This document shows positions 1 through 64,000 of a stretch of 64,000 nt of DNA, piece after piece (within the stretch, counting starts at the first letter, position 1; every line of letters begins with the position of its first letter). Source of the stretch: Phytophthora quininea. Its lineage: Eukaryota; Oomycota; Peronosporomycetes; Peronosporales; Peronosporaceae. The stretch spans positions 109,887 to 173,886 of the forward strand of contig JAAVTG010000379.1 in the NCBI GenBank assembly GCA_011947345.1. Direction: 5' to 3'. The notes below the pieces were generated by a model. It was given only the letters and a program-made list of their open reading frames with translations. It did not search any database and was not told where the DNA came from. The translations under genes were made by a program, and so were the position numbers.

Positions 1-730
1 TCCCTCTGTAGCTCCTGCAGCTGTCTCTGCAGCGCCTCCTTCTCCTCTTCCAGCGTCCTCTTTAGCTGCTCCTGCTGCTGCTTTCTCTCACTCAACTTCC
101 TCTCCAACTCCTTTGTTTGCTCCGCTCCCTGCTGCATTTGCAGCCTCATCCTTCCACCTGCTTCATAGCTTCATCTAGTTCACTGGAACTAGCAGTAGCA
201 GCAGCCCCGTCCCCTAACAAATCCACCTCCTCGTACTTCTTCTCCATGGGCGACAGATTCAGCAAATCCGCCGTCTCCACCGAGCTCTTTTGCTGGCTTT
301 GAAGTGACACTAAGATCTGGTACCTGTCCTTCAGGGCGTTTGCGTCAATGGACGCGCCCTGCTCCTGCGTCTCCGTCTTCTGACAGGACGCCACGTCCAA
401 ACCCACCTCTGTCTCCAGGAAGCTCCGCAGCAGCGCCACGTCGGCGTCGCTGGTGGCGGCGGCTTTCAGTCTGCTCTGGGTCTTCTGGAACTGGCTCTTC
501 ATCAGCTTGTTCTGCCGCGTGAGCTTCATACTGAGCGCCAGCAGCTCCTCGTACGACATTTTGGACGTTTCCGAGCCGGCGGTGGCAGCGGAGGGCGCAG
601 CGGGGGCCTCGCCGTTCTCCAGCGCCGCGCTGGCTGCTGCCGCTCGCTGCTGCAGGAAGTGCAGCCCCTTGCTGAGCCCGCCGCGCCCCAGCTCGCGCAT
701 CTGCTCCAGCTTCTCCTTCTTCTTGAGCAT
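1..730 (-). CDS. Golgin-like coiled-coil protein, 3' part cut by window edge
   Basis: The ATG at 730 opens a protein rich in Ala, Gln, Glu and Lys. Residues about 60-95 (YEELLALSMKLTRQNKLMKS) resemble the N-terminal region of GRIP/GCC-type golgins, which tether vesicles at the trans-Golgi; that assignment rests on style and one motif and is tentative. The frame stops at 146-148, but a second minus frame overlapping it runs on to the window edge as unbroken E/Q/L/K-rich coiled coil (KELERKLSERKQQQEQLKR). The two belong together, so a one-base indel or a very short intron lies around 145-180. The GRIP domain, if present, would be outside the window. The gene is divergent from the channel gene, with ATGs 300 bp apart. 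Confidence 0.6.
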
Positions 731-1029
731 CGTGGTCGATGACGCCTGACTGTTGAAATGAGGGGAGTGGAAAATGAGACTGCCAGTATTGTAAAATGGG
801 TATTTTCGAGATGGCTACATTTTAATACAAGTTGAAGTTTTGTCGAAGGGAAACACAGCTTCTTGATCGCTGCGCTGCCCAATACATTTACCAGTCCTGG
901 AAATAGTCGCTGAGACGGCAGTCACCTCCTCATCTGCAAAATTAGCTGGTAGTGCTGCCATCCGTTTCAAGTAGCTCACGGCGATAACCTGGCTGCGTTG
1001 TCCTGGCCATCCTTCTGGGACCTGCCTTC
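731..1029. promoter_or_regulatory. Shared intergenic region between divergent genes
   Basis: About 300 bp separates the golgin-like ATG (minus) from the channel ATG (plus). No gene is visible in it. It must contain both promoters, but I see no perfect oomycete initiator. Confidence 0.35.
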
Positions 1030-2972
1030 ATGGCGGCTCGACAAAGCAAGGTCAGCTCGGCCGGGGCGGCGGCGGCCGTGACGGCGGCTGGCGCGGCTGC
1101 AGCGAGCCCGGCCAGTCCTGCCAAGTCTCCTCGTCTTGCCGCCGTCGTGCGCGGCGTCGCCCCGCGCAAGTCTGTCATGACAAGACTCACGCAGTTCAAC
1201 ATCTCCAAGCCCGTCTCGGTGGTGCCATTCGCTCCCGAGAGATTGAGCATCACACAGACACAAATGACGCCAGAGATGATGAAGGAGCTGGCCGAGAAGG
1301 GAGGCGTCAGTCGACGTGGAACGAGAGCTAGAAAAGAAGACTCGGTGGCCACTTTGTTCGCAGCTTTGAGGATGCGAAGAGTACTGCACCGCGTCCAGGC
1401 CGGACACGAATCCTCTGGTCCGAGGATTGTGGTGGACGAGACGCAGGCCAACCTGGAGCGGCACCTCAAAGTGCTGTCGAGGTACAAGATCCGCCAGATT
1501 GAGGCGGACGCGGACGAGAACGAGCAGCTCAAGAACTTGCCTCGGTTCATGGTTAATCCACACAGCACGCTCTACAAGATTTGGCAGCTGGTACGTTTTG
1601 GCTTGGTGTTGGTAAGGTAGGAATGCTAAGTGGTTTATTGCAGGTGACGCTTCTCATCATTATTTACCAAGGTCTGATGTTGCCGTTCGGCCTTGCCTTC
1701 GGCACGAGCGACACGTCCGTCATGGACATCCTCATGAGCGTCATCTTTGCCTTGGACATTGCCGTGGGGTTCAACACGCCCTTCGTCGAAGAGAACGAGG
1801 AGACCGTGTACATTACAGATCGATGCCAGATCGCCTCTAACTACTTGCGTGGATGGTGCGGCTCGTAACTGGCTGCATTGGAAGCTTTTACTTCTTGCAC
1901 TCATGTGTGTGCTCTGTTGTCTGCAGGTTCATGTTCGACTTGTTGGCTTGTTTGCCATTCGACTACGTGCTGTTGCTCATCAACAAGTCCAAGCGCAATC
2001 TCAACGTCCTGGGTCTACTCAAAGTGCTGCGAGTGCCGCGTTTGCTTCGTCTCGTTCGGTTGATGCGCGTGGCCAAAATCTTCAAACTGCGGCCGGAATT
2101 GCGGCGCTGGCTGCAGTACTCACGTCACGCCAACCTACTTCGTCTCCTGCGTTTGGTAGCGTCATTTTTGATCATCAACCACTACATCGCGTGCTTCTGG
2201 TTCGGCGTCATCATGTCCGACGTCACTCGAGCGATGGATCCGAGCAACGACCCGGCCCATTTGTACGTCGTCGCCTACTACGACACGTTCTGGTTGTCAT
2301 GGGGCAGAACATCACCTTGAATGAGGACGGCGAGTATCTCTTCTGTGTGATTGTCATGGTCATTGGGGCTGTGCTCATGGCCGTCGTGTTCGGAAACGTC
2401 GCCATCGTGATCGCCAACTACTACGAGTCGCAGAGCTCCCACCAGAAGAAAATGGAATGGCTCTTTGCCAGTATGAACCGCATGAAGTTGCCGTACGACT
2501 TGCAGAACCGAATCAACGGCTACTACCAGGCCATGTGGGAGCGTCACGGAACGCTCGACGGCGCCGTCACTGCGTTCATCCCCGAGTTGTCCCGTAATTT
2601 GGCCTATGAAGTGGAATTGTTTCTTCGCATGGACATGATCAACCGCGCGCCGATTTTCCAAAACTGCAGTGCGAAGGTCGTGCAGGAGCTGGTGATGGAG
2701 TTGGAGCTGCAGGTTTTCATGCCTGGCGACTACATTGTCGTCCGCGGTGAAGTGGGCAACGACATGTACTTTGTCCAGAACGGACTCTGCGAAGTGACCA
2801 AAGAGATTGAAGCACCCCGATAGCAACTCGACAGCCGTCGGTCCCTTATTCACCGCTATCCCATTCGTCCGAGACGAGAGAGAAGCAAGCTCGGGAAGCG
2901 CACGAGTCTCAGAAAGCGTTAGATTCCCAGAAGGCGCTACACAGCAGCAGAAAGCGCTACAACAGCAGCAGC

Positions 2973-3014
<42 letters not shown>

Positions 3015-4184
3015 GGAGGAAGTCTCCTCGAACAAGTAACGCGCCTACGCCACCGCCGAAGACCAAAGAGGTCGTACTCAAAGTTTTGGGTCAGGGGACT
3101 ACTTTGGCGAGATCGCGTTGCTCATGAATTGCAAACGCACTGCCAACGTCCGAGCGCAAGTCTTCTCCGAGCTCTGCACGCTGACCCGAGAGGTGTTTGA
3201 GAACATCTCGACGCGCTACCTGGAAGACCGCACCATCATCGAGAAGTTCATCATGGACAAGTACGACCCCAACATGTTGCAAGCGGCCTTGAAGCAGTCC
3301 CAAGAAGTCAGCATGCGCAGCGGTCCGACCGTCGCCGCCACAGCAGCAGCGAAGTTACGACCGTCTTCGCACCAAAGCCCATCAAGTTCTAACCAACGCT
3401 TGAGTTTTGGCGATGACTTGCGGGGAGAGACTGCGACGGCTCAGGTTACAGCTCTGCTCACCAAAGTTCTCAGTCGGATCGACCGACTCGAGGAGCAGCT
3501 CGGCAAAGAAGCGGAAGCGCGAAGAGAAAGCGAGTCAAAGCTGCGCATGAGTCTCAACGAAGCAGCGATCCGGTTCGCGACGAGTTCCATGTCCAACTCG
3601 GACTCGAAACACCCCGCAGCGTTGTCCCGACTCGCCGGCAAGATCATTGCGGATGAACCGGAGCGAGTTTCGATGCGCAATTTGTTGGCCGAGCAACTGG
3701 CAGCAGCATAGCTGACGAAAAGGATGCCACTGACCAACCAGCTCCAACGATCACGACCGAAAAAATCGCTCCTGCCGAAGTGGTGGCTTTCGATTCACCC
3801 GACGACACCAAAGTGCTTCGACCGCAGCCGACGATCCGAGCGCTAAAGAGCTGGCGCAATTTGAGGCGAGAGAGTCTGAGCTTAGCCACGAAGTTGCGCT
3901 CGAACGCGAAACCAGGTCAGCAAAGCTACACCCCTGGCATCGGGGTCGGAGTCGGATCCTCCGGTGTGGGGAGTTTTAAGAGACAAGGGTCAATTTCTAG
4001 ACACGCAAGTGCTCGGAGCATGCCTCGAGGCAGCGATCGGATTCAGATGGACCCGAACCTCGTCCAACCTGAGCCAGAACTCCGAGGCTTTCGTAGAGAC
4101 AGTGATGAGGAGGATCAATTCCCTTCCGGTCTCCTAGACGACCTGGCTGGGTCGCTCGACCCAAAGGGGCAGGAAATGAAATAA
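1030..4184 (+). CDS. Voltage-gated ion channel with cyclic-nucleotide-binding domain (four apparent frameshifts)
   Basis: This is a six-transmembrane CNG/EAG-like channel of the voltage-gated ion channel superfamily. Exons run 1030-1590, 1644-1855 and 1927-4184; the introns (53 and 71 bp) are GT-AG, and the second restores a typical YLRGWF-DLL junction. S4 is arginine rich (LLRLVRLMRVAKIFKL). The pore-S6 segment is near 2260-2420, followed by a C-linker. The cNMP-binding domain (about 2640-3260) is split by a low-complexity, Q-rich insert; its phosphate cassette reads YFGEIALLMN and lacks no obvious core. The tail to 4184 is Ser/Gln rich. Frame changes are needed near 2290, 2817 (one extra C in CCCC), 3090 (one missing G) and 3708 (one missing base). 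With these the spliced length is an exact multiple of three, about 1,010 residues, so assembly indels are likelier than a pseudogene. The pore lacks a GYG signature. Confidence 0.8.
2961..3011 (+). repeat. CAA/CAG microsatellite inside the channel gene
   Basis: A CAACAG-type run of about 50 bp sits in the insert that splits the cNMP-binding domain. It encodes poly-Gln in one frame and Thr-Ala repeats in another, so the true frame over this stretch is uncertain. Confidence 0.85.
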
Positions 4185-4379
4185 TACTGCGAGGGTCCTC
4201 ACATTGTGGGCCCAACTCCAAAACGCTTGGCCGTGTAAACAGATTGACCATCGTTGTATCGGTCTCGATGGGATGGTCATAAGTTAAAAGTATTTTTGAG
4301 GAATGCACAGCGAGACAGCAGATTTAGCCACGATAAGACCCACCCCGCTGCAATTAGCACACCACGCAACACGCTCCAA

Positions 4380-4393
4380 GCTCATTCTCCTTT
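4380..4393 (+). promoter_or_regulatory. Oomycete initiator-like element upstream of the PH-domain gene
   Basis: GCTCATTCTCC followed by TTTAG starts 63 bp before the ATG at 4443. It matches the first part of the oomycete initiator consensus GCTCATTYYNCAWTTT. The rest of 4185-4442 shows nothing coding that I can support. Confidence 0.5.
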
Positions 4394-4442
4394 AGTCTCG
4401 AGACTGCAGCAAACCGACCATCGGTATCTCTTATTTTTCGTC

Positions 4443-5393
4443 ATGCCCATCGATTTGTCCATGCAGCCGACGCCGCCCATTCCGCCCGAGATCGAAGGCT
4501 ACCTCAAGAAGCTTAAGCGCAAGACCAGAAGCCTCAGCGGCAACTGGAACAAACGCTGGTTCTTCGTCGATCCGAGACGACGCGAGTTCGGCTACGCCGA
4601 CAATAAAAACTCCAGCACTGCAAGAAGTGAGATCCCACATCTTTTCAAGTTTTGTCAACAAGTCCTCACCAATTATATGTTTGTCTGTAGGCTCCATCTT
4701 CCTGGACGATATCACCGCCGTGGTGCAGTTTGACGACACGCATTTCCAAGTCGAAAGTCGGACTCGAAACTTCTTCCTCTGCGGAGAGAGCAAAGCCAGC
4801 ACCTCGTGCTGGGTGACGAGTCTAGAGGGCTACCGCAAAAGCTGGTCGAGTACGAGAAGGACAAAATCGCCTACGCAGCGGCCACGGCCTCGTTGACTTC
4901 CGCTGCCAAACCAGTGCAACAGAACTCTCTTCTAGCAGAAGCGAAGCAAACGCAAGGGTCCAGCAGCAAGAAGAATTCGAGTCGAGGCAGTACAGACGCT
5001 AAGAGCTCCGAAGACCGGCAGTCGTCGTCGTCCTCGTCCGTGAGTTCGACAGCATCGTCGTCGTCTCGGTCAAAGCGAGAGAGTGGCAAGTACGACTACC
5101 CAGCAGAACGACAGCCACCCAGAAGCGAACAGAGATCGCCATCACCGTTCGCTAAAGACGTCAACCGTCGGGACAAACAGCGATCGCAGGCTGCACCGTC
5201 CAAGGATGATCGAAGGAATGGCGATCGCAACCGAGATCGGGAACGGGGGCGAGACCGGGACAGAGAGCGCAAATTTGAACGCGAGCAAGAGCGAGAGCCG
5301 AGCTCGGATCGAGACCGCAGTCGCGAACGGGCTAGTACTCGAGCTCCGAGCGGACGAGGCTCGGTCATGCAGGCCTGGGTGAACGACTTTTGA
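4443..5393 (+). CDS. PH-domain protein with Arg/Ser/Asp-rich tail
   Basis: The start at 4443 gives MPIDLSMQPTPPIPPEIEGY, entering directly into a pleckstrin-homology fold (EGYLKKLKRK..., NKRWFFVD). A 64-bp GT-AG intron (4627-4690) interrupts it, and the PH domain ends near FFLCGESKASTSCW. After one frame change near 4840, explained by one missing A in an AAAA run (YRKKLVEYEKDK), the protein continues as a low-complexity tail rich in S, R, D and E with RD/RE repeats, and ends in VMQAWVNDF at 5393. With that base restored the spliced length is a multiple of three (about 295 aa). PH domains usually bind phosphoinositides or partners; the RD/RE-rich tail resembles RNA-processing proteins, but the function is unknown. 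It is convergent with the GAF gene, whose stop lies 166 bp away. Confidence 0.75.
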
Positions 5394-5559
5394 CTTTCTG
5401 CAAATATACAGCCATTTCACTCCTGTTCCTCTTCGTCTTCCTCTTCCTCTGTAATTGCCAGTTGAACGGTGTTTGCTTTTCCTGCACGCATCGCTCGCCA
5501 CCGCTTGAGAATTGCCGAGCGAGCGGATTGCTGAATGACCCACTGCCAGTCTTTTCGAG

Positions 5560-8500
5560 TCATGACCCCGCAGACTTTTGGCGCCCGTTTTGCAGTTGCG
5601 GAAATTCGTATGTGAACCAGCGCATGAACTCGTCCAAGGAGATGCCGCCGGAGCCGTCACTGTCCATCATGGCCACCACGTCGGCGATTTCTTCTTCACT
5701 CAGCGGAACGTGCAGTCGAGTGATCAATCCAGTAGTGCGTTCTCGAGAGAGTTCACCACGTCCGACATCGTCCAAAAGCTCAAACAGATCGCCCACATCT
5801 TCACGCAGAGCTTCCTCTCGAGACAGTTTAGACCGCTCCTTTTCGAGCTCCTTGCGATGTCGCCACATCAACTCTTCTTCTCGCTTGATCTGCTCGCGAC
5901 CGAGTTTGCTGGACAAGTACTCGTCGAACGTCCCGAATGCTGCCATGTCCATCTGCCACACGCTTGGCTCGACAATACTATCCTGAGCAATCGATGACTT
6001 CCCATGCGTTTGAGAAGCAGCGAACAGTTCCGTTGTAAGTCGTCGTGGTCGAGAGCCTTTGGCTCGCTGGCGCCTCCGACGATACGCTCGCTGCAGTGTA
6101 ACAGCAGCTCGATTCCACGTCATGAACAACAGTTGACGGCGTGCCAAATGCTGACGATAAGCGCACTGGATGGCCAACGCGGCTTTGAACTCACGTCTAC
6201 GCTGTGTGAGCTCAATCTTGGCCAATTTCTGGCGGACAAAGCACTGCAGCTTGATGGCCGGCGCCTCATAGTTTTGTCTTCGTTCTCGCACAAGTTCTGC
6301 TTCCAGGTGTTTAAGATATCGAACCACTGCTGACTGAACCAGGATCAAGTCCAACACGGCGTGAAGAGCTTGTGTAGATTTCTCAGTCACTGAACCAGCA
6401 CCTTCATCTTTTGGTCCTAAGATGTGAATGACATCGTTAAAACTTCTGAGTAGAGTTCGACCGCGCGCTAATGCTCCCCAGTGTTTCTTGTCGGTTGGAT
6501 CGATCTGAATCAACATTCGCCCCGCTTGTCGCCGCAAGAACTCCTTCATCAAAGTGGTTTGGTCCATCGCAATAACTGCTTCACGTTTGTTGCCACAGAT
6601 GACCATCGTCACTCGTAGTAAAGCCATAACTGCAGTTGTTGCCGAGGATTCCTCGCCTTTTCCAAAGAGCGAACTAAACTCGACATACTTTGACTCTCCT
6701 CTGGCTGTAGATTGTTCTCCAGTGAGGAGCTGCCGCATCGCAGAGCCAAATAAACCTTCGACCTGTTCGTAATTTTCTCGTGCTTGCTTTAACATCGACA
6801 AGAGTAGGAATCCTCCTCCGCCCAGGTCATCGTACATGAAAGAATGTGTACCATCCGAACAAAATCGCTTGGCGTTAATCTCTTCGTCACCTTTAGGAGT
6901 CTGCGCGAAGAACTCTTTGGCAATCGCATCCGCACGTGATTTCATCAATCGGGTGACACTCTCCATCGCAGCAGCTGCAACTACTGGTTGTTTCTCGGCC
7001 GTCAGGAGGATGACGTCGCTCCGTCCTTGGTAGTCCAAAGCTCGAACAAATACGTTCAACGTCACTTCTTGTTGTTGTTGATGAGTTCTCGAGGGTGAGA
7101 GTGCTTCCAACGCAGGAGCCGACTTCAGGAGCTGTTCTTGTTGTTTGGCTCTCTCCTTTTCCTCCTCTTGCCTTTTCTTCTTCCCGTAGCGGAATAACGA
7201 TCGACCTCCAAAGAGACCACGTTTGGTCGGTTTGGCTACAAATGTTGATTTTCTAGTAGCGTCCTTGACTGGTGGTGTTGGCACAGCCTTCTTGGTCACG
7301 AGGATCGATAGAGGCGCATTTGATGCCTGGAACTGTTGGACCTTTCGTTCGAGCTTCCCTCGAAGCGTTCGACCCGGTGGGTATTTGCCTGGCTGCTGGC
7401 TAAAGAGAACAACAGCTTTCGTGTCGCCAAAATCTGTACCAGCAGACTGATACTCTGACAGTCGTGCTACAACTCCATTTTTGCGTCGAGATACTCCTGC
7501 GAAGTTCTGCACCAAACGTTTCCAATACACACGCACGAAAGACGTGTACGAATGCATCGGCAGCAACAGCAGCAGAAGCGAAGAAGTACTGGCGCTGATA
7601 GTTGGAGAAGAAGGCAGGATTAGTGCCAAGGTCTCTTCCCATTCGAGTTCGACGTCCCATTCTCGACACCCCTCGGCTTTCATTTGTCTTCGCATCGTGG
7701 CTGAATACACACAGCGCTAACTTGGCGTCTCCACCTCGAGACGAGTCCAACAGCGTAGTCAGACAGCCACTAGTAAAAGCGCCGTGCTTTTCCACTCCCT
7801 GAGCTGGCTGCATCCGAGACCGACTTTCATCCAGAGTTCGAGGCAAGTTGGTCATGGGGAGGAACATGTTCGTCTCGCTGTGGATTTCGTGGACGATCAA
7901 GTCCCGTTGGCAGCCATTAACGGAGCAATAGTGTTCGGGTATCGTCGTTATTTGGCGCTTCGTGCTAGCTCCCTGCCATGCTTCAAGGCGAAATGCACTC
8001 GTAAAATCGGCGCCGAGGGTCACGATCTGCTGCGAATGCAAGTGCACGAGATCTCGACGTAAAACATCGAGAATTATCGAGTAGTAGAGTCTCAGGTCAG
8101 CGTGTGGGCGCAACGTGAGCTGTCGAATCTGATCGTAGCTGGCTCGGTGGCGTGTCGACAGAATCGCTTCTTGGAGTCGCGATGCACTCGCTTTGAGGAA
8201 AGCCAAAACATCAGACTCCACCGTGACGCGAGTTGTCGGCACGAAGGCTTCCTCGCCTAAACTATCGGCGCATAGCACATGGTTATCCCCCATTGGAATC
8301 GCAATGAACACTCGCTGTGCAGGCTTCGTCGTGAAAGATCGAACTGGGAAACTCTCATGCGTTAAAACAACTACGGAAAGTTGTTGATTCTGCAGACTTT
8401 GCGCCACCGTCAAGGACAAATTGCTGGGACTTTCAAGGTCCACCGTCACGTCCTTCATGAGACTCCACCTCGACGCAGCAACGTATCGCAATTGAAGATG

Positions 8501-11500
8501 GCAGGGACTGCTGTTGGTTCGGTCAGTGAGTTCTCGCTCACCGAGGTAAACGTCGCAGTGACTTGGACTCATACCTTCAGCTATGACTTCAAGTGCGTTC
8601 GGGAGAACCGTCGAGTACATTTCTTGCACCGCATCAGCAGACGATAATGCGTCCAACGAAGAACATAATTTGACGACTTCCTGGGTTGCTGCTCGGCGTG
8701 TTACGATTACCTGCACTCGAGTATTCACCAAGTCGATCAAAGCGTTAATTCCCGGCAGGATGGAAGTCAAAAAGTCTTCATCGTAGGTCCACGTGGCGCC
8801 TTTTACCCGTTGCAGCAGTATCGTTGTCGTCTTCAACACAGCTCCATCGCTTTCCACGTCCCGCGTTGGTGTACAATGCACGATCAACGTTTCAGGGCTG
8901 CCTCGAAGCTGATGCACCGACGGTAGCTTGGGCTCAATACTGTTGGCATCTTCTGATTGATTTCGCCGCTGGTATCGTTCTTCAAGACTCTGCAAAAGAA
9001 GTTGGTCCTTCTCGTTTTGATCATCCTCCGCCTTGTCAACTTCCACTGTCCTCTGCATGGAAACTAGCACGGCTTTCTGCCACCTTCCTGTCAAATCATC
9101 CCGTTGACACTGGAAAGCTTGAGCTTCGAAAACGGCAAGCAGGTTGTGTGAGATCACCTTTAAAATCTCTTTAAACAGCGTCTCGAAGGTTGTCTGATTA
9201 CCCTGAAACAATGTCGGAAGAATTTTCTTCGCTTCGTTTGCTGCAATTGTGCGAAGGTTATCGCCAACGTAGTTCGCTACCCGCTCGATAAACCCCACGA
9301 CGCCGTCTTCAGGAAACGACGGAGAGAAAACCCCACCAGCAGCTCCAGGAAATGAATCGACCGACAAAACTCCGACGAAAGGGATTGGAGCACACACGAA
9401 CGGTCCGTAAGGGGATTTTCCACTTCCAAAGTGCTTTAGTTTTGGTTCGATTCCATTGTCCTGAGCCTCGTACTGCTGTTGCTTAAAGTATTGCGTGAGC
9501 TGTGGGATTACAACTGTCCTCTGCTTGGCAAACACACCAAACGAGAGGCTCTGGATTGTGTTAACCACATTGTTCTCCATCTGACTTTGTTTTGACGCGA
9601 CCACAAAGCGAATTCGCTCGCAGAGAGGTTCGACTAGACCGATGTATGCACACGCTCCATTCAGCGCGGTCTCGATCTGCTGGATGGCTAAGTGCGGCAA
9701 GTAGAGCGATTTCGCCGTCGCTGGACTTAATGAAGGTTTGAAATTCTCACAGGCAGTTACCACGCGAACTAATGCGGCCTCACGGAGCTGCTGACGATGC
9801 TGGCAACTTCGTTCTCGAATGACAGTAAGAACCTCCGCGAAACTTTGCCCAATTTTACGAAGGAAGTCGACAACGCCCAGTTCAGGCTGAGACTCCCCGA
9901 TTCCGATTCGTACTTCTCCATGTTATTGATCGTCAAGACACCGAGATTTCCCAGCGGAACCACCACAAACGGCCATTTGCGTTCTTCAAACGACTCGGTC
10001 GTGAAAAAGCGGAGTCTTCTTGCCATTGATGTTGGTTCGTCGTCGTCAGCATTTTGTCTAGCAACGACGATCGGTATCTGCTTTTCCATCGCCATGATAC
10101 TGACTCCAGCTCCGTGCTTGAGCTTCTTGCCCACCATAACACTTGTCTTTGACGCGCTTGTATATCGTATCAACCTCATCGCTGGTTCCCACAGTCCAAA
10201 GTAGACATGAGGTGATTGTAAAGTATGTTCAATCAAGACAATCGTTTCGTACTGCATCTTCAATAGACTTTCCACTTCTTGCTCCTGCACAGGAGATAAC
10301 TGGTGCAGGATGTGCTTGAAGGAGTCATCGTCGTCTTGGCCAGTTCTGTCAAGTCTTGTGTTAGCGTCTTCTGGCACATTGTACGGAATACTTCGAGCGT
10401 GCACTCTTTCGCGAGATCGTCGAATTCGGTCATGAAGTTTCGCCATGTACTTTGATGTGATATCTGCAACTCGTTGGATGTAGATTTGATCGCAAACAGC
10501 ATGAAATTGCGGTGTGACGGAGACTGTGAGGAACGCCTTGGAGGAGGATCTCGTCATGGCTGGGACGTCCGAGTACAAGTTGGCAGCAGAACCGAGGAAC
10601 AATTTCATCGCATGTGCCACATATCGACTATTCTCGAGTCGATTGTCCTCACCAGCTCTTCTCGGTGAAGAGTCTTGGCCATCTTCTCGTAGTAAGAAGT
10701 ATTTGTTGGCGATCTCACGTTCTAGCAGCTTCAGCCTCTCAGCTTCTACGGCAGCTTTGCGGACTTCATTGGCTTGTGTTGATTCTCTTTCAGCCGATAA
10801 CTGCTGATATTTTTCGGCGGCGTTTTGGTTGTCTAGTTCATCCTCTCGGATGGCGGCAAGCAAGTTGATGACGCTATTGGCCACCTGCTTATCTCCAGGC
10901 TGCATGTTCCTCAAGTTGTCCAGTATCGTATCTGTACACAGTTCCTTCCATCTGAAAGCCATCGGTTGCACGACATTAAACAACCACGACCGCGCTTGCT
11001 CTCTTTCGGCTTCTGAGAAATCGTACACTAGCGTTGTCTTCCCACGAACACCGTCCACTTCCACGACCCGAACTTTCCAAGCTCCGATCATCACATCTTT
11101 TAGCGACCGGCAGGCGTAGAACAAAAGTTGCTGAGGAGAGCGCAAAGGCTTTTGACAAGCGATTTGGATTTCATGCAGAGCGTATGACCGACGCTTAGCG
11201 TAGATCGCACTCGCGAGCATTTTAGCGAGAGAGACGAGGAAGTCCAACACGCCAGCTTCCGGATGTACTTCATCGTCTCGTCCTTTTGGTACCTTCTGAA
11301 AGTTGTCGACGCTTAGCGCTCCAATGACACAGTCCTCATGAACCAGCGGGATGAAGATGAACGGAAACATTTCATCTTTAAGTGCTTGTTGGATGCGTAA
11401 GGTGTCGCCAATTCGCTGCAATCGAGACCGGAATTCTGACGTCGTCCCCACCACCAGAGGCTGCTTTGTTTCCAAACATTTGAACGAAACACCTTGGCCT

Positions 11501-13611
11501 CGATTCAGTCGACTATTGAGCGCAGTCGATCCATTGCCTGCAAACGTATACGTTAGCTGAGACCCATCACCCTGCAGCTCAGCGATCTGGGTATGAACAC
11601 CTGGTAAACTCGCCGCAATGTCGTCGAACATTTTGGTCACAATGTCTTGAAGAGATCGAAGAGCGTCGCCCGAAGGATTGAGGCCAATCGATTGGAATTT
11701 CTGCGCGTTCTTGGCGATGGTTTTCTTCCTTCTGGCGTGACGAGCTTCTCGCTCTCGAACGCACATTAACGCTCGTTCTGTGACTTGGACAGCTCGTTCA
11801 AGAAACGACATTGTATGGGTGGGTGGTTCGTGCGCAGTCATGAAGTCGACTTCTAGAACATATTTTACCGACTTTGGTCGAGAGGAGTCGCAGATAACCA
11901 GCACGGCAGCGTTCGGTCTGTTGATTCGAATGGCTTTCCGTGCATGTTCGGCTTCTCTTGCGTCTTCTTGATCGAGTCGCTGACATAGATGTTGGAGCTG
12001 GAAATGCTTTGCGTTCATGTTTCGGATCGGTAGCAATTGTCGAAGTTGACTCCAAGCAGCCGACTGAAGAGATCCGTCTGCCCACGATATGTGGTACACC
12101 GCTTCTTCACACGGTAGTGCAGTTCCTGTCGGCTTCGTAGCCACGACGTTAATAACTCCTCCACGCATGAAGGGTGCACAAGCCTCGCCACTTCGACCTC
12201 CGTCTTCATTCTCTTTGAAAAGCACCACTCGCTTCATCTTCCGCTCTTCTCCATTGATAAAGGGAGAGATTCGATCGTCAGGAACTGCAGTAGTCGCGAC
12301 AACATCAACCTCCCAAGGTGTCGTAGAAGATGTAGGAGGCCCCGTAGTCACTGCTGTGGTTTTTATCTTTGTGATTTTCCAGACTGCTATCCGTTCCAAA
12401 GCCCCAAGCGACTTGGCTATGGATTGAATCAGCACATCATAGACATCGTAGGCTGTACAAGTGGAACTTTGCGTGATGTTGGCAATTTCCTGGACCCAAC
12501 AGAATGGACGATAGAAGCCAAGAAATTCGCCGGACATTTTCGAAATGTTGGCGAGGAATTCAGTCGCCACTGGATCCTGCGTGAAACACTGGGACTCCTG
12601 CTCGTACGAGTCTGGCAGGTGCATTCGACTTCCTCGTTGCAGCGCTCGTACGATCTCAATCAGACTATTCCTCGTGCTCACTTTGAGTCGCTGGAAACTC
12701 GATTTGTGCCTCAGATCCATCTCGGACAACACTAAGAAGCGAGCGCCATCCATCTTGGCCCTTTTGAATTCGACAGCAGCGTCTTTCAGTTGCATCCGAA
12801 GCAAGAACGCGTGAAGCGACTCCACGGACATTGACTGCGGCAACAATCGCTGTGCTTTCCGACACGAATCCACCGAGATTACTCCAACTCTGTCGGCACC
12901 TGATACCATCGGGAAGCATGAAAAGGGTCCCGTGACGGTCTCGCTGGCAACGAACCGATGGATCTGTCCTCGTTCCACTAGAGGAGCTATGTCATCAATA
13001 ACCACAGGACTTCCCGTGGTCAAGGCTTGCTCCGTGATGGTTCGGTTGTCTAGCGTTTGAGGTTCCAATCCCTGGACTTGTATTGGCAGAGTTTGGTGAA
13101 GCATCGCGCTCTTGGTCGAACACGCGACGAAGCGAACAACTGCAGTTAACGAAGCTGCTGGAGGGCTGGGCAAAGCTTCGTACATGCCCAAGTAGAGATC
13201 GCAGTCGCTCAGACAACCTTGACAGACGTTGACAATCCGTCGTTGGGTCTGCACCAGCGTCGGCATCTTCAACTTTCGGTCGTACAGCCACTCGAGGTCG
13301 CTCTTGGCTTCCAGCTGCTGCACTTTCACTTCCACCTCTCGGAAATACGCTTCCAGCCCGCCCAGTGCTCGAGCGAATGTCATTCTCGCAGTGATGGAGT
13401 GTTCGATAGCATTCGAATACAGCGACGGCGGTGGTGAATTCTGCGAAAGCAGCGTCGCCACTACATGCGCACTTCTTGTCGTCCGAGCTTGGCGAACTTG
13501 TTCCTTTTCAGCGAGAGCTGCCGCGTCATCCGCGCCGACGGAATTCTGGCTGTAGACTTTGAAATGACGACGAAGTGGAGCGGGGACAAGCCCGTGTTCA
13601 TCGTCTGACAT
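5560..13611 (-). CDS. Giant multi-GAF protein with IQ motifs and C-terminal EF-hands (two frameshifts)
   Basis: Three consecutive long minus-strand frames (13611-9769, 9763-about 7550, about 7540-5560) form one protein of about 2,680 residues. GAF-like domains recur: about residues 125-265 (ending RVGVISVDSC), about 645-780 (CVIGALSVDNF), about 1115-1235 (LGVLTINNME), and again in the second segment (FVGVLSVDSF). Several IQ calmodulin-binding motifs follow (AIQCAYRQHLARRQ; TLQRAYRRRRQRA), then two EF-hands, the last with a canonical loop (DSDGSGGISLDEF). GAF domains bind small ligands such as cyclic nucleotides, and IQ/EF-hands imply calcium control; the combination suggests a large signalling scaffold, possibly flagellar, which is inference. 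Frame changes near 9775 and 7540 are single-base; no in-frame nonsense codon is seen. No introns are visible. Confidence 0.8.
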
Positions 13612-13834
13612 TGCTTGCTGAGTCTAACAGTCACGCGACTAGTCACTCTGGGTGGCTCGCTCATCAAAGTGTTCACCAGATCCGCCGCCCTCAGGACTCA
13701 GCGAGACTCAACGTGACAGAGTGGGCGAGACCTTGGGTCCTCCAGTTCGGGGGCATCTCAGCGGAGATCAAATTCGAAGTGCTTGCAGAGCGCTAAACAC
13801 AAAAAGGCCTATGAAAACTACGTCAAAGGTATTA

Positions 13835-13857
13835 CAGGTTTCTGCCTGAATAAAGAA
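13835..13857 (+). repeat. Left terminal inverted repeat of the pogo element
   Basis: A 23-bp repeat starting CAGGTTTCTG, preceded by the TA target dinucleotide. It pairs exactly with 15534-15556. Confidence 0.92.
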
Positions 13858-13994
13858 CTCCCAAGCTTGATACAAATTACAAGATAAATAGAACATGGTA
13901 GGAAAAGCGATGAAGCTCGAGGTTACGATGGCACTGTATTTTGTTAATACAGGATGAACATCATGTATGACTTACTGATTAATCCCGAGTGCAG

Positions 13995-15350
13995 CTAACA
14001 GTGCTGAATCGTCTTGGCTGGCAGACTTTGCCAAGCCTCGACAGACCACTCAATTCCCTTTAGCATACCGACCTTGTATGGCGTGTCGTTGCCCGCGTCC
14101 ATCTCGTCCAGAGCATGCTGCATCTTTCTAGTCAGAACATGGCGCTTCACACAGTAGATTATTCCATGGTCCAAAGGCTGAAGCTTCGAGGTGGTATTGG
14201 GAGGCAGCTTTACCAGGCGAATGTTCGACAGCTTCATATCCTCGTCGTGATGAGATGAGGCGTTGTCCACAAGAAGCAAAATCTTTCTTCCCTGCTCCTT
14301 CATTGACGCATCCAGGTCGAGCAGCCACGACCGGAATACGTCCGTCGTCATCCACGCCTTCTTAGTCGACGTGTACTGCACCGCGTCCGGCTTATTCTTG
14401 AGCCAGCGAGGCGTCACTGATTTGTCAATAAAAAGCAAGGGATGTTTGTCACTCCCCGTAGCATTAGTACACACAGCCATCGTGATGCAAGCCTTGCCTT
14501 GTTTGAGTGACGGTGCGGCATACACGCACAACGAACCACGTGGAACGTTATGGTAGAACAGACCCGTCTCATTCATGTTATATACATCAGAGTAAGTATA
14601 GCTACCGATGTTCTTACGCAGCCGTTGAATCTCATCCGCACAGGCGCTTAAATCAAGGCTGCAGACTCACCATAGGCATGCCGAAACCGAATACCATAGC
14701 GCTCTTCAAAGCGGCGCAGCCACGAGCAGCCGATTCGACGGAGCATCGCCTCCGGGATGTGGTGGCGGCTCGCCAACCTCTTGGCCTGCATGACGATCAT
14801 GCCCCCTGAGAGCGAGACCTGCGACGTCTCGCACCACAGCACGAACTCGACCACGCTTTGGTCGAGTTGGAGCTGGAACTGCGGTCGCTGCTTCTTGCGG
14901 GCCAAGCAGTCGGGAATCAGGCGCCGCAGCTCTCCTTCAGCCTTCAGCACCCTTGAAATCACCTGCAGCAAGGGGGTGGACAGAAGAACAGGGATAACGC
15001 GGGTGGAAGCAAACAGAAGACGAACGGTGGCGGTAAGGAGCAGCAGCAGGGCAACAAGCCAAAGGAGGCGAGGGGAAGAAACAGAAGAAGTGTTTCGTCT
15101 GCGACAGTACAGAGCACTTGCGAGCCGACTGTCCCGAGCGAGTGGATAAAGGGGGCTTAGCCAGCCTGAGAGCCACGTGAGCACGAGCGGCGAGCGCGGT
15201 ATGCGTGAGGCGGGGTAACGACCGTCGGAGGTCGCAAATCTGCAGCTCCTGCTGCTTCGTGAGCCGCAGCCTCTTCTGGAAGGCGCGCTTTCTGGTCGGC
15301 GGTGCAGACATCCCTCCTGCGGTCGTCTTGGCCACTGAAAAACTTGACAA
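13995..15350 (-). pseudogene. pogo/Tigger transposase (CENP-B-like HTH + DDE_1), interrupted
   Basis: From the N-terminus: an HTH segment (MSAPPTRKRAFQKRLRLTKQ, from 15311; an upstream in-frame ATG is at 15350), a CENP-B/Tc5-type second HTH (SWLRRFEERYGIRFRHAYGE), then a DDE_1 catalytic domain ending in 13995. In the latter are a DNASSHHDED-like second Asp region and LPPNTTSKLQPLDHGIIYCV, very typical of jerky/Tigger transposases. The two HTH parts are separated by about 200 bp that contain, in the opposite orientation, a retroelement gag fragment. The second HTH and the DDE domain are in different frames, joined near 14580-14650. The TIRs are intact, so this copy could still move if transposase came from elsewhere. 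Confidence 0.8.
14960..15180 (+). other. Retroelement gag-like fragment with CCHC zinc knuckle inside the transposase
   Basis: Reading plus, a Gly/Lys/Gln-rich linker (about 14970-15070) leads in another frame to KKCFVCDSTEHLRADCPER, a CX2CX4HX4C zinc knuckle as found in Copia/LINE Gag. It separates the two HTH halves of the minus-strand transposase, so it is probably an insertion, or an intron that has captured gag sequence. I could not define a target duplication. Confidence 0.55.
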
Positions 15351-15533
15351 GTGAGCTCATTTCACGCCATGGAACCACGGCGCAGCAGTCCGCGAGACGT
15401 TATACCGATGTCCTCGATATCTGGCCTGTGATTGGCGGAATGCTAACTGGCCAGTGACTAAAGCAGTAGATTGCAGTGGAAATGGATACTTTCTCAGCTT
15501 TATGCTGTATCGAAAACAATAGGTATTGAGCTC

Positions 15534-15556
15534 TTCTTTATTCAGGCAGAAACCTG
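15534..15556 (-). repeat. Right terminal inverted repeat of the pogo element
   Basis: Exact inverted copy of 13835-13857, followed by TA. Confidence 0.92.
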
Positions 15557-15558
15557 TA

Positions 15559-15950
15559 CTAAATGGATTCGGCCAATGCCAATGACTTTTCTGTGGAGAT
15601 GGCAGCATTGATCTCACAAAGTTCACCCCGGAGCATTTTTAAGAATTTCTACTCTACAAAATGAACGAAAGAAAGCTCAAAGTTTCTGCTCTCAGTGGCT
15701 ACAGAAGTGCGTTTAAAGGCTTGTATCGGCAGAAAAGAATGGACCTTCCAATGGAGTACTCAGATGATATGAAAACTTAGAGGCTGGTAAGTGGTTACAG
15801 ACGATGGCCAAGAGGGGCGTTAACGGAAAACCGGAAAAGAGCCTTTGACTTACGCTACGTATGCTGAGTTAGCAGCTCGAGCGCCGCTATTGAGCGACAG
15901 TGGGTGCGCTCACCTCTTGCTACTGGTACAATGAAATTAATTTACTGTGC
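15559..15950. other. Stretch without a recognisable gene
   Basis: About 390 bp between the pogo right end and the first Crypton-like coding. I see no gene, repeat or RNA here. Confidence 0.4.
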
Positions 15951-17420
15951 CGCTCAGTATCTGTGGAGACGCTGCACACCACACATCTGCACTCAAGCGA
16001 GGACAGTATAGGCTGTGTGCTTCACAAAACTAAAACTAACCAGGAAGGATTAAGACCGAAGGACCCCAGAGACATCTATGCGAATCTCCATGCAGCCGGC
16101 TTGCTGCCGGATTCTCACCCTTGGCCTCTATTTGACGTCAACCTCAATGCTGTCGACCGGCAGACTTTTCCCCGGGCCTAACCAAAAATCCAGACTCTCT
16201 AAGGCAATTGGCAAGCTACTTAAAGAAACTACTGGCAAGAAATCTTATGGACCACTCTATTCGAAAGGGAATCGGTACTTTTGCGAGCAGTGGAGGTACT
16301 GGGGGCCTTCAATTGTCAGCGTTTGCTTGAGGTGTGGGTGGTCACTCGGCGGCGTCCAGGACCGCTACTTTAGGTATGAGGCGACAGGGTATCAATACTT
16401 GGGTCGTATCGTTGCTGGTTTGCCGCAGAACAAACCACAGTTTAGTGTGCCGCCCCTCATTTTGCTGATGCACACGACAATTTTGTTCGGGAATACACGA
16501 GGCATACGTTTTCTGTTTTGACAGGTGACGCTCACATCGGATCTGTGCTTCAGCTATCACAAGCTTCACTGGGGAAACATAAAGTATTTCTGCACGATAA
16601 TTTGCCGTCAACAGCCCCCGTGTTTTCCTCGTAATTGTTTAGAAACCCCGACGTAATGACAAAACTCGTGTCCATGCTGAACGTGAGCGAAGTAACCGGA
16701 ATGCGTCCGACTGGAATACCTCCGCATGCTGATCTCTTTCAACAGCATGTCGAAACCCGAAAAGCATTGGCCGAGCTCCCGAATGTACATCTTGACGGAG
16801 TCGCAAAACTTCTTGATAAAACATGTGTGACCCAGCAAAACATCACACACGAGAACCTCGGCACTACTATTCGCTCGCTCCTATCGGAAGCAGGATCACT
16901 TCAATCCCACACGAGTGCCCAACCAGTTGCAGCAGTGTCGAATCCTCACAACGCCGTGTGCCATTGGCAATCCGACGGCCATTTCCACCGAATGCCGAAA
17001 ATTTTGCTTTTCCACAGCTCGATGTGTTGGGCGTGTGGTGCCTCTGGTGGCTTGGGAACCCTTCATCAATATACCCTTTTCCGAGCTCTGCAGGCGACAG
17101 ACTTCACCAAAGCTAATCGGAAGATGTTTTCGGATGGACAGTATTAGTTCGCCACGTCGTTAGCAGTATTCAAACCAGCACCCACCAACTAGAATGCAAC
17201 CTAACCACGTAGGATGAGGTTGACCAGCTCTATCAACTTGGCATGGCAATTGTGCCACGAAAAGGTCGGAGCACATCTCGAAGCAGAAGCCGGAGCGAGC
17301 CGTCACGACGCTGCGCCGCATCCGCCAAGCCGCCCACGACGTTAACCTACAGGCGCGCGCAGTGCCATTTCGCAACAGGAAGCGTACAAGGAGTAAGAAG
17401 CAGGTGAGAACAAGATGGAT
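15951..17420 (+). pseudogene. Crypton tyrosine recombinase, decayed
   Basis: Recognisable in order: a segment with RLFPGPNQKSRLSKAIGKLL (about 16165-16230); a recombinase core HSIRKGIGTFASSGG (about 16245-16300, carrying the catalytic Arg) running into CLRCGWSLGGVQDRYFRYEA (second Arg and Tyr region, about 16325-16385) and YLGRIVAGLP; a domain with TGMRPTGIPPHADLFQQHVE and a weakly preserved ENFAFPQLDVLG (about 16640-17110); and an S/R-rich tail to about 17400. This matches oomycete Crypton elements, which move by tyrosine recombinase without TIRs. The frame shifts several times and there are stops (for example near 16520 and 17145), so the copy is dead unless these are sequence errors. Confidence 0.75.
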
Positions 17421-17749
17421 GTGTAAGTAGTTGCTCATAATGCATGCAAAAAACTCATAGGAAAGACGGCGGCCTTGACGTCCTTGGCACCACAGCGAAG
17501 CTTCATAAATTAAGCTTCGATTCCGTACAGAGTTGACCTACGGGACGACCAATATTATTTATACTACTGTAGTACCAACATGCGCCCTTTAATGTGGACA
17601 GATCATATACTATCAGGGAAAGCCACACTTACATAGCGGCAGGGAAATTCCGGCATCCAGCCTGGTAGTTCCTGCCAGTCATCCAAAGCAATAAGACTGC
17701 TCGCATATTTATTTTTGGGGTATCAGCTCGACTTTTGTTTTAATGTTTT
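17421..17749. other. Stretch without a recognisable gene
   Basis: About 330 bp of mixed sequence between the Crypton tail and the CRN fragment. Nothing supported. Confidence 0.4.
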
Positions 17750-18240
17750 CACTTTCCAGGTGAATGGCGTCCAAAATTGGTGAAACCCTTTTCCACGACG
17801 CGAGGACCCGCGCATATTCCCAGTGGAGAACAATGCGGACGAAATAGTGGGCACCACAGCTGTGGGCCTGCAGGAGGTGATCAAGTAGAAGAAGCCCCAA
17901 GGAATTTGATGCGACGCTGACAAGCTCAAACTGTTTGTTGCGAGAGGCAAGAAGGGGGAGTGGATGACGAACGAGAACGTCGTCAAAGGGTGGAATGTTG
18001 AAGTTAAAGGACGGAAAGCTGGAGGCAGTCGGATCGATTGGCAGAACTTTACCGGTGCCATGGTGCCTTTGAACTTTGACGTAGCTCAACATGATTGGGC
18101 TGTCAGAAGAAGACGTGCAGGACGATTTCACGGACGAGGATCTCCTAGCTGGAAAGTGTCATATCCAAGTGGTGGTGGTAGTCTTCGCTGACAAAGATAA
18201 TACCGGTCCTCGACGCATTGGTGCACCAGGACTGACTTTT
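17750..18240 (+). pseudogene. Crinkler (CRN) effector N-terminus, broken
   Basis: The fragment follows the CRN N-terminal plan: a ubiquitin-like first part, an LxLFLAK-type translocation motif in variant form (KLKLFVAR, about 17920-17945), a KGEW segment, then the C-terminal edge of the header domain with LSEEDVQDDFTDEDLLAG (about 18095-18150) and a run of valines. CRN proteins are oomycete effectors delivered into plant cells. The copy is interrupted: two in-frame stops precede the LFVAR motif (near 17887 and 17908) and the frame changes near 18085. No effector C-terminal domain was recognised downstream. It is a remnant. Confidence 0.7.
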
Positions 18241-18845
18241 TCCACGAGGGAGCAAACTACTATTTGTCTCACTGATCGCTGGCCCTGCTGATGTCATGTG
18301 CCGAGTACTTGGTTATATTACTCCACGCAGCGAAACCAAAAACGTTATCTTTACGTTGCGCAATTGCATCAAGCCTAGAGGGGGAGCAATAAATACTGCT
18401 GTTTGCTTCGCGTCGAAACCATTCATAGTTTCCACTCTCCGCTTGAATATTTTTCTCGAAAGATGAATGGATCAGACGCCATAACACCTTGACGAAGTAA
18501 CGCCATTGTGTCGCCGGCCAAGTCGTGACATGGATCACCCCGAGTCACCAAAGTCACGACTGTTACAGACTGTTTTTGTACACAAATGTGATAGATACAA
18601 AATGTATGTACTGCGGTTAGGGGTATGCTAAAGATATCAAGTACTACATGATAACATGGTACTTTGGCGGTACTCTCATAAACGCGTATAGCTGTTTCAG
18701 AGTCTGTCCACGAGGAAACTGAACGTGTCGCGAGGATAATAGATAAAAATGAGCTACGCGAATTGCACCTGAGTGTACAACGTTTGTCACATCGTTGGTA
18801 TGGTGACTTGAACATTATTTGACAACGATTTTATGTTGACAGCGT
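18241..18845. other. Stretch without a recognisable gene
   Basis: About 600 bp after the CRN remnant. No open frame resembles an effector C-terminal domain or a transposon protein. Confidence 0.4.
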
Positions 18846-19720
18846 CATCCGAGGTCTTCGATAAGAAACGGTTAGCGCCAATGGCGATCGGAAGCTGGAA
18901 TTTCCTCCCTACCAACGCAGCCGCAGTTTTACATGAAGAATAGCTCGTGGACAAAGTGTACAGCGGATACTGCGGCCCTCGCAAGATTTCCAGCCATCGT
19001 CGAATGATCCGCTGCGACTCTTCTACTATTTTATGCCCAAAGCGTTCTGGCGTCAAGTCGCCAGGGAAACAAATTTGTACTGGGAGCAGACGTTTAAGAC
19101 ACGTCTACAGAAAGCTGAAGTGCGTGAGACAAAGGTGACCCATCGAAAGCAACGTGATCGCGACCAACTGCGGCGGCGGTTGAAGAAGTGCGAGAAAATT
19201 TTCAGACATGAAATTGTACAATGGGTCGGTTTGATGTTGTCTCTTGCGCTTAGCCCGTGTAAATGTCTAGAAATACACTGGTCTACTCAAGAAAATGGCG
19301 TTCTTCCCGTTGGAACCTTTGGGAAGGTGATGTCTCGCGATCGTTTTCCTGGAATATCACGCTTTCTCCACTTCACAAACAATGAACATCCTCCTGCAAA
19401 CACAGATAGAGCTTGGAAGATCCGCATCGGCGGCTGCACGTCGTTTGACGGGAGTGATGACGGCCAAGACAAATAAGCTCTGTTGAGGGAAGCCCGAGAT
19501 GCGCTCGCTGATTGCGACCAACATTGTCTTCCCTGAAAAATCTTTTTAAAGAACAAGGACCTGTGGCGGCTTACTCAATTTTGCTAAGTTGTCGCGAACG
19601 ACGCGGAGATCTTGACCACCAAGCCGTGGGATGGACACGTTCAGTCTATCATTACTTCTTGTCTCTGTCGCGTCTAAAGCCAGCCGAGCAGGGTCACGTG
19701 TGAGAGATTTGCTTCCGGTA
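18846..19720 (+). pseudogene. PiggyBac-type transposase fragment
   Basis: The segment 19033-19476 contains FWRQVARETNLYWEQ, then HEIVQWVGLMLSLALSPCK and MSRDRFPGISRFLHFTNNEH ending in DRAWKIR. These are landmarks of the N-terminal half of DDE_Tnp_1_7 (PiggyBac/PGBD) transposases. Upstream, 18846-19030, a region with an SSTILCPK-like run is probably its beginning in another frame. The frame stops at 19476 and the DDE catalytic core is not identifiable, so this is a 5' remnant. Confidence 0.65.
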
Positions 19721-20439
19721 GTGGCCAGTGTCGGGAGCATCGATGGGCGGGGCCTCGAGGTCAATTCATTGATTTGGACGCTGGCGTGAACAAATGCGGC
19801 GGCTGCGAGCTCGTTGTACTATCTCATGGGATCAACGGGTGGGTATTTGGGTTGCCTATAGAGGAACAAATAGCTTTGTCGCTAGAAGTACTGGTTGCGG
19901 TTCCTGCAGTGTCGGCGGGCGTGACGACAACTACTATCTCGTCCATGGTTTCCGTCTCTTCGTGTCGAGCATTGCTGTGAAAGCCAAGTCCATGGGACGT
20001 CCGCGGCAAATGACCCCAGTGCCTTGGGGTGTGTTGGGTGGGTAGGTGGGCTTCAAGCGAACTCAGTTGAATTTTCAGCGCTGGGCGCGACGTCATCATT
20101 ATATCTGTTTTGAAGTTAAGAATCCCCAGAGCCAGAAGATAAGTGAGGCATCGTTCGGCTCGACGGACATGTACAACAACTCAGAATGAGCAAGGGCCAA
20201 CAGAGAGCTCTCGGATTTGGAGAAAAGAGCTCAAAATCGTCGAGGGCAATGAAGCTAGTGGGCGTATAAGATGATGTAGATGCTAATATTTTCCAAAGAA
20301 TACTCCGAGCGCGGATCATCACAGGAAGGGTGGCGACGTTTCGAGCTACGCGAAGAGCGCGAGCTGATCGAGAAATGAGAACGTGAAGGCTGAGAGAGTG
20401 CGCACGGAAGAACGCGCGGCAGCCGAACTTCGTCGTCAG
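19721..20439. other. Mixed sequence, no supported gene
   Basis: Short open frames occur on both strands (for example 19794-20045 plus), but none resembles a known family. The minus frame over 20116-20440 is the tail of the frame that starts in the Harbinger-like fragment and looks non-coding after about 20490. Confidence 0.35.
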
Positions 20440-20830
20440 CAGGAACCGGAGGAAAAGGTATCTTCTGTCCTCAGGCTCGTGAACAAACACCGTCTTAATT
20501 TGGCTAATACCAACGACGCGGACGCGAAAGTTTGCCGAACGAAAGAGATTGTACAGACGCCGTCCCCGTTTCGCCGTGTCTGCTTCCAACGGCAGCATCA
20601 ACTTTCGATACACCTTCTCGATTAATCCAACGCCCCATTCGACCGCCTGACGCACCTGCGTGGTGGATCTTGAATTGTTTGGGCGGCAGGACGCAAAGAC
20701 GGCAACAACGTTTCAAGCTTACCTTACTTGAGGGCCTTAATATGCGCCCCGTCACTGATCCAGAGCACGGGAATACGCCATCTGCGAGCACATCGAAGGG
20801 TGTGAATGGTGTAAGTCGGTCAGATTATAG
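20440..20830 (-). pseudogene. Harbinger-like DDE transposase, C-terminal fragment
   Basis: On the minus strand, LADGVFPCSGSVTGRILRP (about 20790-20735) is followed, in another frame, by RQAVEWGVGLIEKVYRKLML and FRSANFRVRVVGISQIKTVF (about 20655-20490). That order (a D-x-AFP-like block, an EWG-G-ekvy-rL block, then an N-F-VR-GI-QI-t-F block) is that of oomycete DDE superfamily endonucleases. Only the C-terminal third is present, and it is frameshifted. Confidence 0.6.
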
Positions 20831-22140
20831 CGAAAATCGATGCCGTTATCAGCATTGTTCTAGCTACCCGGGCAATTATGTTTTGCCCAGACAATCAGCC
20901 CATCTGCACTGAAGCACAACGCGCCCGTGACGTAGACGGCATGCAACCATTACAGTATGCATTTGGCACCTCAGCCACTGAAGGCTTAGTCGCCTGCTTT
21001 GAAAAAGCTAGTGATTGATTTTCACAGTTGCAACTGCTAACAAACCTTATAGTTTTTGTCGTCGAACCCCCCTCCCCACGAAAACTGAAGTAGCGTTTTT
21101 TTACTGCTACAAGAGAACATGAGCGCGTTGCCGTTGCACGCTTGGCCACGAGATGCGCGCTGGAGCAAAATTCAGACAAAGCCTTCTCTAAGGCGATCTC
21201 AGCGGCCCTGAGATCCCGGCAAACAAGCGCCAAACGTAAAGCATAGCAAATTATTTTGCATAGAGCCAACGTAGTAAACCATCAGGAGACCAAGCACCTG
21301 ATGCATGTGCTTGAGTTGTAGAGAACGCTCTACTGTGACAGTACGCTGGGGTATTGGATAGTAGAGTCGCAATCGATCCAAAAGCTGGCAAAAAGCTTCA
21401 CTACCAAAAAAATAGATACGCAGTTAATAAACTGATTCTCCTTTTTAGTATATAAGGGTACTTACTGCGTTAAACTCGTCATATTTAAGAAATTCCTTGC
21501 ACTACCGTTCGCCCACGAAAGCATCCAGTCCGACTGCTCCGGACACAGCAAGCAATCTGAAGTGATGTAGTACCGGGTGCGTAAAGACGCTGACGCTCGG
21601 CTTTGAGTCACTCTTTATTTATGCGCTTGCTTTAGGCGCGCAACGAAGGCGCCTGCCGATCACACCACCTGCACACAGCATCCATCGCCATGAAAACGTC
21701 TCCTTCCGTGTGTGAAGCGAGACAGTACTTCCTCGTTGAAAGTTCGACAGGCGCAAGCGTCCACGTTAGCAAAACTTTGAGCGCGGATCGAGCAAAACTA
21801 TCCGAACGAAGCTGTCTCTGATTTGTCACACAATATTAAAGTAAAGGGTAACAGCGGTTTTTTCAGGACGGAATAAACGTTTGGTGCACGTTTTAGGCGG
21901 ATGTTTCGGTCACTTCATCACAACCAAACCTCAACCGAGCAACGGACGAGATCTACTCGTGAGGTTTTTCCAGGAGCACGAAAAACCCACGAGCAGTGCT
22001 CGTCAGGTTTGAAGCTGAGGTTACACATTTGGGGGAGATGAACACCCATTTTGCTCGTTCTGCTCGTTACTGCGCCACTAGATTGGTTCAAACGTGCCTT
22101 TTTCATTGAATTATAAATTTCAACGATCTTGAGGGGCAAA
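20831..22140. other. Long stretch without a recognisable gene
   Basis: About 1.3 kb with only short, composition-driven open frames on either strand. No transposon protein, RNA gene or clear repeat was seen. Confidence 0.4.
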
Positions 22141-23384
22141 GATAAATTTGCCCCCTTCCAGCAGCAGCCGCTTCCGCGATGAACGGTCCGCGTCGTCGTC
22201 GTCGCCGTCGCCGTCTTCCTACCGCTGCTGTCATCGTTCACAAAGTTGTCGCTGCCGGGAAGGCTGGCGTCGAAAGGATGGTGTTGACCCAAGCTCAAGC
22301 CGCCGCCCAAGAGGCTGCTCAAGTGCAGAGCACCGAAATGATTGCGATCGTTGAGCATCCAGTTAACGACACCATCGTTGATCTTGCTCCGACACACACG
22401 GACGACCATCAGGCCAACCTGGCCCACGACTTCATCGTGCAGACCAACACCAACACTCTGGCTGTAGAACAAGCAATGCTGTAGCACCAGCAGCACAGGA
22501 AAGCCAGCCTCAGAACGCGGATTTAAGGGCTGTCCCAACGGATGCAACTCTTGGAGGATGAGAGAGCTTCACGGGTGGAGAAATTCGTCAACGAGCAGTT
22601 TGGTCAAGCGTTGCAATAAGTTCAAAAGGAATCGCAGCAATCGCAAACTGTCATTGCGTTGCAGGCAGATGCTGTGAGAATGTCGATGCTATGCTTCCAA
22701 ACACGCATGAAGTAATGGCGTCTCGCATCCAGCAAGTGATGGAAGAAAAGTCCACAGGTAAGCAAAACGAGGTGTCGCTTGGCCAGCGGTTGCGAAGCAA
22801 CTGATAGAAGTTGACACATATATGAAGACCATTTTAAGTGCTCCATTTTCTCAAGCGTGCGTTGAAATGCAGCACATCGAGAGCTAACTTGAGGCTCGTG
22901 TGCAACGTGCGCTTCCAAATGCACAGGTCGAACTCCATCTGCAAGTCCAGCGCCAAGCCGATGCTGCGTTGGGTTTGCTAGAACAACTGCGCAAGGAACA
23001 AAGCAGCTCGCAAGCGATTGAGGAAGTAATGATGTGGCATAGGAAGTAATGCACAGAGAAGGAAATGTGGCCGTGAAGACTGAGCAAGGGGATGCCCAAC
23101 GAAAAGCTTTACGGAAAGCTGACAACAATATCATTGGTGAAATAAACGCCACCATCGAGCGAAGTATTCGATCCGCTGCAGTCACGATTGGCAACGCTAT
23201 TCAAGGTGGAATACGAGGCCTCGAATCCAGACCTCAACCTCCTGAAAACAGGATGCAGGCTTTCGATACAGTCGGCACTGGCGAGCTGAGTGATGAAGAC
23301 CAACAAGTCGAGATGCGCATGCAGGAGGCATGCAGACTAAAGTGTGGTGGTGGAACACACAAGGCTTCGTCCACTTCCTGCTAG
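22141..23384 (+). pseudogene. Degenerate coiled-coil protein locus, copy 1 of 2
   Basis: An Arg-rich start at 22179 leads to MVLTQAQAAAQEAAQVQST (22278 on) and, through stops and shifts, to long E/Q/A-rich coiled coil (EKFVNEQFGQALQ; a stretch near 22900-23030 rich in VQ and LLEQLRKEQ). The last open part, 23049-23384, encodes KADNNIIGEINATIERSIRS and ends TSC. A paralogue starting MVLTRAQAVA lies at 28372. The start of both resembles some retrotransposon Gag proteins (M-TR-Q), but no zinc knuckle or polymerase follows, so the family is unassigned. Several in-frame stops (for example at 22618 and 23046) mark it as broken. Confidence 0.5.
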
Positions 23385-23404
23385 GCCTCACGGTTCGGAC
23401 TTAC

Positions 23405-23640
23405 AAAGTATTATGAGAATAGTAAATGTAGTACAAAAATACTTCGATAATAATAATATTGATACAAATACTTTAAGCAGATATGCTCGTATTATTAGAA
23501 TTAGTATTTTGCTGAATTGTATTTGTATTGTATTGCTGAATGATATAATGCTTTGGATAATCCGATCCTCTGCTCGTTCAATCCGAAAACGTTACAGATT
23601 GACGAGCGAGTCCCAGATGGCCTGTGGTATTAATACAAAT
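23405..23640. repeat. AT-rich tract with a segment repeated at 28 kb
   Basis: A strongly AT-rich stretch (TAATAATAATATTGATAC-like). Within it 23518-23565 (GTATTGTATTGCTGAATGAT, continuing) is repeated in the same orientation at about 28045-28090. It follows coiled-coil copy 1, and the second copy precedes coiled-coil copy 2, so it may be a long-terminal or boundary repeat of that family. Confidence 0.55.
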
Positions 23641-24376
23641 ACGTTCGACAGATAAGCTCGGACACAAAGGTTGCGTCACTTGCTTGTCCAGACAACTTGG
23701 TGACTGGTGAACACAATGATGCAACTAATCCCAGCGGAGTCCAGCTGCGCGTAGTGAACCAAGCTGAATGCACGACCCACACTACACAGCCCCCAAGCTT
23801 GGGTTCACTGTTCTTGTCTTCGTCGGTCTCCATCACAACAATGCTAGATGCGCTGGCCGTGGTCCTTAAGACGTCGACTTGAACTACGTAGTTGACGGCC
23901 GTGGGGAGGTGTCCCAAACCGCGTCGCAACTTTTGTTTGGCGACCTCGAGGACGTGGGAGAACTCGGTCTCTGGCACCTAGGTGCAGCTCACAATCTTTG
24001 TTCGCAACCTTCTCCAAACTTGACTAGTCCTCACTGTCAAACACCGCTTCAACTGAGACTGAGTCATCATGGCAACCCGAGTTACCAATCTGGCGTGGCA
24101 CTGACTGATTGTGCCCCCACTTGCTCTTGCTCGCGGTTTGACGTCGTCGCTTCTTCCCGGATAGGCGAGACAAAGTCAGCCCAGCGTCACCCTGAGGTCC
24201 ACGCGCACCGGTCAACGACACTGTTTCAGCCGAGAAGCCGACGGCCTGGGATTGGACGCCGGAACCGGGGTTGTACTGGCGACAGCAGAGCTTGCTGGCG
24301 CAGCGGAAGGAGAACTGGCTGCAGTGGAGGACGACACCCTCTGGGATGCGGACACTGCGGCCGAAGTTGATGACAT
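23630..24376 (-). pseudogene. Gag-like region of a Gypsy retroelement
   Basis: The minus-strand ATG at 24376 opens a Ser/Ala/Pro-rich N-terminus (MSSTSAAVSASQRVSSST), and other minus frames (24221-24024, 23977-23630) follow. Position downstream of a Gypsy integrase on the same strand, and composition, suggest the start of a second Gypsy element's gag. No zinc knuckle is visible. Identification is by context. Confidence 0.4.
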
Positions 24377-25315
24377 GGTCTTGGACACTTCAGTTATTGT
24401 CTTGGATTGAAGTTTTTCGAAATGGCGAGAAGCCTTGTGCGCTGACTTGTGACGGGTGTCGGGCACTAGTCCCAGACAGTCAGGTCTGGAGCTGTCAGTT
24501 GGTGGCGATGTATCAACTCTGTGCTTACCTCTGTGATGCATGGCGACCAAGGGCGGTTGACACGATATGTCCGTAAAGTCCGGCGGATTGTGGATGGATC
24601 GTGACGCGCAACAAGTAGCGCGACAGTAACCGAGAGCGTAGAGAGAACTCTCACTGCCTGTCCAGCAGAGAACAGGTGATTGGGCGCTGTGGAGTAATGA
24701 TGTGAACGGGCTCCAAGCGAAGCCAGATAAGTCCCGGACCGAGCGCCGCCGGCCAAGGACCATACAGATTCTGAGTTAATCTGGGAAACATGCTCCTGGC
24801 GGCCGCTTGCAGCGTTCCCCAGAATAGAGCCCCATAAGTCTCAGGATAGTGACAAGCTCCCATAATCCGGGAAATCCCAGTCAATCTGGGGATTTTCCTT
24901 GGTATCTTTGGAAGCGACTGTTCAAGCACGACCCCCTGATTTGGCAACTGCACGAGGATGCGCACTGGATCCCTGCCATGAGTACCTTTAGTTTGCATGA
25001 GATCTTTAACCAAACAGAGTTCGTTTTACCTTCTGAGTGGCAAGCCGGAGAATTGGCCCGGCGGAAGCGGCTCCACGTCCGTCAAGTCATCCTAAGATCA
25101 AAGAGGCGGGCGCAAGAGGCGCTCGACTGCTAGTAGCCTTACTCCATATCTACGTGCTGTCAGGTCCCGGTGGGGTAGGCGGTGCGCTATATTACGGGGA
25201 GCTTTGCCTCCTAAGAGTGACTTGCATAGTATTCTGGGCTGAAAAGCCGATATTGTGTGGGTTGCTGTCCTCTCGGGGACTGGTGTGCGTGCTAGCCTTG
25301 GGTCTGGGCTAGGAG
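24377..25315 (-). other. Possible LTR/leader between Gypsy pol and gag pieces
   Basis: About 940 bp without a convincing gene, located on the minus strand after an integrase and before a gag-like start. It probably contains an LTR, but I could not fix TG...CA ends or find its partner in the window. Confidence 0.35.
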
Positions 25316-26610
25316 TTAAACAAAGAGACCCTTTAAGGCCCGAGTCCTGGGCCTTTCAAAGAACAGAGGACAAAGAGAGTTTGTGTAGTGTATAAATTTA
25401 GTATTGGCAAAGTAGTCTTCGTGCCCAAGACTACAAGGTTTAAATCGACCGGTCAAGACACCCCTGACGCGGGCTCGGTACGCTGCCTGGAAGAAGTTAT
25501 CCCCAGGGATCACCACGCCGCTACTTCGTCTGGCCACACACGCCTCGGACAACTTTTCTTGAATTCGCAGCGCCACACTACGATTATCTGGCAGCATGGC
25601 GTCGGGCACTCCTGCCCAGTGAATAACTCTAGCGGCGAACGATATCCAGTGAAGGCCCGGCCGTGTGGTTCAGATTCGACTGAATCATTGGCACTAAATG
25701 GACCCAATCCTCGTAGCTCACACGATACTCCACAATCATCGCGTAGGAAACTTGCAGAATATCACGGTTGATCCTTTCAATTGAATCATTCACACACGGA
25801 GAGTATGCTGGGGTGAAGTTCTGCTCGGTACAAAGCCTTCTACTCAACTTCGCAACGACTTCGTTCTTGAAATGGATCCCGTTATCGGACACCCAGGCTG
25901 GTGGCAGTCCGAAACGGGATTTCCATGCTAGCGATCTTCCAGGACAACCTGACTCTCAGCCGAGTCTGCCACCACGAGTTCGCCGTAGTGTGTGGCGTTG
26001 TCCTTCAGCACCAACAGGAACTTACTTGCTCCATAGCTTGGCCCCATGTAGAGAAAATTACATTGTAGAACACCATTGCGATTTATATAGTCGATCAATT
26101 ATCCCCAAGGCCTTGGGACAATCTCCCCTCCCCCCTTCGACGATACAGAAAGAGCAAACAAGTGTTCCCAAACGTCGCCATAATCTGCCGGAGGTGATCA
26201 ATCGCGAAAAGTCATTGGAGATAAGCTGTCATAGATTGCTGGTCGCGATGGCCTTGTGCTCCGTAGTGAGCCACAATGCACAGCCTTTGGATTAAATCTG
26301 TAGCTTCTATTAGCACCTAAATCCGATCGTCATCGGCGAGAACACCATCCACCGAACCGACAGCACTGGCTGGCGACGGGTACTTGGCCTGCGTCTCCCG
26401 GAACTTGGCGAGGGTCGGCCATACGAAATTGTCGGTGTCAAGCGGTCGAAGCTCGGACGACTTTGGAGACTGGCGATGTCGGATCGCTTTGAGCCGGTGG
26501 CTGTCGAAACGTGGTGGCCAACCCAACGCGAAATTAAATCGGCCCACAGGTTGTCGGGACCCGGTATATGCTCCACGATGTAATTGAAACTTATCAGCTT
26601 CATTCCTCAT
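25316..26610 (-). pseudogene. Ty3/Gypsy polyprotein fragment: RNase H end and integrase
   Basis: From 26610 leftward: an RNase H terminal motif (FNYIVEHIPGPDNLWADLIS); an integrase core with FLYMGPSYGASKFLLVLKD (about 26055-25995); SDNGIHFKNEVVAKLSRRLC and YSPCVNDSIERINRDILQVS (25892-25700), giving the second Asp and the Glu of the DDE triad; and a C-terminal part to 25316. The residue before FLYMG, usually the first catalytic Asp, is read as Asn here. Frames change several times. Reverse transcriptase and protease are missing, so this is a 3' remnant. Confidence 0.7.
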
Positions 26611-28044
26611 CGTAAAAGCTTGTCCTTCACATGTTTCTTGACACTCTCATCAGGTGTGTGAACATGAGGTCCGTGTCAGCGACAAGACTGGGGTCCAGCA
26701 CCTCCAGAGAGTGGTGCCAGTGATGGCGAGACGGATTGGGAGGAGTAAGGGGATGGCCGAAGGACCCATGTCCCGTATGTAACTGTGGAGGAGTGACCGC
26801 AGGAGGTGACGGACTGGTAACAGCAAGAAGTGACGGACTGGTCGCAGCAGGACGAAGAGAACCAAGGGCTGCTGCAAATGACGACGGTGGGCTGGAGTGT
26901 GAAGTGGAAGTGAGGAGATGACACGGTTCCCGTATGTGTCCACTATTACATAAGGGGTGCCAGTTGTCTTCCGCCACCAGAACTGACTGCTGGCCAAGTT
27001 GAAGGTGGAAGCCATGGGAGATCGCAAGGAAGGGTGGCATGGTGGACGAGCACGTGTAGACTAAGTCCAACGGAGCGGGTGAGCGCTGGAAGGGCTCACT
27101 CTACCGCGCTGAGCCGACAGGCGCAATAGGTGTTGGGTGCAAGATACGAAGAGAAGCTGAAAAGTAGAAGGAATTAGGAGTAGACTGCGGTAGCGGCTGG
27201 GAGGGTTCCGCTGTGCGATCGCACGACGTCCCTCAGTCTCGATTTGGGCCGGTAGCGCTCAGGTAAGGGGACAATACACGCATGGACTGGCTGACGCCGG
27301 TCTCACCCAAGCAACTCGGTTGTCGCGCAGGAGATTCGGTGGCTTACGAGGCCGACCTCAACCGCGCCTGGAAGGGAAGAAGACAGTAGGCGGCAGAGTG
27401 CCGGCTGGCAGAACGCGGGGCGGTTCCACGAGTCATCGTCCCGTGCTCCGAGCTGCGAGACCGTCGGGGAGCGCCGAGAAGCCCCCTGTATTCGACGGGA
27501 AGACTGGAGGTCAGGCGGCCGAGTAGTGCCGGCCGCCACTGAGAAGAGCAAGGAGGTTTCCGCGTCCGGACCAGTGCAGTGGTGCAGAGCAGCTCGGTTT
27601 AGACGCTCCTTCGGTCGCACGAACACGGCATCAGGAGCTCTCGCGAAGAGGAAGCCACGAAGTGTGCTCTGCTGGCGTTCAGGTGAAGGTGGGGGCGGGG
27701 TTGTAGCCCTTAAATCGTTGTTCAGCCGGTTGAAACGGGCGGAGCGTCTTGGCCATCGGGTTGGGGCCCCGCCTTGGCCCGCTGTCGTGCAGGTGGGTCG
27801 GAGAGAGGACCTGCTGCACAGAAGGACAAGAAGCGCAGGTAAGAGGATACTTGCGGAGGACAACCAGCAAGAGGCCTGGTTCAGAAGAGTATGGAGCGCG
27901 GAAACGGAGTTACGGCCTAGGAGAAGCCGACAGGTGCAAAAGCATGCACCAGATTTCGATGATCGCAGGACGTCCAGAAGGGCTTTGGCCGCAGCAAAAG
28001 ATAGTCAAGTTTTTCGCAAACAACGACTATCATTAATATTTTGA
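26611..28044. other. GC-rich tract, origin unclear
   Basis: About 1.4 kb with G-rich, purine-rich plus strand. A plus frame 27526-28044 (172 aa) and minus frames 27070-26627 and 27863-27303 are open, but their composition is what a GC-rich tract gives by chance, and no motif is recognisable. It may be retroelement leader or LTR material. Confidence 0.35.
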
Positions 28045-28090
28045 TGTATTGTATTACTGAATGATACGATACTTTGAATAATTCTAAGCC
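28045..28090 (+). repeat. Second copy of the AT-rich segment
   Basis: Shares TGTATTGTATT-CTGAATGATA and the following ATA-TTTG-ATAAT block with 23518-23565, same orientation. Confidence 0.55.
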
Positions 28091-28371
28091 TTGAACGAAC
28101 AGATCAGGAACAGTGTTCGTGGACTTCGTAGCGAACAGAAAACTCACGAATTCAGTTCTCGAGGTTATGAAATTCGCAACAAAGTTGTAGCGCTAATCGA
28201 TTTAGGCGGGGAACAAGATGGCTTCGTGCCCTCCTAACTGTGCTTGTTCATTCTCTGGGGATGCTATTGGCCAGAATGCAGAGTTTGCCTATTGGTCACT
28301 ATCTCGTGAAAATTTTCACGATCTTGATACGACAGAGTAACAAAAATCGGTGCCCCTTTCCAGCAGAGCTG

Positions 28372-29066
28372 ATGGTCCTCACCCGAGCTCAAGCTGTCGC
28401 ACGAGATGTCAAACAAGCTGCTGTCCAAGGCAAAGCTATCTCCGACACATCCCGTGCTATTGTGGAGTTGCCTAGAGACGATGCAGCCGTGATTGTGATC
28501 GAAACAACGACTACTAGTGTCCCTGGAGTTGAGGATCTTTCGCGAAAATCGCGGAGTATTTCTTGGCTCACAGGCTCTCGCAGCCGAACACATTGCACTA
28601 CTCTCTCAACAGCAGGGCCAAAACAAAACATGCTTACAACGCAACTCTTACAGCAGTTCAAGCTTCGACACAAAACAGTGTAAAGCAACTTATTGACCAA
28701 CAGCTAGAACTCGCTGAAAAGCTGGTGAAGGATCTAGCGGCAACGCAGTCAGGTCTCCAAGAACAATTTCAGCACCTTCAACTAACGCAAGATGGTAGAG
28801 GACTTTAGATAGAGAAGATAGTAGCCAAAAGACTCCCACAAGCTCTCAAGCAAATGGAAGATGAGCCGAATCAATCCCGGCAGAGAATCGTGTCTCAATC
28901 GGAAGGAGTGGATCAACTTTTTGAGGCGATGGAGGCAGAGGTTGACCGTGGTTTGCAAGAAGCAGTGTGGCGCGATCAAGATCTGGTACAAACTAAATTG
29001 ACGCCCTTTCTCTCCACCAATACTCGGACGAGGATATATCCACCGCGGAGATTCATCCGTCGCTAA
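28372..29066 (+). pseudogene. Degenerate coiled-coil protein locus, copy 2 of 2
   Basis: Starts MVLTRAQAVARDVKQAAVQG at 28372, clearly related to copy 1 (MVLTQAQAAAQEAAQVQST), and the DNA before both ATGs also matches (CCCCTTTCCAGCAG at 28353-28366, CCCCCTTCCAGCAG near 22150). It continues in other frames as coiled coil (LIDQQLELAEKLVKDLAATQ, about 28690-28750), stops at 28806, and a last E/Q-rich frame runs 28854-29066. The function is unknown. Confidence 0.5.
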
Positions 29067-30482
29067 GTAGTGTGGAATCGACTTACCAGATTCTAAATCA
29101 TCGATACGTGTCAAATACAAGTGCATCAACACATCGACTTGAACAGGCGCCTCGACTTGACACATGCGCATTAATTTACGAAAGGTGGTGAGCACCGACA
29201 ACTCGTGCATAATGTCAGTCTTTTTCTTCCCCAACGGAAACTCCGGTGGTGTTTGACCTGCACGAATAGCGTGACCTTACCTCTCCTCATACTATTGTTC
29301 AATCACTGATCATTTCTCGAGAATCATCGTCATGGGAGTAGTTAGACTGAGAAATCTTGCCGACGAATACTGCACCTTTTTGTGGACAAGCTCCTGGATT
29401 GCAACTTGTACACCTCTTCGAACAAATTTCCTGTTCTTGTTACGGCTTTTACCTGGTAAATTATCGTTTCATCCTTGAGATTAAGTCCGCCATACTGAAC
29501 GGTATTGGTTCAACGTCACCTCCATACTCACTTGCCCACCTCGTGGTTGCGTGTGCCATGTGTGCAAAGCACCATTCCCAATGAAGCTTCAACGTCATTT
29601 GCAGCAGATACTTGACATCTCCTCCTGAATAGCTCGGTGCTTCATAAAACGCTGCCGTCGTGAGCCCAACGTCTTCATGTGTCTTGTCAAGCCACGCCTG
29701 TAACGGCTTCTGTATGCCACGTTCCCTGTCGCCGTACGGAGGGTTGAACTTTCTCGTACCGATCAACATTGACTTGAATTGCCAGTCCTCATCGACAAGG
29801 TAAACGCGCACTCCTTAGAATTTGTCCCTAGTTTTACAAGTCCAAAAGTCAGCTACAATGACGAAGTTGGGGTAGCTCTCCTGTTTGCGGCCAAGTAATC
29901 AATGATTTCTTTGGTAGTAAAAGAATATAGCTCCACGATGGTGTATATCACTCTATCATTGTTGATAGTTATCCGCATTTCCTCCTTAATGACCAGAGCC
30001 TCCTTCAGCTTGGACTCTTCGTTCTAACCCAGTATCAGTGGCAGGTTATTTTTAATGATTCTCAATGTCTCCAAAAGCAGGTTTAATCGCCCAGGGTTGC
30101 TTTTGCACAATGGGGATGCCCGCAAAATGTCAATTTATTCCCCACGTTTTCGTTAGGTAGTGGTCTCTGCTTCGGTCTTAGGCGACTTGATGTTGTGGTG
30201 ATCTTGCAGATCCTTCGCCGCCGACGTCGTCTTGCCGTACATCGTGAACAGATTTTCGCCACTGGTTCGGCAGTGATCGTCAGCAAGACACGCCCAGGAC
30301 TGTTCCACAACGCCTTGCTCATTCAAGTACTCAACGCGGGCTCCCCATTTGAAAATTAACGATGTTTTGGTCAGCCTATGTGGTACGACAGTGAAAGGAC
30401 CTAGAGATTCGAAGTTCTCAACAGCGTGGCGCACATGTCCAGGGGGATTTGTGGCGTCGCGGTTGGCCATCGGCACCGTCAC
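28782..30482 (-). pseudogene. hAT transposase with BED zinc finger, decayed
   Basis: On the minus strand: a BED-finger-like N-terminus (WACLADDHCRTS, then KTTSAAKDLQDHHNIKSPKT, about 30330-30160); the central hAT region (VRVYLVDEDWQFKSMLIGTR and GDVKYLLQMTLKLHWEWCFAH, 29811-29500); and a C-terminal block (VEAPVQVDVLMHLYLTRIDD, about 29150-29095). The order fits oomycete hAT transposases. Stops and frameshifts separate the blocks (for example between 30083 and 29811). Ends were not located. Confidence 0.7.
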
Positions 30483-30898
30483 AATCAGTGTCTGTGCCGA
30501 GTGTTCTCGCAGTGACGCCGCAGGTATCTCCTATGGAGATCAGTGACGCACGATCAAACTGATATCGTTACCGAAGGAGTTGGCACGGACAGCACAGGTA
30601 TTTGTGCGGGGTCTGTTGATCCACAGCACCGAACTGTGTCGTATTTCTCGCACTTTAGTGAACGAATAAGAAAACAACGACTTCCATGTTCACTTTGAAC
30701 GATCAGCATTTTAGCCTTTTTCAGATCCACCAAACCATTCTTTGTGGATACCAGTAATCCGAACCTCTGATTGCGCCCCTTAAATGTACCCATCCAAAAC
30801 GATTGTGCCCTTCTATAATAAGATCGTCACGGGTGATAACGAAATCGGTGCTTAGCAATGCAGCCATTGACGTCGCGCTTAAAAGTGCTTCCTCGAAG
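30483..30898. other. Stretch without a recognisable gene, upstream of the reductase
   Basis: About 400 bp between hAT and the aldo-keto reductase promoter. Nothing coding is supported. Confidence 0.4.
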
Positions 30899-30948
30899 CA
30901 ACCAGCCGAGCAACCAGCCGAGCAACCAGCCGAGCAACCAGCCCAGCA
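30899..30948 (+). repeat. 12-bp tandem repeat (CAACCAGCCGAG)
   Basis: About four copies of a 12-bp unit, ending just before the initiator of the reductase gene. In one frame it would read NQPS repeats, but it lies upstream of the chosen ATG. Confidence 0.9.
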
Positions 30949-30965
30949 GCTCATTCTCACATTTG
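30949..30965 (+). promoter_or_regulatory. Oomycete initiator-like element of the reductase gene
   Basis: GCTCATTCTCACATTTG, 44 bp before the ATG at 31009, is close to GCTCATTYYNCAWTTT with one extra base in the spacer. Confidence 0.6.
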
Positions 30966-31008
30966 CTTCATCCTCACCAAGCCAACCCTACTACAAACGC
31001 CAAGCGCC

Positions 31009-32088
31009 ATGGCCCCGTCGACTTCGACCTCTGCTGCTGGGACCAAGATGACCTACCGCTTCCTAGGGGACTCTGGTCTGCTGATCTCCAAGGCCTCGCT
31101 CGGCTCCTGGATGAACTACGACGAAAAGTACACGGTGGACGCCTGGTACGAGATGGTCAAGCTGGCCTACGAGCACGGTGTCAACTTCTTCGATACGGCC
31201 GAGGTTTACGGCAACGGGCAGGCCGAAGAACTGCTGGGCGGTGCTATCAAGAAGGGCATCAAGGAAGGACTGTTCAGTCGTGAGGACCTGGTCATCTCCA
31301 CCAAGGAATTCATGGGCACCAAGGGCTTCACTGACGGCGGTCCCAACGACCAAGGCAACAGCCGCAAGCACATCGTCGAGGGGCTCAAGGCTTCACTGCG
31401 CCGCCTCGACCTCGACTACGTCGACGTGGTCTTCAGCCACCGCCCTGATCCGTACACGCCGATCGAGGAGACCGTCCGCGCCATGAACTTTGTGATCGAC
31501 CAGGGCTGGGCCTTCTACTGGGGAACCAGCGAGTGGCTGCCTTCGCAGTTCCGCGAAGCCTGTGAGATCGCTGATCGCCTCGGCTTGATCCGCCCCATTG
31601 TGGAGCAGGCCCAGTACAACATTTTTGTTCGGAGCAAGGTGGAGTTCGAGTTCCTGGACCTGTACAAGAAGTACAAGCTCGGACTCACGACCTGGTCGCC
31701 GCTTGCGTTTGGCACCCTCACGGGTAAGTACAGCGCCGGCAAGCCAGAAGGCTCGCGCTTAGCGGGCCCCATGTTTAAGGAAGGTGGTCTGCTCGCCGAA
31801 GGATTCGAGGAACGCGTGGAGATGGCTGACAAGTTGAAGCCCATCGCCAAGGAGCTGGGCTGCACGCTCGCTCAGATGTCAATCGCGTGGGCAGTCTCGA
31901 ACGAGAACGTGTCCACTGTGTTGCTGGGAGCCAGTCGCCCGTCTCAACTGGAAGAGAACCTCAAGGCGCTCGAGTTTGTGGACAAGATCACGCCGGAGGT
32001 GAAGGCCAAGATCGACGCCATCGCGCCTGTGATTCCAGCGGTCTCGAAAATGGACCAATTTTCGTTCCTGCGAGAGCGTCAGCTGTAA
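31009..32088 (+). CDS. Aldo-keto reductase, voltage-gated K+ channel beta-subunit type
   Basis: A 359-aa uninterrupted protein of the NADPH-dependent AKR6-like family. The catalytic tetrad is visible: Asp and Tyr in NFFDTAEVYGNGQAEE (about residues 62-77), Lys in DLVISTKEFMG (about 100), and His in VVFSHRPDPYTPIEE (about 143). Cofactor-binding blocks follow: WGTSEW, QAQYNIF, TTWSPLAFGTLTGKYSAG, and near the C-terminus VLLGASRPSQLEENL, which contacts the NADPH phosphate. Family members reduce aldehydes or ketones or modulate Kv channels; which applies is not decidable here. The start at 31009 fits the conserved N-terminus (YRFLGDSGLLISKASLGSW). Codon use is strongly C/G-biased at third positions, as expected for a highly expressed gene, and there is no intron or frameshift. 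Confidence 0.95.
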   Translation: MAPSTSTSAAGTKMTYRFLGDSGLLISKASLGSWMNYDEKYTVDAWYEMVKLAYEHGVNFFDTAEVYGNGQAEELLGGAIKKGIKEGLFSREDLVISTKEFMGTKGFTDGGPNDQGNSRKHIVEGLKASLRRLDLDYVDVVFSHRPDPYTPIEETVRAMNFVIDQGWAFYWGTSEWLPSQFREACEIADRLGLIRPIVEQAQYNIFVRSKVEFEFLDLYKKYKLGLTTWSPLAFGTLTGKYSAGKPEGSRLAGPMFKEGGLLAEGFEERVEMADKLKPIAKELGCTLAQMSIAWAVSNENVSTVLLGASRPSQLEENLKALEFVDKITPEVKAKIDAIAPVIPAVSKMDQFSFLRERQL

Positions 32089-32559
32089 GCGTTCGTTGAA
32101 TGTACAGCAGTCCAGAAGAGCTTAAGTCCAATTGTTTCCAACGCGAACTACTAGTACTTGTTTAATTCCTCGAAGTTCTGCCGTTGTAGCAACGATATAC
32201 CTTTCATCGGTCATTGAACGGAGACTTTTTTTTCTCGCTGGCGCCTGCGCTGCCGCACGTATCTACGAGTCGACATCGCTCTCAAAGGCCTCGTTGAAAA
32301 TGCCATTTTCTTGGTCGGAGTGGGGTAGTTTCGTGTGTTGGGGATGAGCGAATGTGAGTGTGCCATGGCGCTGCCAGCTGTCTGGATCCGTCGTTGGATG
32401 AGCTAACTCGTATCGGAGGTTCTGCCACTTGCCAGTCACCTTGCACGGGAGAAATCAACGCACACCTAAATGTCACCGATACAAATTAATAGGAAAATCA
32501 CGAGGGTATGTGTGTACAGAGTGAAGCGAACCAATGCAAGTATGTCGAAGGGATTAGAC
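32089..32559. other. 3' flank of the reductase gene, no gene seen
   Basis: About 470 bp of untranslated or intergenic sequence. I see nothing supported in it. Confidence 0.4.
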
Positions 32560-32830
32560 CAAAAGTAAACACGTACACCTCCAGTGTTTCCCATCTACGT
32601 GTAGGTGTGGAAGGCGCACCCTAGCGTACTTGCCAGTCCACCGAGAGTGGTGCATCATTCGCGTTGACAGAATTTTGGTTGTAGTCTTTGAATATAGGAG
32701 CAGGAACGAAGGCGACGCTCTCCTCAACGTGTCCGACATGCTTGCGACGCTTGAAAGGCAAATCCACTCGACGAGACGCACCCTCCTCTTGGCAAGTATC
32801 TGCAATCTCAACCACTGGTGAAGCCACCAC
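32560..32830 (-). pseudogene. Fragment of a second GAF-protein gene (5' end)
   Basis: On the minus strand, around 32740-32650, the DNA and its translation parallel the start of the giant GAF gene: FVPAPI followed by FKDYNQNSVNAND here, against LVPAPLRRHFKVYSQNSVGADD at 13590-13530. The match begins at an ATGTCGGACAC like the GAF gene's ATGTCAGACGA. Only about 100 bp are recognisable and no GAF domain follows, so this is a truncated duplicate. Confidence 0.55.
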
Positions 32831-32935
32831 GAAGACCGGACGCAGTTCGCCATCAAGAGATTGGGACTAGTAGTGGTCTCATTGATTGCTGCCCATTTAG
32901 CAGCTTAAAAGTATTTGCGCTTTCTGCTGCGGAGT

Positions 32936-35044
32936 CTACGAGAGTCGAGGGGCTCTACGGACATCAACTCGACAGAGCCGCACGCTGCCTAAAATCTGTT
33001 CCGGTAGTTCGTGATCATCTTGGCCTTCCAGCACAAAACCAAAATCGAGGATCATGTTCCAGGCGTGGTCGGAGACCCCACGAGGCCCTTGCGAGCCACG
33101 TAGTTGAAGTCGTGGGCGTTCACGTCCACTTCGAAGTAGCCGTCGCCGCGATAGAAACGATGTTGTGGCCGCGTGAGAATCGGCTGACCATTATAAGTCT
33201 CTAGCAAATGCCGTTCGGCTCGACCCAATTGCTGCTCTTGGGGGTTGACAACGATACCGATCGCTTTAAAGCGTTCACTCTGCACGCATTGATCCGAGTT
33301 AGATTGGCTTCATCGCGACAATAGTTCACACGTTGCTTACCACCCAGCTCGGATGCTGCATAAAGTCTTTTAGCAGTCGAACTGCTTGTAGAGGCGGTTC
33401 TGGTGAGTTGAGCATCTCTCGGATCGCTGGAGGGATGGCAAAGTACGTCACAAAGTTGAATCCGCACCCGTCTCCTTGTTTCTCTCCCCAGAGAGGGTTT
33501 GACGGCTGGTACGACGGGACTTGGCAGTTGACGATGAACAAGTCGAGGTCCGCACTGTGCAAGCAGAAGAAATGTGAGCAAAACTCAACCACAAACGCAT
33601 TCCACCGCATCTGGAACTCACCCAGCAGGCTTCAGCTTGCTTAAGTCAATAATGCTGGCGATATTGTCCGCCTTGGCATCAGACTGGGACATCAAAACGA
33701 GCAACGAGCATCTTAGAGAGTACTCTACCACCCAAAAAAGCAAAACAATTCAACCAACCTGGTAAACATCGACGGCAACCAGTTCCAGCAATGCGCTTGC
33801 TGAAGCTGCCTTCAGTTTGGTCTTGCGATAGTTTGGACCTGATGCGCACAACAAACAGGAACAAGATAACTGCCAAGAATCATCGCAGCAGATTTCTGTG
33901 GGTCTGTACCTTGGCGAACATTAAAGCGTGTCGCGTCAATATGCGTCCAGGATCCAGGAGCTACCGCTGCGGGAGCAGGAGCGCACTGTTTCAACGAGTC
34001 TCCGGCTGCAGCCTTAGTACCGTTAACTTGACCGGAAAACGCAGCACCTTTAGGCTTGACGTCTTCCGCTGAGCTGCTGACCGCTCTCTCTCGAGGCTCA
34101 GACACCTTCATCTTCGCGTTTGACTCTTTTCGAGAAGCGTCGGCACTGTTCGGACTGGCATTCGACTTGTCGTTCGTCACGATGTTTGGAATGGACGGAC
34201 GCGTAGCTGGTCGTGGACTCGCAGACTTGACGCGAGTCTCCACCACTCGAAACCAAAGCAGCCACACACAAAAGCATTGGCAAGCAGCACGACCAAAACC
34301 CACGAGGAGACGCTGCCGAACGACACAAACACTACAGTCCATCGTCAGCTTTCAAATAACTGTCACCCATTTCTCAATACTCACAAACGACGGGGTTCAG
34401 CGCCAGCAGCAGCTTCTTGTCGTCCACCACCTCTCGAACCTACACCACCACCAATTAGCACTATACCTCCACAGATCTCCCCACCAGCCTACCTGCATCA
34501 GCATCTCCCAAGGCTCCTTCACTTTGACCATTTGCATCTCCTTTTCCACAGTCTCTTTCTCCACAACTTTGGTTTCTTTCACTGGTTCCTTAACGACCTC
34601 CTTAGTCGCGTTCCCATTCGAGTTACTATGAGCCTTTGTTGGCGACGGCTTGGCATCGACTTTGCCTGCTCTCGACGGACTGATGATGGCGGAGATCGCC
34701 ACCGTCCACTGCCGGAACTCTGCGTAGGTCTCGACACACACGCGCAGCTCCTTGTGGCCGTCGGAGACTGTGAAGCAGAAGGGCGTGGGCACTCCCTGGG
34801 GCAGATCTCCTTGCACCACGAGGGTGACTCCGGCCTGCTTGAGAGACACCACTCCGTGGGCATCTGGTCGCAGCGGCACCTTCTCCAGCGGCGACGCGTG
34901 GCGAAAGTAGCGCAGCACGCCCGAGTCCTTGTCCAGCACGAACCAGCGCTGGTTCCAGCGCTTGCGCTTCCACTTGCCGGCGCTTTGCTTGAGCAGATAG
35001 GCCGACAAGATGCTGCTCGACGCCTTGGACCGCACCGGAGCCAT
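32936..35044 (-). CDS. PH domain-EDR2_C (DUF1336) lipid-binding protein
   Basis: Exon 1 (35044-34493) encodes a PH domain (residues about 10-120: YLLKQSAGKWKRKRWNQRWF, YRFVC-like end at RVCVETYAEFRQW), then a K/E-rich linker. The downstream exons encode the EDR2 C-terminal domain: FNVRQG/PNYRKTKLK, LFIVNCQVPSYQPSNPLWGE, GFNFVTYFAIPPAIREMLNS, GDGYFEVDVNAHDFNYVARK. PH-EDR2_C proteins (plant EDR2 type) bind phosphoinositides and sit on membranes. GT-AG introns: 34440-34492, one starting at 34384 with an uncertain acceptor (34349 or near 34313), 33839-33909, 33684-33758, 33555-33621, 33280-33340. A hydrophobic stretch after the second intron may be a membrane segment, but its frame is uncertain. 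One missing G near 33078 causes an early stop; in the other frame the domain continues (LDFGFVLEGQ) to 32936. The ATG is 103 bp downstream of the MetRS stop. Confidence 0.8.
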
Positions 35045-35147
35045 GTTCGTTTCAGCGGCGACTGGATCAGCACAAACAGACGGTCAAACACAACGCTGGA
35101 CAAGATGCAAATCACCGAAATGGGCTCGTGGGATTGTCGGATCGTCT

Positions 35148-37078
<1,931 letters not shown>

Positions 37079-37231
37079 TTTTTATGGCCACCTCACAATA
37101 AAGCATATGGTCCCCGCAGCCAATCAGAATAGTCCAAGTGGATCCACGTTCTATGTTCAATAAATACATCCAATCACAAAAGATTATCCAAGTTTTTGAA
37201 ACTATTGTTGTGCGGATCCTCACTTGTTAAG
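37079..37231. promoter_or_regulatory. Short bidirectional promoter, MetRS/GFAT
   Basis: Only 153 bp separate the two ATGs of divergent genes that both carry mitochondrial-type leaders. The sequence is AT-richer than the flanking genes. No perfect initiator was found. Confidence 0.5.
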
Positions 37232-39318
37232 ATGCTGCGTCGCGCTCTGCGGGCGTCGCTGCCCGTGCGCTCTCGCGTGCTCAAGACCGCGCTGTTCTCC
37301 ACGTCCACGTCCTCCTCCTCTCGGTCTCCATCATGGGCTGCTGGTCTCGCTGCTGGCGCGCTGGCAGTCGCAGGACTCAGCCTCCTAGGCCAAGACTCGG
37401 CCGACTGCTGCGGCATCGTGGGCGTCGTGGGGAAGACGCAGAACGCCGCCGACTTTTTGCTCGAAGGGCTAACCATCCTCCAGAACAGAGGCTACGACTC
37501 GGCCGGCATGTCCACCCAGCCGAGCACCCACGACGGACAGGAAGCTCCCATCACCACCACCAAGTTCGCCAGCGTCAAAGGCACCGCCGACTCGATTCAC
37601 CTGCTGAGAGAGACCAAGAGCAAGCACGACGGCAACACGACGGGTATTGCACACACCCGATGGGCCACCCACGGCGCCAAGACGGACTGCAACAGCCACC
37701 CACACACAGACATGCACGGACGGGTCTCTCTGGTGCACAACGGCACCTTCACCAATTACTACGAAGTTAAGCAGGAGCTGCTAGACGAGGGTGTGGTATT
37801 CTCCAGCCAGACGGATACAGAGGTGGCGGCGCAGCTCATCGGCCACTTGATGGGGAAGGGGCAGACTTGCTGACGGCCACGAGACTGGCGTTGAAGAAGT
37901 TGGAAGGCACCTGGGGACTCTGCGTCATGGCCAGAGACGACCCTGGGAAGATTGTGATCGCCAGAAATGGGTCCCCGTTGTGTATCGGATACGGCTCCAA
38001 CGAGATGTACGTGGCATCCGAGACCACGGCGTTTAGTCGCTACGCTAAGCGGTTCATCTCGCTCAAGGATGGAGAAGTGGCGGTGATCAAGAGCGACTCG
38101 GCGGAGCTGAATCCGAACGATGACGGCAAGGAGGAAGGCTTCTTGCAGCGCTTCCCGACAAGTCGGTTGGCGGTTGCACCCGATGTGAAGGTGAGACTGT
38201 CGCCAGCTCCCTACGCGCACTGGACGCTGCGCGAGATTATGGAGCAGCCCAAGTCAGTAGCGGCATCGCTCGGCTATGGCGGTCGAGTGTCGGACGACCA
38301 TGTTTACCTGGGAGGTCTGGAGGCCGAGAAGGAGCGCATGCTGAGTATTAAGCACTTGTTGATTGCAGCGTGTGGCACGTCGCTGTATGCGAGCAAATAC
38401 GGCGCCAAGCTGATGCGGTCGCTGAACTCGTTCGATAGCGTTGCTACAGAGGACGCTTCTGAATGCTCGAGCGAACGGTTCCCGAGAAAGGATGGCGGTC
38501 TGCTGGTTGTCTCCCAGTCTGGTGAGACGAAGGATGTGCATCGTGTACTGAAGACGTCGGAGGAACTTCAGATGGAAGTCCCCACGTTCTCGGTCGTCAA
38601 CTCGGTCGGTTCGCTTATCGCCCGTACCACCAAGTGTGGAGTGTACCTGAATGCTGGCCGTGAAAACGCAGTAGCTAGCACGAAGGCTTTCGTGACGCAG
38701 GTCACAGTCATAGGGTTGATTGCATCCTGGTTTGCTCAAAACCGTGAGGACGGCAACCGCTCCAAGATGCTCGAGCTGATCCAGAGCATGCACCGCCTCC
38801 CCATTGCCATCGGAATGGCTTTGCGGTCGCGTGACCAGTGTGCGAAGATTGCCGACAGCCTGCTGTCTGCAGAGCACCTCTTCGTACTGGGGAGAGGATA
38901 CGGGGAGCCTATTGCCTACGAAGGTGCGCTGAAGATTAAGGAGATTACCTATCTGCATGCCGAGGGCTACCCTGGCGGTGCCCTAAAGCATGGACCGTTC
39001 GCGTTGATCGAAGGCTCTACCGGCAAGTTCGGGTCCACGCCAATCATTCTCATTGTCCTGGACGACGAGCACGCTGCGTTCATGAAGACGTCTGCCGAGT
39101 CTGTGCGTGCCCGCGGCGCACACACGATTGTCATCACTGACAATCCGGCCATGTGCAAGAACATCGCCGACGAGATCATTCCAATTCCAACGAACGGCCC
39201 GATGACAGCGCTGTTGGCTACCATCCCGCTGCAACTGATCGCTTACGAGCTTGCTGTGCGCAAGGGCATCAACCCGGACGTGCCGCGCAACTTGGCCAAG
39301 GCTGTTACTGTGGATTAG
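37232..39318 (+). CDS. GFAT: Glutamine:fructose-6-phosphate amidotransferase with N-terminal leader
   Basis: First enzyme of the hexosamine pathway: fructose-6-P + Gln gives glucosamine-6-P + Glu, feeding UDP-GlcNAc. Class II glutaminase domain: CGIVGVVGKTQ (catalytic Cys), NRGYDSAGMS, HTRWATHG, SHPHTD, HNGTFTNYYEV. Two SIS isomerase domains follow (AACGTSLYASKYG, VVSQSGETKDV, TKAFVTQV, LGRGYGEPIAYEGALKIKEI, YPGGALKHGP), ending in the conserved NLAKAVTVD. About 60 residues precede the catalytic Cys: an Arg/Ser-rich start (MLRRALRASLPVRSRVLKTA) and a hydrophobic stretch (WAAGLAAGALAVAGLSLLG), unlike cytosolic GFATs where Cys follows Met. One frame change near 37860 (a missing G in GGGG) separates the halves; corrected length is about 695 aa. 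No intron. Confidence 0.9.
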
Positions 39319-39335
39319 ACGCTTATCATCCCCCA

Positions 39336-41189
39336 CTATGTTGGTGACTTTCTAAAGACTGTGCTAAGACTTTGGTTTGGTTTTGCTTTGGTGGTGGCTT
39401 GGGTGGAAGCTGTTGGATCTTGTGGAGAGACTTCAATTGTTACGGTCGGAACGATCTGCAGTAGTGTGCGGTCACTAACGCCACAGGAAATAAGCGTTTC
39501 CTCCAGTGCAGTGAGCTTTTTCCCGGTCGAGTGAGAGAGATCAAACTGGTGCACACTCTGGAAACGTTTTTGGCGGATCAGAATGGCCTCCTTGAAGCGG
39601 CCCAGCTTCTTGGTTCCATACACGTCGATGGAAATCAGCATCCCGCCTGGCATCCGACAGCTCACTTTAATGCGAGTGTCTTTGAGGTCTGGCTTGTAGA
39701 CTGGGTCGACTGGGTTGATGTCGCCATCCTCCTGCAGTAAGAAAGAATGTCAACTCGTGAAATACCATGGCGAGAACTACCAAGTCGTACCAGCTTGAGG
39801 TCTCGAATCGTTTCGTCGTACAAGTGGTTCACAACAGAGTGGCGAATTTCGACGGATCGACGTCTAGGCGCTTTGACGTGGTGGGGAAGCCCGTGTTTAG
39901 CAGCAAGCAAGTTCACACGCTGCTCTCCGTTAGGTTGAAGACGCAACCAGCTAAAGGGGTCCTCTTCTTCTGTTACAACTTCAGCGTGATTTGATGCAGC
40001 AGACCCAATTCGTCGCATGTTTGCTTCGGCCGATGGTGGTCGAAGTGTCGGCGACGAAGCAGCTCGTGCAAGTAGCTTCGCTTTCTGAAGTTTTCGTCTC
40101 GCGGCACTTCGTTCGACTTTGCTCTTCTGCTTTGCGTAATGACGAGAGGAATCCCACGACGTTGAGACGGTGTAAGAAGCCGGCGTCAATGCTGGACGCC
40201 ATGTGACCTCCCGTTTATCCTTTGAGGCACCAAACACAGCAGGAGAAGGGGCTCCGAGCGTTGTTCTAGCGGTGCGAGAATCCCAAAGTCGCTTGACGTC
40301 GTAGCTCCCGACTGCAGGTGCAGTTGCTTGGTCAACGTAAGGTTCTCGACTCGACCTTGCAAACGTGTGTGTGTTTCCATTCAGTGAGGAGTAACTGGTG
40401 CACTCAGGTGTGTCTTCTTTAAGCTCCCGCTGCTGTAGCTCCTGTAGTTCAGGAAGCTCGCTTTGAAGATGAACTCCGCGACGACGTGGCGCACTTTGTA
40501 TTTGACGGCTTCCCGTATGCGAGGGTTGCAATTTCTGATCGGAAGACAGCAAAGCAGGGTTTGCAGTTTGTGGTCGCGGCATTTTGTCTTCATTTGTGTC
40601 GATGGCGAGAAATCTTGATGGAGAATTTAGAGATGCTGAAGAAGCTCGAGCATAATGTCCTCGCTTAGTTCTTGATAGAAATGCCGACGTCGGAGTCGCA
40701 GTCACATCTCGCACGGGCCATTCATCATGCACCTCATACGTTCCAGGCCCAGGCACGTTCTACCAGAAACCCATTAGCTTTTATGCCACTTTTCAACGAG
40801 AACAGACGTACATTTTTTAAATGCTTGAGTTCACCGCGAGCATTGAGCGATTCATCGTCCGCATACCCTGCGGGAACGTGAAAGCGTTGCTCTAGAGCGG
40901 ACACATTCACGTCCAGCGCCTTTTGTGCTTCAAGTTTCAACACCAGGCGAAAGACATCTCTTGGCACGAACGGGGCGGTCTTGATGTAGTCTGTTGGGCG
41001 TTGCACCAGCGAAAAAGTCGAGCTGCTTTGTTGGTGCTGCATGACCGACTGCTCGTGAGATAGTCGACGTCGTCCAGGAGCTAAATTCAGCTCCGCGTGC
41101 AGGGATAACATGCAATTTTCATTAGTTAGGGATGGCGCCACAAACCCGTGCCACAACTCCCGATTATACCGTGGTGCTGTCAACCCCAC
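39336..41189 (-). CDS. STPGR/SHIPPO-repeat protein, axonemal type
   Basis: A 580-aa protein in three exons (41189-40812, 40759-39791, 39731-39336) separated by 52- and 59-bp GT-AG introns, all phase 0 and with no frameshift. Sperm-tail PG-rich repeats are visible (VPGPGTYEVHDEW at the exon 1-2 junction, APAVGSYDVKRLWD, TPASYTVSTSWD). The rest is Ser/Arg-rich, with a C-terminal block (GGMLISIDVYGTKKLGRFKE, then LEETLISCGVSDRTLLQIVP). Such proteins are inner or outer partners of axonemal microtubules; zoospores of oomycetes are flagellated, so a flagellar role is plausible. Its stop codon is only 17 bp from the GFAT stop (convergent). Confidence 0.75.
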
Positions 41190-41243
41190 TTTTGACTTAC
41201 TTTATCTTCCGCGCGTGAACTCTGCTGATCGTGGCTGGCCGAC

Positions 41244-42759
41244 CTATTCCGCTAGTAGTAGACGTAGGATGTCGATGGCTGCGTTGACGTCGCGATCCCA
41301 GTATTATAGGTATTGCAGCACGTTCCTGGTCTTCTTCATGTCGATACGGCCTTGCTCGTCTTGGTGCGGGTACGGGGCGTTCTTAAGAGGTCGGCAGCAG
41401 GTACAACAGAACATTCTCGTGCGGAACTCGTCAACCGTCACCACAGTGACTCTCTTCTTCAGCACCTTTCGGAATCCTTTGATCGGCACAGACGGATGGT
41501 CTTTAAAGCCAGGAGGGCGGCTCCATTTGCTATACTCCACCAGCACATCGAAACTTGCCTCGAGCACGATCCGCTTGGCGAGAGCGTCCAGGGTCATTTC
41601 TTTCACGGATTCGTTCCTGAAGTGGAACTCCAACAAGAAGTGCTCAAACACGTAGTCGAGGCGAGTCAGGTAACCGCTGTAGCTGCTGGTTTTAAATGAG
41701 GGTATCATGTCCATGACGAAATTGTGGTGTTGCTCACGTTCTTTGAGATTTTCGTGCCAGGCCTGTTAAGAGATCATACCAGCAAGGTGCCGGTACTCTT
41801 TCTAATGAATGCCGACAACCGTTTGGCCAGCTCGCCCTCCATTGTTTCGCTTCTTGCGTCCTTGTCGAGCAAGGTAGCTAGGGAAACCCATGCAATGTCG
41901 ATCCATTAACCACGACATGTATCTGAGCGAAGCTCCGCGCAGAAGCCATGAGCTTGAACGAGCGGATCTCTTGCTTCTTTGCAAAGCGCCGGTGGCTTGA
42001 TAGTATTGCACCTAGTATGGGGCGCATCTTTTCCATATAGTGGCTTACGTGGCGCTGTATGATGCCTGCCGCATCCCAAGGAACTCGCGAAGCTCCTCTT
42101 CATCGGCTGCGAAGCGGCCACCATCGCGAAAGCACGCTTGATACAGACGGTTGACAGTCTGTGTCTCTTTGGTGTCGGTCTCTCTCTCTCTCTCTCTCTA
42201 TGCTCCGTTCGACAGCGAATATACATTCGAAACCGTGTGGAAAATGCTTCACAACGCCGTTCTGGTAGTTAACAGCCATGTCGGACGCGACCTCGTTCAA
42301 CAGTTCGCTGTCGTAGCGAAAGTAAACGGCAATGTAAGTGAAGCGTTCACAGCGACGACGATACAGCTCCAGCGTACCGAGATATGCCGCATCCCTTGGG
42401 CGATTGGGCAGCTACTCATGCTCCTCTTGATGGTTTTGATCACCGTCTCCATCATTGTTCGTGGATGCTCGATATGCATGCGGATGGTGCACACATACGT
42501 CTAGACAGCACCACTGGAAACACGTTTGGTCCGAGGTTGGCATTGAGAGATGTTCATTGACGCACCGCAGAACATGGAGTCCTGCTAGATGCCATGCCTC
42601 AACTTGAAGCTGCTTGGTTGCTGCACAGGTCCTGTTCACCTCGGCTAGGGAATAGCGGCTCGCTACATATCTGGCTGAGCTTAGATGGGGCGCTGGTGTA
42701 GGCGTAGTGCTCACGCAGCTCCTTTCCTCTCCGGGGCGCTTCTTTCGTTTTCCTGTCAT
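41244..42759 (-). pseudogene. Fanzor-like (TnpB-related) nuclease gene, frameshifted
   Basis: The C-terminal half (41714-41244) shows a RuvC-like end typical of Fanzor/TnpB: VEYSKWSRPPGF, then a K-rich spacer, VTVDEFRTRMFCCTCCRPL (catalytic Glu region and first zinc-finger cysteines) and, past one stop near 41285, YWDRDVNAAIDILR, the last RuvC motif with its Asp. Upstream blocks in other frames fit the N-terminal part: KRKKRPGEERSCVSTTP (start 42759), and NEVASDMAVNYQNGVVKHF (42295 on). Such eukaryotic homologues are RNA-guided nucleases found in many transposons, including Helitrons. At least four frame changes plus the stop make this copy inactive as read. It lies just left of the hairpin at 43,066. 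Confidence 0.7.
42176..42200 (+). repeat. TC dinucleotide run
   Basis: About ten TC units inside the Fanzor-like gene; on the minus strand it reads as an Arg-Glu run and is a likely site of frame change. Confidence 0.9.
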
Positions 42760-42945
42760 TAAACTAGGGCTACGCGAATACTGGGATAGGATATTTTATA
42801 TACTGGTACCGGTGATATGTATTTTTCGGCATCTAGCGCGCCTTTTTCGCAGCCGCGATATCTGCCCTCGTGGATACGTGAGAATATTGGCGGGTTGGTC
42901 GATACAAACAAACTATGATAGGACGAAGCAATATCGTACAGGTAA

Positions 42946-43033
42946 TTACCGGTAGTGACCACCGTTGACAATAAAGGCCCCATATCTGTACCGGTTTTGG
43001 TATCGGTGTTATCGGTAGTGACCACCGTTGGCA
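42946..43033 (+). repeat. Direct repeats around TTACCGGTAGTGACCACCGT
   Basis: A 25-bp motif at 42946-42970 recurs at 43009-43033 with two differences. CCGGT-containing words also occur at 42770-42815 and, to the left of the second hairpin, at 55185-55205, suggesting a shared terminal structure. Confidence 0.7.
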
Positions 43034-43065
43034 AGAATCCTTGTTGGCTGGGTTATACAGTGCTT

Positions 43066-43088
43066 ACCCGGGCCCGTAGGTCCCGGGG
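43066..43088 (+). repeat. Conserved GC-rich hairpin, copy A
   Basis: ACCCGGGCCC, a 3-nt loop (GTA), then GGTCCCGGGG: an imperfect hairpin with 8 of 10 pairs. GCTT precedes it, and GGGGAA plus CGCAG-TCGTAA follow. The same structure recurs at 55318-55340 in the same orientation. Confidence 0.8.
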
Positions 43089-43150
43089 AACCCGCAGATC
43101 GTAACACAAGCAGCTCAGTTATAGAGATTCGGATATGTTGATCCAAGTAG

Positions 43151-43265
43151 CTACGGGCTTTGTGATTGATGTTTGAAAAACTTGCTAGCACAGAGAATTA
43201 GCAGCTCCACCTACGGGGCTTTGTGCTGTGATTGATGTTGGAAGACCTTGTTAGTACAGAGAATT
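43151..43265 (+). repeat. Tandem duplication of about 50 bp
   Basis: CTACGGGCTTTGTGATTGAT... at 43151-43199 is repeated with a 6-bp expansion at 43211-43265, both ending in CAGAGAATT. It lies upstream of the acidic-tailed gene and could be promoter sequence. Confidence 0.8.
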
Positions 43266-43287
43266 TGCGCACAAAGCAATAATTAGC

Positions 43288-43755
43288 ATGACCGACAATC
43301 AACGCCATCAAGCCCGAACCAACGAAAGCAATGCCTCGGAGGCTCTCTTGGCTGCTCACCAACTACTTTTCAGTCTCCGAGAACAGCACGGAGCCAACAC
43401 TTCCGTCGTTCAGGGAGCTGTGCGTCACATCCAGACTATGCAAGAGCGCTATCAAGAAGCCCAGGGTTTGGCAAATGAAGCCGACGGCTTGTGGATGAGA
43501 ACCACCAGCGAAAACATTGTAAATGACCGTGTGGAGCGTCGCCGGGAACATGAGTCTCGCCTGGAGGCTTTACGGCACGCGACATGATCTCGCCAGCTTG
43601 CTCTAGCAAGTACAACATCGGTCGCTGAAATGCTGCAGTCGGACGTGGAGCTACCGGAAGACACGGAGGGTGTGGAAGTAATTGTAATTGACGATACGAG
43701 TGATAGTGATAGCAGCAGTCCAGAAGCTTCGGAGCACTCCGAAGCCGGTAATTGA
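43288..43755 (+). pseudogene. Cassette A gene 1: helical protein with acidic C-terminal tail
   Basis: ATG at 43288. Predicted helical throughout (AAHQLLFSLREQHG, QERYQEAQGLANEADGLWMR), then an acidic Ser-rich tail (VIVIDDTSDSDSSSPEASEH) ending at 43755. A TGA at 43585-43587 interrupts it without changing frame, and the downstream sequence continues sensibly. The region aligns with the product at 57162-57659 (AR-LTND-VD and the R-rich block), less clearly with 58170-58811 and 55575-56252, so it belongs to a local four-member family. Acidic tails on helical proteins next to a histone gene suggest histone binding; this is inference. Confidence 0.6.
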
Positions 43756-44126
43756 AGTGGAGGCGAAGCAGAAGTGCATCGTACGTGGACGCGTCATTCG
43801 TTCTTTTAAGCAGCAGAAGTTAACACAACGCTTTGCCTCACAAGTACTTTGTTTTCATAGTTCTATTGTGTGTGTGTGTGTTTTTTTTCTTCTTTTTTCT
43901 GAAGGCTGCGTTAGTGCATTTAGGAGATTTTGATCGACGGGCACTCGTAGATTCCGATAGAGTTACTGATCAGGAGCACATCACATTACCAAATGAGTCC
44001 ATGATCTTGTGTGGCACCTCGAAAGAGCCGGCTGTCATCACCATGGCCGACAATGCTTCTACTCAAAACAGGGTTATTGAACACAACCAAATTATTTTGA
44101 TGTATTAACGCAGATCCACAGTCAAT
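43756..44126. other. Intergenic, with a TG/T-rich run
   Basis: About 370 bp between convergent cassette genes; contains a TG dinucleotide run followed by T-rich sequence near 43866-43900. No gene seen. Confidence 0.4.
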
Positions 44127-44444
44127 CTACTGATCAAACCCGTAGATAGCTCGTCCTTGGCGTTTTAGAGCGTACACAACGTCTCGTGCAGTCATCGTCT
44201 TCCGGTTAGCACGTTGCATATAGACTACAGCGTCTTGTATGAGGCTCTTCAAGAAAACCTACAGATCACCTCGCATTCGGTCGTATATCTGCGGTGACAT
44301 CCGTACAATGCCACCTCTTCGAGCGAGGCGGCGGATGGATGCGCTGGAAATGCCGTCAATGCTGTTGCGTAAGACGAATCGATGGTGTCGAGACCCACCT
44401 CTGCCTGCACCAGTAGCTGCCTTCCCAAGGCCTGGCATCTTCAT
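44127..44444 (-). pseudogene. Cassette A gene 2: divergent histone H4, one nonsense codon
   Basis: Reads MPGLGKAATGAGRGG at the N-tail, then the histone fold ([55 protein letters not shown]). A TAG at 44259-44261 replaces the Lys of the canonical RGVLKVFLE block, with the frame unchanged on both sides. The tail is unlike host H4: Lys16 is Ser and Lys20 is Phe. Like the 59-kb copy it has Asn at position 77 and lacks Lys31. Core replication-dependent H4 is nearly invariant in eukaryotes, so this is a specialised or decaying variant. Confidence 0.8.
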
Positions 44445-44695
44445 GTAGAACAGTAGATTTAGTAACGACGCTGGAGTTAGAATTTCCTTGTGCACCTACC
44501 TCCACGACTAGCTCCCTGCAAGGCAAATTGGAGAATGTGACTGGTCTGGGATAAGTGGAGCTTTGGCATGAACAGACATTAATTTTAATTAGTTCCCTAC
44601 AACGGAGATGGTGATGACATTAATTGTAATTAGTACCAAGCATCCCTTTAAAGCAAGAAATTTAACTCTTTCTTACCATCCAACCAAGCTGTACC

Positions 44696-45381
44696 CTAGT
44701 TGCTCGATGCCTTAAGCCTTTTTAAGGTGTACTTCAGCGATGACAGACAGTCCATTAGCTCCCTGTGTCTGCGATCCGTATCGCGCAAGTCTTCAGCTCT
44801 TCGCTCCCTCTTCAACGCGTCCACATGAGCCTTGTCCTTATCCATAACGCGGCGCCGCACCTCGCACTGTACTTCACGCTGCTGGAGCCACGCCAACAGC
44901 CGATCGGTTGTGAATGCGTCGCTATTAGCGGGCAACTGGATATTCGATCGTTCTCGCTCGCCGCTTGGCCTGGCTTGGTCCCTGCCGAGCGCATCAGCAT
45001 CCTTGTTCTGCATCACAGCCGCTGTGAAATCTGCTTGAGACCCACCTACTGCCAGCGATGCCGTTTTCCGCGGTGTCAGCGTGTATTCTTCTTCCTTGGC
45101 GCGTCGGACGATTTGCTGTCGCAGCTGAGCAGCCAGCGTGACTTCATGGCAACCTCCAGTATCACTAACCTGAGCATCTCGCGCAGACGTGTTCAACGCG
45201 GTCAACTTGCGCTTCAGACTAGCATCGTCACGAGGCTGCCAGTTCAGGTCATTACACGCGTTGTAAGCATCGCAACAGCAGCCCACTTCTATTGGTGAAC
45301 TGGCAACCTTGCCGCGATGATATCCAAGAGTCTCTTCCGCTCTGTCTCGGTGTAGTTCCGTACTCCTCTTGGTTTTGTCAT
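44696..45381 (-). pseudogene. Cassette A gene 3: SANT/Myb-like (DUF6818-like) protein
   Basis: ATG at 45381 gives MTKPRGVRNYTETERKRLLD, the same start as the 60-kb copy (MTKPRGTRNYTYAEQ). The SANT-like helices end at LPVHQ; a TAG follows at 45289-45291, then KWAAVA and one frame change near 45265, after which YNACNDLNWQPRDDASLKRK continues. The C-terminal half is coiled coil (LLAWLQQREVQCEVRR; TDRRHRELMDCLSSLKYTLK) and ends at 44696. The open frame that appears to continue upstream to 45667 is a fusion with the neighbouring gene. DNA binding is inferred from the family. Confidence 0.65.
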
Positions 45382-45640
45382 CTGCAGAATTGGAAACGTT
45401 GGTTAGCGCTCTCCCTACAGCACAGCCTCCTCCAGACCTTACCTCTCTCTCTCCTCGTACCTTTTTGAATGACGTCTCGACGAATGGGTGCCAACCCATG
45501 CCATAGATCACCGTTCCACTTTTTTTTAAAAATGCAACTTCAACGTCAGACGCAAACAAACAAGCTCTCCCCACAAGAGCACTCACATGAACTATGTAGT
45601 TAAGAGTACGAGCACCAAAGCAACAATACGGATGGTTGTT

Positions 45641-46075
45641 CTCCCAGCTCAGATCTCGTAGCTTCACCGTGAGCTGGCAGCGGTCTTTTGAAACAGGCGC
45701 AACTTAGAGTAGCTGTTAATGTTCACGAGCTGACCTGGGCGGGGCAAATCGTCCGATCCCGAGTCCATATCCCACATGGTGTAGGTCAGCAAAATGACAT
45801 AAATCGCTTCTTGGTTTTCAGCGTAGGTATCGCGAAACAGCTACACATGCAAGGAGTAGCAGATTAATCGCTCGTACGTATAAGTATGTCGCTGAAGCGT
45901 ACCTCTAGCAAGGCTGGCAGGGGTTCTGGGAGTCCTCATCAACAAAGTGAAGTTTCACCATGTTGAACTGCTTAAAGGTGTGTTAAGAATTCCATAGGAG
46001 CTTCATACGCATCGTCAAGCGCTCCTCGGGGTCAGCGCTGTTCGCTAAGATGGCCTTCAGGTCCGTTTTCAACAT
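45641..46075 (-). pseudogene. Cassette A gene 4: two-exon OB-fold-like protein
   Basis: Exon 1 (from 46075) has LTMRMKLLWNS, a TAA at 45983-45985, then HTFKQFNMVKLHFVDEDS and PEPLPALLE before a GT-AG intron of about 60 bp. Exon 2 starts LFRDTYAENQEAIYVILLTY and contains a beta-rich block (MWDMDSGSDDLPRPGQLVNI) and, after a one-base shift, CQLTVKLRDLSW. The intron position and all blocks match the 61-kb copy. The TMWD-G-V-I-Y pattern is what OB-folds look like, so single-strand DNA or RNA binding is possible; it is not certain. Confidence 0.55.
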
Positions 46076-46171
46076 TCAAACTCAGTACCACAAGCTTTAG
46101 GTTTTAGAGTACCGCAACAACGCACCTTCCACCTTCGTTACACGTCGCGAGTTCCCTCCTGTTGCTAAGCG

Positions 46172-46411
46172 CTAACGAAGGCGCTCGTATGGGGTGAGTG
46201 TTGCCGTATCCACGGGCTGCTCGGCCGTGTGAACCGTCCTTGTGTCAGCTGCTGCGTGCTCGATTGTAGCAGGCTTGGTTGACTCTTGAGCTGCTCTTGT
46301 AGCAGTCGTCGCCTTCACTTTCACTCCGCGGCCGCTGCTAGTGGCTACAGATTCGGGGTTGGGATTCTTTACCATGACGTCAAATGGATTGTGGGGCGTC
46401 GAAATATGCAT
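46172..46411 (-). CDS. Cassette A gene 5: small basic protein, TPYERLR type
   Basis: 79 aa (MHISTPHNPFDVMVKNPNPE...) with a middle SSGRGVKVKA block and a C-terminal TLTPYERLR before TAG at 46172-46174. Copy B ends TPYERLRQLLAE, so the TAG sits where copy B has Gln and may be a premature stop costing a few residues. Rich in Ala, Thr and Lys, without predicted fold. Not a known family. Confidence 0.5.
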   Translation of the reverse strand: MHISTPHNPFDVMVKNPNPESVATSSGRGVKVKATTATRAAQESTKPATIEHAAADTRTVHTAEQPVDTATLTPYERLR

Positions 46412-46558
46412 AAAATTTAGCTAGGAGATCGTATATCAGTGCAGGGCAACATAAGTAAAGGCGGAGGTTTGCTTATCAACCGGTTCCTTTCACCAAAAGA
46501 AAAAGCTTTCGAAGGCGGACATTTCTTTTATTTAGTTGACACTTCAACGTATCTTTTG

Positions 46559-46789
46559 CTACAAAAATAAAATAGTTGACAAGAGCTCATCTGCTTCGCT
46601 ATGATTGCATCTGTACATGGCTTGATGCATGCTCCTTAAAGCCACCTGCAGTGTGCTAGGAACTAATGGCTTGTTGAAGGTGCGTGAGTCGTTCAGCACG
46701 GACTGCGCATCGAGGTGAATAGCCTGTACGAAAACCAACACTGGAAGTGACACGTCCTGCAGCACAAGTAGCCGACAACCTGACTGCAA
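46559..46789 (-). CDS. Unknown 76-aa protein
   Basis: Starts MQSGCRLLVLQDVSLPVLVF and ends DELLSTILFL. Its position and strand match the 63-aa frame at 61960-62151 in copy B, with a weak LTLR/LQVALR similarity. It may be a seventh cassette gene. Low confidence. Confidence 0.3.
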   Translation of the reverse strand: MQSGCRLLVLQDVSLPVLVFVQAIHLDAQSVLNDSRTFNKPLVPSTLQVALRSMHQAMYRCNHSEADELLSTILFL

Positions 46790-47116
46790 CTTTTGCTAAA
46801 AAGTTACCCGCCCATCTCTCAGCTTCGTTTACAACTCAACCCACGGAGCTTTGAAGGAGTAAAGCACACATCGCTGCCGTGCTTCAGCACTCGAAGCAGA
46901 GAAATTTAAGCAAGCCGTGGCTGGAAACTTTTTTAAAAGTTACCTGCCCATCTCTCTTCAGTACTCACAAGAGTATAATTTGGCAGAGCGAAAATAGCGC
47001 TCCATGGCCAGGAATTCAAAGCTCGCGACGTCGCTGCCCACGTTCGAGCCCTCGTAAAAGAGGCTAACACAATCCTCAGACGGTAACTTTTGATAAATAG
47101 TTACCTACTCATCTAC
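46789..47116 (+). repeat. Three spaced copies of a 31-bp hairpin-forming repeat
   Basis: AACTTTT-n-AAAAGTTACC followed by CCCATCTC or a variant occurs at 46789, 46926 and 47085, spaced 137 and 159 bp. The AACTTTT and AAAAGTT halves can pair. Intervening sequence contains short open frames such as EKFKQAVAGNFFKSYLPISL but no reliable gene. Confidence 0.6.
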
Positions 47117-47284
47117 AACGGTATATTTCTGCATGGCTTTTGCATGGCTTGTATGCAGCCACACCGCTCTAGCATTAGCGTGTCTGGTAAGAGACCCCAG
47201 CCATATATAAGTAGCTTAACCACAGGATATGCGTCTCACTTTTGAAATTGCCTTCACCAGCATCCTGCTCAACGCCATCGACTC

Positions 47285-48023
47285 ATGTTTGCGCGGTGCA
47301 AGCTCAAGACTCGGGGTCACATCGTCATGTACCAGGCGGTACCAGATGAAATGGTGAACGAACTGCGAGCGCTGTCCCGTGACGAAAACTACTGGATCCA
47401 TGACACGTGGGATGGAGCTCTGCATGATGTCCATCGCCTTCGTGCATTTGTGACCAGCACTGAAGCCCAAGTGCTGATGACATACCTGAAGAGGTTTCAC
47501 CGCACATTCTACTCGGACTCTTGACTGGGTGTGCCATGCTTACTCAAGTCAACTGGAAATACCCCGACCAGCTTTCTTGCCGAGAATTTCCACCGGTCGC
47601 ATCGAGTGCAGAGTGTCTGGACGTGTGCTCGGTCCCGGGGTTGCTGTTCCTTGCAACACAAGACAGCACGTATTTCTACGTGTGTGGGTGGAACCAACAC
47701 GTGCCACTGCACTCCAACCAGCAACTAATTGAGCTGAACAAGGGTGACATTATCATGCTCCGGGGCGATTGCATCTATGCGTTGGCGGATGGCGAAGCTA
47801 CGAATGTGGTCATTCAAGCGTACATCGACAGTCCGACATTTGCGCGTCCTGCTTATCAAGCCCCAGAGATCATGGATATACCAGACGACACACGCGATGC
47901 GGACGACATGTTTTGCTTTGCAAGGAACTGCCCTTTGTCGCCGGAACCAAGCAATCCCTTTACAAGTACCTGAACTACTACCACCATTTCCACTTCAACC
48001 AGCCGCGTGAAATCACACCCTGA
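47285..48023 (+). pseudogene. Cassette A gene 6: jelly-roll (DSBH-like) protein with C-terminal zinc-finger-like motif
   Basis: ATG at 47285 (MFARCKLKTRGHIVMYQAVP). After frame changes near 47520 and 47940 it reads TYFYVCGWNQHVPLHSNQQL, IELNKGDIIMLRGDCIYALA and an end with CFARNC and YYHHFHFNQPREITP (stop 48021-48023). The D-GD-RGD-I-A and preceding beta-strands fit a double-stranded beta-helix as in cupin/2OG-oxygenase-like proteins. The usual metal ligands do not appear: no HxD at SCREFP, and Ile-Tyr replaces the His after RGD. The terminal motif resembles a C2H2 finger with one His changed to Tyr. Copy B is at 62998. Confidence 0.55.
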
Positions 48024-48431
48024 ATTGGTGGTCGCTATGTTGAGATGTATACGCTGCGCGATCGATGAGTCCGGATACTCTTGCTCCACGTCTCCTGAGC
48101 CAGATGTAGCTTCATGTTCTGCATATCTCGTTGTAGTGTGTGTTTTTCGCTTTGGCACTACATCACCAAAATGCAATCTCCCTTTTCCAAATTCAGTAGC
48201 GGGCTCAGCAACCTCCTGGATAAGCCCAACGGGATCTCTACTCAGTTCACAGCGACATTCGGTTTCCAGGACGTGTGAGAGTATGGTTGTGCCCCATACC
48301 ATACGCTGCACCAACCGGTCACGAGTAAGCCACTCAGCTGGAGAATACTGGTCTAATCGAAGACAACACTGAAAAAAGCGTTGTATCGCTTCAAACTCGG
48401 ACGGACGAGAACATAGAGATCCGGCTGCCAT
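48007..48431 (-). CDS. Unknown protein overlapping the 3' end of cassette gene 6
   Basis: Starts MAAGSLCSRPSEFEAIQRFF at 48431 and is open for about 190 residues to 47856; the first 140 look protein-like (FGDVVPKRKTHTTTRYAEHE), the rest lies antisense to the jelly-roll gene. No family recognised. It could be a further accessory frame of the element. Confidence 0.35.
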
Positions 48432-48838
48432 CTTGAAGTATCAGATGGGGTAGTAGGCACTTTTGAGCGTACTTGTCGGACGAGCAAGTAATAAAAATGT
48501 ATTTCAGCTAGCATTCAGCGCTGCAAGTTGCTGGTGATTACTAGACCGACCGAAAATGGATCTGTCGCACTGTTGAGCTACTCCACCACCAACTATTTGC
48601 TGCTTGCCGCTGAGCTGCTGCTGCTTGCACCTGCAGCACTAACCGGAATTGGGGCTATCTGTGCTCGGGCAAAAAAGCGTAGTCGACGCTTTTATCACCA
48701 CGGCAAGAGCGATCGGCGGTGCGTTAGGATCAGCAGCAGCATTAAAGAAAGCTGACAGCGCCGCGGGATCCAACGGTAGCGTCAGCGCCGTTAACAGATT
48801 GGCCTCAATTTCGTTTGGTAGCCGATGACACATCGGAT
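48432..48838. other. Stretch left of the Helitron helicase stop
   Basis: About 400 bp with short frames on both strands and no recognised gene. If the Helitron ended on this side its 3' end would be here, but I found no convincing hairpin plus CTRR. Confidence 0.35.
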
Positions 48839-51800
48839 TCATGCCATGTCACGTATCGTACATTCAATTAGTCGCAGGAGTCGATTTTCTTCTAGCAAGG
48901 CTTCTGGTGGAGGACGCGCCCATCGAACTAAGTCTGGTGTAAATGGCCTCAACGTCAGAAATGCCTCACGTGAGGTGACTCGAGAAACCAGTAGATAAGG
49001 TTGCTCGGGTTTGTTTGCTGTAGCCGTGGGCGATCTCCATTCTGCAACAATCATGCGACTTAATGTTTCACCCTGCACTTTGTATATCGTTGAGGCCACT
49101 GCACACACTTAAGGAAATTGCTGGACGCGAACAGCAAGAACCCGAGGACAGCCATGCTGAGTACCTGGTAGGCGTATCTCGCTTTGTTTATACGCTGATT
49201 GCAGAAGTAATGGAAACAAATCGCTCTCGGTAGATCCAATCATTGGATTAGCACATTCGCCCCGAGGTAGGCGAACAGTAATCGCCGTAGGTGGTTGGCT
49301 TGGTACTTTGATCATCATATCTGTCACACTGTCGTGTATCGTCCGAAACGTTGTACCGGGTGCGTAGCATACGGACTCGAGCGTTCCAAGCGTACCATTT
49401 GCCACCATTTTCTGCGGTCTCACGTTCTGCGTGAACTGTATCGGCATCCCGACGTTTAGGTCAACGTAGGGGGCCATACGACCGAACTTGGAATCCGGCA
49501 AGCTCATCACCATTTCAACCTCGGCTCGGTTGAGGCCTTTCAGCTTTCCTTTGAAATTTCCTAGAACACAAAGCCGGTAAGACATCACCAAATAGCAATT
49601 TCGCAGCAGTTGAATTGAAGAGATTGTTTATGGAAAGTCTAGTAGAATTGTCAGATGTCACGAATGTAGTCCTTTGCCCACTTGCAATCCACTGTCTAAT
49701 GTCATCACTTTGCTTGCCCACTACACGTGAATTGATTAAACTCACAAATTCGTCGCTCCATTTTCCTAATCGTGCATCATGACAGCCACGCCCCCAAGCT
49801 GGATCATCTTTAAGTCGAACTGATTCGTCCAGCATAATAACATGACTAAATGAATGCCACAACAGAAATGCGGTAAAGTCGGTTGCTGTACTCTTTGGCT
49901 TTGAGGACGGGTCGCGATAAATTGGATCAGCACCCACGGGTGGGAGTTGTAAAAATCTCCAACAAGCACTACATGAATACCGCCAAACGGAAGACCGGGA
50001 AGACGCTTAGCAATGCGCAACTTCCTGTCTAATTGAACCAACTGCAACTTCTTCATCATCGAAACTTCATCTATTATCAACACGTCAAGCTCAGTAGTGG
50101 CATCGACCGCATTCTCTCCATTTAGTTGTAGTAAGAAACTTTCGAGAGTCCTTCCTTCAATTAATGTAGCCGCTTTTCCTGTTAGGGCAGTTTTGACAAG
50201 ACATCTGGAGCGCCCCCAGCTTCTGCAAAGGCTCTGGACTGCGTCGATAACTCGGCTCTTCCAGTGCCACCCTCACCACCCAGGAAGAAGCGGGGCTGGT
50301 CTCCCTAAGAGAGTCTTCTTTATTCCCATCCACATAACTCATGCTCTCTGCTTTTTGCCATCGTGTCAAAAGTGCTACGCCAATAGATTTGAAGGCGAGA
50401 TGTTGTTTTTCATTCAGCGTAAATGATCTGGATACAGCTGCAATACTAGCAAACGACTTCACTGGACTCGGCGGTTGAGATCTCACTACTGCTGCAGGTT
50501 TCCAAGCAGTGTTGGCGTCTTCAAGTATCCGATCCAACACCTCCACAACTGCTGTCTCCTGCACGTCGGGAGGCTCTGTGGCGGGCAAACTCAGAGCATT
50601 ATCGGTGCTTGGGTCACGAATCCATTGGCCGAGATGATGTGGAGACAGTGAGTGCATTTCTAAACCCACCACAGTTGCAGTTAATGCCGTCTTCACTGCC
50701 GTGCTTTCGATCACGCCAAATTTCTTAAATGTCTCAAATATCACTGACTCTACGGTCCGGTATGCCAGTCGATGGGCACACTGACTGGTGTAATGAACTG
50801 CTTTCGAGAACTGTGTTAGTGTCCTCTGTGGAATCCCATATTCGACAGATGTCGCTTGCACTATCACAACATTCCTCGTCATCTAACACGCTGTCACAGC
50901 TGTACAGATCGTCGCTATCGGTACTTCCATCCTCAGCAGGATTAGTGCCTCTGCTATTCCGTTCCTGTGGACCTGAACAAGCTGATTCTGGATGGTGCTC
51001 GTTAGCATGGTTGAATCCGCTGTAGTAGTCGTTCATGTTATCCATTATCACTTTGACAAAGTCCGTTCGTGTGCTTTTCCACTGGTCATACGCGTGTAGC
51101 CACGCATCATCACACACAGAACCATCGCCAATGAGGTCAACAAGAGACCTGAATGGCTTGAACAGAACCAAAGACAAAATCCCCTTCTTACACTGATACT
51201 CAATGGAGGATTCTCCATTAATATACGGCAACCGATATCCTTGTACACCAGGAACCGCCTCTTGGTGTCGTTGTCCAAGACTGTGTGAGTGGTGGAGAGG
51301 ATGGCCAGACCGAAAAGCAAACTTTGCATCATTCGCATGTTCATCCTTCTTTCGAAAAAATCATCGAAAACTCGTACAGGTTCATGTTGGCCAATGCATC
51401 ATTGCGAAAAATGTAATAATCTAGGTTGTAGACTGCCTGGAAATTATGGCTACCAAACTCGCTGCTATCGCTAACGAGACGGCACGAGTACTCCTCCACT
51501 GTAAGCAGTTGACGAATGATGTCGCCCAACGGAAGCGTGACACAAGTAGCACTAGAATAGCAGCATGATCCACGATTCAGATAGAGAGCAGCAAGCGGTC
51601 CAGCAGTCTCTTGACTGTTCGTGATGCTATACACAATCGAAGCGACTCGCTTTCGACCGATTGAAAGTCTCTCATCTGCATCTCGAGCCGATGCCATACT
51701 GTCTAAAAGATCCCGTTCTTGGCGACGTTTGGATGCTCCCAATGCCACTGCCACGACAGAATTAAGCCGTTGCTGCTGCTTGGTGACGTACTTGCAGCAA

Positions 51801-54734
51801 TAGTGAATTCTTTGTGTAGCCTCTTGGCCGCCTACAAGTACTTGGATATCGTGGTTGCACTTGAATGTCATTAGTACGCGATTAAAGCCATTAATAAATT
51901 CATGAGCAACAGGACGGCTTAGCTGAATGCCAAATGGCGTAAATTTCGTATCCGCCAGCCGTTCTTTAGGAAACCCATATCTGCAAAACGATGCGTCAGC
52001 CGTCATACATGACTGCTTGAAGCATGTGTTGGTGTGCCCCCACCAGTGCTGATTCAGCAGTAAGACAAGCGAAGAAACCATATAATCAATAGCAGTTTGG
52101 GACATCCGAGCGTCTGAGGAGGATGGCGGCATTATCTCAATCAACCGGGTAAGCTGGTCGTTTTGAAATGGGTCATCATCAGATTTAAATGACTTCATTT
52201 GAGGGAAATTCAAATGATCTAGCCACCCAGCAATTCCAATTTCAGCATTATTCACCGCACCATGGTTGCTAGACAAGCTGCTCTCCATCATTTCACGCTG
52301 CTCTACAATGAGTCGAGCCTCGACCAAAGAGTTACGGCACATCCGCTCCAGATTAGCTTGCTGTAAAATGTCTGCAGGTGATAGTGCTTTTTCCCACACC
52401 GGCCAGTGCGGAGGACGAAACTTCAACATTACACTGCGCATCAGGTGTTGCGAGCTGGATTTCATCCCACAAGCGTCTCATTCAACGAGCGGTGGCTCCA
52501 CGACATTTGCTTTTGCTCGTGTACTGTAAAGACCTGAACGTGGGTCTTTTCGTGCCATTTCAGGCACCGGCAATGGCACTACGTTCGAGGACGAGGTACC
52601 ACAACCAGAGCAACAAAGTTCACTGAAATCAAGGGGAATTTTGTTGCTAACGATCGAGTTAGTGTAGTCCACGATAGATTTCCGGAACAATTCGGCTTCA
52701 TCATCGGCCAGCAAGTCATCGACTTCTGCAGAGTTTCGAGGGCCGGTTACTAGCCATATCGGAAAGTGGATGTGCAGTGTGCCGCGTCCCTGAGTCTCCA
52801 CCATTCCGAAGTATGCTTCTACCTCACCGAACAGTCCTTGCTGGCCTGTTGGTTTCTTGGTTTTCGGGTCCATACCTAGGCCATACCTTATGAAAGCGTC
52901 TACCTGCCTCATAGACAAACGCGCTGAGGTACAGTCATTGCCAAGACTGGCTTCACGAAGCTTCGCCTTACTCGGCAATCGGGCTTCCAGTACGTCAAAC
53001 AAACTCTGAACCGAGGTAATGCCAGTATATTGAGCCATTGCGAAAGAATTTTCGATGTTGGGCGCGAGCGTAATAAATAGAGCCGGCTATCCGAATCGCG
53101 CCTGGTAAGCAAAGGCCCTCTGGCGGCACTGCGAGCGCTCACCGTTGCTTCCCAAACAGCACGAGACGCGATCTCAACAGTCTTCAGAAAGCGGCCGGCT
53201 GTACCATCAATCTTGGTCGTGCGAGGCGAGCATCCCTGTCTTCTTCGCTCGTTATCTATCGATGCCTGGCCCAGTTGGTCGACACCAATACTCTCAAATC
53301 CATTGAATAGCCGCGGAAACCGCTTGCATCTGACTGAATTTTGAATGTATATGTTCTGCAATGCCAAACGGTCGAACGCCACAAGCGCAAAAAGCTCATC
53401 TTCAGCAAATTGCCTACTACTCAAGGCAATATAGTTTTGATCGCTTCTTTTAACGAAACGGCAACTCTGCGTTTTTCACCAGGATGTCCACGCCCAAAAA
53501 GAAACAGGTGCGAAAAAGCCGAGCAAGCAAATCTCCATTCACGTCATGGGAAAACTGGTTGAACCTTCGAACCGAAAATGATTTCTCCTTGTTTTCCTGT
53601 TCACCAACTTCACTAACAAACTGGTTTTCGTCAGCGAGTAGGCGAAAGGTATCGTCCAGTAGACCAATACGTCGTTCTAGAACAGTAGACTCATCCTCAT
53701 TGCTAACAACCCAAGTGTTAGTTTGACCACGAACGGATTCCAGCTCAGTCGACATGCTATCGCTCAAGGAGGTGCCGTCTTCATCAACATGCTCGACAAA
53801 ATGGTGTTCAATCTCTTCATCAGAATACTGTGCAGCAAGAGCCTCGCCATTAGAAGCAACATCGCTGTACAGGTGATTGTAAGTCTTGTAAAAATTGAAA
53901 ACATTCTTCATGTGCTCATTTTGAATGCGATGCAATGTCTTCACCTTTTTCACTTGGTTGTCTGTGAACTCACCCACCAACACAACTCAATATGACGAAG
54001 CACCATCAATCGAGCGCGGTAGCAATGTGATAGGTGGCCCCGGCGTGCAATCAAAAGCCAATCAATGAGACCGGATGCAACGATGAAATCCGCCTCGCAT
54101 CACCCGGGTGATGGCCGCCATATCCGCAAGCTGAGTAATAAAGCGCTCCGGTAAGGTGAGGTCATGAAGACGCTTTGACAACCTTTCAAGGTAAAATCCA
54201 TTTTTGATAGCGAATTTAGGAAGTTTGTTTTCACGTAAAATGGTCATGCAATCCTTGCAAGTACCAATCCAAGCACTGGGGTATCCAGTGCGATCAACAT
54301 AGCAATGTCACGAGGGGATGCAAGAACGTTCTCCAACCCGCTGATGTGAGGTGGAGCTTGATATTGTTGCACGAGCTTGTCAGAAATGGATTCATCACGG
54401 GTTCCCAGGACCTTCTGTAGAGTCTTAATAAACCTCCAATCGTTATCTTCTCTCCGAATGATATCCTGAGCCAATACCAGTCGATCGCATACACTGCACA
54501 CACTTTAATCCAGACCCTCGGCGCCTAATGCTTTTCGAAGCTCCTGCGCGCAGCGTTCTTGGACGTCATCACTCACGGGCTGCAGAAGACGGCTGCACTC
54601 CCTTTCACTCGGTTGCGGGCCCTGGATCTTTGCTGCCGTTCTCGACACTGCTCACGTATGAATGCGACGTCTAGGTGTTTGAGGAGGTCTTCCTCATCCG
54701 ACGAGTCATGACGTTTTCTCGATGTAGTGGTCAT
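48839..54734 (-). mobile_element. Helitron Rep-helicase gene, complete domain order, many frameshifts
   Basis: Read from 54734: an N-terminus MTTTSRKRHDSSDEEDLLKH; a zinc-ribbon/DUF6570-like region (CSVCDRLVLAQDI; LPKFAIKNGFYLERLSKRL); the Helitron_like_N Rep domain with the HUH motif (ETQGRGTLHIHFPIWLV, about 52800) and a catalytic Tyr block (YCCKYVTKQQQR, about 51800); then a Pif1-type SF1B helicase with Walker A (GEGGTGKS-like, about 50270, one A missing), Walker B (VLIIDEVSMM, about 50080), a GD-F block, and YKVQGETL (about 49080) ending at 48839. This protein nicks DNA, attaches to it and unwinds it for rolling-circle transposition. About ten single-base frame changes and a TAA near 54507 interrupt it. 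Confidence 0.82.
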
Positions 54735-55317
54735 GGCTCACCGTGATGGGCCTCAACCACGCTCTTTAGACACCACAAGTTCGTCCTGGACATGTACTAG
54801 TCAGGACCTGGCCACGAACGCATCAAAACACGGTACCTACACACGCTAGCGGCGGCGGCGCCTTGAATGTAGCCGCTTGCACCTCTTCAGCCGGTCAAGT
54901 CTGCTGCATACACGTCAGTGGCGGTGGTGCAGGCGGAGATGTAAGCCTGGGCACTCGTACCTGCTCGCCGCTCTAGCGCTCGGACGCAAAAGCAGCAATG
55001 AAACGGCTACCGCCGCGAGCTCCAGAAGCCGCCGCCATGCGCGCCAACTTTCCTGCAGAAATCTCCCTTTGACTTGGCTTTGTATGGAGACTTTTGAGGA
55101 AAAGTAGCAGTCAGTTCACGTGGGCCACACCAACGTGCTCGGGGGCATCTGAGTTTTCGAAGCGAAAACATCTTGATTTCACTATTGGAAACCGGTCAAA
55201 AACCGGTACCTGACAAAAGCTATACTTGATCTTTGTATTGCGCGGTGTATCTTGATTTCACAATGAGGTATCGGTATTTTTACCGTTTGTGACAAAACAT
55301 GGGATAAACGATAGCTT
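54735..55317. other. Stretch between Helitron gene start and hairpin B
   Basis: About 580 bp. A plus frame 54877-55107 is open but has no recognisable features. Towards the right end come CCGGT-containing words (55185-55205) and AT-rich sequence, then the hairpin. This is where the 5' end of the Helitron unit should lie. Confidence 0.35.
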
Positions 55318-55340
55318 ACCCGGGCCCAGTGGTCCCGGGG
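55318..55340 (+). repeat. Conserved GC-rich hairpin, copy B
   Basis: ACCCGGGCCC, loop AGT, GGTCCCGGGG; same stem, flanks (GCTT before; GGGGAA and CGCAG-TCGTAA after) and orientation as 43066-43088, at a distance of 12,252 bp. Confidence 0.8.
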
Positions 55341-55574
55341 AAAAACGCAGTTCGTAAACGTTAATTTTATCCTTTAAAGTTCTTTTGAGTAAAATCACTA
55401 TTTTATTCTTTGAAGTAAAAATAATTAAATCACTAAATGAAAAATGACTTTTGATTTAAAAATTGAATGTAAACTAGGCGTTTGCTAAACTTATGTGTTA
55501 CACACAATTTGACGCCTTTTGAGCGCATGTCACCAACGATTCACTGCTGTGCGTCGCTAAGTGACAGTAGAACT

Positions 55575-56252
55575 TCAGGCTTCATCTGCATTGCCATCTT
55601 CATCCGCACTGTTGTCTTCATCTGCGCTATCATCACATTCACTGGATGAGCTCGGCCTGTAGGAGCTACTTGAGCTGGAGCTAGACTCGAGCAAATGACT
55701 CAGATCAAGATCCCCATATTCTTCTGCCTCGGATGAATCTTCGTTTTCCCTCTCAATAACTGTGTTTTGCGCCACTGGGGTGGTAACCATCCTTCCACGA
55801 CCGTGGGCATTGTCACTACCATCATTGGTGCCAGGTGGGGTGGGGCGGGGCGCCGGTGCACGGGTCGTCCCAGCTCCAAGCCGACCGAGTCTCCTGCCTC
55901 CTAACGGAGCAAATTTCCTCGCATAGCCATACGGCCTTGGTCCACCTCGTCGCAAAGCAGCTCGCGTTGAAGACAACCATGCTCGTCCACCCCTTCTAGG
56001 TGGAGAGAGGTGAGCTACGTCACGAGCTAGCACACCAGCAGGTTCCTGGTCACCACGTACCACCTGCACTTGGGTTTCGTGATAGCGAACTCGTGCTCCT
56101 CCCTCCTCTGCTATTTGCTTCATTATGTCGTATTGCATTTTCCATCGAGCACCACGAGCACTCGCAAAACTATCTCCAATCACTTTATCAACGTTTCTAG
56201 TGGCTTCTCTCGCCAGGTCAAGATCGCGGCGAGCGACCCGCAAACTTTCCAA
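55575..56252 (-). CDS. Acidic-tailed helical protein, family member
   Basis: 225 aa, intact frame. Residues 1-60 are helical (DLAREATRNVDKVIGDSFAS, with the shared AR-T--VD core), followed by an Arg/Gly/Pro-rich middle (GGRRLGRLGAGTTRAPAPR) and a strongly acidic, Ser-rich tail (SSSECDDSADEDNSADED). This basic-middle plus acidic-end layout is common in nucleosome-binding proteins, but no known domain is recognisable. Related to 57162-57659. Confidence 0.55.
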   Translation of the reverse strand: MESLRVARRDLDLAREATRNVDKVIGDSFASARGARWKMQYDIMKQIAEEGGARVRYHETQVQVVRGDQEPAGVLARDVAHLSPPRRGGRAWLSSTRAALRRGGPRPYGYARKFAPLGGRRLGRLGAGTTRAPAPRPTPPGTNDGSDNAHGRGRMVTTPVAQNTVIERENEDSSEAEEYGDLDLSHLLESSSSSSSSYRPSSSSECDDSADEDNSADEDGNADEA

Positions 56253-56430
56253 GGATACGATTCAGTCGTTTGGGGGCAATAGGCTGTATTGGTCGCTGCC
56301 AGCCTCGATCGAGGGCGTGGTGAGGCGGGTAAAAGCGCGGAAAATTCGCGAGTGAGACTTCTGGAGTTGGGCAGCCCCTCGGCTCCCTCGTGCTCCTATC
56401 GGCTAATCTAGTCTGTTGGTTTCGAAACTC

Positions 56431-56781
56431 CTATCCTCGATCCGGGAACCAGAGCATACATCGCATGCTCTCCAGATCACGGCAACTGTTTGTTTCTGGG
56501 TTGTTAGCGGGGTGCTGCAGACGCTCGTTATAGAACTCCCGAAGCCGCTGTATCACTAAGTCAAACACTGTAGTCTCCTCTGCAATGGCCTGCGGGCGAG
56601 ATTTCGTTATTGGGTTCATATCAATGTCAATGCAAAGTAAATGTGTGAGTACAATCAGCTCCGTTGTCAACATCCATCCATGGAGGTACATGAAATCCCG
56701 TTCCATAATGTGCGGTGTGGGGCAATAGTTCCACGTCTTCAAGCGTGAAAACATGTAGTGCACTGATCTCAGCATTGTCAT
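56431..56781 (-). CDS. Unknown 116-aa protein
   Basis: Open frame from MTMLRSVHYMFSRLKTWNYC to MRCMLWFPDRG, with a hydrophobic central stretch (LTTELIVLTHLLCIDID). No family recognised and no counterpart in cassette A. Confidence 0.35.
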   Translation of the reverse strand: MTMLRSVHYMFSRLKTWNYCPTPHIMERDFMYLHGWMLTTELIVLTHLLCIDIDMNPITKSRPQAIAEETTVFDLVIQRLREFYNERLQHPANNPETNSCRDLESMRCMLWFPDRG

Positions 56782-57161
56782 CTACACTTCAAAGCACCTG
56801 ATAGCTACAGCTGCGCTATAATGGTGCTCATCAACACGATGGCCATTCACAGCATGCTTTGGCACAATGTAGCACGACAGCTTGAAGTAGCACGACGGCC
56901 GTTCACAACAGTAATACGGTCATGGTTGCACCGCGATGGCCATGCCCTGCAGCATGACGGCTGTGATAAACCCAACGACAAAGATAATTGCGGGGACGCA
57001 TCCACCAGACGACGGACTAGCAGATTAGAGAGGCTTGAGTGTGCGAAGTCTAGATAAGTTACAAACCAGGTTATGTTTAGTAGAGAGAGAAAACCAACTC
57101 ATTAATTCTTAAGATGACCACCGATGACATGTTCTACTCGCTTTGTAGGTTGTTGCTAGTT

Positions 57162-57659
57162 TCAGTTCCCAATATCACTGTCGTCTTCCGAGTCATCACT
57201 GTCCCCCAGCTCAACAACTTCAGCGGCTTCCATGGCGTCGCTCCCATAAGCTCTTGGGCTGGTTGCGGCTTGGTGTTCTCGATTTGGGCTACCAGAAGCA
57301 ATAGATCGCCGGACAATCGTTGCTGGTGGTCGCGTCGGTTGGTGCTGTACACCCCGCTCCATGAATGCGGCAAACCGATCAGCTTGTGCTTCGCGGCGAC
57401 GACTGCTCTCCTCAACAAGCATTCTGCTGAACGCATTGCCACATATGAGGTCCACATCATTCGTTAGTTGGCGGGCCTGGTCAAGCGTGTGAAATCTCCG
57501 TGTTAAGCGCGACGCTGCTGCCTGGACGGCACGACTAGTAGCATCGTGTGTCTGCCATATCTGGCGGAGATTATCGTATGCGGCCAGCATATCTTCAAAA
57601 GCCTGGTTCTCTGCAGCAATGAGCTGTTGTCGGTGGTCAAGCTCCGGTAGGTTCTCCAT
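57162..57659 (-). CDS. Acidic-tailed helical protein, family member closest to cassette A gene 1
   Basis: 165 aa, intact. Helical core (DQARQLTNDVDLICGNAFSR; EESSRRREAQADRFAAF) aligns with the 43-kb product (EAQGLANEADGLWMR; ERRREHESRLEAL). The C-terminus (VVELGDSDDSEDDSDIGN) is acidic with two casein-kinase-II-like sites. Start at 57659 is the only upstream ATG in frame. Confidence 0.6.
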   Translation of the reverse strand: MENLPELDHRQQLIAAENQAFEDMLAAYDNLRQIWQTHDATSRAVQAAASRLTRRFHTLDQARQLTNDVDLICGNAFSRMLVEESSRRREAQADRFAAFMERGVQHQPTRPPATIVRRSIASGSPNREHQAATSPRAYGSDAMEAAEVVELGDSDDSEDDSDIGN

Positions 57660-57739
57660 GTCTTGTAGTTTCGGTTGTGAGCAACTTGCATGGTTTCCGT
57701 TGATTGTGAGGTTCGGTCGGTCCGTATTGGTGACATCAA

Positions 57740-58169
57740 AGTGATTGGTGTGTGGAACTTACAGATTGAAGCACTTGGTATGATTTTATAAGAATTTGGA
57801 TGGTTAATTCAAGCGGCATGACGGCCATCCGACGATGGCTTCATTAAAAGCAGTATGATGATCGCGATAGCACCACGGTAGCTCCGTTCACAGCAGCGCG
57901 ACGGCGGTGGCGCCCAAGACGCACCAAGACGGATCCATTCACAGCCCATTTACAGCAGCACGACAGAGGAGTTCAGCACCACCACGACTATTCGCCGCTG
58001 AGGGCCGCAAAACTTAGAACCATCTCATTTTTGCACTGCATTTCTGGTACCGTTTTGAAGAAATAGCACAGATGTTGCTAATGGAGATCGATCGAAAGTG
58101 ACCTCGCCGTTGAGGACGCAAGAAGCCAACTTTCATTTCCAATTCTGACACGCAGCGGGGAGGTCCCCA
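57740..58169. other. Intergenic stretch
   Basis: About 430 bp with no gene seen; repeated words such as CAGCACGAC and TTCACAGC near 57890-57975 give it a locally repetitive look. Confidence 0.35.
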
Positions 58170-58811
58170 ATGGACAAGCAGTACGAGGATGCAGCTGCTC
58201 TTCGGCTGCGGGCAATTGATGCTGAGGCCGCGGCTGTCCAGGACCTCTTCGCTGCACGACGCTGACTGAATGATGTGCACGAAAGCGATGGCGAAGAGAG
58301 GATGGCTAGTCGCCTACAGGAAACTCGTGTGGCAGAACTGGATATGGCCGTAGCTGATGCTCGCATAGCAGCAGATAATGCAGATGATGCTTGGATTGAC
58401 GCATTGCATCGGTCTGTGCGCGATGGTAGGCTCACTAGATGGCACGAACAAGACCAACAGATCACCGGTGTTGTTCGTGAAGGGCAGGAAAACGTAGAGC
58501 TCGTGACGCAGCAGCAGCAGCCGCGACTTCAAGCGGTGAATATTTTCCTGGTGATCCAAGAAAGTGAGGACCTGGAGAAAGCAGTGACACACAGCAAGCG
58601 ACTGGAAAGCGACTGCATTCGTTGAACGAAGGATTGAGTCATAACAGGCAGTGTAGAAGAAGCAAAACAAGAAGAGAACAGTCGTGTCGATAGCGAAGAT
58701 GGTCAAGAAGAAAACGACGTCAGCAACGAAGACACTTGTGGTGGATCAGATCAGTCAGACTCTGATGGCGGCTCATACGTTTCATCCGGCAACGATGATA
58801 ACGATGATTAA
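58170..58811 (+). pseudogene. Cassette B gene 1: acidic-tailed helical protein, interrupted
   Basis: ATG at 58170 (MDKQYEDAAALRLRAIDAEA). A TGA at 58263-58265 interrupts an otherwise open frame that continues LNDVHESDGEERMASRLQET and ADNADDAWIDALHRSVRDGR. After frame changes near 58620-58650 an acidic tail (KQEENSRVDSEDGQEENDVS, ending SSGNDDNDD) runs to 58811. It sits at the same place and strand relative to the H4 gene as 43288-43755. Confidence 0.5.
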
Positions 58812-58953
58812 ATTTCAAATATATTCTAGAAATTCAAACAGTTTACGTTTACTCCAGGACGCCACATCGACCCGGAAGATGCTGTCATACTAGTTTATAG
58901 TCTCATTAAGAATTGGATGGAGTGATTTTCCAATTCAACCATTTGTTTCTGAC

Positions 58954-59295
58954 TTACTTCCCACCTACGTAGCTGCGCGTATTTCGATGGCTGAATCCAT
59001 ACATCGTGCGGCCTTGACGTTTGAGAGCATACACGACGTCCATCGTAGTCATCGTCTTCCGATTGGCATGTTCCGTGTAAACCACCGCGTCGCGAACGAG
59101 GTCACTTACAAACACCTTTAAAACAGCACGCGTCTCTTCATACACAAGCGCAGACATGCAAATGACTCCTGCACGACGTGCTAGGCGACGGATAGATGAG
59201 CGAGAAATGCCCTGGAGATTATCACGCAGAATGTAGCGATGACGCTTGGCACCTCCCTTCCCAACGCCTTTGGCGCCCTTCCCACGGCCTGACAT
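58954..59295 (-). CDS. Cassette B gene 2: divergent histone H4
   Basis: 113 aa, intact. [20 protein letters not shown], then the complete H4 fold ([55 protein letters not shown]) and an extra 10-residue tail ([11 protein letters not shown]) beyond the usual end. Lys5, 8, 12, 16 and 91 are kept; Lys20 is Tyr, Lys31 is lost (SRSS), Lys77 is Asn, and VKRIS reads VICMS. Canonical H4 is 102 aa and almost invariant, so this is a variant; it could replace H4 in nucleosomes or compete for chaperones. Lies between SANT and acidic genes. Confidence 0.9.
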
Positions 59296-59645
59296 CTAAA
59301 CGAGAAAAACGTGTGAGAACGATTTCACCTCAGAAGTACTTGTCGTAGAATTAGCATATGTACGCGTTGGCTGCTGCTGCCTTGCTCGGGTTGAGTCTGA
59401 TCGCTTGTGCTTCCGAGAGGAAATTGGGAAATGGCACATCGTTCTCGCGTGGTACACTGACATGCTCGTAATGGCGTGCTGCCAGCTTCAAGCCCCCAAT
59501 AGCACATCATCTACCACACTGTCCGTTTATTAAACATTGTTTCAAGCAAGCTCTCTTCTACTTTGCGGTGACTGTTGCTGCACACACTACAATAAGCACA
59601 TCAAATCTAAACAACGTGTATTATCGTCCCTGTCAGCGTTCCCTC
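59296..59645. other. Intergenic region between H4 and SANT genes
   Basis: About 350 bp. It should hold the H4 promoter (transcribed leftward) and the SANT terminator. A CTCACACG-TTTTTCTC run directly precedes the H4 ATG on the minus strand. Confidence 0.35.
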
Positions 59646-60382
59646 TCAAACGTTTGCGATGCTGTACTTGAGCGACGAAATGCATTCCACCAGCTCTTTG
59701 TGTCTTCGTTCTGTGTTGCGCATGTCGATCTCTCTTTGCTGCTCCTTGGCTGCCCTTCTAAGCTGTCGTTGGTGCTGGTCGTCCTTGACTCGTGTGAGTT
59801 GGCGCTCTTCTCGCTGCTGGAACCAGAGGAACAGCTGGATTGCTGAACAGTGAGAATGCAGATGCTGTGAAGCACTCTCCATACTCAGCGACGCGACCGA
59901 ACTACACGATTCCTCCGGTTCTGTTGGACATTGGTCACCACACTCACTGTCGTCGGAGGGGAGCAAACTAGCACGACGCGGCGGCTCAGTTTCCTCATGT
60001 GTCTGATGTTCCACCACTGATTCTCCTGACGGGGAGGCAACAGCGTCGATGATTGTCCGTCGGTTGCGTTGGCTGGCTCCGTCAGGTGGAATCGTGCCAA
60101 GTTGGCACGCTCGATGATCTTGCGCCGTAGTTCTAGAGCCGCCTTTTCCTGCGAGTTCAGCTCCACCCCTTTCGCCTTCCGTGCTGCCGAGTAGAGCGTA
60201 GTGAACTTCCTCCGTAAGCTACCCGCGTCCCTCAGCTTCCAAGCGCTGTCTGCGGCTGTATTGTATGCGATCGCAACACCATCCCATTCAGACCGGGCCA
60301 CCGGCAACTCGTCTGCTACGACCGAAAGCAGTAGGCACTGCTCGGCGTACGTGTAATTTCGAGTTCCTCTGGGCTTGGTCAT
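59646..60382 (-). CDS. Cassette B gene 3: SANT/Myb-like (DUF6818-like) protein
   Basis: MTKPRGTRNYTYAEQCLLLS, LPVARSEWDGVAIAYNTAAD and LRRKFTTLYSAARKAKG form a three-helix SANT/Myb-like domain of the oomycete DUF6818 kind. The C-terminal half, in a frame shifted by one base near 60020-60050, has an acidic Ser-rich stretch and a coiled coil (QLFLWFQQREERQLTRV; NTERRHKELVECISSLKYSI). The conserved NTERRHKELVEC/DTDRRHRELMDC block is shared with copy A. Probably DNA or histone-tail binding. No nonsense codon apart from the shift. Confidence 0.65.
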
Positions 60383-61010
60383 CTATCCACAACCTCAATT
60401 AGTGCATGTCCACACTGTCAACACAATACAGCCCATGTCATACCTGTTTCTCCGCTTCTCCGCTTGCTTCGGCTCCTGGGCGGCCACTTCTGGAATGACG
60501 TACATCGCTGATGAGGGAGTTGTTCGATTTTTCGGCTCCCGTACTTCAATAAGATTTGGGTATATGCCTATTAGTTGTAAAAATGGGCAAAAATGGGCAA
60601 ACATCATAGTAAATTTGCATGCAGAAGTGCCAGCGTCACCAATATCAAAAAGGCCGTGCGTCGTCGCCAAAATGGGGAATTAAAGTCAAGCTGCACGAAT
60701 CTTGGTATAGAAGTGCGTCAGGATACTATGATAACTCGATTTGGGGGTTGAGTATAGCCATTCATGCAGCACAGTGCGCAGGAAAAGGTTTAGTTGGCTA
60801 GAAGTTGCCCGGATACAGAATTGTTAGCTCTCATATTAGAGTACGTCGAAGCTATTCAACTACTCAACTCTTGCAGTAGAATTGCTGAAAAGTAAGCTGA
60901 ATAACTTGTCGTTGATAAAGCGCTACCGACTACTTCGTCATGCTGTAACTACAAATGCAGATAAAGCAGGAGCGCTACTTCTGCAGTCTTTAAGTCTTTG
61001 ACAACGATCT
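60383..61010. other. Region between cassette B genes 3 and 4
   Basis: About 630 bp. Short frames exist on both strands (for example minus 60670-60395), without recognisable features. In copy A this interval is much shorter. Confidence 0.35.
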
Positions 61011-61020
61011 TCATGTTTTA

Positions 61021-61517
61021 CTAAGCGTGTGGGTCCCAGGACAAGTCCCGAAGCTTGACCGTGACTTGGCAGTATTTTCTTGAAACAGCTTCAAGCTGGA
61101 GTAGCCATTAATTTCAATGACCTTCCCCGCTGGCGGTAGCTCATTCGAAGCAGAGTCAGTATCCCACATTGTCGCCGTGAGCAGCACCGAATCAACCTCG
61201 TCACGGTTCTCGTCGTACGAATCACGAAACAACTAGGAAAAACAATAACATGCAACTTCAGAGCAGTGGTACAACCAAAACCATGGGGAACTACTTACTT
61301 TTAGCAAGTCCTCCAAGGGCTCGGGCGAAGCAGCATCGATAAGATGCAGTCTCGCTAGCTTAAAGTTCTGGTACATGTGGTTAGATGCCCACAACAACTT
61401 CATTTTCATCGTGAGCTTTTGGGGTGGCTCCGCGGTGTTGCGTAAGTTAGTCTGCAGCTCTGTAGGCACGTAATTGGCAACGAATTCGCGAATGGTGAGG
61501 CATTTTGTGGAATGCAT
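61021..61517 (-). CDS. Cassette B gene 4: two-exon OB-fold-like protein
   Basis: Exon 1 (61517-61299): MHSTKCLTIREFVANYVPTE, LTMKMKLLWASNHMYQNFKL, ending LEDLLK. A 66-bp GT-AG intron (61233-61298), at the same site as in copy A. Exon 2: LFRDSYDENRDEVDSVLLTA, TMWDTDSASNELPPAGKVIE, INGYSSLKLFQ. A one-base shift in an A run then gives CQVTVKLRDLSWDPHA and a TAG at 61021-61023; unshifted, the frame ends at 61011. Comparison with copy A shows mainly synonymous changes in the shifted frame, so that frame is coding. OB-fold-like by pattern only. Confidence 0.6.
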
Positions 61518-61575
61518 GGCAAGAAATCTTACTTGGACGTACCCTCGACGGTTGTCACGCGTCTAGTGTTAGTTT

Positions 61576-61746
61576 TTACTCTGCCAGGAGCTGACGGAGA
61601 CGTTCATAAGGCGTTTGGCGTGTTGGTGAATCAGCAGTTGTGTCGGTTTTGTGTGGCGAGGTGGACGAACACTTGGTCATTGTTGGCTTGACCTTAGCGC
61701 CCCGGCTGCTACTGGCTTCCGGTTTGTCTTTAGCCTTACCAGGCAT
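61576..61746 (-). CDS. Cassette B gene 5: small basic protein, TPYERLR type
   Basis: 56 aa: MPGKAKDKPEASSSRGAKVK, then a Thr/Ser-rich stretch, ending RQTPYERLRQLLAE. Shares SSRGAKVK and TPYERLR with copy A. Basic and probably unstructured; no known family. Confidence 0.55.
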   Translation of the reverse strand: MPGKAKDKPEASSSRGAKVKPTMTKCSSTSPHKTDTTADSPTRQTPYERLRQLLAE

Positions 61747-61959
61747 GATTCAAATTGAAGAGTGAGCTTCGATAAGCACCGTGACTTAACTGATTTGTGA
61801 CCACCTACACATGACTCGTATCAAAAGTGCCCGTTTGGCATTTTTCTCTAGCAACCGAACACTTCAGCATCACGCGCACGCGCAGCTTGAACGTGAGCAG
61901 GAAGTCCCACGTTGACACTAATAATTAGTTTTGACAGCACTTCACCGGGGCGGATTTAG

Positions 61960-62151
61960 CTAGAACAGCTGGGCTCGCCTTCGTTCCACCAGGTCAGGAC
62001 CATGCTGGGGCAAAGTACGCAGCGTGAGGGATGCAGAGGCAGCGGAGATCGCGGTAAGCGACAACGCAGGAACTTTTATTAGCTGGTTGCTATAACATAG
62101 CTTAACGTAAAGTGTTGAATCTGCCATCTTCACCTCGTGGAGTAATTTCAT
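61960..62151 (-). CDS. Unknown 63-aa protein
   Basis: MKLLHEVKMADSTLYVKLCY... ending ERRRAQLF. Occupies the same relative place and strand as 46559-46789. No clear homology. Confidence 0.3.
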   Translation of the reverse strand: MKLLHEVKMADSTLYVKLCYSNQLIKVPALSLTAISAASASLTLRTLPQHGPDLVERRRAQLF

Positions 62152-62224
62152 CTACCACTGGAGCCGCAACTGGTCTGCAAAGTCGCAAACGTGCTGGGCT
62201 TTTTGGATGTGTTGTTGTTCTTGG

Positions 62225-62430
62225 CCGCGGATTGAGCGCCTCCTTCAACGGCCGCGCGTACTTCTTAGCTGCCTTCGGATGACGTGCGTGTCGTCATCCA
62301 GCTGGTGCTGCTCCAGCGCCAGCAGCCTTTGCTTGTCCACGTCCAGCGCGTGCTCCTTCAGCGCCAGCACCTTCTGCTCGTTGGCCTTCGTGGCCTCCTG
62401 CTCACCCGTTGGCTTGGATGCGGCGCACTA
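62225..62430 (-). pseudogene. Coiled-coil remnant
   Basis: A frame without ATG reads EATKANEQKVLALKEHALDV and DKQRLLALEQHQLDDDTHV before TGA. It resembles the leucine-rich end of SANT/Myb-associated proteins. Probably a fragment of another gene of that kind. Confidence 0.4.
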
Positions 62431-62636
62431 TAGGCGCGGTTTTGGCATTTTCATGAAAAATCGGAGACTCCAACGAGAAGCTTCAACGTCAATCTCGAAG
62501 GGTGTCATTCATAAGACTCAGGCTCATCCAGGAATCGGTGGGCACGCATGAAAATGGAACCTTGCAATGAAACTGAAACAATGTGGTTTTCCTGCGTTGA
62601 ATTGGCATTCACGTAAGTACAATATTATTTTGAGAA

Positions 62637-62852
62637 ATGAAAAGAAGTGTTCCTTTGGTCTTACTTGAATTTTGTTGCACTTGTTACAGCATGGCAGCAC
62701 TAGTGAACGCTGCGCGCTCTTTGGTGTGTGAAGCTGAGAAGCAAGACCACTACGAAATGAAGGAGGGGAAGATCGCCACAGAATGTGAGGGCAACTTTGA
62801 AAAAATGCAACGCATTCTTACCGGGAAACTTCGCATTCCATATTTGCTGTGA
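62637..62852 (+). CDS. Unknown 71-aa protein
   Basis: MKRSVPLVLLEFCCTCYSMA at the start could be a signal-like hydrophobic segment; the rest is charged (EGKIATECEGNFEKMQR). An inner ATG at 62691 is a possible alternative start. No family recognised. Confidence 0.3.
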   Translation: MKRSVPLVLLEFCCTCYSMAALVNAARSLVCEAEKQDHYEMKEGKIATECEGNFEKMQRILTGKLRIPYLL

Positions 62853-62947
62853 TTGATGTGTGAGCATACCCTACAGTATGTCGAGGCATCGGCCTCCTAG
62901 CTAAGCGTTAAGTATCGCTGTTAATCTTGCAGGACATAAGCTGCTTT

Positions 62948-62961
62948 CATTCCCCAATTTC
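62948..62961 (+). promoter_or_regulatory. Perfect oomycete initiator before cassette B gene 6
   Basis: TCATTCCCCAATTT fits the TCATTYYNCAWTTT core exactly and lies 37 bp before the ATG at 62998. The copy A gene has a weaker TCACTTTTGAAATT at the corresponding site. Confidence 0.65.
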
Positions 62962-62997
62962 CCAAGCCAAGCACACCATCTCCTCTACGCGCACACT

Positions 62998-63737
62998 ATG
63001 TTTGCTCGAGCCAAACTGAACTCTCGCGGCTACGAGGTCCTGTACCGTGCGGTCCCCGACAACCTCGTCGACTATCTGCGGTCTCTATCGCTCGACCAGC
63101 AGACGCACTGATCCATGAAACTTGGGACGGTGAGACTCGTGACGAGAACCGCGAGAGAGCTCTCATTCCTGCCGAGGCGTCACGTGAAATGGCGCAATAC
63201 TTCAAGCGCTACTGCAAGACCTTCTTTCCGGATTCTACTGCTAACCAGTGGCACTTCTTGAAGACGGCAGGAGGTGCTCCGGATCAGTTGGTTCGCCGGG
63301 AGTTCTTGCCGCTGCCTGCCGGCTCTGGGTCCGTGGACGTGACCTCTTTGCCGGGCTCGGTCTATCGCAACTCAAGACGGCACCTATTTCTACGGCTACG
63401 GCTGGAACTGCCGCGTCGCCTTGCAGTCGGCATAAAACCTGATCGAGCTTAACAAAGGCGATATCGTCATGTTTCGGGGTGATTTTTGTTCGCCCGCGCT
63501 GGATCCCAGGCCAGCAGTGTGTATCTGCATGCCTACATCGACTTCCCCCGCTGTCCTCGACCCAAGTACCCCATCCTCGGAACCATGCCAGTCCTTCAAG
63601 ACGATCGCATCGTGGACGATGTGTTCTGCTACGTGTGGCAGTGCAATTTCGTCAGCGACTCAAGAAACTCGATGATCAGACACCTGAACCGCTACCATGG
63701 CTTCCGCTTCAACCAACCGCGTGATCTTGCTCTGTAG
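62998..63737 (+). CDS. Cassette B gene 6: jelly-roll (DSBH-like) protein with zinc-finger-like C-terminus
   Basis: MFARAKLNSRGYEVLYRAVP, then FKRYCKTFFPDSTANQWHFL, DGTYFYGYGWN, LIELNKGDIVMFRGDF, YLHAYIDFP and a C-terminal CYVWQC-x12-H-x4-H (NSMIRHLNRYHGF), ending RFNQPRDLAL at 63737. The finger spacing C-x4-C-x12-H-x4-H is complete here. The jelly-roll strands resemble cupin/2OG-oxygenase-like folds, but the first metal motif is not visible. Frame changes near 63105, 63370 and 63500 plus a TAA near 63436 are required, so the copy is either decayed or affected by sequence error. Confidence 0.55.
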
Positions 63738-64000
63738 GTGTTGCTTCGGGCCCATTGCCAACCCTTGCCTGCCGATTCGTCGAGCCCTACGGTAGCGGTA
63801 TGTATTGCAGTTTACTTTCATTGCAAGTTGCGTCGTAGGCTTATTTTTATTCAAAATACATACCTGAAGTTGTTTGATCGTGTTTAAAGGCGGTGTGTAT
63901 TTAAAATTAACAATGAATTATGAATGTTTTAACCTATATAGCGTCTGAAGCATCTCACCATAATGCCACGTGCTGCTAGTGGTAGATGTAATGAACTTGC
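63738..64000. other. Right edge, AT-rich, no gene supported
   Basis: About 260 bp, AT-rich at the end. An ATG at 63962 opens a frame that leaves the window after 13 codons and cannot be judged. Confidence 0.35.

What the first reader, a model, noticed from the sequence alone, without database searches (positions are those of the whole stretch)
43288..63737. A six-gene cassette containing a histone H4 occurs twice, collinear, around a Helitron gene
Copy A (43.3-48.0 kb) and copy B (58.2-63.7 kb) carry, in the same order and strands, an acidic-tailed helical protein (+), divergent H4 (-), SANT-like (-), OB-fold-like with the same intron (-), small TPYERLR protein (-), and jelly-roll/zinc-finger protein (+). 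Four of the six look like chromatin or DNA-binding functions. Seen: the order and block similarities. Inference: a mobile or viral-type unit that carries its own chromatin genes. I know of no described element with this content.
Basis: partly seen in the sequence, partly recalled or inferred. Interest (0 to 1): 0.9.

Follow-up and report, generated by a model that had tools for sequence, protein, structure and literature searches.

The report
Jumping genes carrying their own histone
The repeated block is two neighbouring copies of a large rolling-circle transposon (a Helitron relative) in an oomycete-like genome; this transposon and many diverged relatives there carry a conserved histone H4 gene of their own, which suggests that mobile DNA can bring along part of its own packaging.

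Summary
The collinear block is real, but it is not a cassette around a Helitron. The window holds two different Helitron-type elements head to tail: A (43058-55311, with its RepHel gene) and B (55312 to beyond the contig end, RepHel off the contig). B copies elsewhere (16.6 kb in C545) have fixed ends, differing flanks, insertion between A and T, and a paralogous empty site. Of 84 H4-like loci found in the genome, 53 lie in the right orientation to a 'jelly-roll' gene and a Helitron helicase; 42 have all five core genes, in the same order in 42 of 42. The 5 host-type H4 loci have no partner. Element H4s fall into about 11 families, are split from canonical H4s by a supported branch, are under purifying selection between families, keep DNA-contact residues and mostly lack K20 and K44. 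The nearest described element is the Phytophthora infestans proto-Helentron, in which I read of no histone; printed Helentron histones that I saw are broken Culex fragments. Identity is firm; function is inferred: an H4 variant that packages element DNA or its replication products. OB and jelly-roll folds were not confirmed; 20 of 90 Rep loci lie on contigs without an H4 hit.

The parts
43058..55311 (-). Element A, proto-Helentron-like; RepHel on the - strand, so Helitron 5' end at the right and 3' end at the left; about 30 nt of its 5' end are missing where B abuts; its 3' end differs by about 2 bp from the other copies
   Evidence: left end shared with C440, C475, C911, C719 and C75; right end compared with three A copies and four 78-83% relatives; 95% alignment of 44043-55314 to C440
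43067..43088 (.). 3' terminal GC palindrome of A
   Evidence: sequence; fold
43288..43756 (+). acidic-tailed helical protein of A (frame broken after 43587); the stretch holding it is missing in C440 (alignment) and, by left-end-to-H4 spacing, in C475, C911, C719 and C75
   Evidence: spacing; no Pfam hit
44130..44438 (-). H4-like gene of A, interrupted by an in-frame TAG in this copy; open in C440, C75, C911
44696..45381 (-). SANT/DUF6818 protein of A (broken here; open 228 aa in C440)
45667..46411 (-). OB-type gene of A: exon 3 about 45667-45842, exon 2 about 45905-46075, exon 1 (TPYERLR) about 46110-46411, with an in-frame stop; splice sites chosen by eye
   Evidence: gene model supported by P0124
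47285..48024 (+). zinc-finger-ended 'jelly-roll' protein of A (broken; a 232-aa relative, 79% identical over 93% of the C440 query, in P. capsici)
48839..54737 (-). Helitron Rep/helicase of A in pieces: HUH at 52786, Y2 at 51802, Walker B at 50086 (outer limits approximate)
   Evidence: PIF1 hit in the C440 copy
55312..64000 (-). Element B, left 8.7 kb; the C545 copy is about 16.6 kb, with RepHel in the part that lies beyond this contig end
55319..55340 (.). 3' terminal GC palindrome of B; subterminal inverted repeat CGCAGTTCGTAAACG just inside it pairs with the 5' end CGCAGTTCGTAACG (one base different)
55575..56138 (-). acidic-tailed protein 1 of B
   Evidence: no Pfam hit
57162..57659 (-). 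acidic-tailed helical protein 2 of B, with relatives in element family C
58170..58811 (+). acidic-tailed helical protein 3 of B (broken frames)
58954..59295 (-). H4-like gene of B, 113 aa (103 aa in 6 of the 7 other B copies read)
59646..60382 (-). SANT/DUF6818 protein of B (two frames here, 250-aa open frame in C545)
61014..61746 (-). OB-type gene of B: exon 3 61014-61232, exon 2 from 61299, exon 1 (TPYERLR) 61579-61746; splice sites chosen by eye
62998..63738 (+). zinc-finger-ended 'jelly-roll' protein of B (broken)

Best explanation
SHOWN: A and B are two families of a proto-Helentron-like rolling-circle transposon: a 5' TTCGCAG start, subterminal inverted repeat, GC palindrome, CTR|T 3' end, insertion between A and T. 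The usual gene set is RepHel, a zinc-finger-ended protein on the other strand, a three-exon OB-type gene, a DUF6818/SANT protein and a divergent histone H4, in some families with acidic-tailed helical proteins. H4 is a long-standing gene of this group, not a recent capture. INFERRED mechanism: the element makes its own H4 variant, which pairs with host H3 and is put on element DNA, most likely on double-stranded products of rolling-circle replication or at new insertions; the SANT protein gives sequence targeting, the OB protein covers single strands and the acidic proteins act as chaperones. Such chromatin mostly lacks K20 and K44 and would escape host modification or silencing at those positions while still wrapping DNA. 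Probability: identity about 0.95; this mechanism about 0.4.
For: Linkage: 84 merged H4-like loci; 53 with jelly-roll and Rep downstream in the right orientation; 42 with all five genes, order H4-SANT-OB-jelly-Rep in 42 of 42. Wrong-orientation control, same 84 loci: jelly 4, Rep 4, SANT 2, OB 3, against 59, 56, 59 and 67. 5 of 5 host-type H4 loci have no partner. Of the 11 family representatives, 9 have jelly-roll and Rep; C576 has SANT and OB only, C815 OB only (C576 and C815 read from the tables). Mobility: B's 3' end CTA|T in six copies at three sites, A's CTG|T in five of five other copies, right ends of five B copies at four sites, A|T flanks, empty site on C425 matching joined flanks at 97 of 105 positions, with a 2-base gap at the junction. 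Selection: 55 pairs among 10 element families and host H4, pN/pS 0.15-0.38 with synonymous sites near saturation; three pairs within the C510 family dN/dS about 0.14-0.29. Residues: K79 and T80 in 39 of 39 sequences (32 own, 7 external), R78 38, R35 37, R45 36, R36 34 (K in the other 5). K20 kept in 3 of 32 own sequences, 2 of 11 families and 0 of 7 external ones; K44 in 1 of 32. One branch separates 15 canonical H4 rows from 39 element-type rows, support 98/95. Distant Helitrons (25-28% Rep identity) on C61, C200 and C308 have OB hits but no H4 hit within 20 kb.
Against: No expression, binding or localisation data. 20 of 90 merged Rep loci lie on contigs without any H4 hit, some close to contig ends, others not checked; so 'every element of this clade has H4' is not shown. 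11 of the 53 linked loci lack a detected SANT or OB. K20 is kept in two families, and family A has lost K8, K12 and K16 as well, so no single modification rule fits. H4 and Rep identities agree over 13 loci (Mantel r 0.63, p 0.0001) but not over one locus per family (9 families, r 0.17, p 0.26), so swapping of H4 between lineages is not excluded; most inner branches of the element H4 tree are unsupported. Recent copies of families A and B (five pairs) show no constraint: dS 0-0.026, dN 0.004-0.027. OB and jelly-roll folds are unconfirmed. Counts include allelic or haplotig contigs and come from capped searches. 32 of 47 element-type H4 sequences read gave frames of at least 92 aa; the other 15 did not. 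H4K20 methylation in oomycetes: one search, 8 of 15 papers listed, one passage read, nothing usable.
Confidence: 0.45

Rival explanations
1. Host-directed chromatin effector: the element H4 enters host nucleosomes genome-wide and changes host expression or silencing (including host histone supply), as bracovirus CpBV-H4 does in its insect host.
For: Histone-fold and DNA-contact residues kept. Precedent CpBV-H4, which joins host nucleosomes and changes expression (PMC5423620 abstract; PMC9145170 passages). 53 fully linked transposon H4 loci against 5 host-type ones, alleles counted.
Against: The bracovirus H4 keeps lysines corresponding to K5, K8, K12, K16 and K20 and has 38 extra N-terminal residues; the element H4s aligned have no such extension and mostly lack K20. 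No expression data.
Confidence: 0.2
2. Non-nucleosomal transposition factor: the H4-like protein is a histone-fold subunit of a regulatory or strand-transfer complex with the SANT, OB and RepHel proteins, TAF-like rather than nucleosomal.
For: Usually beside DNA-binding genes; loses several tail lysines in some families; Pfam TAF (8.5e-5) and CENP-T (3.5e-6) profiles score.
Against: Best sequence match is to H4 itself (E 9.5e-48); nucleosomal DNA-contact residues kept. That histone-fold profiles cross-match H4 is general knowledge.
Confidence: 0.2
3. Passive cargo: a captured host H4 gene hitch-hiking without function, as in the Culex Helentron.
For: Helitrons capture genes; a Culex Helentron carries broken H4 and H15 fragments (PMC4067079 passages). 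Recent A and B copies show no constraint.
Against: Purifying selection between families, one-branch separation from canonical H4s, fixed order in 42 of 42 full loci, frames of at least 92 aa in 32 of 47 sequences read.
Confidence: 0.06
4. Ordinary segmental duplication of a host locus.
For: Same order twice in one window.
Against: Short 66-81% blocks, fixed termini, dispersed copies with different flanks, empty site.
Confidence: 0.01
5. Endogenous virus or virus-derived element with its own chromatin genes.
For: Giant-virus insertions with an ambiguous H3 gene occur in Phytophthora parasitica (PMC8204020 passages).
Against: RepHel with Helitron-type termini explains mobility; no viral family hit among the proteins scanned with Pfam; a scan of viral contigs with two jelly-roll peptide patterns confirmed no relative.
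Confidence: 0.03

Closest known systems
proto-Helentron-Pi of Phytophthora infestans (Thomas and Pritham 2014, PMC4067079; sections 8 and 11 and passages read)
   Same: about 14 kb, 25 copies in a Phytophthora genome, RepHel, 5' TT, insertion between A and T without duplication, extra hypothetical ORFs including a 266-aa one on the opposite strand (possibly our jelly-roll gene; not tested)
   Different: described with a SET-domain ORF; no histone in what I read; 3' CTAG rather than CTR|T; our elements have H4, DUF6818 and OB genes and subterminal inverted repeats; no SET hit in the element ORFs scanned
Helentron / Helitron2 (PMC4067079; PMC5148889 passages)
   Same: subterminal (asymmetric) inverted repeat and 3' palindrome; neighbouring or tandem insertions are reported for Helitrons
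   Different: target here is A|T rather than TT; no endonuclease domain hit in the RepHel C-terminal ORFs and the gap ORF scanned
Culex Helentron-Cq-32A with histone gene fragments (PMC4067079 passages)
   Same: H4 sequence inside a Helentron
   Different: there a broken fragment (84% over 244 bp to its parent); here open in many copies, diverged and selected
Bracovirus CpBV/CvBV-H4 (PMC5423620 abstract, PMC9145170 passages)
   Same: a parasitic genome carrying a single H4 variant that joins nucleosomes there
   Different: extended tail, tail lysines and K20 retained; polydnavirus, not a transposon
TET/JBP-encoding DNA transposons and Helitrons of fungi (PMC12730594, passages read)
   Same: transposons including Helitrons carrying an epigenetic gene, proposed to help escape silencing
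   Different: an enzyme acting on a DNA mark, not a structural histone

Membership tests
Helitron superfamily (RepHel rolling-circle transposon) | HUH Rep with two tyrosines plus a PIF1-type helicase | tested here: met
   Helitron_like_N 2.8e-19 in the C545 copy, 1.5e-7 in the window; PIF1 1e-17 in C440; HUH, Y2, Walker A and B motifs in C440, part of them in the other copies
Helitron superfamily (RepHel rolling-circle transposon) | insertion without target-site duplication, empty site | tested here: met
   A|T flanks at C669, C545 and C522/C523; empty site on C425 with a 2-base gap at the junction; right flank at C320 reads C, not T, an exception; 1 of 2 flank pairs searched gave an empty site
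canonical Helitron1 | 5' TC and 3' CTRR | tested here: not met
   5' TTC and 3' CTR|T
Helentron / Helitron2 | subterminal or asymmetric inverted repeats and 3' palindrome | tested here: met
   CGCAGTTCGTAACG at the 5' end, CGTTTACGAACTGCG before the 3' palindrome; read in family B
Helentron | endonuclease domain at the RepHel C-terminus | tested here: not met
   no Pfam endonuclease hit in the RepHel C-terminal ORF of element C or in three ORFs at the RepHel end and gap of window element A; other copies not scanned
Helentron | insertion into TT | tested here: not met
   A|T
proto-Helentron | RepHel without endonuclease, 5' TT, A|T insertion | tested here: met
proto-Helentron | Rep/helicase that groups with Helentrons in a Rep phylogeny | not tested
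   only own-genome Rep pieces were put in a tree
proto-Helentron | 3' CTAG end and SET-domain ORF as in P. infestans | tested here: not met
   3' CTR|T; no SET hit in the element ORFs scanned
histone H4 | full-length H4 similarity and conserved DNA-contact residues | tested here: met
   which residues touch DNA is general knowledge
histone H4 | incorporation into nucleosomes | not testable with these tools
   needs reconstitution or ChIP
RPA / OB-fold single-strand binding protein | OB fold | tested here: inconclusive
   AlphaFold pLDDT 43; no PDB sequence match below E 1; no credible Pfam hit
jelly-roll / cupin | double-stranded beta-helix fold | tested here: inconclusive
   AlphaFold pLDDT 30; no credible PDB match

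The most novel reading that the evidence does not exclude
A large, old branch of rolling-circle transposons carries its own nucleosome component: a divergent H4, kept while these families diverged and changed at modification sites (above all K20). With its SANT, OB and acidic partner proteins it would build element-specific chromatin on transposon DNA or its replication intermediates, a structural rather than enzymatic way to evade silencing.
Probability: 0.4. Interest if true: 0.92.

Novelty: new variant of a known kind. Interest (0 to 1): 0.82.

Why it matters
Transposons are known to carry enzymes that change epigenetic marks (PMC12730594, passages), but my searches (listings only, most of them partial) showed no paper describing one that carries an intact, conserved core histone; the nearest are broken Culex fragments. 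The genome holds 53 fully linked transposon H4 loci against 5 host-type ones, alleles counted, a natural experiment in a protein known for very slow evolution (general knowledge). It makes a direct question testable: can mobile DNA escape or steer silencing by supplying its own nucleosome part? It also warns that H4-like gene models in Phytophthora-type genomes can be transposon genes.

Tried and rejected
Segmental duplication and viral origin: rejected as in the rivals. Structure prediction of the OB and jelly-roll proteins gave poor models, so no fold search was run. Profile searches of the PDB gave nothing credible for either: beta-arrestin hits at E 0.02 over about 50 residues were judged chance. 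The viral-contig scan with the jelly-roll alignment (two peptide patterns, 82 stretches) confirmed no relative. The empty-site search for C669 found only partial flank matches; C522 gave one. The idea that A+B moved once as a composite was dropped: the A-B joint in the window and the one in C289 lie at different points of A's 5' end. H4-Rep co-divergence at depth is unresolved. Fuzzy regex timed out and was redone by another method. H4K20 in oomycetes: search; the one passage read was a reference-list title.

Full report
OBSERVATION. The window is G000:C351:109887-173886 of an 87.2 Mb genome in 993 contigs and ends at the contig end. The host is oomycete-like: the named relatives of the element's jelly-roll and OB proteins are from Phytophthora. 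This is inference; the species was not identified. Comparing 42-49 kb with 57-64 kb gives short collinear blocks at 66-81% nucleotide identity and collinear protein matches for H4, SANT, OB exons and jelly-roll. Self-comparison of the whole window at E 1e-5 finds only the H4 block plus one local repeat, so this is no recent duplication.

WHAT THE UNITS ARE. DNA of B (58300-59300) has eight further copies at 93-98%. Their surroundings share a left end at window 55311-55312 and run past 64000 to a Helitron gene. The left end was seen directly in six of the eight copies, at three sites with different flanks: C669, C522/C523 and C545/C544/C527; copies that share flanks are probably alleles or duplicates. 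In C320 the end is interrupted, a terminal piece lying about 0.7 kb away; in C289 it abuts an A element. Right ends of five copies (four sites) stop at ...CTGCGAA followed by different DNA; that of C527 was not resolved. B spans about 16.6 kb in C545. Element A has the same plan: left end at 43058, shared by C440, C475, C911, C719 and C75; right end shared with C475, C911 and C440 at 96-97% and with four relatives at 78-83%; C440 is 95% identical to window 44043-55314. So the window has two elements head to tail, and the Helitron gene at 48.8-54.7 kb is A's.

TERMINI. In Helitron sense B reads A|TTCGCAGTTCGTAACG ... CGTTTACGAACTGCG-TTTTT-palindrome-TAAGCTA|T. The host base is A before and T after at C669, C545 and C522/C523; the C320 right flank reads C instead of T. 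Family A ends in CTG|T in five of five other copies; the window copy differs by about 2 bp. Joined flanks of C522 match an uninterrupted paralogue on C425 at 97 of 105 positions with a 2-base gap at the junction; the C669 pair gave no clean empty site. Short elements (about 0.8 kb) at C445 and C666 have both ends and an H4 fragment, as expected of non-autonomous derivatives. Head-to-tail joints occur in the window (A-B), C289 (A-B) and C440 (B-A); the last two lie at the same point of the upstream element's 5' end (after GTTCTA), the window's at another.

GENES. RepHel: Helitron_like_N 1.5e-7 in the window and 2.8e-19 in C545, PIF1 1e-17 in C440, HUH, Y2 and Walker motifs. H4: phmmer against solved H4, 9.5e-48. 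SANT: DUF6818 in B and C; below cut-off in A. OB-type gene: three exons; P. pseudosyringae P0124 joins the TPYQRL part and the OB part, and P0129 and P0130 join OB and DUF6818 in one gene model, so the same adjacency occurs in another species. Jelly-roll: three relatives among 249 candidates, one in P. capsici at 79%, ending in a C2HH-like motif (named by eye; Pfam E 0.12). Folds unconfirmed.

DO THEY OCCUR TOGETHER? Own-genome searches with H4, jelly-roll, Rep, OB exon 3, SANT and the helical protein were made, and all but the last were merged by position. Of 84 H4-like loci, 53 have jelly-roll and Rep in the right orientation, 6 jelly-roll only, 3 Rep only, 22 neither. Of the 53, 43 have SANT, 50 OB, 42 both, in the same order in 42 of 42; 71 of 84 have at least one partner and 13 none. 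The 13 include the five host-type H4 loci; four of these were sequenced and are identical at protein level, the fifth, C919, was called host by its score alone. Wrong-orientation controls: jelly 4, Rep 4, SANT 2, OB 3, against 59, 56, 59 and 67. Seen from the other genes, 70 of 80 jelly-roll loci have Rep downstream and 59 have H4 upstream; 72 of 90 Rep loci have jelly-roll. Against full generality, 20 of 90 Rep loci lie on contigs with no H4 hit; some sit near contig ends, the rest were not followed. The helical protein of B was found mainly in families B and C. Distant Helitrons at C61, C200 and C308 (25-28% Rep identity) have OB hits but no H4 within 20 kb. Allelic contigs inflate locus counts, and searches are capped.

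H4 EVOLUTION. I read 51 H4 sequences (47 element-type, 4 host); 32 of the 47 give frames of at least 92 aa. Eleven family representatives, chosen by me from the tree, are 48-82% identical to each other and 58-76% to host H4; nine of them have jelly-roll and Rep, C576 has SANT and OB, C815 OB only. Fifteen canonical H4 rows form one side of a branch against 39 element-type rows with support 98/95; of the ten canonical rows added there, four are chimeric gene models. Most inner branches of the element side are unsupported. Seven external element-type H4s come from P. nicotianae, P. lilii and JGI metagenomes; their Helitron context was not tested. pN/pS between families is 0.15-0.38 over 55 pairs; within C510 dN/dS is 0.14-0.29 in three pairs; five pairs of recent A and B copies show no constraint. 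DNA-contact residues are kept; K20 is lost in 29 of 32 own sequences, 9 of 11 families and 7 of 7 external ones, K44 in 31 of 32. Residue roles are from general knowledge of nucleosome structure.

MECHANISM. That an H4 gene has been kept by selection in a rolling-circle transposon beside DNA-binding genes is shown; what it does is inferred. The favoured reading is an element-specific H4 variant placed on element DNA or its replication products. Rivals are a host-directed effector (bracovirus H4 precedent) and a non-nucleosomal histone-fold factor.

KNOWN SYSTEMS. Proto-Helentron-Pi (PMC4067079, sections 8 and 11 and passages) matches in size, host group, 5' TT and A|T insertion; it carries SET, and no histone is mentioned in what I read. 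[quoted passage not shown] Full-text searches for Helitron with histone H4 (24 of 24 listed), oomycete (25 of 98), Phytophthora and histone (15 of 34), a four-term mix (15 of 135), Helentron (25 of 44) and transposon-histone phrases (none) listed nothing by title or abstract opening that describes a conserved H4. Only open-licence papers are held, and Repbase reports were not searchable. Fungal Helitrons with TET/JBP genes are the nearest functional precedent (PMC12730594, passages).

VERDICT. A real, unusual finding: new variant of a known kind (proto-Helentron-like element with a conserved histone H4). Interest 0.82.

Noticed in passing
L013 1-9484 (G000:C289:14000-23483), also C719: A third family (C) is inserted in inverted orientation near the right end of an A element; H4, SANT and jelly-roll are open there (its helical gene is broken), and nine contigs carry an identical 99-aa SANT stretch, so it amplified recently.
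   Followed up: partly
window 55300-55320, L013 near 9714, L027 near 6700: Three head-to-tail joints between elements fall inside the upstream element's last about 30 nt at its 5' end, two of them (A-B in C289, B-A in C440) at the same point, as if that end were a preferred landing site or a rolling-circle joint.
   Followed up: partly
G000:C445:22582-23405 and C666:120922-121747: 0.8 kb non-autonomous derivatives with both termini and only a fragment of H4.
   Followed up: partly
P0065-P0068, P0072 (JGI metagenome contigs of about 1-5 kb): Element-type H4 proteins named simply histone H4 in metagenomes; they may be transposon genes.
   Followed up: partly
window 43137-44042: About 900 bp with the helical gene is present in window element A but missing from C440 and, by spacing, from four other A copies.
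   Followed up: partly
G000:C574:7100-10740 and C573:886285-889910: A family in which H4 lies only about 0.7 kb from jelly-roll and no SANT or OB hit was found beside it.
   Followed up: no
G000:C521:1219761-1225878: Rep, jelly-roll, OB and SANT hits in element order but no H4 hit on this contig; not checked whether the contig ends there.
   Followed up: no
window 5563-7695 (-), 9772-13611 (-), 31009-32085 (+), 37927-39315 (+): Ordinary host-like genes left of the elements: EF-hand/IQ, GAF-domain, aldo-keto reductase and SIS-domain proteins (Pfam).
   Followed up: partly
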